From Ascidia mentula (lineage: Eukaryota > Chordata > Ascidiacea > Phlebobranchia > Ascidiidae), in assembly GCA_947561715.1 (NCBI GenBank), contig OX387199.1:13645001-13709000 (forward strand): a DNA stretch of 64,000 nucleotides, given 5' to 3'. This document shows positions 1 to 64,000 of this stretch, one piece after another (position 1 is the stretch's first letter; every line of letters starts with the position of its first letter). Position numbers and translations under genes: made by a program. The notes under the pieces were generated by a model, which searched no databases, had not been told where the DNA came from, and saw nothing but the letters and a program-made list of their open reading frames with translations.

Positions 1-3000
1 GCTTTTTTGCGCGCGGCTGTGGCGGTTTTATGCTTGTACAGTTTGTGGCCAATCAACGCGGCAAACAGGATGAAAAGAAGAGAACCAACAGAGACAGAAA
101 ACGGAACAATAAAAAACGTACATTCATTCCCATCTTTCAATCTGCACAAAAGTTTATGATTAGTGGAAGTTTGGATTTTTACAAACGAAATATGCCCTGC
201 AGAAAGTGACAAATAAATTTCCTTTTTGTTTGTTTACATTGCGATTATTTTCATTACCCGTCGCCGGTGAAAAGGAAACGACAAGTACAGTTGGCTCCGA
301 CATGTGGGGCTTTACGGTCCGTGCAGTAAGCACTTTCATCACATGGATTCCTTTCCATGCTACATGAATTTATGTCCGTGCAGCCAATGGGTATCTCGGT
401 ACCTATGTGTAAATGTTTGTTGTACAACATTTGATCTGATCATAACCGGATTATCTTTTTCTAATGCATTCAAACGCAGACTAAAAACAAGTCAATGACT
501 CTTGAATAAGAAACTGATAATGCCGTTGTTGCCGAACTCGATTTTACAATGATTTTATTGTAAAGAAACTAGTTGACATCAAACTAAAGTATTTTGTTTT
601 AAACTACTAAACTCGGCATTTTTTAATTTTGTTACATGATTCGTCACTATCGATGGACTTTGATCTGTAACGATTTATTAAGTTAATATTCTAGTTTTGT
701 TGTTATCTTACCCATGGTCTTGTTTGTGTTTATGCCGCTACCTTCATATCCACTTTGACACACGCAGCCCGTGTTAATCTCAGATGTTAATTTTTCGCAG
801 TTGGCATTTTTGCTGCAGTATTTAAATTGTGGTTCGCAGTGAACATCTGCATCAGAATAACGTGACTATGTAACTCCAGAATATAGTTTTTACGTTTCGC
901 ATGGTTTACCTGGTTTCCACTCGATAACCGTTACAATACATTCCCCTTCAGCGCATTGGTAATTGTTGTAAACCGCCCGAATGACTAATAAATATTTTTC
1001 TTCTCTTATTAGAATTCCAGACGTTGAAATATTGTGCTTGTATGCGACATGTTTTCCCAAGATGTATGGGTGACTTTTGTCAAACATGACGTCAAAAATA
1101 GGCTTAAAAACAAATATTTATTGACAAATTTGGAAAATTATACATTTACGTATGTCATAATTTGAGTATAGTGGTAAAGCAAATTAACATTTAATCAGCA
1201 GTTTAACAGATTAATAAAGTCGTAATTTTACATATGATCATTAAACTTACAATTTCACTAGTCAGATCGTCCGGTTCCTCGTATAGAGCATATGAAACTG
1301 CCTTTGATTTGGCCATCGAAGAAAATAGAGTTTCCACAACTATAAACTCGACAAGTCCATGCGTATGGATCGGGCTTATCCATGAAAGTTCAACCAGTGA
1401 AGTTCTTCCTTGCAGGTCGAACTCGGTGGTTTTCAATGTGACATTGTGCACGAGTCTGTCCGTGATACCCAAGTCTAATGGAGAATGCAACACGAAGTTT
1501 TTTAGTGTTTGCCTCGAATTTTACATATCAGCAGCAACTTTCCATGAATGTTTCTGAGATTTTTCCATATTTGCAGGTACATAAGCCATTAAAATATTAG
1601 TTGTGCCTATTTCTGAGAAGCGTGTTTAAGTTAATATTAATTTGCGTATAGGTTTTTTCTCAATTCGGTTTGGTTTCGCTAGAACTGCTGCAGAATATCA
1701 TGCAAAATCCTGCATTGAATGTTTCTCAACGAGTTGTGACCTATTGGAGATCGATAAGTGCAAAACGAAACTCCGATAAAGAAGTTTTGCTACATGTAAG
1801 TAAATTCGTCTTTTGAAATAAAAAACATTGATATTTTTTGGAAGTAAGCTTACAACGGCCCAACAACGTAAAATGACGCACCAGTGTGTCGCAACGCTCG
1901 ACTTGGGAACTTCAGTTATGACCTAGGTGGATAATAACCCTGTATGTAAGAGTATTGACATTTCCTATTAGTCATCTGAAAATAGGAAACAGTTGATTGT
2001 CGTAAAAGGGGTGACAATATATCAAGCCCTTGACAAGAAAAATGCATCAAGGATCCATCATCAAAATTTTCAAACGGGTCACCTTAAAAACGCCCTATCT
2101 CGTTTTTTTTCTGTGAAATTGTGTTGCAACCATTCAGCGTTGAATGCACACGAATTACCCCACAGTCAATATATTAAATATCAGGTTATGAAAAATACCT
2201 CACAAGCTTTTTACTTACTGAGGCATATTGTAGCGGCTTCAAAGTATGAGAGAAAGCTATCCATTAGCATACCAATGCAGTTGTATTGCGCCTTGATAAT
2301 TCTCGTTTGAGTGTTGCCAGTGCAGTTCCTAAACAATGTTTTTTTGCATTTATTCAACGACAACTAAGTGTGAAACTTACCTTCGGTATGTGGCAGTGAA
2401 AAACGTAAATTCCTGTCCAAACTGTACTTCAAACACAACGCGTTCCGTTGTCTGCAAATTAATACAACAATATGCATTATTGGCCGAGATTTTTTTCTTT
2501 GATAAGCAAGTTTTTTTACTATACCACATGAATTAAAGAGTAAACCACTAAATCACGTGCTCCAACCAACCAATACGCTTGACATATAACCACTACTGTG
2601 ATTCACTTGCGCATCATTGGACATTTCACTCAACAAAAAAAAGGAATGTTTTTGTGATCTTGCTTACAACTTACAGCTTTTATTGCAGTAAAACCTTGTT
2701 CATTGTGAAAGTGACACAAATTCCCATATATTGCATCATCGCAATTAATCAATGAAACATCAGGGTCTGTCACAGTTTCGTTTTTTCTGAGAAATAATAA
2801 GTTTAAAAAGAAGAATTTTTTTTTATTTTGTAAAATTCTAAGCAACAGCAATATTTAAATTTCGTTGATCGTATGACGACAAAGTGAACAAATACACATA
2901 CCTGTGAGAATATGTTTTGTTGTTACGTCCTTGAAGTTTAATCAAAAACCAATCAGGCTTTTCTGAATGAAGAAAGCAAACAGTCAGTATTTTTCTTGCG

Positions 3001-3391
3001 CATATTATGTCGAAAAAGGTTGTGAATTATATTTACCAACATTTATATGGCTCAAAAAAACATGTAAAAGCAATTGTACGGACTTGGTTCCATTTTCATT
3101 GGTTTGAAACTCCACTGTATGTTGGGTCGAAATCTTGATTTTATCGTTGTATTCTATGACAAAATAGGGTACCGATGGTAGCTTCTATAATATTGCTGAG
3201 AGTAGCTTCTTTAAAGAAAACGATTTAAATACATTCATTTATTCTTTTGGATACACAAAAATAGTATCTTTGATTTGATCCCCAGCTTAAAAGGTCATTG
3301 TATAGATGCAATAAAACCAACCTTTGCATGCTGTTCCTTTCGTCGATCCATACAAACAAGTAATTATCACTAATCTAAGCAAACAACTCAT
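1..3391 (-). pseudogene. RTK-A, ectodomain half of a receptor tyrosine kinase, kinase half outside window
   Basis: This is the leftmost copy of the receptor kinase family, cut by the window start inside the transmembrane exon (KTATAARKK basic segment after the membrane). Recognisable exons, 5' to 3', are: a signal-peptide exon from 3391 (MSCLLRLVIITCLYG), ectodomain exons near 3180-3030, 2955-2895, 2790-2680, 2470-2380 and 2330-2220, the FN3-like pair (about 1477-1250 and 1105-910), two EGF-like exons (about 850-715 and 400-265) and the start of the membrane exon. Exon order and splice phases match RTK-E. The anomaly is an in-frame TAA at 3287-3289 in exon 1, where RTK-E has TTA (Leu). The same TAA is in copies B and C. 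The other exons I read are open. It is either an early pseudogene or a gene with a different first exon. The kinase cannot be judged. Confidence 0.7.
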
Positions 3392-4091
3392 AATCTTGTT
3401 TTGTAATTTCCTCTTGTCTAAATAACCCTGAACGCAGACGAACACCTCGCTGCCTTTCGGGATCATCACTTCAGTCAAACATCCCCAGGGCAAATTGGCC
3501 AGTGGCCTAATTACAGTCCTCCGACAGCATACAAAGCCACGAAAATGGGTGTCGCAAGATAATCTATAATGCTTACACTAGTATTTTTTACGAAGTATCC
3601 AGGGATATTCATTTTATGTCGAAACAGTGGCCATCTATATTCAGCTTACACAAAAGAACAGAACTGTACAAAAGTATTGGCCATACATTGTACACAGGCA
3701 TAACATCGTTATTAAATAGGTTTACATTCTGTTCTGTAACATTTACTTCAGAAGTGAAACGGAAACACCGTAAATAACGGAAATTAAAGTTTTAAAATCA
3801 AAGTTTGACGAGACACTTTCCAGTAAAACTTGTTAAAAAACGATTATGTACCTGTAATGTTTTCGTTTTTGGTCGCTGTTCTCATTGGTTAAATGGATTT
3901 TACAGACTTATTTATGTTTTTGTGATGCATTTTATATTATTGTTTTGGCACAAAGCGATTAGGCATGATAGGGCAAGAAATCGGTTAACAAATCACAAAG
4001 GCAGAACACCAGCAAGCGATGACCAAACTGTTAATTAATTATACAATGGCTATTTGCGCCAGCAAGTATTTTTTTGATTGGCTTTTGCTTT

Positions 4092-5727
4092 TTATTCATA
4101 TTGCTTTATATTTTCAAGGAAAACATCTTGTCTGGCTTTCATTCCATCTTTATTGCATTCTTCGAAATACGGAAGTTTTTTCATTCGTACAATCCAATCG
4201 TGTAGTTTTGGGAATGGCTGTACCCAGTGTAAGCACAGAAATCCATGTCAAAACAGTTGTTATTCCGAATAAATCTGCAAGTTTCATAGCGGTATTGATT
4301 ATAATATGTTTATTTAAACATTAGGTACATGAAAAATTCCTCATTATGTACGTTGTCGTCGAGTTAAAACGAAAAAAACTAAGTGATTTGTCGTGATGAT
4401 ATCGTGTTTTTGTCATATGTATATGTGCATAAATATTTCGCCGTATAAAAAAACATCGAGCAGTAAGGTCTCATGAGTCCAGCTATAGTGACTGTGCGCT
4501 ATGTGGTACATTTTACTCAATGTCGATCCGTTGGGTAATTATAACTGGGTATATTCCAATCAACAATGAGGGGCATACAGTGGCCGAACAAAATTGTTTG
4601 GAATCCCTTTGGTGACGAAAACTAATGATTCACAATCCATGCACCACTAGGAACAAAAGTTGCACCCCTGCTGGTTGATATTTCGTGGCTTGCGCCTTAG
4701 GGCGTCTCACACATGCTTTCGAGTCACCAGTGCCAAAAGTACGCTGGATGGGTTCGTTACGGCAAAACAATTCTAGCCGGTACGCCGATCCGGTAGGAAT
4801 TCAATGGCTGTTGTGTCCCAAAAAGTCATGAGAAACTTCAATGTAGTAAATTCATTACAAGAAATATCACATATTAACAAGAAAAATAGTATACGAAATA
4901 GAATCTTTTTTCTTATAAATTCAATCAGTCCAACAAGAATTTTTTTACTTTTAACCTTGATTAACAAAATTGTATTACGTCATAACTCACCGGCGATTGT
5001 GAGGTGATTTCCTGCCAAATAATCCCCATTTTCTAGAAAACTATTCATAAATTGAAGTGCTTTCTCGACTTTCGGAAGTTTCTCCTTGCGCATGTTGTGT
5101 GCGTAGAAAAAAAATTCATGCAAGTTTTGCAGAGATGATCTTTAACCACAACGTACTCTTTTATATATCTTTGTATTGCAAACTATCAAATCGACTTCTT
5201 TTTTAAATTTGATATCAAAATTTGTTTATCATTGCAAATGGTTACAAGAATTTGTTTATTTTTTTGCCATAAATACTCTTTGCTAATTTTTATTCACCAA
5301 GTAGTTGTAGATTATATTGTAAACCCAGTCAACTCTGGACAGCATCATGTCTACGACCGCCCTTTCATGTACTTCTGATGGATACAACCTTTTTTTGTCG
5401 TCTGTTGCGTATTTGTTGCAAAGGTATGCAGAAATTGCACGACTGAAAGTACTTTTTTTAGAAACAACGGCCCTCAACAGTAAAAAACACTGACAACATA
5501 TTCATCAGCAGGTCAGGTATCACTTTTACACAATTACCTTTCAGCAAGATTAAAACCCCCATCAAGAATAACCGGAACTAAACCGAATGGATTCATCTAC
5601 ATTTTTTTTTATCCAGAGCAAGCAAGTTTAGTTCTTCAATGTCATGTCCTAGGTCAAGTGCTTTAAAGGTCATGTAAACTGCGCGGGAAGGTGGGCTGGC
5701 GCTACTGTGATAAAACTTTATTGGCAT
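4092..5727 (-). pseudogene. GST-A, broken delta/theta-like glutathione S-transferase
   Basis: This is a copy of the intact GST at 33496-35299, with all four exons still in place. Exon 1 starts at ATG 5727 (MPIKFYHSSASPPSRAVYM), exon 2 lies near 5300-5448, exon 3 near 5000-5150, and exon 4 ends with the TAA at 4092. Against the intact copy, exon 1 has a 10-base deletion near 5610, exon 3 has lost one base near 5130, and exon 4 has lost one base near 4240. The product would therefore be out of frame from residue ~40. Exon 2 is still open and almost identical to that of the intact gene. It lies upstream of RTK-A on the same strand, the arrangement seen for the intact pair. It is a pseudogene by sequence; expression is unknown. 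Confidence 0.85.
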
Positions 5728-7560
5728 TTTACCTTATGTTCGGTGACGTTAGGTTAAAGCTGAGAATATTGAAGTAGCGTCACAAAATGCTCGCCTATAC
5801 AATTTTAGGCATAAGTTTAAGCACAAACACGAAATTACTCTGGCTGCACATTCGTGAGCTTTCGTGGCCCATTAGCCGTCAGGAGCCCATTCAGGTTTAA
5901 CACCACCTCGCAGATTCTATTTAGTTGCGGTATTTTTACAGTTGTAAACTTACGGACTTTAACTGCAAGAAATACTGGTTACAAAGTTTGAGATCAATGA
6001 ATGATCTATTGTATTCAAGGCGGAAGTTGCCTAAGTTGTACGCAGTGATATTCTTTTAAGTAGCTTAATTACCACGTGTTTTCACTCAGAACCCACAAAA
6101 CAATCATTGATTCTTGCTCAAGAGCGCTTCAAACTGTACAGCACAATAAACGATCTTTATCGTCTAATTCGAAAATACAGCAGTAGATAAGAGTTCGTAA
6201 TTGGAATGTCCATACAAGAATAAACCTGAAATCATTTATTACAAGATTTCTGTCAACTATGTCAAACCACAGTCAAGTGTGCATAAGAGCTGCTCTATCG
6301 TGTATCACAACATTCCAGTCAACTGCGCGAAACCGCAATCAGGCTCACACAAGCGCCAGACATGACGGATTAATCCAGTAAAACACACGTGACTGCAACC
6401 GATGAAATATTTGCCCGTTCTTAGTGCTGAGTTCAAGTAAGTAATTAATTCCGCTCAGAAGCCTTTTTTTTTTTTTGTGTAGCACAAAAGAACTTTTTCG
6501 AAGAACCGCTACTTGTCCTTTCTTCAAAATATGTGTCATGCTTGATACCCAATACGTGCTTACATTTGATCATCATTGTTTGACCTGTAATTTCGTGTTA
6601 TATACAACTAGATGAGGTAGCCTACAATACACTTTTGCTGAACGGAGGTTTCCACTGTTTGAACCCTCTTTCCACACAGGCACTACTAGATTTCTACAAC
6701 TCTTTGCGCCAGTAAAGCGATAGTGCACAATTAGGAACATAACAGACTGGTTTTTCTGAATCTCCAATACAAACAAAATAGCCAACGCAATAGTCGAGAA
6801 TTTCACAAACGAACCCTTCAATCGTTTTGAGTGCAATACGAGCAGAATCCAACAGTTAATTTAAGTAAAACAAGCTCCTCTGCAAAAGAAAAAGTCTTTT
6901 AAGTGACGGAAAAAAAGTTTTTAGCAAGCAATTGACATTGGCCTAATTGGTATTTAACTTTGGTAAAAACCTTTGTGGCACTTTGCTAACAATCGGTTAT
7001 AGGGTTGTTAACAATCGGTTCGCGTAGATCGTTAAAATCCAAGAGTAACTGCTTGAATCCTACCACTGGGTGAAGGTATGGTTTAGCGCTGAATCGCAGA
7101 AAGAACTCAGCAGCAAAGAATATTTCCGTTTTTCAAAAGCACAAATTTTCTATCATCTGTTGTAATTATCAGATGCGAATTGTTTTTGCACATTGCTTAC
7201 ATCCAGTTTCCATGTCTATGTTTTACAAATCGTAGATAGATATTTTCCCGGCAAGTGTTTATAAGAAGGGCTAAAAATGACGCATATGGCCACAGTAGTA
7301 GAAGTTTTGTATCATGTAGTTAGATGATATAAATACCTATTGCACCTTTGTAACAATTAGGTTAAAGCAAACGTTGATTTTCCAAAGTTTCATTTCACCA
7401 AATTTTAACTTTTTCTATCATAGCACAACAAAATAGACTTTCTTCTCCATTCACGAACTTGATATATTTCCCTTTGCTACAGTTGCACCCACTCAATGCA
7501 CAAAGTTGATTTATTTGATGTGTATTCTATATATTAGGCACAGGATTTTTCGGCACTGAT
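5728..7560. other. Spacer upstream of GST-A; diverged copy of the 35.3-36.4 kb promoter region
   Basis: No coding region was recognised. The stretch 5730-6840 aligns by eye with 35300-36400, the region upstream of the intact GST (shared blocks such as TTCGGTGACGTTAGGTTAAA and ACTAGATGAGGTAGCC). The duplication unit therefore included the GST 5' flank. From about 6990 to 7560 it aligns with the spacers near 15.2-15.85 kb, but without the hAT-like insertion found there. This gives the empty insertion site at about 7020-7033. Confidence 0.6.
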
Positions 7561-7631
7561 CTAGTCTCTATTAAATTGACATAATTATGCAGTATCGATT
7601 CTTTGTTTCGAAATAATTCTTGTTCCAATTC

Positions 7632-10600
7632 TTAGACAATTTCCGAGAAGGTGGGTCTCGAACATCGCTTAAAACTCCAACACTTCATCATCAGAGAATA
7701 CCTAAACAAAAATCACGTAAATTGTTTTGTTCTTTTATTGCATTTTTTAACCCAAATATTTGTCTGTTGCAATTTTCAATGGAAAAAGGGTTTTTGTGTT
7801 TTTAAGTTTGTGGTGTTTCTCAAATGTTGTGTTGACAATAAGAAACTTCTATGAAAAACCCCAAAGATCTCGTTTGGTATGAGGTGATGGCTGTAGTAGA
7901 GGTCTACTAAGAACGTACATGAGGCAACTGCAAGTTGGTGGCTGTGACATTCGATGATCAGCTTCAAGATGTTCAAGAAGTACGTCGAAGTCGAGGTCGG
8001 GATAAGGCGGACATCCAAACGTTACAATCTCATACATTAGGTTTCCATACGACCAGCTGAACAGGAAAAACGGTTGTAATGTTGAAGTCGCAAGGGATAT
8101 GAAAAAATAAGGGCAAATACAGCAATTGTTTTCACAAAAAAAATGACAGTAATGAAATGTCAACGAAACAAATTAGCTTTTGCTTATGTAGCTGGAGGCT
8201 GGAAAATATGTAATTCTTATGTCTTGCAACTTCAACACAATCAAAACTGTAATATTACTTCACTGGATGACAACCATTTATTATCTGTCGAAAACTTACA
8301 CGTCACTTTTAGTTGATATGGAAACTTTTCCGCCCATTAAACGTTCCGGACTCGCCCATCTAAACGGAATACACTTCTCCGTCTGCGATCGAATAACGCC
8401 ATATCTAAAAAAATGTTCCCTTATTGTAGCTGCACAAACAAAGTGTTGGTATTTTCTCCACATGGTTATTAACATGGACTTGATTATGGTCACTTAACTT
8501 ATACGGTGGTGAGGTTTTAACACTGTTACATATCCCTAAAATATTGTTCCGAAGAAACTTTCGCAACTTCAACTCCAAAACTTAAATATTTGGCACTGCA
8601 CTTTCCATGTAATTGGGAAGTGTTTGAAACTTGTAATGTTAGAAAGCATCCAAATTGTAACAAAGTTGAAGTGACCGTGGCACCTTTTTTAGACAAGTAA
8701 TAATTCTTCGTACATTTAAAATGCGTCTCAAAATACAAAATGACCATTTTCCAATGGTGCTGTTTACAACGGCTTGGTTCCCACAGAACCGAACGACGTT
8801 TACCAAATAATTTACCTTTGTGGCACAAATATTCTTTACAAACCTGTAAACATCATTTGCGAGGCCGAAGTCGGATATTTTGCAAACTTGATGATCTCCA
8901 ACCAGTATATTGCGAGCTGCAACATCTCCGTGAATTATCTTTATTTTGGAAAGATACCTGAGACCCTTTGCAACATCGAGCGACATTTTGTAGAAAACCT
9001 CGTACTTGAAATTGTCAGGAAACAAATCGTAGTCCTGAACAAACAGAATGGATTAACAAACACAAATTTCGTGATAAGGAATTTTATTAACAAAAATAAA
9101 TTTTCTGTCCCAGTCATAACAGCAGGCCACACAAAATCATTTTTTTTGAGTAATGGGACGCTTAAATGATAAATACTTCCGAACTACCAAAAACATATTG
9201 TGCGCGCGGTAAAATGTTTAACGCTAGATCGGTTGTTCTCAAACTGAGGTTAAGGGGCACGCAAATAGTCACGTCTGTAAGTAGGAGAGATTTGGTACAA
9301 TGTGCAAGATATGTGTTGCCTGGTTTGGACAAAAATATCAAAGTGACCACTCAAGAATTAAAATAATAAAAAAAAATTCCGCAACAAGTTATATGTTATA
9401 TGCAAGTTATATGCAACACATAATTATTTACCTGCACACGCTCTGAAAGATAGGTCAACAAATCACCGTGCTTTAGATATTCCGTGATCAGCATCAGAGG
9501 TCTTGTGGTTGTGCAGCACCCAATAACCTTCACTATATTATCGTGGTGTCCTACGTTGATCATAAACGAAATCTCAGAAAGAAATGCACGACGTCCTTCA
9601 GCGTTTCGAAACATTTCTGTGTTTTTTTTAAGAACTCTTTTAATGCATTTGGCTAGAAAGGGCTAGAAATTTATAACATAACTTTTTATCACGGTTATGT
9701 ATTTGTAAAAATGCATTTCCTACTGATTTGCCAATGGCCTATTTTTATCCGCTCCCTATATATATAACGTCTCGCTTTCCATGTGACTACAAAAGTTAAT
9801 TTAAGTATAACTAAACACAAATATATTTTATTCATGCACTTCGTACCATTCAACATTTTCACAGCAACTTTTGTCTCGGTATTTTCTGACATGTATCCTT
9901 CGTACACAGTTCCATGGTTCCCATGTCCAAGTTGTCTAACAAGAGAAATTGTTCCCTTGGCAATTTCCCAACGATCGCCGAAAGTAGGAATACAGTGATC
10001 CTGTAAGGTTTGTTTCAACTTAAGTACTACAGAACTACAAAGTAAAGATTTGTAGGTATGTAATATTTGTTCTACGATAATTTGTAAAAGTTCCAATAAA
10101 CAGTCATACACGACCCCAAAAGGGTTTTCCAAAATTTTGTTCAATGTCATGAAACCTTATTGTTTGGTGCCTGGGTTGTTGTCGAGCGAAGTGCTTTTTT
10201 GCGCGCGGCTGTGGCGGTTTTATGCTTGTACAATTTGTGGCCAATCAACGCGGCAAACAGGATAAACGCAAAAGAACCAACAGAGACAGAAAACGGAACA
10301 ATAAAAAACGTACATTCATTCCCATCTTTCAATCTGCACAAAAGTTTCTGATTAGTGGAAGTTTGGATTAACTTTTACAATTAAATATGCCCTGTAGAAA
10401 GTGACATAATAAATTTCCTTTTTGTTTGTTTATATTGCTATTATTTTCATTACCCGTCGCCGGTGAAGAGGAAACGACAGGTACAGTTGGCTCCGACATG
10501 TGGAGCTTTACGATCCGTGCAGTAAGCACTTTCATCACATGGATTCCTTTCCATGCTACATGAATTTATGTCCGTGCAGCCAATGGGTATCTCGGTACCT

Positions 10601-13600
10601 ATGTGTAAATGTTTTGTTGTTGAACATTTAACCTGATCATAACCGGATTGTCTTTTTCTAATGCATTGAAACGCAGACGAAAAACAAGTCAATGACACTT
10701 GAATACGAAACTGATAATGCCGTTGTTGCCGAACTCGATTTTACAATGATTTCATTGTAAAGAAACTAGTTGACATCAAACTAAAACATTTTGTTTTAAA
10801 CTACTAAACTCGGCATATTTTAAAGTTGTTATATGATTCGTCACTGTCGATGGACTTTGATCTGTAACGATTTATTGAGTTAATATTCTAGTTTTGTTGT
10901 TATCTTACCCTTGGTCTTGTTTGTGTTTATGCCGCTGCCTTCATATCCACTTTGACACACGCAGCCGGTGCTGATCTGAGATGTTAATTTTTCGCAGTTG
11001 GCATTTTTGCTGCAGTATTTAAATTGTGGTTCGCAGTGAACATCTGCATCAGAATAACGTGACTATGTAATTCCAGAATACAGTTTTTACGTTTCGCATG
11101 GTTTACCTGGTTTCCACTCGATAACCGTTGCAATACATTCCCCTTCAGCGCATTGGTAATTGTTGTAAACCGCCCGAATGACTAATAAATATTTTTCTTC
11201 CCTTATTAGCATTCCAGACGTTGAAATATTGTGCTTGTATGCGACATGTTTTCCCAAGATGTATGGGTGACTTTTGTCAAACATGACTTGAAAAATAGGC
11301 TTTAAAACAAATGTTTATTGACAAATTTGGAAAATTATACATTTACGTATGTCATAATTTGAGTATAGTGGTAAATCAAACTAACTTTTAATCAGCAGTT
11401 TAACAGATTGATAAGGTCGTAAATCTACATATGATCACTAAACTTACAGTTTCATTTGTCGGATCTGCCGGTTCCCCGTATAGAGCATATGAAACTGCCT
11501 TTGATTTGGACAAAAAAGAATGTAGACTTTCCACAACTATGAACTTGACAAGCCCATGCGTATGGATCGGGCTTATCCATAAAAGTTCAACCAATGAAGT
11601 TCTTCTTTGCATGTCGATCTCTGTGGTTTTCAATGTGACATTGTGCACGAGTCTGTCCGTGATACCCAAGTCTATAATGGAGAATGAAACACGATGTTTT
11701 TTGGTGTTTGTCACGAATGTTGCATATCAGCAGCAACTTTTCAAGAATGTTTCTGAGATTTATTCATACTTGCAGATACAAAAGCCAAAAAATATTAGTT
11801 GTGCCTATTTCTGAGAAACGTGTTTAGGTTATTATTAATTTGTGTAACATGTTTTTTATCGATTTGATTTTGTTTCGATAGAACTCTTGCAGAAATATTA
11901 CGCAAAATTTTGGATTGAATGTTTTTGAACGAGTGGAGACCTAATGCAGATCAATGTGTATTTTGGACTCCGTAGTTTCCACTTCATGAACCGATAACGC
12001 ACTCACCCCCTTCGAATTGTTATGGACACGAATAAAAAATATGACAAATTTTGAAAGATAAATCTGCCAATACGTATAACGATAGGCGTTATACATTATG
12101 GTATGTGCAAAATGAAACTCCGATAAAGAAGTTTTCCTACATGTAAACGAATTCTTCGTTTAAAAAAATAAACATTTATATATTTTAGGAGTAAGCTTAC
12201 AACGGCCCAACAGCGTAAACATGACGCACCAATGAGTCGCGACGGCCCATTAGGGAAGTTTTGCTATGACCTATAGGTGGATAACATCCCTGTATGTAAG
12301 AGTATTGACATTCTCCATTAGTCTTCTAAAAATAGGAAACAGTCCAGTGTCGAAAAAGGAGTGACAATATATCAAGCCCTTAACAAGAAAAATGCATCAA
12401 GGATTCATTAGCAAAATTTTTGAACGTGTCACCTTATTAACGCCCTTTCTCGTTTTTTTTTCTGTGAAATTGTATTGTAACCATTCAGCGTTGAATGCAC
12501 ACGATTTACCCCACAGTCAATATATTAAATATCAGGTGATGAAAATTACCTCACAAGCAATTTACTTACTGAGGCATAATGTAGCTGCTTCAAAGTATGG
12601 GACGAAGCTATCCATTAGCATACCAATGCAGTTGTATTGCGCCTTGACAATTCTGGTTTGTGTGTTGCCAGTGCAGTTCCTAAACAATGTTTTTTTTGCA
12701 TTTATCAAACGACAACTAAGTGTGAAACTTACCTTCGGTACGTGGCAGTGAAAAAAGTTAATTCCTGTTCAAACTGTATTTCAAACACAACACGTTCCGT
12801 TGTCTGCAAATTAATACAACATTATGCATCATCGGGCGGGGTTACTATTTCTTTGGTTTTATTTTTCTGAATGATGAAAATGGTTGCCATACAAAATGGA
12901 CTTTAAGATTGCAGTTCAATATGTAAATAAGGTTTTTTATTTAAAAAAACGAGTTACTATTCCACGAACAAGCAATATGCTTAAAATGTAACCACTACTG
13001 AAAGTCACTTGCGCATCATGGAACATTCCACTCAACAATAAAGTAATGTTTTTGACTAATGGGGCCAGTCTACATCAGTAACAACCCTATTTAACTTTGA
13101 ACTTGTTTACAACTTACAGCTTGAATTGCAGTAAAACCTTGTTCAATGTAGAAGTGGCACAAATTCCCATTTAATGCATCATCGCAATTAATCAATGAAA
13201 CATCAGGGTCTGTCACAGTTTCGTTTTTTCTGAGAAATAATAAGTTTGAAAGGAAGAATTTTTTTTATTTTGGCAAATTCTAAGCGACAGCAATATTCAT
13301 ATTTCGTTGATCGCATGACGACAAAGTGAACAAATACACATACCTGTGAGAATATGTTTTGTTGTTACGTCCCTGAAGTTTAATCCAAAACCCATCAGGC
13401 TTTTCTGAATGAATAAAGCAAGCAGTCGGTCTTTACATTGCGTATACTACCTCGAAAGCGGTTGTGAATTATACTTACCAAAATCTAAGTGGCTCAAAAA
13501 AACATGTAAAAGCAATTGTACGGACTTGGTTCCATTTTCATTGGCGTGAAACTCCACTACATGTTCGGTCGAAATGTTGAGTTTATCGTTGTATTCTATG

Positions 13601-13833
13601 ACAAAATAGGGTACCGATGGTAGCTTCTATAATATTGCTGAGAGTAGCTTCTTTGAAGAAAACAATTTGAATACATTCATTTATTCTTTTGGATATACAA
13701 AAATAGTATCTTTGATTTGATACCCAGCTTAAAAGGTTATTGTATAGATGCAATAAAACCAACCTTTGCATGCTGTTCCTTTCGTCGATCCATACCAACA
13801 AATAATTATTGCTAATCTAAGAAAACAACTCAT
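7632..13833 (-). pseudogene. RTK-B, receptor tyrosine kinase copy with an exon-1 stop and a truncated C-terminus
   Basis: This is a full-length family member. Exon 1 begins at ATG 13833 with a hydrophobic leader (MSCFLRLAIIICWYG). The ectodomain exons run to about 11.1 kb, the EGF-like exons lie near 11.04-10.9 and 10.6-10.45 kb, and the membrane exon near 10.34-10.16 kb. Kinase exons start at 10000, 9616, 9034, 8404, 8056 and 7701. Kinase motifs are visible: GHGNHG loop, VAVK lysine, HGDVAARN catalytic loop, DFG, WASPE, and the RPTF block near the end. There are two defects. An in-frame TAA at 13729-13731 in exon 1 is shared with copies A and C. A private TAA at 7632-7634 turns a Gln codon of copies C-E into a stop and removes about 25 C-terminal residues, just after the kinase core. 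Otherwise the exons and splice sites I read look intact. Confidence 0.75.
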
Positions 13834-14146
13834 AATCTTGTTTTGTAATTTCCTCTTGTATAAATAACGTTGAACACAGACGAACACCTCGCTGCCTTTC
13901 GCGATCATCGCTTCAGTCAAACATCCCCAGGGCAAACTGGTCAGTGGCTTGATTACAGTCTTCCGACAGGATACAAAGCCACGAAAATGGGTGTCGCAAG
14001 ATTTTCTGTTATGCATAGGCATGATAGGGCAAGAAATCGGTTAACAAATCACAAAGGGAGAACACCAGCAAGCAATGACTGACTTGTTAATTAATAATAC
14101 AATGGTTATTTGCGCAAGCAAGTATTTTTTGATTGGCTTCTGCTTT

Positions 14147-14333
14147 TTATTCATATTGCTTAATATTTTCAAGGAAAACATCTTGTCCGGCTTTCATTCC
14201 ATCCTTATTGCATTCTTCGAAATACGGAAGTTTTTTCATTCGTACAATCCAATCGTTTAGTTTTGGAAATTTGGCCGCACCCATTGTAAGCACAGAAATC
14301 CATACATAAAACAGACGTTATTCCGAATAAATT
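14147..14333 (-). pseudogene. GST-B remnant: last exon only
   Basis: This is an orphan copy of the last GST exon (compare 33496-33680), still ending in the IKQYE-stop codons. The acceptor AG has been lost and an extra base shifts the frame within the exon. Exons 1-3 are absent; the homology to the GST locus stops within the former intron near 14.8 kb. The remnant sits just upstream of RTK-B, where a complete GST would be expected. Confidence 0.75.
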
Positions 14334-14984
14334 TGCAAGTTTTATAGCGGTATTGATTATCATATGTTTATTAAAACATTAGGTACATATAGTTTTTCAT
14401 AAAATTTTCGTTTATAGGTTGCATAGGCGCTTAGTTAAATGTTCGTAACTTCCTTTATTGTTGAAACCTCTTTGGAATCGAAAACTAATGATTCAGAATC
14501 CATGCACCCCCTTGGAACAAATCTTGCACTCCTACTGTTTGATATTTCGTGGCATACGCCATAGAGCGTCTGAAAATTAAGCTGGATCGGTTCGTTACGG
14601 CAAAACAATTCTAGCCGGTATGCCAATGGCTGCTGTGTCCCAAAAATTTATGAGAAACTTCAATGTAGTGAATTCATTTACATATTTTAAAAATATCACC
14701 TAGTATACGAAATAGAATTTTTTCCGTTTAAATTCAATCGATCAAACAAGAATTTTTTTTACTTTTAACGCTGATAACAAAAATCTTTTATATATCTTTG
14801 CAATTGCAAACTATAAAATCGACTTCTTTTTTAATTTGATATCAAAATTTGTGATTAGTAAATAAAAACTCGATCAAAAAACCAAAGGCCCCTGGCAGGC
14901 TGTCGATCGCACAACGTATCAATAATAATGTATTAAAATCCCAACACAGCGATCTTTAGACAGCTCAGATGGATTTATTTAGAG

Positions 14985-15069
14985 AAAAATATATTTCGCC
15001 TAAAACGGCAATTGGCAGTTTTGGTTAATGGAGAAACTGATGATGCCGTTTCAGGCGAAATATATTTTT
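14985..15069. repeat. 26-bp inverted repeat (hairpin) in the B/C spacer
   Basis: The left arm at 14985-15010 and the right arm at 15044-15069 are reverse complements at 25 of 26 positions, with a 33-base loop. I see no target-site duplication. An identical structure is present in the next spacer at 23250-23334. It may be a small foldback transposon or a structured RNA locus; the sequence alone does not decide. Confidence 0.7.
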
Positions 15070-15233
15070 ACAAATTTAAATATGGTTTCATGTACAGGTG
15101 AAGGCAGTGGTGGGAATGAAATATTTTAGCATGTTCTGTCACTGGCAGCATTTCATAGTAATCGCGGGAATACAATGTACAAAGCAATACTTAGGCCTAC
15201 AGATAGGGTTGTTAACAAGCAGTCCGCGTAGGT

Positions 15234-15490
15234 CATTGTTTCTCAAACTTTTTTTGCTGAACGCACGTTCCACCAAGTAAGAGCTAATTACGGAAAGGTC
15301 CTCGCGTACCACCTGGAATGCAGTCGCATACCACGAGTGGTAAACGAACCACCGGTTGGGAAACACTGACTTAAGCTATAAGAGAAAATTTGTCACCAGG
15401 GGCGCCCCAATCGCCCATTCAGTCTCCAGCGCCTCCATACGATTGCAAACGTATATAGGGGGGCGCTGACGCCCACTTTGAGAACCACTG
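15234..15490. mobile_element. hAT-like MITE, 257 bp, copy in the B/C spacer
   Basis: The ends are CATTGTTTCTCAAA and, on the other strand, CAGTGGTTCTCAAA. This is the terminal inverted repeat style typical of hAT elements. The flanks GCGTAGGT and GCAAAGGT match at 6 of 8 bases, as expected for a decayed 8-bp target-site duplication. The homologous spacer near 7020-7035 lacks the element and preserves the empty site. An internal CAGTGTTTCCCAACC-type end (complement at about 15352-15370) suggests a nested or composite element. No transposase was recognised. Confidence 0.75.
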
Positions 15491-15900
15491 GCAAAGGTCG
15501 TTAAACACCAAAAGTTACTAGCTAAAACCCAACACTGAGTGAAGGCCTGGTTTAGCGCTGCATCGCAGAAAGAACTCGGAAGTAAACAATATTTCTGTTT
15601 TTCAGAAGCACAAATTTTTTATTGCGTGTTGTAATTATCAAATGCGAATTTTTTTGCACATTGCTTACATCAAGTTTACATGTCTATGTTTTCCAAACCG
15701 CAAATAGATATTTTCCAATTGTTTTTAAGAAGTGCTGAAATGACGCCTATGGACACAGTAGTAGACCTAGGTTTTTAAAGATTTTGTATTGTGTAGGTAG
15801 ATGCCGTAGATACCTATTGCACCCTTTCCAAAAAATTTATTTCACCAAATTTTATTGAATGTGTATTCTATATATTAGGCACGGGATTTTTCGGCACTGA

Positions 15901-18900
15901 TCAAGTCTCTATTAAATTGACATAATTATGCAGTATCGATTCTTTGTTTCGAAATAATTCTTGTTCCAATTCTTGGACAATCTCCGAGAAGGTGGGTCTT
16001 GAATATCGCTTCCAACTCCAACACTTCATCATCAGAGAATACCTAAACAAAAATCACGTAAAATTTTTGGTCCTTTACTGCATTTTTTAGCCAAAGATTT
16101 TTTTGTTGCAATTTACATGGAAAATGTGTTTTTGTGTTATTAAATTTGTGGTGTTCCGTAAATATTGTGTTGGCAATGAAAAATTTCCATGAAACACTTT
16201 AAAGATCTCGTTTGGTGTGAGGTGATGGCTTTGTAGTAAGCCAACTAAGAACGTACATATGGCAGCTGCAAGTTGGTGGCTGTAACATTCGATGACCAGC
16301 TTCAAGATGTTCAAGAAGTACGTCGAAGTCGAGGTTTGGATAAGGTGGACATCCGAACGTTACAATCTCATACATTAGGTTGCCATACGACCAGCTAAAC
16401 GGGGAAAAAACGGTTGTATTGTTGAAATCGCAAGAGATTTGAAAAACTAAGAGCAAATACAGCAATTGTTTTCACAAAAAATGACAGTAAGAGTATGTCA
16501 ACGAAACATAGATTTGGTTTTGTAGCTTGAGGCTGGAAAATATGTAATTCTTATGTCCTACAATTTCAACACAATCCTAACTGTATTATTACTATACTGG
16601 ATAACAACCATTTATTATAAAACTTACACGTCACTTTTAGTTGTTATGGAAACTTTTCCGCCCATTAAACGTTCCGGACTCGCCCATCTAAACGGAATAC
16701 ACTTCTCCGTCTGCGATCTAATAACGCCATATCTAAAAAAGTTCCCTTATTGTAGCTGCACAAACAAAGATGATAGTGTTGGTATTTCTTCAACATGGTT
16801 ATTGACATGGACTTGATTATGGTCACTCAACTTATATGGTGGTGAGGTTTTAACACTGTTCCATATCCCTAAAGAACGTAATATTGTTCCGAAGAACCTT
16901 TCCAAACTTCAACTCCAAAACTTAAATATCTGGTGCTGCACTTTCCATGTAATTGGGAAAGCATCCAAATTGTATCAAAGTTGAAGTGACTGTGGCACAT
17001 TTTTTACACAAGTAACAATTCTACGTACATTTAAAATGCGTCTCAAATACAAATAACCATTTTCCAATGGTGCCGTTTAAAACGGCTTGGTTACCACTGA
17101 ACTGAACGACGTTTCTCAAATAATTTACCTCTGTGGCACAAATATATTAACAAACCTGTAAACATCGTTTGCGAGACCGAAGTCGGATATTTTGCAAACT
17201 TGATGATCTCCAACCAGTATATTGCGAGCTGCAACATCTCCGTGAATTATCTTTATTTTGGAAAGATACCTGAGACCCTTTGCAACATCGAGCAACATTT
17301 TGTAGAAAACCTCGTACTTGAAATTGTCAGGAAACAAATCGTAGTCCTGAACAAACAGAATGGATTAACAAACGCAAATTTCGTATTAAGGAATTTTATT
17401 AACAAAAATAAATTTTCTGTCCCAGTCAAAACAGCAGGCCACACACAATCACTTTTTTGCCTAATAGGACGCTTCAATGATAAATACTTCTGAACTACCA
17501 AAAACATATTGTGCGCGCGGTAAAATTTTAAACCGCTGGTGGTTCTCAAACTGGGTTTCAGGGGGTAAGCACGCAAATTGTCACGTCTGTAACTAGGAGA
17601 AATTTGGTACAATGTGCAAGATATGTGTTGCCTGGTTTGGATAAAATATCAAAGTGACTATTCAAGAATTCTCAAAAACTCAAAAAAATATTTTCGCAAT
17701 AGGAAGGTCTTATTATATACGCAAAAGAGCCAAGAAGGTTTTGTTCATTACATGTTTTATATGCAACTCATAATTATTTACCTGCACACACTCTGAAAGA
17801 TAGGTCAACAAATCACCGTGCTTTAAATATTCCGTGATCAACATCAAAGGTCTTGTGGTTGTGCAGCACCCAATAACCTTCACTATATTATCGTGGTGTC
17901 CTACGTTGATCATAAACGAAATCTCAGAAAGAAATGCACGACGTCCTTCATCGTTTCGAAACATTTCTGTTTTTTAAAAGAACTCTTTTAATGTAATTTT
18001 AAAAAGTGCAATATATATATACAATTAAACTTTGTTATCATGGTTACGTATTTGTAAAAAAGGCATTTCCTACTGATTTGCAATTGGCTTAATTTTATCC
18101 GCTTCATGCCCTATATATATAACGTCTCTCTTTCCATGTGACTACAAAAGTTAGTTTAAGTACAACTAAACACAATAATATGTCGTTCATGCACTTCGTA
18201 CCGTTCAACATTTTCACAGCAACTTTCGTCTCGGTATTTTCTGACATGTATCCTTCGTACACAGTTCCATGGTTCCCATGTCCAAGTTGTCTAACAAGAG
18301 AAATTGTTCCCTTGGCAATTTCCCAACGAACGCCGAAAGTAGAAATACAGTGATCCTGTAAGGTTTGTTTCAACTAAATTACTACAGAACTACAAAGTAA
18401 AGATTTGCAAGACACGAAAAATAAAATACTTTTGTATGTAATTTGCTTAACGTTGTTGTTAAGCGAAGTGCTTTTTTGCGCGCGGCTGTGGCGGTTTTAT
18501 GCTTGTACAGTTTGTAGCCAATCAACGCGGCAAACAGGATAAACGCAAAAGAACCAACAGAAACAGAAAACGGACCAATAAAAAGCGTACATCCATTCCC
18601 ATCTTTCAATCTGCACAAAAGTTTCTGATTAGTGGAAGTTTGGATTAATTTTTACAAAAAAATATGGCCTGCAGAAAATGACATATTAAATTTCCTTTTT
18701 AATTGTATTGAGATTATTTTTATTACCCTTCACCGGTGAAGAGGAAACGACAGGTACAGTTGGCTCCGACATGTGGGGCTTTACGATCCGTGCAGTAAGC
18801 ACTTTCATCACATGGATTCCTTTCCATGCTACATGAATTTATGTCCATGCAGCCAATGGGTATCTCGGTACCTATGTATAAATGTTTTGTTGTACAACAT

Positions 18901-21900
18901 TTGACCTGATTATAACCGGATTGTCTTTTTCTAATGCATTGAAACGCAGACTAAAGACATGTCAATGACACTTGAATAAGAAACTGATATTACCGTTGTT
19001 GCGGAACTCGATTTTACAATGATTTCATTGTAAAGAAACTATAGTTGACATCAAACTAAAACATTTTGTTTTAACCTACTAAACTCGGCATATTTTAATG
19101 TTGTTACATGATTCATCACTATCGATGGACTTTGATCTGTAACGATTTATCGAGTTCATATTCTAGTTTTGTTGTTATCTTACCCATGGTCTTGTTTGTG
19201 TTTATGCCGCTGCCTTCATATCCACTTTGACACACGCAGCCAGTGCTGATCTCAGATGTAAATTTTTCGCAGTTGGCATTTTTGCTGCAGTATTTAAATT
19301 GTGGTTCGCAGTGAACATCTGCATCAGAATAACGTGACTATGTAACTCCAGAAAAAAAATTTTACGTTTCGCATGGTTTACCTGGTTTCCACACGACAAC
19401 CGTTACAATACATTCCCCTTCAGCGCATTGGTAATTGTTGTAAACCGCCCGAATGACTAATAAGTATTGTTCTTCCCTCATTAGCATTCCAGACGTTGAA
19501 ATAGTTTGCTTGTATGCGACATGTTTTCCCAAGATGTATGGGTGACTTTTGTCAAACATGACGTCAAAAATAGGCTTAAAAACAAATATTTATTGACAAA
19601 TTTGGAAAATTATACATTTACGTATGTCATAATTTGAGTATAGTGGTAAAGTAAATTAACATTTAATCAGCAGTTTAACAGATTAATAAGGTCGTAAATC
19701 TACATATGATCACTAAACTTACAGTTTCATTTGTCGGATCTGCCGGTTCCCCGTATAGAGCATATGAAACTGCCTTTGATTTGGACAAAAAAGAAAGTAG
19801 ACTTTCCACAACTATGAACTTGACAAGCCCATGCGTATGGATCGGGCTTATCCATGAAAGTTCAACCAATGAAGTTCTTCTTTGCATGTCGATCTCTGTG
19901 GTTTTCAATGTGACATTGTGCACGAGTCTGTCCGTGATACCCAAGTCTATAATGGAGAATGAAACACGATGTTTTTAGTGTTTGTCACGAATGTTGCATA
20001 TCAGCAGCAACTTTTCATGAATGTTTCTGAGATTTATTCATACTTGCAGATACAAAAGCCAAAAAAACATTAGTTGTGCCTATTTCTGAGAAACGTGTTT
20101 AGGTTATTATTAATTTGTGTAACTTGTTTTTTATCGATTTGATTTGGTTTCGATAGAACTCTTGCAGAAATATTACGCAAAATCTTGGATTGAATGTTTT
20201 TGAACGAGTGGAGACCTAATGCAGATTAATGTGTATTTTGGACTCCGTAGTTTTACTTCATGAACCGATAACGCACTCACCCCCTTCGAATTGTTATGAA
20301 GACGAATAAAAAATATGACAAATTTTGAAAGATAAATCTGCCAATACGTATAACGATAGGCGTTATACATTATGGTATGTGCAAAATGAAACTCCGATAA
20401 AGAAGTTTTGCTATATGTAAACGAATTCGTCTTTTAAAAAATAAACATTTATATATTTTAGGAGTAAGCTTACAACGGCCCAACAGCGTAGACATGACGC
20501 ACCAATGAGTCGCGACGCTTCATTAGGGAAGTTTTGTTATGACCTATAGGTGGATAACATCCCTGTATGTAAGAGTATTGACATTCTCCATTAGTCTTCT
20601 AAAAATAGGAAACAGTCCAGTGTCGAAAAAGGAGTGCCACTATATCAGGCCCTTGACAAGAAAAATGCATCAAGGATTCATCAGCAAAATTTTTAAACGT
20701 GTCACCTTATAAACGCCCTATCTCGTTTTTTTCTGTGAAATTGCGCTGTAACCAACTAGCGTCGAACACACGCAAATTACCCCACAGTAAATGTACGAAA
20801 TATAAAGTTATGAAAAACACCTCACAAGCTATTTACTTACTGAGGCATATTGTAGCTGCTTCAAAGTATGAGAGAAAGCTATCCATTAGCATACCAATGC
20901 AGTTGTATTGCGCCTTGACAATTCTGGTTTGTGTGTTGCCAGTGCAGTTCCTAAACAATGATTTTTGCATTTATCAAACGACAACTAAGTGTGAAACTTA
21001 CCTTCGGTATGTGGCAGTGAAAAAAGTAAATTCCTGTCCAAACTGCACTTCAAACACAATGCGTTCCATTGTCTGAACATTAATACAACAATATGCATTA
21101 TCGGCCCAGGTTTTTTTCGTTGGTTTTATTTTTCTGGATGATGAAAATGGTTGCCATACAAAATGGACTTTAAAGTTGCAGTTTAATATATAAATAATTT
21201 TTTTATTTAAAAAAGCGGGTTGCTATTCCACAACCAACCAATACGCTTGACATATAACCACTACTGTGAGTCACTTGCGCATCATTGAACATTTCACTCA
21301 ACATAAAGTAATGTTTTTGACCATTGGTGCCAGTCTACATCAGTAACAACCCTATTTAACTTTGAACTTGTTTACAACTTACAGCTTGAATTGCAGTAAA
21401 ACCTTGTTCAATGTAGAAGTGGCACAAATTCCCATTTAATGCATCATCGCAATTAATCAATGAAACATCAGGGTCTGTCACAGTTTCGTTTTTTCTGAGA
21501 AATAATAAGTTTGAAAGGAAGAATTTTTTTTATTTTGGCAAATTCTAAGCGACAGCAATATTCATATTTCGTTGATCGCATGACGACAAAGTGAACAAAT
21601 ACACATACCTGTGAGAATATGTTTTGTTGTTACGTCCCTGAAGTTTAATCCAAAACCCATCAGGCTTTTCTGAATGAATAAAGCAAGCAGTCGGTCTTTA
21701 CATTGCGTATACTACCTCGAAAGCGGTTGTGAATTATACTTACCAAAATCTAAGTGGCTCAAAAAAACATGTAAAAGCAATTGTACGGACTTGGTTCCAT
21801 TTTCATTGGCGTGAAACTCCACTACATGTTCGGTCGAAATGTTGAGTTTATCGTTGTATTCTATGACAAAATAGGGTACCGATGGTAGCTTCTATAATAT

Positions 21901-22098
21901 TGCTGAGAGTAGCTTCTTTGAAGAAAACAATTTGAATACATTCATTTATTCTTTTGGATACACAAAAATAGTATCTTTGATTTAATACCCAGCTTAAAAG
22001 GTTATTGTATAGATGCAATAAAACCAACCTTTGCATGCTGTTCCTTTCGTCGATCCATACCAACAAATAATTATTGCTAATCTAAGCAAACAACTCAT
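15901..22098 (-). pseudogene. RTK-C, receptor tyrosine kinase copy with an exon-1 stop
   Basis: This copy has the same 18-exon layout as RTK-E. The leader exon starts at ATG 22098 (MSCLLRLAIIICWYG), the FN3-like exons lie at about 19946-19725 and 19574-19380, the EGF-like exons near 19320-19180 and 18875-18730, and the membrane exon near 18612-18430. The kinase exons run from about 18355 down to the stop at 15901-15903. The catalytic motifs [21 protein letters not shown] and WASPE are all present. One private change places Val where the others have Asp in the GDRW segment before the kinase. Exon 1 carries the TAA shared with A and B (21994-21996) and a second stop just after it. From about 17.1 to 20.6 kb it is almost identical to RTK-E, which implies a recent copy or gene conversion. 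Confidence 0.75.
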
Positions 22099-22411
22099 AA
22101 TCTTGTTTTGTAATTTCCTCTTGTATAAATAACGCTGAACACAGACGAACACCTCGCTGCCTTTCGCGATCATCGCTTCAGTCAAACATCCCCAGGGCAA
22201 ACTGGTCAGTGGCTTGATTACAGTCTTCCGACAGGATACAAAGCCACGAAAATGGGTGTCGCAAGATTTTCTGTTATGCATAGGCATGATAGGGCAAGAA
22301 ATCGGTTAACAAACCACAAAGGGAGAACACCAGCAAGCAATGACTGACTTGTTAATTAATAATACAATGGTTATTTGCGCAAGCAAGTATTTTTTGATTG
22401 GCTTCTGCTTT

Positions 22412-22598
22412 TTATTCATATTGCTTAATATTTTCAAGGAAAACATCTTGTCCGGCTTTCATTCCATCCTTATTGCATTCTTCGAAATACGGAAGTTTTT
22501 TCATTCGTACAATCCAATCGTGTAGTTTTGGAAATTTGGCCGCACCCATTGTAAGCACAGAAATCCATACATAAAACAGACGTTATTCCGAATAAATT
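22412..22598 (-). pseudogene. GST-C remnant: last exon only
   Basis: This is the same orphan last-exon remnant as at 14147-14333, in the same position upstream of RTK-C, and nearly identical to it. The block 13.1-15.85 kb and the block 21.35-24.1 kb correspond at a constant offset of about 8,265 bases, so one was copied from the other after the GST had already been lost. Confidence 0.75.
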
Positions 22599-23249
22599 TG
22601 CAAGTTTTATAGCGGTATTGATTATCATATGTTTATTAAAACATTAGGTACATATAGTTTTTCATAAAATTTTCGTTTATAGGTTGCATAGGCGCTTAGT
22701 TAAATGTTCGTAACTTCCTTTATTGTTGAAACCTCTTTGGAATCGAAAACTAATGATTCAGAATCCATGCACCCCCTTGGAACAAATCTTGCACCCCTAC
22801 TGTTTGATATTTCGTGGCATACGCCATAGAGCGTCTGAAAATTAAGCTGGATCGGTTCGTTACGGCAAAACAATTCTAGCCGGTATGCCAATGGCTGCTG
22901 TGTCCCAAAAATTTATGAGAAACTTCAATGTAGTGAATTCATTTACATATTTTAAAAATATCACCTAGTATACGAAATAGAATTTTTTCCGTTTGAATTC
23001 AATCGGTCAAACAAGAATTTTTTTTACTTTTAACGCTGATAACAAAAATCTTTTATATATCTTTGCAATTGCAAACTATAAAATCGACTTCTTTTTTAAT
23101 TTGATATCAAAATTTGTGATTAGTAAATAAAAACTCGATCAAAAAACCAAAGGCCCCTGGCAGGCTGTCGATCGCACAACGTATCAATAATAATGTATTA
23201 AAATCCCAACACAGCGATCTTTAGACAGCTCAGATGGATTTATTTAGAG

Positions 23250-23334
23250 AAAAATATATTTCGCCTAAAACGGCAATTGGCAGTTTTGGTTAATGGAGAA
23301 ACTGATGATGCCGTTTCAGGCGAAATATATTTTT
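23250..23334. repeat. 26-bp inverted repeat (hairpin), second copy
   Basis: This is the copy of the hairpin at 14985-15069 carried by the 8,265-bp-offset duplication. Arms and loop are conserved. Confidence 0.7.
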
Positions 23335-23498
23335 ACAAATTTAAATATGGATTCATGTACAGGTGAAGGCAGTGGTGGGAATGAAATATTTTAGCATGTT
23401 CTGTCACTGGCAGCATTTCATAGTAATCGCGGGAATACAATGTACAAAGCAATACTTAGGCCTACAGATAGGGTTGTTAACAAGCAGTCCGCGTAGGT

Positions 23499-23755
23499 CA
23501 TTGTTTCTCAAACTTTTTTTGCTGAACGCACGTTCCACCAAGTAAGAGCTAATTACGGAAAGGTCCTCGCGTACCACCTGGAATGCAGTCGCATACCACG
23601 AGTGGTAAACGAACCACCGGTTGGGAAACACTGACTTAAGCTATAAGAGAAAATTTGTCACCAGGGGCGCCCCAATCGCCCATTCAGTCTCCAGCGCCTC
23701 CATACGATTGCAAACGTATATAGGGGGGCGCTGACGCCCACTTTGAGAACCACTG
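23499..23755. mobile_element. hAT-like MITE, copy in the C/D spacer
   Basis: This is the second copy of the element at 15234-15490, carried along by segmental duplication rather than by a new insertion, since the flanks are the same. The left edge of the 2,264-bp tandem duplication (23664) lies inside it. Confidence 0.75.
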
Positions 23756-24165
23756 GCAAAGGTCGTTAAACACCAAAAGTTACTAGCTAAAACCCAACAC
23801 TGAGTGAAGGCCTGGTTTAGCGCTGCATCGCAGAAAGAACTCGGAAGTAAACAATATTTCTGTTTTTCAGAAGCACAAATTTTTTATTGCGTGTTGTAAT
23901 TATCAAATGCGAATTTTTTTGCACATTGCTTACATCAAGTTTACATGTCTATGTTTTCCAAACCGCAAATAGATATTTTCCAATTGTTTTTAAGAAGTGC
24001 TGAAATGACGCCTATGGACACAGTAGTAGACCTAGGTTTTTAAAGATTTTGTATTGTGTAGGTAGATGCCGTAGATACCTATTGCACCCTTTCCAAAAAA
24101 TTTATTTCACCAAATTTTATTGAATGTGTATTCTATATATTAGGCACGGGATTTTTCGGCACTGA

Positions 24166-25769
24166 TCAAGTCTCTATTAAATTGACATAATTATGCAGTA
24201 TCGATTCTTTGTTTCGAAATAATTCTTGTTCCAATTCTTGGACAATCTCCGAGAAGGTGGGTCTTGAACATCGCTTCCAACTCCAACACTTCATCATCAG
24301 AGAATACCTAAACAAAAATCACGTAAAATTTTTGGTCCTTTACTGCATTTTTTAGCCAAAGATTTTTTTGTTGCAATTTACATGGAAAATGTGTTTTTGT
24401 GTTATTAAATTTGTGGTGTTCCGTAAATAATGTGTTGGCAATGAAAAATTTCCATGAAACACTTTAAAGATCTCAGTTGGTGTGAGGTGATGGCTGTAGT
24501 AGGCCAACTAAGAACGTACATGTGGCAGCTGCAAGTTGGTGGCTGTGACATTCGATGACCAGCTTCAAGATGTTCAAGAAGTACGTCGAAGTGGAGGTTT
24601 GGATAAGGTGGACATCCGAACGTTACAATCTCATACATTAGGTTGCCATACGACCAGCTAAACGGGGAAAAAACGGTTGTATTGTTGAAATCGCAAGAGA
24701 TTTGAAAAACTAAGAGCAAATACAGCAATTGTTTTCACAAAAAATGACAGTAAGGGAATGTCAACGAAACATAGACATGATTTTGTAGTTGGAGGCTGGA
24801 AAATATGTAAATATGTAATATGTAATTTTATTGATAATGGTTGTAGAAACAATCGAAACGTTTACATAAAGTTTTCCAGCACTGTATTGGCTATTCTGTT
24901 CATATTAAAGATTTACAAAACCGTTAGTTATGTTCCTATGTAATTCTTGTGTCTTACAATTTCAACACAGTCCTAACTGTATTATTACTATACTGGACAA
25001 CAACCATTTATTATAAAACTTACACGTCACTTTTAGTTGTTATGGAAACTTTTCCGCCCATTAAACGTTCCGGACTCGCCCATCTAAACGGAATACACTT
25101 CTCCGTCTGCGATCGAATAACGCCATATCTAAAAAAATGTTCCCTTATTGTAGCTGCACAAACAAAGATGATAGTGTTGGTATTTCTTCCACATGGTTAT
25201 TAACATGGACTTGATTATGGTCACTCAACTTATATGGTGGTGAGGTTTTAACACTGTTCCATATCCCTAAAGAACGTAATATTGTTCCGAAGAACCTTTC
25301 GAAACTTCAACTCCAAAACTTAAATATCTGGTGCTGCACTTTCCATGTAATTGGGAAGTGTTAAAAACTTGTAATGTCAGAAAGCATCCAAATTGTATCA
25401 AAGTTGAAGTGACTGTGGCACATTTTTTACACAAGTAACAATTCTACGTACATTTAAAATGCGTCTCAAATACAAATAACCATTTTCCAATGGTGCCGTT
25501 TAAAACGGCTTGGTTCCCACTGAACTGAACGACGTTTCTCAAATAATTTACCTCTGTGGCACAAATATATTAACAAACCTGTAAACATCGTTTGCGAGAC
25601 CGAAGTCGGATATTTTGCAAACTTGATGATCTCCAACCAGTATATTGCGAGCTGCAACATCTCCGTGAATTATCTTTATTTTGGAAAGATACCTGAGACC
25701 CTTTGCAACATCGAGCAACATTTTGTAGAAAACCTCGTACTTGAAATTGTCAGGAAACAAATCGTAGTC
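24166..25769 (-). pseudogene. RTK-D, 3' fragment with only the last four kinase exons
   Basis: This fragment carries the [11 protein letters not shown] exon (starting at 25769), the activation-loop and WASPE exon, the subdomain IX-X exon and the final exon with its stop at 24166-24168. It has no leader, ectodomain, membrane segment or ATP-binding exons, because the tandem duplication copied only this part. It lies directly downstream of RTK-E, so it could at most be reached by transcript read-through. All four exons are open and match RTK-E. Confidence 0.85.
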
Positions 25770-25927
25770 CTGAACAAACAGAATGGATTAACAAACGCAA
25801 ATTTCGTATTAAGGAATTTTATTAACAAAAATAAATTTTCTGTCCCAGTCAAAACAGCAGGCCACACACAATCACTTTTTTGCCTAATAGGACGCTTCAA
25901 TGATAAATACTTCTGAACTACCAAAAA

Positions 25928-26019
25928 GGGGCGCCCCAATCGCCCATTCAGTCTCCAGCGCCTCCATACGATTGCAAACGTATATAGGGGGGCGCTGACG
26001 CCCACTTTGAGAACCACTG
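25928..26019. mobile_element. Partial hAT-like MITE created by the tandem duplication
   Basis: This is the right part of the 257-bp MITE, corresponding to 23664-23755. It is truncated at the duplication junction and keeps the CAGTGGTTCTCAAA end. Confidence 0.8.
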
Positions 26020-26429
26020 GCAAAGGTCGTTAAACACCAAAAGTTACTAGCTAAAACCCAACACTGAGTGAAGGCCTGGTGTAGCGCTGCATCGCAGAAA
26101 GAACTCGGAAGTAAACAATATTTCTGTTTTTCAGAAGCACAAATTTTTTATTGCGTGTTGTAATTATCAAATGCGAATTTTTTTGCACATTGCTTACATC
26201 AAGTTTACATGTCTATGTTTTCCAAACCGCAAATAGATATTTTCCAATTGTTTTTAAGAAGTGCTGAAATGACGCCTATGGACACAGTAGTAGACCTAGG
26301 TTTTTAAAGATTTTGTATTGTGTAGGTAGATGCCGTAGATACCTATTGCACCCTTTCCAAAAAATTTATTTCACCAAATTTTATTGAATGTGTATTCTAT
26401 ATATTAGGCACGGGATTTTTCGGCACTGA

Positions 26430-29400
26430 TCAAGTCTCTATTAAATTGACATAATTATGCAGTATCGATTCTTTGTTTCGAAATAATTCTTGTTCCAATT
26501 CTTGGACAATCTCCGAGAAGGTGGGTCTTGAACATCGCTTCCAACTCCAACACTTCATCATCAGAGAATACCTAAACAAAAATCACGTAAAATTTTTGGT
26601 CCTTTACTGCATTTTTTAGCCAAAGATTTTTTTGTTGCAATTTACATGGAAAATGTGTTTTTGTGTTATTAAATTTGTGGTGTTCCGTAAATAATGTGTT
26701 GGCAATGAAAAATTTCCATGAAACACTTTAAAGATCTCAGTTGGTGTGAGGTGATGGCTGTAGTAGGCCAACTAAGAACGTACATGTGGCAGCTGCAAGT
26801 TGGTGGCTGTGACATTCGATGACCAGCTTCAAGATGTTCAAGAAGTACGTCGAAGTGGAGGTTTGGATAAGGTGGACATCCGAACGTTACAATCTCATAC
26901 ATTAGGTTGCCATACGACCAGCTAAACGGGGAAAAAACGGTTGTATTGTTGAAATCGCAAGAGATTTGAAAAACTAAGAGCAAATACAGCAATTGTTTTC
27001 ACAAAAAATGACAGTAAGGGAATGTCAACGAAACATAGACATGATTTTGTAGTTGGAGGCTGGAAAATATGTAAATATGTAATATGTAATTTTATTGATA
27101 ATGGTTGTAGAAACAATCGAAACGTTTACATAAAGTTTTCCAGCACTGTATTGGCTATTCTGTTCATATTAAAGATTTACAAAACCGTTAGTTATGTTCC
27201 TATGTAATTCTTGTGTCTTACAATTTCAACACAGTCCTAACTGTATTATTACTATACTGGACAACAACCATTTATTATAAAACTTACACGTCACTTTTAG
27301 TTGTTATGGAAACTTTTCCGCCCATTAAACGTTCCGGACTCGCCCATCTAAACGGAATACACTTCTCCGTCTGCGATCGAATAACGCCATATCTAAAAAA
27401 ATGTTCCCTTATTGTAGCTGCACAAACAAAGATGATAGTGTTGGTATTTCTTCCACATGGTTATTAACATGGACTTGATTATGGTCACTCAACTTATATG
27501 GTGGTGAGGTTTTAACACTGTTCCATATCCCTAAAGAACGTAATATTGTTCCGAAGAACCTTTCGAAACTTCAACTCCAAAACTTAAATATCTGGTGCTG
27601 CACTTTCCATGTAATTGGGAAGTGTTAAAAACTTGTAATGTCAGAAAGCATCCAAATTGTATCAAAGTTGAAGTGACTGTGGCACATTTTTTACACAAGT
27701 AACAATTCTACGTACATTTAAAATGCGTCTCAAATACAAATAACCATTTTCCAATGGTGCCGTTTAAAACGGCTTGGTTCCCACTGAACTGAACGACGTT
27801 TCTCAAATAATTTACCTCTGTGGCACAAATATATTAACAAACCTGTAAACATCGTTTGCGAGACCGAAGTCGGATATTTTGCAAACTTGATGATCTCCAA
27901 CCAGTATATTGCGAGCTGCAACATCTCCGTGAATTATCTTTATTTTGGAAAGATACCTGAGACCCTTTGCAACATCGAGCAACATTTTGTAGAAAACCTC
28001 GTACTTGAAATTGTCAGGAAACAAATCGTAGTCCTGAACAAACAGAATGGATTAACAAACGCAAATTTCGTATTAAGGAATTTTATTAACAAAAATAAAT
28101 TTTCTGTCCCAGTCAAAACAGCAGGCCACACACAATCACTTTTTTGCCTAATAGGACGCTTCAATGATAAATACTTCTGAACTACCAAAAACATATTGTG
28201 CGCGCGGTAAAATTTTAAACCGCTGGTGGTTCTCAAACTGGGTTTCAGGGGGTAAGCACGCAAATTGTCACGTCTGTAACTAGGAGAAATTTGGTACAAT
28301 GTGCAAGATATGTGTTGCCTGGTTTGGATAAAATATCAAAGTGACTATTCAAGAATTCTCAAAAACTCAAAAAAATATTTTCGCAATAGGAAGGTCTTAT
28401 TATATACGCAAAAGAGCCAAGAAGGTTTTGTTCATTACATGTTTTATATGCAACTCATAATTATTTACCTGCACACACTCTGAAAGATAGGTCAACAAAT
28501 CACCGTGCTTTAAATATTCCGTGATCAACATCAAAGGTCTTGTGGTTGTGCAGCACCCAATAACCTTCACTATATTATCGTGGTGTCCTACGTTGATCAT
28601 AAACGAAATCTCAGAAAGAAATGCACGACGTCCTTCATCGTTTCGAAACATTTCTGTTTTTTAAAAGAACTCTTTTAATGTAATTTTAAAAAGTGCAATA
28701 TATATATACAATTAAACTTTGTTATCATGGTTACGTATTTGTAAAAAAGGCATTTCCTACTGATTTGCAATTGGCTTAATTTTATCCGCTTCATGCCCTA
28801 TATATATAACGTCTCTCTTTCCATGTGACTACAAAAGTTAGTTTAAGTACAACTAAACACAATAATATGTCGTTCATGCACTTCGTACCGTTCAACATTT
28901 TCACAGCAACTTTCGTCTCGGTATTTTCTGACATGTATCCTTCGTACACAGTTCCATGGTTCCCATGTCCAAGTTGTCTAACAAGAGAAATTGTTCCCTT
29001 GGCAATTTCCCAACGATCGCCGAAAGTAGGAATACAGTGATCCTGTAAGGTTTGTTTCAACTAAATTACTACAGAACTACAAAGTAAAGATTTGCAAGAC
29101 ACGAAAAATAAAATACTTTTGTATGTAATTTGCTTAACGTTGTTGTTAAGCGAAGTGCTTTTTTGCGCGCGGCTGTGGCGGTTTTATGCTTGTACAGTTT
29201 GTGGCCAATCAACGCGGCAAACAGGATAAACGCAAAAGAACCAACAGAAACAGAAAACGGACCAATAAAAAACGTACATCCATTCCCATCTTTCAATCTG
29301 CACAAAAGTTTCTGATTAGTGGAAGTTTGGATTAATTTTTACAAAAAAATATGGCCTGCAGAAAATGACATATTAAATTTCCTTTTTAATTGTATTGAGA

Positions 29401-32400
29401 TTATTTTTATTACCCTTCACCGGTGAAGAGGAAACGACAGGTACAGTTGGCTCCGACATGTGGGGCTTTACGATCCGTGCAGTAAGCACTTTCATCACAT
29501 GGATTCCTTTCCATGCTACATGAATTTATGTCCATGCAGCCAATGGGTATCTCGGTACCTATGTATAAATGTTTTGTTGTACAACATTTGACCTGATTAT
29601 AACCGGATTGTCTTTTTCTAATGCATTTTAACGCAGACTAAAAAAATGTCAATGACTCTTGAATAAGAAACTGATATTGCCGATGCTGCCGAACTTGATT
29701 TTACACTGATTTCATTGTAAAGAAACTAGTTGACATCAATCTAAAGCATTTTGTTTTAAACTACTAAACTTGGCATTTCGTAATTTTGTCATATGATTCA
29801 TCACTATCGATGGACTTTGATCTGTAACGATTTATCGAGTTCATATTCTAGTTTTGTTGTTATCTTACCCATGGTCTTGTTTGTGTTTATGCCGCTGCCT
29901 TCATATCCACTTTGACACACGCAGCCAGTGCTGATCTCAGATGTAAATTTTTCGCAGTTGGCATTTTTGCTGCAGTATTTAAATTGTGGTTCGCAGTGAA
30001 CATCTGCATCAGAATAACGTGACTATGTAACTCCAGAATAAAATTTTTACGTTTCGCATGGTTTACCTGGTTTCCAAACGACAACCGTTACAATACATTC
30101 CCCTTCAGCGCATTGGTAATTGTTGTAAACCGCCCGAATGACTAATAAGTATTGTTCTTCCCTCATTAGCATTCCAGACGTTGAAATAGTTTGCTTGTAT
30201 GCGACATGTTTTCCCAAGATGTATGGGTGATTTTTGTCAAACATGACGTCAAAAATAGGCTTAAAAACAAATATTTATTGACAAATTTGGAAAATTATAC
30301 ATTTACGTATGTCATAATTTGAGTATAGTGGTAAAGTAAATTAACATTTAATCAGCAGTTTAACAGATTAATAAGGTCGTAAATCTACATATGATCACTA
30401 AACTTACAGTTTCATTTGTCGGATCTGCCGGTTCCCCGTATAGAGCATATGAAACTGCCTTTGATTTGGACAAAAAAGAAAGTAGACTTTCCACAACTAT
30501 GAACTTGACAAGCCCATGCGTATGGATCGGGCTTATCCATGAAAGTTCAACCAATGAAGTTCTTCTTTGCATGTCGATCTCTGTGGTTTTCAATGTGACA
30601 TTGTGCACGAGTCTGTCCGTGATACCCAAGTCTATAATGGAGAATGAAACACGATGTTTTTAGTGTTTGTCACGAATGTTGCATATCAGCAGCAACTTTT
30701 CATGAATGTTTCTGAGATTTATTCATACTTGCAGATACAAAAGCCAAAAAAACATTAGTTGTGCCTATTTCTGAGAAACGTGTTTAGGTTATTATTAATT
30801 TGTGTAACTTGTTTTTTATCGATTTGATTTGGTTTCGATAGAACTCTTGCAGAAATATTACGCAAAATCTTGGATTGAATGTTTTTGAACGAGTGGAGAC
30901 CTAATGCAGATTAATGTGTATTTTGGACTCCGTAGTTTTACTTCATGAACCGATAACGCACTCACCCCCTTCGAATTGTTATGAAGACGAATAAAAAATA
31001 TGACAAATTTTGAAAGATAAATCTGCCAATACGTATAACGATAGGCGTTATACATTATGGTATGTGCAAAATGAAACTCCGATAAAGAAGTTTTGCTATA
31101 TGTAAACGAATTCGTCTTTTAAAAAATAAACATTTATATATTTTAGGAGTAAGCTTACAACGGCCCAACAGCGTAGACATGACGCACCAATGAGTCGCGA
31201 CGCTTCATTAGGGAAGTTTTGTTATGACCTATAGGTGGATAACATCCCTGTATGTAAGAGTATTGACATTCTCCATTAGTCTTCTAAAAATAGGAAACAG
31301 TCCAGTGTCGAAAAAGGAGTGACAATATATCAAGCCCTTAACAAGAAAAATGCATCAAGGATTCATCAGCAAAATTTTTAAACGTGTCACCTTATAAACG
31401 CCCTATCTCGTTTTTTTCTGTGAAATTGCGCTGTAACCAACTAGCGTCGAACACACGCAAATTACCCCACAGTAAATGTACGAAATATAAAGTTATGAAA
31501 ACTACCTCACAAGCTATTTACTTACTGAGGCATAATGTAGCTGCTTCAAAGTATGGGAGGAAGCTATCCATTAACATACCAATGCAGTTGTATTGCGCCC
31601 TGACAATTCTGGTTTGTGTGTTGCCAGTGCAGTTCCTAAACAATGTTTTTGCATTTATCAAACGACAACTAAGTGTGAAACTTACCTTCGGTATGTGGCA
31701 GTGAAAAAAGTAAATTCCTGTTCAAACTGTATTTCAAACACAACGCTTTCCATTGTCTGAAAATTAATACAACAATATGCATCATCGGGCGGGGTTACTA
31801 TTTCTTTGGTTTTATTTTTCTGAATGATGAAAATGGTTGCCATACAAAATGGACTTTAAAGTTGCAGTTTAATATATAAATAATTTTTTTATTTGAAAAA
31901 GCGAGTTACTATTCCACAACCAACCAATACGCTTGACATATAACCACTACTGTGAGTCACTTGCGCATCATTGAACATTCCACTCAACATAAAGTAATGT
32001 TTTTGACCATTGGTGCCAGTCTACATCAGTAACTACCCTACCTAACTTTGAACTTGTTTACAACTTACAGCTTGAATTGCAGTAAAACCTTGTTCAATGT
32101 AGAAGTGGCACAAATTCCCATTTAATGCATCATCGCAATTATTCAATGAAACATCAGGGTCTGTCACAGTTTCGTTTTTTCTGAGAAATAATAAGGAAGA
32201 ATTTTTTTTTATTTTGGCAAACTCTAAGCAGCAAATATTCAACAGCAATATTCTTATTTCGTTGATCGTATGACGACAAAGTGAACAAATACACATACCT
32301 GTGAGAATACGTTTTGTTGTTACGTCCCTGAAGTTTAATCCAAAACCCATCAGGCTTTTCTGAATGAATAAAGCAAGCAGTCGGTCTTTACATTGCGTAT

Positions 32401-32794
32401 ACTACCTCGAAAGCGGTTGTGAATTATACTTACCAAAATCTAAGTGGCTCAAAAAAACATGTAAAAGCAATTCTACGGACTTGGTTCCATTTTCATTGGC
32501 TTGAAACTCCACTAAATGTTCGGTCGAAATGTTGAGTTTATCGTTGTATTCTATGACAAAATAGGGTACCGATGGTAGCTTCTATAATATTGCTGATAGT
32601 AGCTACTTTTAAAAAAAAGATTTGAATACATTCATTTACTCTTTTGGATACACAAAAATAGTATCTTTGTTTTTGTCCCCAGTTAAAAAGGTCATTGTAT
32701 AGATGCAATAAAACCAACCTTTGCATGCTGTTCCTTCCGCTAATTCATACAAACAAGTAATTATCGTTAATGCAAGGAAACAATTCATAATCAT
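26430..32794 (-). CDS. RTK-E, receptor tyrosine kinase (FN3-like + 2 EGF + TM + kinase), complete model, 811 aa
   Basis: This is a predicted single-pass receptor tyrosine kinase of the plasma membrane. The exons by splice reading are 32794-32654, 32581-32434, 32359-32299, 32180-32069, 31756-31686, 31635-31526, 30631-30408, 30259-30067, 30003-29869, 29558-29414, 29297-29117, 29042-28889, 28653-28469, 28033-27843, 27392-27288, 26921-26784 and 26571-26430. All phases join and the sum is 812 codons. Residues 1-20 are a hydrophobic leader ([17 protein letters not shown]). Residues 21-214 match no family I know. Residues 215-353 look like a fibronectin III fold. EGF-like repeats follow at 354-398 and 399-446, a membrane segment at about 456-478 and a kinase at about 520-790. 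Kinase residues: GHGNHG loop at 532-537, Lys555, His655-Gly656-Asp657 (Gly where HRD kinases have Arg), Asp675-Phe-Gly, activation-loop Tyr683 and Tyr685, and SPE at 702-704. Alternative start: Met3. The weakest point is the exon-1 donor (GTGTAT). Ligand and subfamily are not recognised. Confidence 0.82.
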
Positions 32795-32829
32795 ATTTTG
32801 TAATTTCCTCCAAACAATGCTAAACGCAG

Positions 32830-32962
32830 ACGAACACCTCGCTGCCTTTTGCGATCATCGCTTCAGTCAAACATCCCCAGGGCAAACTGGCCAGTGGCCT
32901 GATTACAGTCTTCCGACAGGATACAAAGCCACGAAAATGGGTGTCGCAAGATTATCTATAAT
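32830..32962 (-). other. Conserved block upstream of the RTK leader, possible 5' exon
   Basis: In all four full copies (also near 3400-3555, 13840-14010 and 22105-22275) a block reading CDTHFRGFVSCRKTVI, then SLPWGCLTEAMI and KGSEVFVCV, lies just upstream of the leader. In A-C its frame runs on without a stop into the leader frame. In E a stop and a frame change separate them. It could be an older 5' exon, part of a longer N-terminus, or the 5' untranslated region of the RTK. I could not find a convincing donor. Confidence 0.35.
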
Positions 32963-33495
32963 GCTTACAGTAGTATTTTTTACGAAGTATCTAGGGATAT
33001 TCATTTTAGGTCGAAACAGTGGCCATCTATATGTTCAGCTTACACAATTGATATTTATTTTGTTTAGAAAATGCACAAAATTATTGGCCATACATAGTAC
33101 GCAGACATAACATCTTTTTTAAAATAGGGTTGTTGATTTTTTCTTCGGTAACATTTACTTCAGAAATGAGACGGAAACACCTGAACGGAAATAAAAATTT
33201 TAAAATCAAAGTTTGACGAGACGCTTTCTAGTACAACTTGTTAAAAAAACATTATGTACCTTTCATGTTTCCGTTTTTGGTCGCTGTTCTCGTAGGTTGA
33301 ATGGATTTTTCAAACTTATTTATGTTTTTTATGCATATTGTATTATTGTTTTGGCAGAAGCGATAATGCATGATAGGGCATGAAATCGGTTAACAAATCA
33401 CAAAGGGAGAACACAAGCAAGCGATGACCAACATGTTAATTAATAATACAATGTCTATTTGCGCCAGCAAGTATTTTTCAATTGGCTTTTGCTTT

Positions 33496-35299
33496 TTATT
33501 CATATTGCTTTATATTTTTAAGGAAAACATCTTGTCCGGCTTTCATTCCATCCTTATTGCATTCTTCGAAGTACGGAAGTTTTTTCATTCGTACAATCCA
33601 ATCGTGTAGTTTTGGAAATTGGTCGTACCCAGTGTAAGCACAGAAATCCATACATAAAACAGTTGTTATTCCGAAGAAATCTGTTTCATAGCGGTATTGA
33701 TTACACTATATTTGTTTAAACATTAGGTACGTGTAAATTTCTTCATTATGTATGTTGTCGTCGAGTTATGTCAGAAAAAAACTAAGTGATTTGTCGTGAT
33801 GATATCGTGTTTTTGTCATATGTATATGTGTAAATATATATAATTCGCCGTAAAAACGTTAAAAATACAAGCAACTCTGGCAAAACCATTTTCGTTGTGC
33901 ATAAAAGAGAGTTGGTTTTATACAAAAGCTATATGATAGCAAAACAACCATAAAAAGAAAACATCGAGCTGTAAGTTCTCATGAGTGCAGCTAGTGACTG
34001 TGCGCTATGTGCTACATTTTACTCAACGTCGAACAATTAGGGCATACAGTGGCCGAACAAAATTGTTTGAAATCTGTTAACTATACTTCAAGAAAGGCTT
34101 AAAGTTTTTCACAAAAATATAAAAAATAACTTCCTTCATAGCTGAAACCCCTTTGGTGACGAAAACTAATGATTTACAATCCAAACACCCCCTTGGAACA
34201 AAAGTTGCACCCATGCTGGTTGATATTACGTGGCTTACGCCTTAGGGCGTGTCTGACACGTGCTTTCGAGTTACCAATGCCAAAAGTACGCTGGATGGGT
34301 TCGTTACGGCAAAACAATTCTAGCCGGTACGTTGATCCGGTAGGAATTCAATGGCTGCTGTGTCCCAAAAAATCATGGGAAACTTCAATGTAGTAAATTC
34401 ATTCGTATATTTTAGTAATATCACCTAGTATACGAAATAGAATTTTTTCCCGTATAAATTCAATCGGTCAAACAAGATTTTTTTTTTACTTTTAACCTTG
34501 ATCAACAAAAATGTATTTCGGCATAACTCACCGGCGATTGTGAGGTGATTTCCTGCCAAATAATCCCCCTTTTCTAGAAAACTATTCATAATTTGAAGTG
34601 CTTCCTCGACTTTCGGGAGTTTCTCCTTACGCATGTTGTGTGCGTAGAAAAAAGTGTCATGCAAGTTCTGCAAAAGATTATCTTTAACCATAACGTACTC
34701 TTTAAAATATCTCTGCAATTGCAAACTGTCTTTTTTAGTTTAATATCAAAATTTGTTTATCAATGCAATTGCAAATGTCACAAGAATTTGTTTATTTTTT
34801 ACCATAAATACTTGTACATCTCCTTCCTTATTATTTTTACCAAGTAGTTGTAGATTATATTGTAAACCCAGTCAACTCTGGACAGCATCATGTCTACGAC
34901 CGCCCTTTCATGTACTTCTGATGGATACAACCTTTTTTTGTCGTCTGTTGCGTATTTGTTGCAAAGGTATGCAGAAATTGCACGACTGAAAGTTCAAGCA
35001 AGTAAAAATATTTTTTCTTTTGCAACAATGTCAATCAAACAATAAAAAAAATTAACAACATAATCATCGACAGTTCAAGTATCACTTTTACACAATTACC
35101 TTTCAGCAAGATTAAAATCTCCATCAAGAATAACCGGAACCAAACCGAATGGATTCATCTTCATAAAGTCAGGTTTCTTTTGATCCAGAGCAAGCAAGTT
35201 TATTTCTTCAACGTCATGTCCAAGGTCAAGTGCTTTAAAGGTCATGTAAACAGCGCGGGAAGGTGGGCTGGCGCTACTGTGATAAAACTTTATTGGCAT
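33496..35299 (-). CDS. GST-E, intact glutathione S-transferase, delta/theta-like, 236 aa
   Basis: This is a cytosolic enzyme that conjugates glutathione to electrophiles. There are four exons: 35299-35100, 34985-34841, 34712-34532 and 33680-33496. The phases agree and the total is 237 codons including TAA, close to the usual GST length of about 220. The N-terminal thioredoxin-like domain begins MPIKFYHSSASPPSRAVYM, with candidate catalytic Ser residues at 8, 9 and 11. The glutathione-site features are the Val54-Pro55 turn and the Glu66-Ser67 pair. The helical C-terminal domain includes a NHLTIADFFGITTVL stretch, the conserved N-capping and hydrophobic-staple region of GSTs. The last intron is the longest (about 850 bp). 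It lies upstream of RTK-E on the same strand, about 0.7 kb from its start, and is the only unbroken GST among four traces in the window. Delta versus theta class is a guess from the N-terminal serine type. Confidence 0.9.
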
Positions 35300-37825
35300 T
35301 GTACCTTATGTTCGGTGACGTTAGGTTAAAACTGAGAATATTGAAGTAGCGTCACAAAATGCTCGCCTACACAACTTTAGGCATACGTTTAAAGCACAGA
35401 CACGAAAATACACTGGCTGCACATTCGTGGGCTTGTGTGGCCAACTAGCTGTCAGAGAGCCCTGCCAGGTTTAACACCACCACAGGTTCTATTTAGTTGC
35501 GGTCTTTTCACAATTGTAAACTTACACAATTTAACTGCAAGAAATGCTGGTTACAAAGTTTGAGTTCAATGAATGATCTGTATTCTAGGCGGAAGTTGCC
35601 TAAGTTGTACGCAGTGATAGCTTTATTGCCACGTGTTTTACTCAGTTCAATACTTGAAATAAACCCACAAAACAGTCATTGATCCTTGCCCGAGACCTTC
35701 AAACTGTACAGCACAATAAACGATCTTTACCGTCTAATTCGAAAATACAGCAGCAGATAAGAGTTCGTAATTGAAATGTCCCCATACAAGCATAAACCTG
35801 CATATAATGTCGTTTATTACAAGATTACAGTCAACTACGCCAAACTGCACAAGAGCTACTGCATCGTGTATCACAACATTCCAGCCAAGTGCGCGAAACC
35901 GCAATCTGGCTCGCACAAGCGCCATAGACATGACGGATTAATCTTGCAAAACACACGTGACCGCAAGCGATAAAATATTTGCCCATTCTTGGGGCTGTGT
36001 TTAAGTAAGTAATTAATAATTAACCTTTCGCTCCGAAGACGTTTTTAAATTTTGTTTTTAATGTAAAGCACAAAAGAACTTTTACCACGAGCATCTACTT
36101 GCCATTTACTTCAAAATATGTGTCATGCTTGATACCCAATACTTGCTTACATTTGGTCATCATTGTTTGACCTGTAATCTCGTGTTATATATATACAACT
36201 AGATGAGGTAGCCCAGAATACACTTTTGCTTTACAAAGGTTTCCATTGTTTGAACCCTCTTTCCACACAGACACGACTAGATTTCTACAACTCTTTATTT
36301 GCCCCAGTAAAGCGATTATGCACAATTAGGAACATAACTGACTGGTTTTGTAAATCTTCAGTACAAACAAAATACCCAATGCAATAGTCGAGAATTTCAC
36401 GACACTTCTGCGCCACTATTTCTGTTTCATGCTTAATGTGTTTTTAGCGTTTTTTTGCTGTTTATTGTGTACTATTGCGCTTTGCGTCGCTTATTTTTCC
36501 GCCTCTGGTAGTGTGTGGAACATGACGTCACCACCCGCGCGAGCTTTATCTGTGACGTCAGTCAGGTCAGGTCCATATAATGATGGAGTTACACCAACCG
36601 CGTCATTCAAACTGATGATGGCATTTTAGTTCTTGTCGAAACCTTTTTTGTACATAAAAACATGTTAACAACGGTATGAGCCAGTCTTTTTATTCTTAGA
36701 ATTATGAGCAAATCCGTTGATAGTGTTCCTATACCTATATATTTTTTTCAAATTGTATAGCCTAAAGCGCCGTCTATAAGAGGGCGCTATTGCATAAATG
36801 TATGGCAGTTACAACAGTAGCCTACGTACAATTGGCTAATGATATTAAATTACATATTGTTAGGGCCAATCATTTTTCACCTATAAACGCTTCTTTTAAC
36901 CCAAAATATGACCCAACAACAACGTAATGATCCACCATTAGACTTTGGTCATCGGCCTCGTGGAACACTGGGCAGCATAAAAAGTTTGTGCGGCACAAAG
37001 AACAACATTGGTATGGTGACGTTAGTAGCTCCAAAAGTGATTTTGGGTGTGGTGAGTGGTAGTCTACTAGTTATTCCAAATGTTTAACATCGCTTGCGTT
37101 TTAAGAATGTAACTTCGCGATACTGCATTTTTTTCTATTTTTGCGCAATAGTTTAAATTACGTTCATTGATGCGTAACATATTTTCTTTGATTTTTTTGC
37201 GCTTTCGCAGAAGTGATATTGGTCGCTTCTCAGTCATCATCTCACGCGAATTCGTTTTTGTTTTTCGCACAGTGGCAGTAAGTCTACGCAACAAGGAACA
37301 AATCTTGCAAGTTGAAGCCACAAATGTGAGAGGGTTTGTAATTGCGACGAGGCGGTCGTTTTTTAAGTAAATACTTTCGAATGCGTGGAAGCAAGTTCCC
37401 AAATATATTTAACTCATAGTTTAGTTTCTAATGGTGGTTCTCATCAAATAGTCATGCTAAATTTATAAGGTTGCGCAGCTTTTAATGCAAACACCAAGTC
37501 TAAAAAGAACTTGAGGGTAGTAGCATAAGATTAAGATATCATCATCGTATCACATATTAAATCCGATAGTCTAACTGTTCTAAACCTCTGTTATTTTGAA
37601 ATATTTTGGCTTTTTGTGTTCGTCAAACGTTACCGACCGGCCTCTAAACTAGTCAATTACTTTTTTAATAGGTGAAAAACTTGACTTTTACTGTATTTTT
37701 GTAAAGATATAGTGAAACAAAACGTTGTCATTGTCTACATCATTTCAAAATTTTTGTATTGAAATTGATTGTCAGAAGATCTGAAGTGAATCTGTGGTGG
37801 ATTCAGATTGAAAGACATCAAGGCA
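35300..37825. promoter_or_regulatory. Divergent intergenic region between GST-E (-) and p38 (+)
   Basis: This is 2.5 kb without a recognised gene. The part 35300-36400 is the duplicated GST 5' flank (compare 5730-6840). The part 36400-37825 is unique here. It holds two perfect CRE palindromes (TGACGTCA at 36523-36530 and 36553-36560), a nearby CCATATAATG (CArG-like) at about 36572, and a CCAAT box near 36872. A 59-codon open frame at 36908-37087 (start MTQQQRND) ends near a GTGAGT that could be a donor; I do not regard it as a proven exon. Confidence 0.45.
36523..36560. promoter_or_regulatory. Pair of CRE palindromes 30 bp apart
   Basis: There are two copies of the full palindrome TGACGTCA, the consensus for CREB/ATF dimers, at 36523-36530 and 36553-36560, exactly 30 bases start to start (about three helical turns). 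They are followed at once by GTCAGGTCAGGTCC. They lie about 1.3 kb from p38 and 1.2 kb from GST-E, so either gene, or both, could use them. Binding is inferred. Confidence 0.6.
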
Positions 37826-38923
37826 ATGGCAACTGCAGTAGAACCGACTGGGGGCAAACCCACCTTTAACCATTATGAACTGAATAAAACTGATTGGGAT
37901 GTACCATCTAAATATGTTGATCTAATTCCAATTGGATGTGGTGCCTATGGTTCTGTGTGCTCTGCATACAATGATGAATTAAAAATTCGAATGGCTGTAA
38001 AAAAGCTTGCCAGACCATTTCAATCAGTCACCCATGCAAAGCGCACATACAGAGAACTTCGTCTTCTTAAACATATGCATCATGAAAATGTGATAGGCTT
38101 GCTGGATGTTTTTACCCCAGCAAGCTCACTTGGCAACTTTAGTGACATGTATTTGGTGACACACTTGATGGGTGCTGATTTAAATCAAATCATTAAGTCA
38201 CAAAAACTTACTGATGACCATGTGCAGTTTCTCATTTATCAGGTTCTTCGTGGATTAAAATACATTCACTCAGCCGGCATTATTCACAGAGATTTGAAGC
38301 CAAGCAATATTGCTGTAAATGAAGATTGTGAGTTAAAAATTCTTGACTTTGGTTTGGCTCGATTGACAGATGACCAGATGACAGGGTATGTGGCTACTAG
38401 ATGGTATCGCGCCCCTGAAATTATGTTAAACTGGATGCACTACAATCAAACAGTGGATATATGGTCTGTGGGTTGTATTATGGCTGAACTGTTGACTGGC
38501 CAGACCTTGTTTCCAGGGTCCGACCACATTGATCAACTCAAATCCATCATGAATCTTTGTGGTACACCACGTGATGATTTATTGGATAAAATTATTTCCC
38601 AGTCTGCACGCCACTTTATCAAAACCCTCCCAATCATCCCAAAGAAGGATTTTATTAATGTTTTTGTTGGAGCCAATCCCAAGGCAGTTGATCTTCTGGA
38701 AAAAATGTTAGTCCTTGATACTGATGTGAGACTTACTGCAGAGCAGGCTCTTGCACACCCTTACCTGGAAAAGTTTCATGACCCAGAAGATGAACCGAAT
38801 GCACCACTGTATGACAAATCATATGAAGATGCTGAGTTGACCATTGAGGAATGGAAACAGCTGGCCTATGAAGAGATTATGAACTTTACATTTTCACCAG
38901 ATTTGATTGCAGACTACCAATAG
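37826..38923 (+). CDS. MAPK14: p38 mitogen-activated protein kinase, intronless, 365 aa
   Basis: This is a stress-activated Ser/Thr kinase acting downstream of MKK3/6-type kinases. The start chosen is ATG 37826 ([10 protein letters not shown]); the frame is open a little upstream but has no earlier ATG. Motifs are: glycine loop GCGAYGSV at about 38-45, catalytic Lys59, gatekeeper Thr112 (as in p38 alpha and beta), HRDLKPSN at 154-161, DFG at 174-176, dual phosphorylation motif Thr186-Gly-Tyr188, and an acidic docking region [12 protein letters not shown] from 319. Its length fits the family (about 360). The whole coding region is one exon, although vertebrate p38 genes have many introns and the neighbouring genes here are intron-rich. 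This suggests a retrocopy that took over, or lineage-specific intron loss. It is fully open and clearly under constraint. The symbol is given for the p38 alpha/beta group as a whole. Confidence 0.97.
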
Positions 38924-39583
38924 CTTGTTAACTTTGAAGATGTGTATTTTTGTGTAATTGCTTTGCACGTTGTAATCAAATTTAAAACATTTGCTACATT
39001 GCGCCAAATTGTGTAACATATTTTTCATAAGTTCTAATGATGTTTGTTTGGTTTTGTGTTGACATATCAATTGTGTTTTACTCTTTCTGTAAGCTTATTT
39101 GAAAGCTTCAGGTGTGCTCTTCTCACCCATTGCCGGACTTTTTAGCAAATCTATGAGAAAATGTGTTTGCTCAAAGACAATTTGGGTTGCGAACTTGTAA
39201 AAATGTTGATTTGATTTTTTTTTTGCTTAAGATGTTTTATGTGGTTGATGTGAAAAAGAGATGTGTGCCTTTTATTGTTTGCATTGTTTTGTTTTTTTAT
39301 TCTGTTTTAAATGCATCAACTTCCAGAACCCATGTTTAAAACACACATCTGGAAATTTAATTGCACTTAGTTATATATTTTTATTAAATTACTCCAACTA
39401 TCAGATTTCAGGAATGAATACATGTGGTTATCTCCACATAGTAATGTCCTAAATTTGTGATTGTATTAGTTTAAAAATATAGAAGACTACTTTATGAATG
39501 ATGTAACATTGTTTAAAGTTGTGTGCCTTTCATTGCTGCAGCTCCATTTGTTTTGTTTTTTACATGTGTAAGAGTTAGGAATA
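38924..39583 (+). other. p38 3' region and SAP18 5' flank
   Basis: This is an AT-rich stretch without coding content, probably the p38 3' untranslated region. A 3' splice site (pyrimidine-rich tract then GTTAG) ends at 39578, five bases before the SAP18 ATG, so SAP18 receives a 5' leader by cis- or trans-splicing. Trans-splicing of a short leader is known in tunicates; here it is only a possibility. Confidence 0.4.
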
Positions 39584-41046
39584 ATGCCTCAAGCTACCAC
39601 AGAAGAACGTCTACGCAGTGTTGCACAAGATGCCCCTGTTGTGGCAGAGAAAGTGCCTGCCACTAAACCGGTGGACCGTGAAAAAACATGCCCCTTACTA
39701 CTGCGAGTATTTGTTTCGGACAATGGAAGACATCATCGACTAGAAGAATTTACACGAGGAAGTGTGCCCAGCAATGAACTTCAAATTTATACATGGTATG
39801 TACAGCACTAAATAAGTGATTACATAGATATATCAGGCACGATATAATTATTGTAATGTTGGAAATTACTGACATGTCTAAGTATGCATTTTCCGGTTTT
39901 CAAACAAAGGCATAATGTTATGAACTGACCGACAGGGTGTGGAAAATAAACTATTAAAGCATGGTATATATATTTTTACAATAAAGATTTATGTGTACCA
40001 ATAAAATTATTATCAGTCAGAGTAAGTGTGTTACCACTTTTCAATACTGCGTAATGTAGTATCACCAAATTAGTCTGTGATACAGATATTGCTAAATTAT
40101 AGAAAAAGCATGGTAACTATTGAACCAGCCCCACAATCCAAATATTTAATTCCTTGTTTAAACCAACATCAGTAGATTATGTACTGGGAACATATAATGC
40201 TTTAATTAATGGTATATATGATAAATGAAAAAAATGTCTATTTAGTACTTAATCATTGACAGCTGTTTATTTCTTGATGACAAAGCCTGATGTTTTACAG
40301 TGAGTGTAATTTTTGTGTTGATGTTTAGGATGGATGCCACTTTAAAGGAACTGACAAGCTTAGTGAAAGAAGTACGCCCTGATGCAAGGAAAAAAGGCAC
40401 CACCTTTAAATTTGCCACTGTTTTTCTGGATAGAACTGGTCGCTACAGGTGTTTGGCAGTGAATTACTTCATTTATGCATTTTTAACTTATACTTAATAT
40501 ATGTGCTGAAATCCTACTTCTTTTAGGCGTAAACAACAATTCAGCTAATTTTAACCAAAAGTTTTTATGTTCCATTCCACTGTTACCAGGTTTTGAACCA
40601 TAGTTTTCATTTACCTTTTACTAGTGACAGTCCTTACGAGTCACTATTGCATGTGCAAATAAAAATTTTCAGTTTTGTTATGGTCTGGTTTCATTTGAGA
40701 TCATATTTTTTCAAATCTTGCTTAAAATAATTTCCTGAATTGATTTATTCACTTGATTTGTCCAAATTGTTTCTTGGACTTGATTGATATGCAAATTAGT
40801 TGCAATATAAGACATCAAAAGCCATTCACATACATTAAATGTGCGCTTATTGCTTATATTATCATTACTTACAAAATTATCATTACTACTTGCAGATTAA
40901 AGGATGTTGGACAAACTATGGGTGGAAACAAAGGGCCTGATGATAACTTGACCTTGGCGCAGCAGAAGTTTCAGATTGGCGATTTTATGGATATTGCCAT
41001 TACATTTCCCAGGGAGCCACCAAGAAGAATGCAAATGTCATATTAA
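39584..41046 (+). CDS. SAP18: SAP18, Sin3-associated polypeptide 18, 160 aa
   Basis: This is a small ubiquitin-fold protein that joins the Sin3-HDAC co-repressor and the ASAP/PSAP complexes bound to the exon junction complex, acting in the nucleus. The exons are 39584-39795, 40329-40448 and 40896-41046; the phases agree and the sum is 161 codons with TAA. Family landmarks are VDREKTCPLLLRVF followed by the HHRLEEF stretch, SNELQIYTWMDATLKELTSL, the FKFATVFLD strand and the IGDFMDIAI motif near the C-terminus. It ends RMQMSY. The length is close to that of animal SAP18 (about 150-170). It lies 660 bp downstream of p38 on the same strand. Confidence 0.96.
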
Positions 41047-42910
41047 AATGCATTTTAAAATCTTGCATCTGCACCAGACAAAATGCAAGTGCAATATGTC
41101 ATGACAGAAATGACTCTGCTGCTAATGCCAACACTAGCTTAGTGTTGTTTAACTTTTCCTGAAAACCGAAATACAACAGGAGGAAGTGAATTTTTTACTG
41201 ATTGAGCATTGATGGTGGTGATGATTTTATAAATAAAACAACAAATTTGTTTGGTTGTATGTGACCAGCCTTATTAGCACAGATATGTAAAATATAAGAT
41301 GGGGTTCAATCAGTTAATAATTTTCAGAAGCCCCACCAAGCTATGACTTGCTTACCCTAATTTACAATGAACTAAGTCTTGTAGACTGTTTATAATGCAA
41401 AGGTTTTAATGCTTTGTGCCCGACAGCCGATGATAGAACTATTTTCCAAGTTTACGTTTTGTTCAGTAGAGTTCTACAAAACCATACATGGACAAACTAC
41501 AAATCGAATGCTATATTTTTTAAGGCACTCTTTTGTTTTGCGGTAACTGCCTTGGAGTGGTAGTTATTGTAAATAGATTCGTTTGTGAACTGTAACCTAC
41601 TCTCTCTGTCCGCTTTGTGGTCCAGTCCGCCTGTTCATTTTTGAAAAGTTTTGCCCCGCGAATAGAAAAGTTTTCCTACCCCCGTTTAAATAGCTCCAAT
41701 TAATTCGAAGGTGCAATCGCAGTGGGCCATGTCGAACTGGCGGAATGGTCGTTTTAGGTTGTTTGTTGCGGCAGTGTGAGGGCCATCCTAATGATATATA
41801 TCGCACGGTATTAGTCCTAATCGCCACGTGCAGTGGCGATACCAAAGGCGATTATATAGCATTGAGAAATATAACTTTCTATCATTACTTGTACTTTCGC
41901 CTCTGTTCCATGTATTTCGCAATTCCTATAATTCCTTCGTTTGCCGTTGCCTGTGTGTTTTTTCAACCGAAATTCGAACCCACGATATACTCTGGCAATG
42001 AATACTGAATCCTGATCACGCTTGATACATATAGGTCTGCCGATTTTGGCAACCGCCCGCCATCGTTCTTGTTTTATTTCCTCCTGCATTGTCTTGCCCC
42101 CGCTGCGCCATCGTTTTGTCAATTTATAATCTGCAAAGTCGGCATTTCTGATTAGCGGGCAGTCTACCTTGGGGTTTTTTTTTAAATTTTCTAGCGCCCC
42201 CTATCAGCGGAGCCAAGAGCACCTGCCGTGCTCTGCTGCCCAACCCCCCAAGTGGCAAGTGGCCAACACTTATCGATCACTGCTTGGCGAGAACCCACAT
42301 AAAATCTGATGACCAAAGTAAAAGGAGTTGGTTATTTATTTAACGTTTTGTTGCAATATCGTACATGTGAGAACGTGAGAAGTAACACGTCACAGTGTGT
42401 AACGCAGATAACAGATTCCACTGTAGACTGTGGTCTGAAAAAGTTTGTATGTATTTTAAAACTTAATGCTTTTAAAGGTCGTTCTATGCTTTTTACAAAT
42501 AAGAAAACTTGTGTGATGTGGTTAGACTACCCCTGGAAAACAGTTACTCTGATCGATTAATGAACTATTGCTCAATTAGTGAATTTAAAGAACGAGTTTG
42601 TATTAGGAAGACTTAATTAGTGATTAGATCATGCACTTGTCTTGCCAGACTAAATGCGTTTAGTTAGATGCTGTGGTAATGGTTACTGGTAAGTATCCTG
42701 TTGTGTAGTTCAGGCTGATTTAACAAGAGCACTAGATTGATTGTACAAAATCTGCTTGTTTTATGTGGATTTAAAAGTTGTTAAAATGTTGTGTAGGCTA
42801 TACTCAGTGAAGATACCATCCTGTAAACTGAAATAATCTTGTTTTAGTTTGTAGTTAGGTAATGTTGTTGCAAGTACTGTGAGTGTATTTTTTGGTTTTT
42901 ATGCTTGAAT
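41047..42910. other. SAP18/MAP7 intergenic region
   Basis: I recognise no gene here. The stretch 41600-42300 is more GC-rich than its surroundings. On the minus strand it holds tRNA-promoter-like boxes (see the repeat entry at 41970-42112). The rest is probably MAP7 promoter and 5' untranslated sequence. Confidence 0.4.
41970..42112 (-). repeat. Possible tRNA-derived SINE-like fragment
   Basis: On the minus strand, TGGCGCAGCGGG (about 42110-42099) resembles a polymerase III A box and GTGGGTTCGAATTTC (about 41983-41969) resembles a B box. They are about 125 bp apart, longer than in a normal tRNA. I see no tRNA fold. It could be a decayed tRNA-derived SINE or chance. Confidence 0.3.
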
Positions 42911-45900
42911 ATGGATATGCCAACAGAAAAAAGTAGTGAAGAACAAACGAGCCACCAATTGGATAATAACGATGTAAGCACAGCATCCAATAAAGTGTCA
43001 AACCCTGTTCCCTTTGCTCTTCACATGGAAAGCAACGGAAATAAAAATCAATCAGGTACAAATTATTGTTATTTTTGTTTTCCTATTCAGTAACTGCTTC
43101 CAAGCTCATTATGAAAAGAAATTGTTACTGTCAGTGAAACCAGTAAGCAAATGAATTAAACAAATAAGCGGCAAGAAGGCATAAACAACAATTTGTTTGT
43201 AAAATGTATTATTATTGTCTATTCGCAGATACTGTAGATGAGCACGTATCCAACCTCCCGAAGACTCACCATGATGTCAGAGCACCGTATGCCCAACCAG
43301 TACTGGATGCTTCCAAGCTCAACCAAAGTACATTAAAGCGCTCCAGTGTTGATGAAAGAATAGCACTTGTCAGGGAAAGGCGCTTGATGCAACAAAAAGC
43401 ATTAGGTAGGAAAAAACTCTTTATGTACATGTGGTATTTAATATATTTTCCAACTAAATTTGAAAGTCAAGTAAGGGTTGTTTGTCTGCTGACATTGTGA
43501 AAATAAAGCAAAGCATTTGTACTTGTACAAACAAAGTTGTATTAAAAACTCTGCTTGGGGGTTAATTGAGATGTTTTTTATCGTGATACACTATTTCATA
43601 ATATGTTTTTTCAGAAATCACCAAAAACCCGACAGGTTTGTTGTGAATTTATGCATGTATGTAACAACCATGTATGCATCTTACAAACACTTGATAGCAA
43701 TATTAAACTGTACACAGAATCAGTGACTGGTGTATAACTTGTATGAATGTACCAGTTGTTCTGACTACTAACGCATTTGCTCAATAGTCTGATGTGTACC
43801 AAGGGCATGGGCACTTTATCCTTGGAATGATAATAAAGGTCTATTTTTTCAGACTCAGCTTGAAGAAAATGTATAATATTTTCTTGCATGTAACTGTCAT
43901 ATTTAAAGTGTTGACACAGCTTTTACTAGCATGTCATCGTTAAATTTTTAGTGCAGTGCCTTTTATATATGTCTGATTTAAAAAGTATAATATATTATAT
44001 ACCATACATAAGGTATATATACTATGCAATATGCTTAGTGTGGAATTTTCCATTTAAGTTTTTTATACTGTTGCTTTTAAATCGATAACACTCTATTATT
44101 GTATTTGTATCATTTTATGTGAGCCAGCAAAAAAGGCCCAAAGGTTTATTTTTACCATATATTATGTCATAATTTACTCCAAAATGGCAATGCTGCTTTT
44201 ACCTTTGTAAGTTGGTTGTTTGAACATGACTTCAAAGTGTTGGGCCAACATTACCTCACTTACTTATAACCTTGGCCTGTTCCATTGCATGCAATGAATT
44301 TAGCAGAAGGTCAACCGTATACTTTATATTCCAATTTCAAATACCCGAGTATGTTGTTGATGTGTTTGTAGAAAAATTTATCTTAAGCATGTTTGCTTAT
44401 GCAGAAGAAGAATTTCAACTTAGACGTGCTAAGGACGATGCTGCCTATTCGAAGTGGGAACAAACGCAAGATGAGCGTAAAAAAAAGATGGAGGAGAATC
44501 GAGAAAAGGAAGAAAAAAGACGGAAGGAAGTAGAGATTAGGAAAAAGCAACACATTGATGGAGAAAAAGTAAAACTGTTAATAACTTGATAAAAACTTAT
44601 TAATAACTGATGATAAGTTCTAACAGGTCAAGACATTGTACACTTCTGTCTGCCGCTCAATGATTATATTATTGCTCATTGCTTCTAAATAACTGTTAAT
44701 TTATAGTAAACTTGTTGTGATATGTATATTTTAGAAAAGAGCTGAAGCCATTGTTGCACGAACCGAACAACAGGCTACTGTTGTTTTGCGACAAAAAAGA
44801 GGTGCATCAATCGACCGCAAGAAACGATGGTCTTGGGGTGCTGGAGGTAGTATGCTTATGCATGTTTAAGATTTAAAATTAAGATGGTTGCATGATCTAT
44901 TCTTCAACCGAAATTTCTTGATTAAACCTTAGTTAATTGCTGTTCTTCATTTAATGTTGGACTATTTTAGGCATTAATAATTTATTGATTTCTAGTTACA
45001 ATGTAAAAACCTAATTAAACTGATTTTGTAAACAACTGGCCCACTATTAATCAATAAGTATTTCTTATTTAGCTTTTGCATGTTTATTGCATACGTTTAC
45101 ACACTCCGCTGTTTTTTTCCACTGATTGAGTTTTAACTGCTGTGTTTTTTTAGATGTGTCCGCATGACATTTAAATTCTGTTTATAACCCATGTAACAAG
45201 CACTCTATAATAACAGTGTTTCAGTGAAATGCATGTTTTTCATATTAATAAGGCTATGGGGGTGGTGGCAGTGGGGGAATCACCTATGCTACAGCAGTGG
45301 ACACTGCACCTGGACCCTTCCACTACTTAGACCCATCCCGAATGACAAAGCATAGGCGCCAGTCTGGTAAACTACAAGCTCACTGTGTTGTTAATTAATT
45401 ACCTTAGTCAATGGATATGTGGGCACAGTTATTTCATCCAATGATGTTGCTATGAAAACAAATCAAAATGATTTTTTTTGTTTTTATCCATCCCTTTAGA
45501 AATTTGTTGCATGTCAATATAATTATTGCATGTTCAGAGCTTTTCTTGTAAGACACATTATTAACTTCAGATAATGTGCCATGGTTCTATTGAAATAACT
45601 AAATGATGAATGTGAAATGAACATGCTAAAAATAGCTTTTTTAGATAAACTGGTGTGTCATATCTGACAATAAAAGTTTGAATTAGGTCACGATATAGAT
45701 AGTTTCAAAGTTTAAATTATATTGTCATATTACAGAGTACAAATGTTTGGCTTGATTTTCTCTCTTAATTCTCATGTTCTGATATAATGACTGTTTGACA
45801 CTTTTCTGGCTTGTTCACCATTTATGTATGGTTGAAACCACTTATGTTGTTACAATCATTAGTCTGAAATGCATTTTTTCTATGTCAAATGTTTCTACAA

Positions 45901-48900
45901 AGGATAAGTGCACCGCAACAACAAATTAAAAACTACTCAAAAAACACATATGTATTGTATTACAATAACCTTGTACACTTGTATGCTTCATCACTAACAG
46001 CATGTCTTGCATGCATTTGGTTTTTGGTCAGGTTTGGGTGCACGCAGGCCTTTGTCTATGACTGCAAGTAACCTTGATTTATCACAATTCATGCTTGGTG
46101 AGTGACAGTATTGCTTATACCCATATTTCTCACCAACAAGCTTTAAGTTACAATTCTACACCACTTAGTATATACCTTGTATTTTACTGTGAGGAACTTT
46201 CTATTTATGTTGCATTGTGTTTGGTTTTCATGTTTTCTTATTTTACTACCAACTTGAGACATGGTATTGATGTGAAACACTTTTTATCTTTGGTGTTTGT
46301 TTACAGGCGATGGTGATAAGCGTAATGAAGATGGTGGTAGTGGCCCTGTTAGCTATGGTTGGTAGATTGCATGGTGTGCTTTGAATGCTTAGTGATAGCT
46401 CAAATATCTGTAATGCTCTTAACAGTATAGTTTCAAGTGTTTTAAATGGCAAGTTCATTTGCCCTATAGAGACATTTCAAGTGTTTCTGTGTCTGTTATA
46501 TTTTACTTAACTTTATAAAATGTGTTTGTTAAACCTGTATTTTTGCACCCTGCTTTAATTCACTTATTTTGTAGTAACATTAACTATTAAACTATTTTAT
46601 AACACTGATGGTTCTTTAGGACCAGACATTGTTAATTTACACTTAATGAGAAAAATATTCACAGCAAATGGCATTTAATAATAATAATGACAGTTTTGAA
46701 GAACCTATATGCCTTTTATCAATGAGTATTTAGTTGTTAACCTATTTTATGGCATGTCATAGAGTGTTACAGAATATTGATAGTCACTACCTAAGCTACA
46801 TATACAAGTATCAGAGGTACAAAATTTGCTAAAGTGTGCCTAAAGTCAACTTTTGACATAATTTATATTACACTGTATATATATATGGTAAAAAAAGATA
46901 ATGTGTTTTTAAGGCTCTCCAAGTAATTCTTCCCACATTGAGCGTGATGATAGATTTTCCAAAAGCCCCCTTCTTGTGGGGACAGCTCACATGGCATTTG
47001 CCTCTGGCCTGCGGTCATATGATTCATCACCAGTCAGTAACACAAGCAAGCATTCATCTCCAGGTACTGTAACAAACTATTCAGCACAAAGTTTTGTTTA
47101 CCTTGTCAAATTATTATTGCAGCCAATCGTGATAATTATTTACTACCTTATCTTTAGAAATTTGTTTTTTGATGAATTGAAAAGCTTTGTTACTATCAAT
47201 GCATTTGTGTTGCATTCGTGGTTATGTATATTCATTTGTATGAACGCCTATATATATTATATTATTGTTGTTAAAGTAATGTCAAGTACTTCAAATGAAC
47301 CTGGAAGTTCTTGTACAAACAATACATATTGTAACAAAAATGGTTGCGTGATACAGTGCACGCGCACTTGTGTCTATTTGCACGTCTACTGTGGTTGTGT
47401 GAATTTCATTACCAGCAAGTTTGTGTACTGTGTGGATGTGACATGGCAAACAAATTGTTACTAAACAATTAACTTTTTCTGTCACAATTGTTCACTGTTT
47501 TTGGTGTTACCCAATGCAAAAGTGTGTTTATCTTCACAATGTAAATTTTTATGCTAGTATTAAGCTGTACACTTAAAACAGATGTATTTAAAAAAATTAC
47601 ATGTTTGTAAATAATTAGATCTAGATATCGTTATTCAAGTCACTGAATTGAGTTACTAAAAGTTATAAAAATGCCACACTAGCATCCACATCAAGAGCTG
47701 CAAGGGCGCGTTCCAGTGATACTCGGACTAAGTCAAAAAGTTCAAATAATTCTGTTACTGGTGATGGACCCACAAACAAAGTGTCCACGAGGGGTCGCTC
47801 ACCTACAACTAGAAGGACTGAAGGCAATAAAAAGCCTAAAGGTCTGTTCTTACCGATGTTAATGGAAATGCCTTTGTTTCTGTATTGTTTTTATATGCAT
47901 GGGCACCAGTTTAAAAAGCATGAACACTTGTTTTATTGATTTCCTCTTCTGCATGACAGTTCTTGAATAAGGTGAAACGAATTGGTTGAGTTTGCCACAG
48001 TTTTCAGCATGAAATTGATGTTGTGTCATCTTGACTTAGGTCTGCAGTATGAATTCTTCCAAATTAGGTGTTGACAGCTGAAAAATGTATTCAAACCCAA
48101 GAAATAATGTCTGTACTTGTGCACAAAGGCTACCTTCTTCAGCAAACCATCTTTTAGTTGCATGCAATTTCAAGTTCTTATGTAAATTGATGCAAGTTTT
48201 GGATCGACAACTGCATTTGGTCAAGCCAGCTTGTATTTGGAATGCATGTTCTGGATAGAATGTGGTGTAACAAGCTTACAATTGGCTACTCTTTTCTAAT
48301 ACATTGGGAAACTGTGATTCTTAGTTTGTTTATGAGCAATATTTCTTTTTACTTTTGTGTGAAGCATACAAATTTCGTTTCAGAATATTGTTGACTACAC
48401 CTTTTTTGACTTTCCTAGTTCTTTTGCTAAACCTTTGTGTATAAACATATAGAACTAAATCTATATAAAAAAGTACCCTAATATCTTAATTAGTATTCAT
48501 TTAAATAATCTGAGCATTTTGATACAAAAGGTTTTAAAAAAATTTTATGAGACTCTTTAACAAACTTGTATATTCAAAGCTTAATGTAACATTTTCTATT
48601 CTCTGTAATAGTAACAACATCTCCACAACTTACTGAACCAACGCTTCTAAGTGCAAGGTTGCTTGCTCCGACAAAGTCTTCAATGGCTCGCTCTAAACAA
48701 GCAGAGGCTCCTGATTCTGCTTCTCTTCCAGGTAAGAGTTGCAATGATGCTCAACTGCATAATGGAAGTTTATTTTATTACATTGTTTGTAGCCACGTCA
48801 GTAAGAAGTCGAAGCAATGATCGCCGACAGTCCAAAGATCAACCCTCATCTGCCAGGTATACCATAAATAATGATAAATGTTTAGAATATACTCTTATTA

Positions 48901-51900
48901 TCATAAAGGCAACTTCCAGAATTAAAATATATAAATAGTCAGAATTTTGGTTGCCTGACCGGGTAATCACTGGTTCTATAGTTGCATTTGCTACTTTATT
49001 TCCCACAGTATCTGTAATTTATGCAGTAGTGTGTATTGCAAAATACACTGATTTGATATGATTAATAACATCACAGCTGAATACTTTGGTTTGTCTTCTA
49101 CTTGTTCATTATTATGCTGCTATTTGTGTCCTAAAAAACTGTCATGGCTGTAATGTTTCCATTTAGATCTGACACAAGCAGCAATTCATCCACCACAATG
49201 TCACCAAGGGGTCAAATATCAACGACTCCAACTTCTCGAACCATGGGTAGGACACCATCCCCCTCATTGTATAAACAGCGCTCCCAGAAGACTCCCACAC
49301 TTCAGTCATCTTCTTCCCCAAACTTGTCGCAAAGACAAAGAGGCCAATCACCCCAACTACGCAATGGGTAAGAAAATACCAAAAGTGTTACAGTCACCAA
49401 CGAGTCAGAAATTAGCTTGTAATATGTCGAATCAACACAATGAACATTAAAATTTTGTCATATTGTGTTACCATCCATGCAATTTTGGGGGTGGGTTTGT
49501 CAGCATACTTGATACCTTTACTACAGTTAAAAATATTTTTTCACAGGCCACATGGTGGTACACTAAGTTTGTAAAACTATCCCTCAGACAAATTAGAATT
49601 ATATTATACCTTGGTGTTGTTTGAAAAAAATGCTGTACAATAGTTAGTAGCCTCTTTAGCAAAATCAGACCAAACAGGCTAAGTTACAAGCTACATAATG
49701 TTTATTTTTAAATTATGTCATGGGCCATATGCAGACCTGCTTAAAATGAATACACATCCCTTGACTGTTGTTACCCAATAGCATGTACACTCTCTTGTAC
49801 AGTTGGACTGATCGAAAGAATGACAAATGCAAATCTGTGCAAGCATACTTTAAAGATTATTTATTTTAAAACCTTAGTTTTGTATTGGCATTATTGCCTG
49901 CTTTCTTTAATTTCCAGTTGTTGCGCCACTGCAAATATTTACGTTATTCACAATGAAATATCAATGTAGAATATATTGTTGTTTCTAAAACCAATCAATA
50001 GATAATAGCCTGTTGACCTAGAAAAATCAAACTTGATTTGAAACAATTTTGTCCAGACCAAGACGTGCACCTTCACCTGCACTGAAAACTAAAGAAAATT
50101 CTGCAACCAAAGAAAGCAAAGCACCCAGTAGAGGAACTTCACCTGCACGTCAGCAATCTCCATCCACATTAAGGTCTTCCTCTGCATCAAAGCAAACTCC
50201 AATTCGAGGTGAATTTCATGAGACAGAAGTTTAATTGTGACTGACGTTTATTGCTGCAACAACACACTCTGAGGAAAACTGCTAAAAACATTGACATTTT
50301 ATTTATTTATTTATAAGGCGTTTCGGCAAAAACTTCATCAGTTAAAAATGGCCAGTTTCATAGTCTTTCGAATTCTGAAAAAATCAATTATTAGTGTTCC
50401 TAATACACCCTGGCTGCTACATTCCTTATTTGTTTAAGATGCCAAACTACAACCCAGCAAATCCACGCCACCAGCTATTAAGCAACCATTAAAGCAGGGA
50501 ATTACACTTGGAAAAAAATCTGGTACATCTCCTGTTGTTTTATCAAAAGCCAATCCTAAAAAGAGTAAAGACCAAAAGGCTCAGTCGGTAACATCAGCTA
50601 AGCCAAAAGCGAAAGAAGCTAGTAAAGGTACTTAGTTATACTCATTAAGTACATGTGCCAATGTTACATCTATTTATAGACTCTGCTGGAAAATGGTAAT
50701 CTCCAAGGGTTAACAAGGTGAAAATAATGGCTTTCTTATTATTGCAGAACAAGCAACATCCGTGAAGACAAATACTGATGTTGCTGTTACGCTTGCGGAA
50801 ACAGATGTTAAACTAAATGGTATATAGAGTTGCACTGATCTGTAATCAAAGTTTGCAATGTATTTTTGGTTACATTTAACTTGTGTGTGTTGCAATTGTC
50901 CTATGAATATATTTTTTGTCAGTAGTTATATTTTCTTTACATAGTTTTACATATGTATTGTTTATTTCTATATTTATTGACATGATGGACACAACGGTTG
51001 ATAACACAGTAAAAACTTTCTTGTCAGATCAACCAAAGTCCAACAAGGAAGAAGTATCAACTGTCATCACAGATCCTTCTACTACAATAAACAATCATAC
51101 CCAACAGAATGTTGCTAAGGACCTTGGCAGCACAATTGAAAAAGAATCATTATCCACAGTAGAAAATGAAGTTGTTGTGGAGGAAGTTGAGCAACCAAGT
51201 GCAGAAGTTAAGGAGGAAGTCTTCCAACCTATTAAGCAAGCCAATACCGATACCATGCAAGAAGTAGGTGCAACATTTTCGATTAGTTTGTGTTTGGTGG
51301 AACATTATCCTATTACATGTTTAGTATTGTAGTTGCTCACATTTAAAGTAACCTTTCTTTTAAAGACAGGAAAAGCTGAAGAAAGTGAAATCATCAAAAT
51401 TGAAGAAAAACAACCAGAAAATACTGATGAGCAAACAGCTGAAATTGCCAGAAATGGGGACACTAAGAAAGCTATCGCTGAAAAAGTAGAGGAAAAAGAT
51501 ATAGAACTCCATGGTCCCAGTACTACTGTTGCTGCAGTTGAACCTGAAAATATTATGTCTTCCAATGAAGAGACTGTAATTACAACTCCTGAAGCTTCAG
51601 AAGCAGGGACTGGACAACCTGATTCGAAAGTCGAAATTCCTGCTCCGATAACTGAGAAAGTTGATGATGTCATAGCACCTGAAGTTATATCCCCTCGAAA
51701 TGAAGATAGGACTGATAATGAAAACAATGACGTAGTGGAAAAGGCAGATGTTGAATTGTGTGAGAAGCTGGTTGTGGAGGAAAAGGATGAGGTTGCAGTG
51801 GGAGAGGATGAGAAGGAACAACGGAAGATCACAGAAGACTTGGAGGAAGAATCCACATCAGTGGAAAGTAGTAGCATGAATACTCCTTCTCCCGTCCTGG

Positions 51901-53944
51901 AACAAGCAGTAAGAACTTAAACATTTTATACTTTTTCCATTCCATTAGGAGGTTAATAACATGACAAATGTGTAATATTTGACAACTAATGGGGATTTTA
52001 TGCAAACTTTATTTTCAGTATCCCCATTTATCACTGGAAACAAATCTGGTCAACCAGTTTCAAACTCTTTCGTTATGGCAATTATTTGCTTGCTATAATT
52101 TCATGAAAACTATAGATAAGTTATACAGTAATCTACAAAATTTACTTTTTGTAGGTTGAGAAAAGTCAAGAGGTTGGTGAAAAAATTCAGACTCAAGCCT
52201 TGAAAGAGAATCAAGTGACCACACATGATAAGCAACCAATATGTGAACCAAAACCTGAAGCTCCTGTAAATGAAACCAAGAAAAGAGAAAAAGTATTAAG
52301 CATTTCCAGACACAGAAATAAAAGTTGGTCAACTTTAATTTATTATTTAACTTGTTTTTTTTGTAGAAACTTACTCCAGAAGAACAAGCTTATAAAGAAG
52401 CAATGGCGGCAAAAAGAAAAGAAGCCAAAGAAAAAAGAGAGAAAGAAGAACAGGAGAGACAAGAAAGAAAAAAGTATGATACTTTGTTTCTGTGTAATTA
52501 ATTATTGAAATCAGATAAAATTGTTTGATATTTGATAACTTTGTGTTTAACAGACTTGCTGCTGAAGAAAGTGCTCGTCGGGTTGAGATCGCTCGCCAGA
52601 TGGCGGAGGAAGCAAAAGTTGAGGAAGAAAAACGATTGGAGGAGGAAAGAAGAATCCAGGAAGAAGAGGAAATGAAGAAGAAACAAGAAGCGGATGAGTT
52701 AGCAAGAAAGCACGAGGAATTCATCAAGTATGTGTTGGATCGAATGTTAATGACAGTAGTTGAAGTAGTATACTTGAAGTAGGAGGGGTAACAAGAATAT
52801 TAGCATGCAGTGCTAAACTGAACTAAAATGTTTAGAGAGCAAAAGGAGAGAGTTGAACAACGAGCTAAAGAAGAAGCAGAAAAAGCGAGAAAGGAAAGAA
52901 ACCTCGCCGCCCAAAAGAAAGAAGACGAGAGGCTGCAAAGAAAGAAGGTTTGTAGTTTTGATTAGTTTTAAGCTTTTTCGTGCATGTTCTTGTACCAAAC
53001 CTTTTATTTCAATTTCAGCGTCTTGAGATGATAATGCGGCGAACTCGTGGTGGTGATTCCCCCACTCCAAACGCGGACACCTCACCAAGCCACACAGCTC
53101 CCTCTGGCGAGAGTTCGCCTTCCAACCTAACACCCACTGGTGGGCGCTCGCCTCACAATTCGCTTACACCTGATCGGACAGAATCTCCAGCTGCAATCGA
53201 AACCCAAACTGTGCTTTCAGAATCTGAGAGGTTTTTTAGGCAGTTTATTATGACCTGTGTTGTTTGAGCAACCTTATCTGATAAAATTATTTTTTTAGCA
53301 CTTCAAACATAGAGTTTCCTGCGGTAAATCCTGTTTATAACGAAGCACCTAAACCGCTGCCGCATGAGGACGATACAGAGAACTCTACAAACTTGGACGA
53401 AAACGAAATTTCCACAATTGTCCTCACCGAAATGGACCGCCCAAACGGAAGTGACGTAACGTCCGAGGTACCTGAACCAATATTAGCGTTTGTGCCGAAG
53501 ATTAATGGGGCGCCGGAGGAAAGTTCTTTTGTGCCCGTGAAGGAGCAGAACGGTCGAGCGTTTGAACTTGATGAAAATTCCAGCAAAGAAGGTTTCACAG
53601 AACAGCAGTATTCAAAAATCCAGGAGGTTCCAACTGGTATGTGTTATTTAAAAAAAATAACTGCATGGTATGTGGTATTTATTGTTATTATTAATTCATT
53701 TTGAGGAATAATTTGTTACGATATGCTGTGATGTCAGTGACCACGGTTTGTTTGCACGAAAAAAAACAACATTTTTTTAAAAATGTGCATACCCCGCATT
53801 GTTCATCTATGTTTAAGCAGGAAGACGCTAAAATCAACTCTCCATTAGATTGCAACCCCGTCTCCAAAACTACTTGATATATTGACCAAATCCTTAATCT
53901 TAAATATTCGTGTATTTTTTACAGGGAATCTTTTGGATTTGTAA
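42911..53944 (+). CDS. MAP7: MAP7/ensconsin family microtubule-associated protein, 24 exons, 1,271 aa
   Basis: MAP7 proteins bind microtubules and recruit and activate kinesin-1. The exons read are 42911-43055, 43229-43405, 44405-44568, 44735-44846, 45253-45366, 46032-46097, 46307-46357, 46914-47063, 47683-47841, 48612-48731, 48793-48856, 49167-49367, 50057-50208, 50439-50627, 50748-50819, 51028-51263, 51366-51908, 52155-52292, 52367-52473, 52554-52727, 52836-52947, 53019-53230, 53299-53636 and 53925-53944. Every junction is GT-AG with matching phase and the total is 1,272 codons. Residues about 85-200 are the N-terminal microtubule-binding coiled coil, ending KKRWSWGAG like the NRWSWG block of vertebrate MAP7. 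A long Ser/Pro/Arg-rich basic linker follows, then an acidic Glu-rich region (about 650-905), then the C-terminal MAP7 coiled coil (about 952-1090, KLAAEESARRVEIARQ), the kinesin-1-binding part. It ends TGNLLDL. Short Gly/Ser-rich exons may be alternatively spliced. It is longer than the human protein (about 750), mostly in the linker. Confidence 0.92.
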
Positions 53945-56120
53945 TTTAAAAATCGCTTCATTGAAAAGACGATTGACTTTATCGTTTCTGTATATCGAAG
54001 AAGGAAACTTCATCCCCAAAAAATTCTGTCTGTCGGCAGACTCTCGCAAAATGCCATGAAACGAGTCATGTGTTAATTAGCCAACTCTTTCGCAGAGTGT
54101 TCCAATTTCAAATCAGTATAAGAGTTCTTCGTGTTAAATCTACAGAGTAGCATTATGCAACCACTCGAAGCTTGTTCGCAGTAGTTCTAATGTCGCTTGC
54201 ATTGGTGTAAAGAGCTGGTGCTTTTCGCTTAATCGCATTAAACTAATTTTTACTGCGCTATAATTCACGTCCATTAATGCTCTTCCTGCACCTTAATCAT
54301 CAATGACGCCAGTGGTTATTTAAGTAACAACCGGTGTTTCCTTTGTTCTGTATCATTTTTCGTGTGTTTAGTTGTTTTGTCTTAATCCCAACTCATTCTG
54401 TGATACTCGTGTTTCTTTTCCCGAGCCACTGACAAAAAAAATAAGTAGAATTAATTTGTTCGTCCCAATTCTATTTTTCTCCTGTATCTTTCAAATGTAT
54501 TCTTTTGAAAATTTTGGTTTGCTCTAGCATCACCTTTTCACCTCTGATCGATTCTGTTTTGTCAAAATTGTTCTTTAAACTTAAATCGCTGTTTCTTATT
54601 CGTGCTTCGTTTGGCAATAGTCCAATAAAAAGTTTTGTATTTCAAAATGAAAACGACGACTTACCACCCATAACCGCTGCGGGCAAGTTTTATTACATAA
54701 TGTGTTTGTTGTTCAATGAGACGCCATAAGGAAACAGTGTCCCAAAAAAATACTGTTTTGGGCTCATCGTGTAGAAATCCCTTCTGGAAGAATTGGATAG
54801 GTCGTGCAAGCACGTTTGTGCCTGGCACAAGAAAAGCGACATAGAGAGTCGGATGATGTTTCGAGGTACCAAGAGTTGAACACTCTCGGTGGTGGACTTT
54901 TTTTAGATTAAGATTGTTTTAAATACAACAAAGCAAAATCTAAGCAAACGCATGGCAGAGCGATAGGTGCAGGTCTCGTCCAAAAGACGCTAATGTCCAA
55001 TCCAATCGTTTGTGACGAGTCGACTGATCGGTTAGAAACCGAGGTAACGCATTCTACTGATGAACGGCATCTTCGGAAAAATCGAATACACATGTCGATT
55101 AATGCAAAGCAACAACACAATACATATTAGATAATGGTATTTGTAATCAGTTGTTCTATTTTGGTTTTACCTTTTCATTAAATTTTGTAATATTGTTTTT
55201 AGCTTACAAGTATTTCACAATGTGGAAAATAGTGCGGAAACAATAATAATGCGTTGGATTATACCAAGCAATGCAAGGTGTATAAATGGAATTGGGTGAG
55301 TGGCAATGTGGGGACAGTTGCCTTTACCCATTAGAGCCCAAGGGTATACTGAGCGACAGAAAAAAATAATATATAGCGTTTTGTTGCGTTGATGGGTCAA
55401 AATTTGAGATGTTTGACCGTTAACCCCCATTTTGTAGTGGGGCCACCTGTAATCCATTGGACTCTGAAGGATACACAATAAAAAATTTAACTTTTCTAAT
55501 TTTGTCCAAACTAGTTAAACTATATATGCATTTCTTTAGTAGTACAAGTAACAACCTGAATGAAATCGAGGTAATATTTTACTATGTTTAATCAAACAAC
55601 TAATTTTTAGACCCCCACTACGTGTCATTTTCGTGTTTCACAGGTTCATATGGGCAGAAAACTTTTTTTTTCAGTATTTGAAGCTAAACAACGCCTTATT
55701 TAGGTGCGTGTTGATGCTGCCCAAGTTGTAACAGCTACATTTATTGGTCAATGATTATTTATACCAGTAAAATGTGAAATAACCTACGCAAATAGCTAGA
55801 TCACCAAGCATAAAAAAAACCTGACCCGAAATCGAGACAATAGATGATGCACGTATTATTTCTAGTATCATGTGATGCTGTTATGTAATACTATTCATTG
55901 AAAAGCTTAAAAACATGATTCATAACACTATGTCCCATAGACGAAATTATAAGGTGTGCCGTTTCCTAAAAATACGTGCTACGAATACCTACTTTGTTAT
56001 AGGTGCTATACAAGGCCTTAGCTCAAGGATTACCAACATTATTTGCAAATTGTTCACCAATTGAGTGGTATTTTTACATATGTAGATGTAGCTTATCAAG
56101 CACTTTTACGTTTCCTCCCG
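53945..56120. other. MAP7 3' flank and spacer, no gene seen
   Basis: This stretch is AT-rich. I found no coding frame with family resemblance and no clear repeat in it. The first part is presumably the MAP7 3' untranslated region. Confidence 0.5.
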
Positions 56121-56530
56121 GTGTTTTTTTTTATTTTATTTTTTATTTTATTTTACACAATTACGCTACCACAATTCACACATAAGAAGCAGACCGAAAA
56201 GTTAAAAAAAACATGACAAATTACGTTGAGTACTTTAGACAGTATGCGACCATTTAATTTTATGCAAATATAAAGTATTTCTTTTTTTTGCTAGGTTAAA
56301 TTCACAGTTACGTAGATTCTTCAAAAAAAGCACAAATTTCGTTAAGGTCGGGTTCGTTTCCGCATATTTGCTACTGTAAATCACATATCTGGCACATAAC
56401 AACGCACAATTTAAAAAAAGTTTACTTGGCAAATCAGAATGCATTCCAAAAAGTTTTTCTGCATCTGTTAAAATTAAATTTTGTCTTATTCTAGCACTTA
56501 AATATGAAATTACATCCTCCCAGTATACAT

Positions 56531-59500
56531 TTACAATGGGGCATTAACAAAAAAGATGACACACAGTTTCCGCTTCTTGCAAAAAACGCACATGTTACTA
56601 ATTACTTTCCCAAAAGAATGTAGTTGTTTGTTGGTTGTAACGTCATTGAGATTTAATTTAATTTGGAAGCTTCTTAATTTGGTTTCTATGGTTGATTTGT
56701 AGACATTCTTGTAAACAAGGGGCCATGGGGTGTCTTCCCCTAACCTTTTGTCCCAGATGTCTTGTGCTTTTGGTTTAGAGGCTTTATTTTTCAGAAGGGA
56801 ATAAATGTATTTTGTTTTGTTCAATGCATGCAACGTCTGAATTAAAGTTTTGACACTGGAATTGTGCGGTGGGACGCACTCCATATCCCACTCGGGGGGA
56901 AATTTCGAGACAAGCTTGATAAATTCCACGAAATCCTTATTATTGGGCGTTAAGCCATAATTTTTTGCAATCGTATCATATGCAAGATACTCTCCGTTTG
57001 TGTTAAGTATGTCTATTGTAAGCCTAGCGTTTTAAAAAGGTGTTTGCAAGCTCCTACGGTGGCTCGCAGGGAACGCAAGGGCAAAATTCGCTTAACCGTG
57101 AAGACTCTACTTTTGCATTTCCATTTAAAATCACCTCCAACCAATTTTCGTTGCAAAACGGCTTTTCTATCACCTTCCAAGTTTCATTAACATTGTCGTC
57201 GTGGAGTTTTCTAAACCATTTTAAGTTTAGTGCAAGGAGGTAGTTTTCAACATTAATAACGCCGAGTCCGCCTTCGTCTACATCCAAACATATTGTCTCT
57301 CTTTTAACTCTTTCCCACTTCGACCCCCAAAGAAATTTAAATATTGGTCGCTTGATTTTTAAAAAAAAGATCGTTAGTTAAGATTATCGGTAATACACTG
57401 AATTTATACGTTAAAATTGGAATTACCAGAGATTCAATAATTGCTGTCTTTCCGAGTAGTGTTAAGCCTCTTGACGACCAGAGATTTAATACCACTTGGA
57501 TTTGTTTAAGAGTGGGATTAAAGTTCCTGTTTACCATAACATTGTTGTCATTTTTTTTGATTGGTATTTCTACCCCAAGATATTTTATTACATTCTCGGG
57601 CCATGACAAAACTTCATTTTCCATAGGTTTGAAACGTTCATTTCTTTTTGAACCTATGAAAAAAGCGACGGACTTATTCATGTTTAATTTGCACCCTGAC
57701 AATTCTCCAAACTCCTCTATTACTTTAAATACCTTATGAAAGTCGTCCTCATCTCCCTTTAAAAAAACGATCGTATCATCTGCAAACATTGAGACTATAA
57801 ATTCGTGTTGATTAATTGGAATGCCTTGAAAGTTGGCCGTTTTAAGTGCGCTCGCAAGACATTCTATGCATAAAACAAAAAGGGTAGGAGAAAGTGGATC
57901 CTTACACCTCGTTTAATTGTGAATTCCGGCGACAAGTGGTTGTTGTTTACTATAATACCGGTCGGTTGCCTGTAAAGGCATGTGATCCAGGATAAGATTT
58001 TATTGCCAAACCCAAATATTTTGAGCACCTCGTAGATGAAGTCCCAGCTTATGGTATCAAATGCCTTGTATATGTCCAAGGACAGTATCGCACCAGGGAT
58101 ATTACGAAAATCTGCGAAATCGATTACATCGAACAAAAGGCGAATGTTCGTACCAATATATCTACCAGGTATAAAACCGTTTTGACTGGGAGAAATTAGT
58201 TGGTTCAAAACCGATTTTAATCGCGTATTTATGACTTTGGAGGCAATTTTATAATCTACGTTCAGTAGTGTTATCGGCCTGTAACTTGCCGGTAGGAGAG
58301 AGTCTTTTCCAGGTTTTGGTATTAATGTTACCACCCGCTGCGCTTGCGTGTTGGAGAGCGCTCCAGTTGCCGTTGTATATTTCCAAGCTGCCATAAACAT
58401 GTTTTTCAAATTACTCCAAAAGGTTAAATAAAATTCTGCAGGAAAACCATCTAATCCGGGAGGTTTATTTTTTGCCATTTGCATAAGCGCCATGTAAAAC
58501 TCTTTTTCCGTAATTTCTGTATCTAATTCAATGGCTTGTTCATTTGTTAATTTTGGTAGATCAAGGTTTGCTAATTTACCAGCGGTGGCATTACTATCCA
58601 GATTGTTTGCGTTTTGTTTGTACAGCTCTTCGTAAAAATTAACAAGATCAGAGAAGATAAGCTTCTGGTCTGTTGTGATCCCGTTTCCCGACCTTAATTT
58701 ATCGATGGTTTTCTTTTGGTTGTGCCGTTTCTCTAAGTTTAAAAAGTATTTAGTATTTTTTTCCCCATCTTCGGCCCAACGTGCTCTGCTTCTGACGAAT
58801 GCGCTTTTAGTTTGGCGCACAAGAAATTCATTTAATTTGTCCTTAAGTTGCGCTAACTTGGTTAGTAAACGTTCGTCTTCCCCCTTTTCAGCTAAAGTAT
58901 CTTGCACTTTTTTATACGGTTTTCGAATTCATGTAGGGTTGCTAATCTGTTTCTTTTAGCGTTTGAGGCGTGACGAATTGTTTCCCCCTAATCACGGCTT
59001 TTAGTGTGTCCCACCTTGTATGTGGATTTGTATCATTTGGTGGATTTTCGCGTTCGAAGTTGGTGACTACTTTAACTATTTTCTCTCTATAGTTGGTATC
59101 ATCAAGCAGGGATACATTAAACTTCCAGTATCCTCTTCCGCGGGACAGAGGGTTGGTATTAAGTTGTAACGTTATCATACAATGGTCTGACAATATTCCC
59201 GGGTCGATATCGGCATTTGTAACATTTGAAGTGAGTTGTTTATCTAACAAAAAGAAATCAATACGTGAGGCGGCGTATGGATTTTTCTGAAATCTCGAGT
59301 ATTTCTGCAGATTTGGATTTTTTTGTCGAAATATATCTTGCAAGTTTCCTAGAGTTGTATATTGCCCTAACTTTTTCTTCGCATTCCGGTTGACATGTTT
59401 ATCGGTACCCGATTTGTCGAGATTGTCGTTCAATACTAAGTTAAAATCTCCGCCTATAATGACATGGGCATTTGTTTAGTGATGAAAACAAGTCATCTAT

Positions 59501-59944
59501 AAATTCCGGTTCGTCCCTGTTTGGTCCGTAGACATTGACAAGTTCAATAGCATTAATTGACATTTCAACCATTATGTATCGGCCATCTTGGTCTACTCGA
59601 ACGTTATTTGTATGTTGCGAAGTTGACTTGTCTAAAAGAATTGCAACGCCTCTACTGTTAGATGTGCAATGTGCCCAAAACGCTTTACCTCCCCATTCCA
59701 TTTCGCACAACTTAACTTTGTTAACACTGCTATGCGTTTCCTGCAAGAAGGCAATGTTACATTTTTTACTTCGAAAATATTGAAATATCGATTTACGTTT
59801 CATTGTGTTGTTTAAACCGCGAACATTTTGCGAAAAGATGTTGAGAGCCATAACTTGTGTTAAAACAAAATTCTCCGTTGATATTCCTATGTTCGATTTA
59901 CTCAGAGTTCCATGTCCCATTCGTATTCCATGCCACAATCGCAA
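56531..59944 (-). pseudogene. LINE ORF2 (endonuclease + reverse transcriptase), frameshifted
   Basis: The endonuclease part is at about 59850-58950; the likely start is the MALNIFSQNVRGL methionine near 59850. The conserved GGDFN block is split by a frameshift near 59450. A second break lies near 58930, between endonuclease and reverse transcriptase. The reverse transcriptase runs 58907-57864 with SYRPITLLN and FDTISWDF blocks. A third break near 57900 precedes the catalytic FADD at about 57780. Further breaks near 57340 and 57000 split the C-terminal region. Target-primed reverse transcription was its former activity. Confidence 0.85.
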
Positions 59945-60762
59945 CGGTAAGGACGAATGGGGCTAATTTGGCGTGCCGATATCTTTTTACACATACAACT
60001 AATTATTCTGCATTTACAGATGCTATTTTTACATGCAATCCCCAACGGGGACTTAGGCACAACATTTACGGCTTCACAAGCACACTTAAGACAGTACCTT
60101 TGGCACTGCACGCATTCGAACATGTCTCCATCAAGACGATACTCTGGTTGAAATTCTCTGCAGCAGGGCATAAGTCTCATTGTGTTCTTGCAGGCTGGGC
60201 ACTCACATACTTCCATTCCCTTTTCGGCCAGGAATACTTCACTGGTGCAGCATTCCAATCCTACAGCATATTCTGAGCCGCATGTGAAGGTGGTTGCATT
60301 GCCAGGTAATGCTGCTGTTTGGTTATTTTGTATTTGTGCACCTAAATCTGGGAAATCCTGTTTTCTAGCTGGACAGTTTGCTTGTTTGTGTCCTTTTCCT
60401 CCAAAATACTTGCAGGTAAAAATTTGCCCATGATAGGTAACATAGAATTCGAAATTGTCAATTCTAATGTAGCTTGGTATCGGGTTTTCTTCTATTTCGT
60501 TTAAATTCATTTGGACCACTCTCATTCCGGTCAAAAGCCTCCTTATCTTTTCGATGGGTAATTCTTTGGACCTTTCCATATTTCTTTGTTCGTCGACTAA
60601 GTATTCGTTAGGAAATGGAATAGGCACCCATCCGATCGCAACATTAATTTTGTCGCTTTCATACAGTCGGACATACTTAATATCTTCGTTATCAGCCAGT
60701 ATGCCATAAAGCTCAATAACATTTTCTCTGCTTGTACATGTAATGTCAGCTATACCAACCAT
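59902..60762 (-). CDS. LINE ORF1 protein with zinc knuckle-like motif and Cys-rich tail, 286 aa
   Basis: This is the RNA-binding-type first protein of the LINE. The frame is open from ATG 60762 to 59902. Around residues 95-135 it has a conserved pre-knuckle segment (YIRIDNFEFYVTYHGQ) and a CCHC-like knuckle, CKYFGGKGHKQANC. The second Cys is Phe in this copy; the related fragment at 62.9 kb has an intact CKLCGKTSHKHKVC. The last ~130 residues are very rich in cysteine, with CxC, CxxC and CC pairs (CECPACKN, MPCCREF, FECVQCQRYCLKC, YRCDCGMEYEW), which suggests several extra zinc-binding modules. It overlaps the likely start of ORF2 by about 40 bases in another frame. This is a transposon protein, not a host gene. 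Confidence 0.75.
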   Translation of the reverse strand: MVGIADITCTSRENVIELYGILADNEDIKYVRLYESDKINVAIGWVPIPFPNEYLVDEQRNMERSKELPIEKIRRLLTGMRVVQMNLNEIEENPIPSYIRIDNFEFYVTYHGQIFTCKYFGGKGHKQANCPARKQDFPDLGAQIQNNQTAALPGNATTFTCGSEYAVGLECCTSEVFLAEKGMEVCECPACKNTMRLMPCCREFQPEYRLDGDMFECVQCQRYCLKCACEAVNVVPKSPLGIACKNSICKCRIISCMCKKISARQISPIRPYRCDCGMEYEWDMEL

Positions 60763-60960
60763 TTTTTAAGTAACTCATCTCTTTTTTGGAATTTCTCAGA
60801 ACGCATAGATAAACAGTTTGGCCTTTTAAAACTTGCCGCTTTCTTGTTTACTGCCTGCGCATAACTTGTCTTGTCTGTCATTTTCGCTCGCGCGAGCGTC
60901 AGACCTAGAATGGAGCAAAAAAGGCTTTCCCGCCGAGAGGGCGCTATGGTAATATCCCTA

Positions 60961-61440
60961 CACGAGGCCTACAAGATATTAGTGGTTATTTCGGCATTAG
61001 ATGCTGGTTCGGCAAATGTTTTCAAATTAATTGAGATTTAAATAATGCTACCAAATAAGTTTGACAGGTGTTTGTTTAGTCTTTACCACAACTATGTACC
61101 ACATATTTGCACGATTTCTATGATCGCAATTGCCGACCTAGCTGTGGGGTGGTTCTTCAGCATCTACCGTGTGGCGTCAGGTGCGGATGCAGATTGGAGA
61201 AAGCAAGTCAGTTGCTGTTTGACTTTCGTAACAGTGACAAAAGATATTTTTGCTGCCAGGCATAGTAACTAATAGGAATTGCACTTCTTGCAATCAAGTT
61301 TCGAAAGCGTTTATTGAACAAACGTTTCGTTTTGAACAAAGTAAAAGACAAGAAAAAAGGAAACGATAACAATGGCAACGCCTGTATCGTCATGTGACCA
61401 GGTGTGTAACGGGACGTAACAATTACGACAAGTTGTTGTA
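60961..61440. other. Spacer between LINE and Penelope-like fragment
   Basis: No gene was recognised. Its right part merges into the degenerate 3' end of the element next to it. Confidence 0.4.
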
Positions 61441-61449
61441 AACAGCTGG

Positions 61450-62400
61450 AAAGGAGAAGCATTGCTCCTTGTCATTCACGCAACGGTTGTTCTTGTGAAT
61501 GATCTCTAGGACTCGGACCTCGTTAAAGTTAACTCGGTGGCGGAGTGTGGCAGCGTGTTTTGCCAGTGCTGTCCTCTGGCTATTCTTCGCTGCAACGTCG
61601 CGACGATGCTCGTTTAACCGAGAGTCTGTAACGCTCTTCCGGTTTCACCGATGTATGCTCCACCGCAGTACTTACACGGAATATAATACACAACGCCCTT
61701 GGGTTGGGCCGTACCTTTTCACCACCATAGTTGGCGCTGCTTCTTGTGGCTTGACCGCGGGCTTTCTTCTGTGCTCCATGGCGGATACAGATTCCTTTGT
61801 AGTACATTCTTGATGAACTTCACCTCTTTGTCACGGTCCTCTTCTCTATCCATCAGCGACCGTACTACCGCTGTCTTGTGCTGTATCAGATTGGTGTTGT
61901 CATCACTGATAACCTCTATACCACCACTTTCCTTTTCTAAAGTAAATTTGATGGAATCTTCCACATGGTTGTGCCGTCGACATAGCTCTTCCAGTAACGG
62001 GGAGTATGCGCAAAAGTGGCGATTACTACTTTCCTTCAATGCAACTGTCGCAACTCACCAACATATAACGCCCCATGATCCCTGTATAAGTAAACGACGA
62101 AGCGTTTTAACTTTCGAGGACGGGGTCGGTTTTCTGGACAACTTTTTGTAAGTTTTTGCGTCACTTAAAGGTTTCAGCAGTTTAGTGTTATATTCGGAAC
62201 GCCTATGACCGCCGTTCGATTTCCCTTATCGGCACGCAACATGACGATGCTCTGGTTATTGCGAAGTTCCTGTGCAGCCGACAATAAAGTACCAGAAGAA
62301 CAATTCCTATTAAGTGACAAAACAATAGTGATGTGTTGCGCCGGATCCGGGTACCCGGACCCGGCCGGATAATACACTTAATTTTACCGGATAGTTGGGA
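61450..62400 (-). mobile_element. Penelope-like element fragment with GIY-YIG domain
   Basis: Read on the minus strand it starts with the conserved N-terminal block (NNQSIVMLRADKGNRTAVI, then KLLKPLSDAKTYKKL). It passes to a late reverse-transcriptase-flank block (AVVRSLMDREED, then KEVKFIKNVLQRN) and ends with a GIY-YIG endonuclease start (IPCKYCGGAYIGETGRALQT, then LNEHRRDVAAKN). This order is typical of Penelope-like elements. The reverse transcriptase core with the YxDD-type site is missing, so the copy is internally deleted and also frame-broken. Confidence 0.75.
62320..62400. repeat. GC-rich CCGG palindromic cluster
   Basis: This is a short cluster of overlapping palindromes (GGATCC, CCGGGTACCCGG, GGCCGG) in an AT-rich setting, followed at 62387 by another CCGGAT. 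Similar runs occur in subterminal regions of some DNA transposons. Identity unknown. Confidence 0.35.
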
Positions 62401-62769
62401 AAGCATTTTTGTCCTAAAAGCGGACTAACATTTCGCAAATTACTCGTTTTTGGGACCCAGTCTGTTATACTCGCCGACGTAGGATTTTTAAATGCCCACG
62501 TTTATTTGTTCCACTCATGATAAGCTAACCTTAAGCTAAACATAGCATTCTTTTTGGCAATCAAACATTTTTGCCATAATACACAAATACAAAACAACCA
62601 CGAGATGAAATATTAGAAATATTTCAAGTAGTTAAATTTGAGTTAAAAAACCTCATTGGCGTGGCAGAGATGTGAACGTAACATCGAGAGAAAATGTTGT
62701 AAAGATCTATAAAGCATTTCAAGAAACAAAAAATGATAAAACTGTACAAGTAATGGGGAAGTAAAAAAC

Positions 62770-62976
62770 GTGTTCCATAGAAAGGACAAAAACAATTTCC
62801 TCACTGGAATAAGATTACTACAATATAAAAAAGATAAAAAAAAAACAAGTTACATAAATGTCAATGGATTTGAGTTTCATGTAAAGTATAATGGACAGGA
62901 CTCCACATGCAAATTATGCGGTAAAACTAGTCACAAACATAAGGTCTGTAAGATTAGAAAAAAAAGACTCTCCTGA
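62770..62976 (+). pseudogene. Fragment of a second Tx1-like LINE ORF1
   Basis: YINVNGFEFHVKYNGQ followed by CKLCGKTSHKHKVC (a full CCHC knuckle) matches the middle of the ORF1 at 59902-60762 but is diverged from it, and it is on the opposite strand. The surrounding sequence (about 62600-63000) reads as more of the same protein in broken frames. No ORF2 was seen downstream. Confidence 0.7.
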
Positions 62977-63317
62977 GCTACAAGTCTGTGTGAAAGTACG
63001 AAAGTGATCCCAAGCGTCCGCTCGGATTACAGCCATAGTTAAACTGGAAATAAATTTTGATGAAGTGAAACGCGGTCAGGGATATTGAAAATTCAATACT
63101 TCCCCTCCCGAAGACAAAACATAATGCAGTTAAACATGGGTTGCAGAGTTGCTTCGTTTTAATGACAATGGGACAGTGCTGAAATGTTTCACAGCTGACA
63201 CTTTGGGAAGCTCTAAAATGTAACTAGAAAACAAAAAGAAACAATTGCTCCTCAGCCACCTGATAAAGCGGCGTCCAGGTTAACGCAAGAACTGAGGGAA
63301 AAGTATGATCGTCTCAT

Positions 63318-64000
63318 TGTATAGTTTCGCGTCCTGCAGTTGACCCAACAAAAAGGGCGTTTTAGATTTGCCGTGTAATCAACGTGTCTTGCGCCTGCTT
63401 GTGGAATTACTGCGCACCTCAGCATGTAATAATTGCGTTCTTGGCGTTATTTGCTTGTTTGCTTTGGCCAAATCAATCGTATTGTTTGTGACTAAAGAAT
63501 ACAACATTTAGTTGGCGACGAGGACGGGATTTCTGACCATGGAGAAGCTTGTTGAGATGATGCAGCGTCAACTTAAAGCCCAAGAACAAATGGAAGCGAT
63601 TAAAGCAATTATGGGGAAGCCACGTTCGAGTCCAGGATCGACGGAAGGAATGGAATTAACAAATACGCCAATTTTTCGCCCCTTGATTCGACTTCAGAGC
63701 TGTGAGTTGACTACAATCTTCAACTATGTACAAAATACTTTCTAAATTTGGCTGAACAGGAATCTCCACCAAGAGATCAACGAGCTCACGTTGCAAGAAA
63801 TTGTCCAACACAGTGCTTTTCAACCTTTTTAAAGACTGTCCGCACTTTTGTATGGCACGAAAGTTTCATCCGCACAATGCGGCCAAACGCATCAAATGTA
63901 ACTAGTAACTAACCTTTCTTGAACGTTTCTGTTGTGTAATTAAATCGTTTTGTGTCCTACAGTTGACCTAACTGAAGGGCGTTTTAGATTCGCCGTGTAA
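63318..64000 (+). mobile_element. Fossil Ty3/Gypsy-like LTR element, truncated and cut by the window edge
   Basis: A left LTR of about 190 bp (63318-63506) is followed by a typical leader (TTGGCGACGAGGACGGG) and the first part of a gag-like frame from about 63539. A second partial LTR begins at about 63933 and runs off the window (shared block AGGGCGTTTTAGATT). The interior is only a few hundred bases long, so it is a broken internally deleted fossil. A hAT-like end lies within it at about 63811. Confidence 0.6.
63811..63850 (+). mobile_element. hAT-like terminal end inside the LTR fossil
   Basis: CAGTGCTTTTCAACCTTTTT at 63811 has the classic hAT (Charlie-type) terminal consensus. The other end was not found before the second LTR, so its extent is unknown. 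Confidence 0.5.

What the first reader, a model, noticed from the sequence alone, without database searches (positions are those of the whole stretch)
1..35299. Tandem GST + receptor-kinase array with one surviving pair
Five RTK copies and four GST traces lie in one orientation. The order GST upstream, RTK downstream is repeated, so the pair was duplicated as a unit. Only RTK-E (811 aa) and GST-E (236 aa) give complete models. The others carry stops, frameshifts, exon loss or truncation. A receptor gene co-amplified with a detoxification enzyme, in a birth-and-death cluster beside p38, is unusual and may reflect selection for defence or allorecognition-like diversity. That function is inference.
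Basis: partly seen in the sequence, partly recalled or inferred. Interest (0 to 1): 0.8.

Follow-up and report, generated by a model that had tools for sequence, protein, structure and literature searches.

The report
Tandem sea-squirt receptor kinases, hitchhiking GST
A stretch of a sea-squirt chromosome carries five head-to-tail copies of a cell-surface tyrosine-kinase receptor gene, three of them still readable from end to end, while the detoxification-enzyme gene that was copied along with them has decayed in every copy but one, so it looks like a growing receptor family with a passenger gene.

Summary
The window is chromosome 3 of the ascidian Ascidia mentula. The array is real: five RTK copies (A-E) and four GST traces in one orientation, starting 3.1 kb left of the window. 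"One surviving pair" is wrong for the receptor. Comparison of copies and chromosome-3 paralogues moves exon edges, and the supposed lesions fall in introns. RTK-A, C and E are open over 17 coding exons (769, 759, 759 aa), 16 of 16 introns GT-AG; B stops at codon 735; D is only the last four exons. A-E coding exons hold 0 indels in 2,099 bp, introns 93 in 3,280. Kinase dN/dS is 0.17-0.21 and ectodomain 0.50-0.90 in five pairs. The GST is intact only in E. No GST match lies at the 18 other copies found of this family, all on chromosome 3. Motifs read have HGD for HRD (15 of 23 copies). Best reading: unequal crossing-over of a lineage-specific RTK with a GST passenger. No transcripts were seen; C and E need a changed splice donor. 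Defence or allorecognition is untested.

The parts
33496..35299 (-). GST-E, open glutathione S-transferase gene, 236 aa; exons 35299-35100, 34985-34841, 34712-34532, 33680-33496
   Evidence: open frame; Pfam GST_N_3 1.5e-11 and GST_C 1.8e-9; best solved relative 3e-32
26430..32788 (-). RTK-E, 17 coding exons, 759 aa: signal peptide, ectodomain with EGF modules, one TM helix, tyrosine kinase
   Evidence: exons and translation, splice sites and hydropathy; kinase 2.5e-79 and EGF_3 3.4e-8 on an earlier 824-aa draft
24166..25769 (-). RTK-D, only the last four exons; lies in a 2,265-bp tandem duplication (23663-25927 repeated at 25927-28191, one mismatch)
15901..22098 (-). RTK-C, 17 coding exons, 759 aa, open; B-like 5' part and E-like 3' part
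22403..22615 (-). GST-C relic: last exon only, acceptor lost and frame shifted; exons 1-2 and most of 3 missing
   Evidence: place; alignment
7560..13833 (-). RTK-B, 17 coding exons with one in-frame stop at codon 735 of 759 aligned
14138..14350 (-). GST-B relic: last exon only, same loss as GST-C
   Evidence: place; alignment
1..3391 (-). RTK-A, exons 1-10 and part of 11 inside the window; the gene goes on to window position -2353; 769 aa, open
   Evidence: flank L022
4083..5739 (-). GST-A, all four exons traceable, frame broken (10 nt missing in exon 1, small indels in exons 3 and 4)
15398..15408 (.). AGGGGCGCCCC at a unit edge; also at 23663 and 25927, inside a dispersed repeat
   Evidence: 3 matches in the window, mean 0.00 in shuffles; edges; repeat on many contigs
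37826..38923 (+). single-exon p38 MAP kinase beside the array

Best explanation
A young tandem array of a lineage-specific ascidian receptor tyrosine kinase. Unequal crossing-over, with edges in a dispersed repeat, copied an 8-10 kb segment that happened to include a neighbouring GST gene. Later exchange made RTK-C a B/E mosaic, and a last event copied E's 3' end (D). Shown here: structure, open frames, coding constraint, mosaicism and GST decay. Inferred: each open RTK copy makes a membrane receptor whose kinase does a conserved job while the ectodomain is loosely constrained or tuned to ligands; the GST is a passenger whose extra copies were dispensable, leaving one ordinary enzyme gene.
For: Kilobases of co-linear identity including intergenic DNA. 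Open frames in A, C and E, all splice sites GT-AG. No indel in 2,099 coding bp in any of 6 pairs, against 81-93 intron indels in the three A pairs, 54 and 52 in B-C and B-E, and 10 in C-E. Kinase dN/dS 0.17-0.21 in 5 of 6 pairs. GST broken in A, B and C. Of 35 GST exon matches in the genome 13 lie in this array and 22 on other contigs, none at the other 18 family copies. Mosaic identity profile of C.
Against: No transcript was seen: every exon is inferred. In C and E a 29-nt gap removes the splice donor that A and B keep after the TM exon, so C and E need another GT (GTATTT); if it is not used they are broken and A is the best copy. Exon edges were set partly by agreement between copies, which favours equal exon lengths. 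C-E dN/dS is 1.17 overall (6.5 synonymous, 28.5 nonsynonymous differences), and the ectodomain of B-C, B-E and C-E cannot be told from neutral (Fisher p 0.82, 0.85, 0.63). B's stop falls about four residues before the end of the kinase profile match.
Confidence: 0.8

Rival explanations
1. One reading: a co-amplified receptor-detoxification pair in decay, with one functional pair left (E).
For: E is the only unit in which both genes are open.
Against: RTK-A and RTK-C are open and constrained; the other family copies have no GST match; the GST decayed where the receptor stayed open.
Confidence: 0.08
2. Part of the array, chiefly the 2,265-bp D/E duplication, is an assembly artefact from joining two haplotypes.
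For: One mismatch in 2,265 bp, as alleles or a false duplication would show.
Against: The assembly rests on 74-fold HiFi reads from DNA sheared to 12-20 kb, longer than the repeat, with purge_dups (passages). The other copies lie in series and differ by 2-11% in introns.
Confidence: 0.1
3. A recognition (immune or allorecognition-like) receptor family in which copy number and ectodomain variety are themselves selected. Not exclusive of the best explanation.
For: Nonsynonymous change is denser in ectodomain than kinase in 4 of the 5 pairs tested (A-E p=4.6e-9; not B-C, p=0.5; C-E not tested), synonymous density differs in 1 of 5 (B-C); 23 copies found on one chromosome; protein tyrosine kinase activity is an enriched term among dispensable genes of two lancelets (PMC12373286, section 9 read).
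Against: Ectodomain dN/dS is 0.50-0.90 in the five diverged pairs and 1.24, not significant, in C-E: relaxed constraint explains it as well. No polymorphism, expression or ligand data.
Confidence: 0.2

Closest known systems
Metazoan receptor tyrosine kinases
   Same: Signal peptide, ectodomain, one TM helix, kinase with GxGxxG, VAVK, AARN, DFG and SPE. Single-domain PDB matches run VEGFR2 192.9 bits, a Src-Abl ancestor 189.5, RET 185.6, ABL1 184.9 (best 60 of 741 shown), so no one family stands out
   Different: HGDVAARN instead of HRDLAARN; apart from EGF modules the ectodomain matches no Pfam family up to E=5
Lineage-specific RTK expansions in other animals such as sponges and amphioxus (recalled, not from a call)
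   Same: Many tandem and dispersed copies with a conserved kinase
   Different: Here the close copies found are all on one ascidian chromosome, with a GST passenger at one locus
Cytosolic GSTs of the delta/epsilon/theta kind
   Same: N- and C-terminal GST domains; solved relatives are named epsilon and delta GSTs; insect origin of these is recalled
   Different: Ascidian; class not settled, no tree was built and solved structures are a biased sample

Membership tests
Receptor tyrosine kinase | Tyrosine-kinase domain with catalytic lysine, aspartate, AARN and DFG | tested here: met
   Pfam PF07714 2.5e-79; motifs in the translation
Receptor tyrosine kinase | Signal peptide, ectodomain, one TM helix | tested here: met
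   Hydrophobic N-terminus and a 19-residue window of 1.94-2.34 starting at residue 404-408 in A, B, C and E; EGF_3. Hydropathy only, no dedicated predictor
Receptor tyrosine kinase | HRD arginine (usual, not strictly required) | tested here: not met
   HGD in the 15 of 23 family copies whose motif was read; HRD in the 5 of 8 other kinase loci (L001-L008) where the motif pattern matched
Receptor tyrosine kinase | Kinase activity, ligand, expression | not testable with these tools
   No transcript or protein data on hand
VEGFR/PDGFR, Tie or other named vertebrate RTK families | Family-specific ectodomain such as Ig or FN3 arrays (recalled) | tested here: not met
   Pfam finds only EGF in the ectodomain; an FN3-like look of exons 7-8 is by eye and unconfirmed
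Cytosolic GST | GST_N and GST_C domains in one open frame | tested here: met
Cytosolic GST, delta/epsilon/theta class | Class by phylogeny | tested here: inconclusive
   Only a ranking of solved structures
Allorecognition or immune receptor locus | High polymorphism between individuals | not testable with these tools
   One haplotype held; the alternate assembly GCA_947561685.1 is only named in PMC11109543
Birth-and-death gene cluster | Tandem copies of different age, some inactivated | tested here: met
   Difference 0.04% D-E, and in introns 2% C-E, 7% B-E, 10% A-E; GST relics and the D fragment

The most novel reading that the evidence does not exclude
Chromosome 3 of this ascidian hosts a private, growing family (23 copies found) of tyrosine-kinase receptors that lack the catalytic-loop arginine (HGD instead of HRD). 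They evolve by unequal exchange with a fixed kinase and a fast-changing ectodomain, and serve as individually variable recognition receptors that signal without the usual activation-loop control.
Probability: 0.1. Interest if true: 0.75.

Novelty: new member of a known kind. Interest (0 to 1): 0.4.

Why it matters
It turns a pseudogene call into a set of mostly open receptor genes, and shows how wrong exon edges can make a live tandem family look like ruins. It also marks a receptor family, found on one ascidian chromosome and sharing a departure from the HRD motif, that can be tested for variation between individuals with data already public.

Tried and rejected
First RTK-E draft: 824 aa, 18 exons. 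Old exon 5 is intron: it is partly deleted in A. Old exon 6 began 63 nt too early. The activation-loop exon was started 15 nt too early; paralogues read VYR followed by YG. An 'exon 8' at 31283-31229 broke the frame and was dropped. The lesions listed for RTK-A, B and C in old exons 5, 6 and 16 lie in those stretches and are withdrawn; B's stop in the last exon stays. The GST phases used wrong edges, so its GST stop counts are not used; GST lesions rest on the alignment. mis-set A's exon 16; its A values for whole gene and kinase are replaced.

Fibronectin III was suspected by eye in exons 7-8 and not found. One transcript for GST and RTK was considered because tunicates have operons (recalled); 707 bp separate GST-E and RTK-E; not tested. 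Literature: I saw only listings of searches (12 of 43 papers shown; 11 of 11; 3 of 3; none found for HGDLAARN; 10 of 45; 3 of 3); no listed title or abstract start concerns this family, which does not show that nothing is in print. The sigma-70 scan means nothing for an animal and was not used. Structure prediction was not run, because spliced proteins did not seem to fit its stated rule.

Full report
Where it is. The window is contig C52, positions 13,645,001-13,709,000, of a 195.8-Mb genome in 79 contigs. The mitochondrial contig is 19,461 bp and its cox1 has glycine at conserved sites when AGR is read as glycine, the ascidian code. A genome note on Ascidia mentula gives 197.0 Mb, 9 chromosomes and a 19.46-kb mitochondrion (abstract start in listing). 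Its Table 2 lists chromosomes 3, 1, 4, 7 and 9 at 23.17, 27.92, 22.72, 19.87 and 15.45 Mb (passages), which match C52, C1, C67, C71 and C73. So the window is chromosome 3 of A. mentula, assembly kaAscMent1.1 or a close version of it.

The array. Self-comparison shows head-to-tail copies from -3,093 to 36,400 in window coordinates, all on the minus strand. From 5' to 3': E (36,400-25,927), D (25,927-23,663), C, B, A. Copy A ends outside the window. Unit edges at 15,398, 23,663 and 25,927 share the string AGGGGCGCCCC (3 matches, mean 0.00 in shuffles). They lie in a repeat found on many contigs. Repeat-mediated unequal exchange is the natural mechanism (inference). RTK-C matches B at 0.987 and 1.000 in the windows at E coordinates 33,013 and 32,634. 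From 31,449 down it matches E at 0.98 or more in 12 of 14 windows (lowest 0.947), where B-C is 0.466-0.978 (the last window is partly unaligned flank for B). C is thus a mosaic. D repeats 2,265 bp of E's 3' end with one difference. A divergent relative, Z, lies at about -8,700 to -5,300.

The receptor copies are mostly open. Two comparisons overturned this. Paralogues elsewhere on chromosome 3 show where the activation-loop exon begins. Alignment of the four long copies shows that one supposed exon and the start of the next are intron, with conserved acceptors further in. With these edges A, B, C and E each have 17 coding exons, 16 of 16 GT donors and 16 of 16 AG acceptors. C and E are open for 759 codons, A for 769; B stops at codon 735. 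Two cautions. A, B and C lack E's first ATG and use the next one. C and E lack the TM-exon donor that A and B keep, so they need another GT.

Constraint. Leaving out the TM exon, which has two forms, coding exons hold 0 indels in 2,099 bp in all 6 pairs. Introns hold 93 in 3,280 (A-E), 93 in 3,268 (A-C), 81 in 3,383 (A-B), 54 in 3,828 (B-C), 52 in 3,848 (B-E) and 10 in 3,905 (C-E). Edges were partly chosen by agreement, which helps this contrast, but the re-set stretches are short. Kinase dN/dS is 0.17 (A-B), 0.20 (A-C), 0.17 (A-E), 0.21 (B-C), 0.18 (B-E) and 0.66 (C-E, 7 differences). Ectodomain dN/dS is 0.50, 0.50, 0.61, 0.90, 0.87 and 1.24 in the same order; the last three cannot be told from neutral. 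Nonsynonymous change is denser in the ectodomain than in the kinase in 4 of 5 pairs tested, not in B-C. This fits a conserved kinase under a loosely constrained or tuned ectodomain. Positive selection is not shown.

The GST. GST-E is open, 236 aa, with both GST domains. GST-A lacks 10 nt in exon 1 and has further small indels; B and C share a loss of exons 1-2 and most of 3, and their last exon has a lost acceptor and a shifted frame. Genome-wide, 35 exon-level matches were found, 13 in this array and 22 on C2, C67, C1 and C70. The receptor family has 23 copies by my count, from the 33 rows on C52 above the first row of another contig, out of 70 rows (counts are lower bounds, and the query was made from family members): 13 at 6.53-6.91 Mb, one each at 1.33, 1.42, 6.20 and 17.33 Mb, Z, and A-E. 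None of the 18 outside the array has a GST match near it, and in the nine relative regions read, holding 10 of the 18, no GST match is better than E=0.67. The GST is best read as a passenger.

What kind of receptor. Signal peptide, ectodomain with EGF_3 modules, one TM helix, kinase. The rest of the ectodomain matches no Pfam family up to E=5. The motif is HGD[VLI]AARN in the 15 of 23 copies where it was read (array A-E, Z and nine others). Of eight other kinase loci (L001-L008) five matched the motif pattern, all with HRD; L004, L007 and L008 gave no match. That HRD is conserved throughout protein kinases is stated in PMC8662651 (passages). Loss of this arginine usually loosens dependence on activation-loop phosphorylation (recalled); that it does so here is inference.

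Verdict. The DNA observation holds; the pseudogene reading of the receptors does not. An ordinary mechanism acts on a less ordinary receptor family. A role in defence or allorecognition remains a guess.

Noticed in passing
window 37826-38923 (+): p38 MAP kinase coded in one exon, the only full-length p38 match in the genome.
   Followed up: partly
G000:C52:6,534,891-6,906,224: A cluster of 13 relatives of this receptor at about 7-84 kb spacing, larger than the window's array; kinase exons of the five read are nearly identical.
   Followed up: partly
G000:C2 0.8-1.4 Mb, C69 19.3-19.6 Mb, C70 6.8-6.9 Mb, C72 12.6-13.1 Mb: Further clusters of tyrosine-kinase-like open frames of about 300 aa in one exon, many covering only profile positions from about 45 to 258.
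   Followed up: no
window 56531-60765 (-): Open frames that read as pieces of a LINE-type endonuclease and reverse transcriptase (recognised by eye).
   Followed up: no
window 34985-34841 and about 5450-5293: GST exon 2 is 99% identical between A and E although flanking introns differ clearly, which hints at conversion or late decay of GST-A.
   Followed up: no
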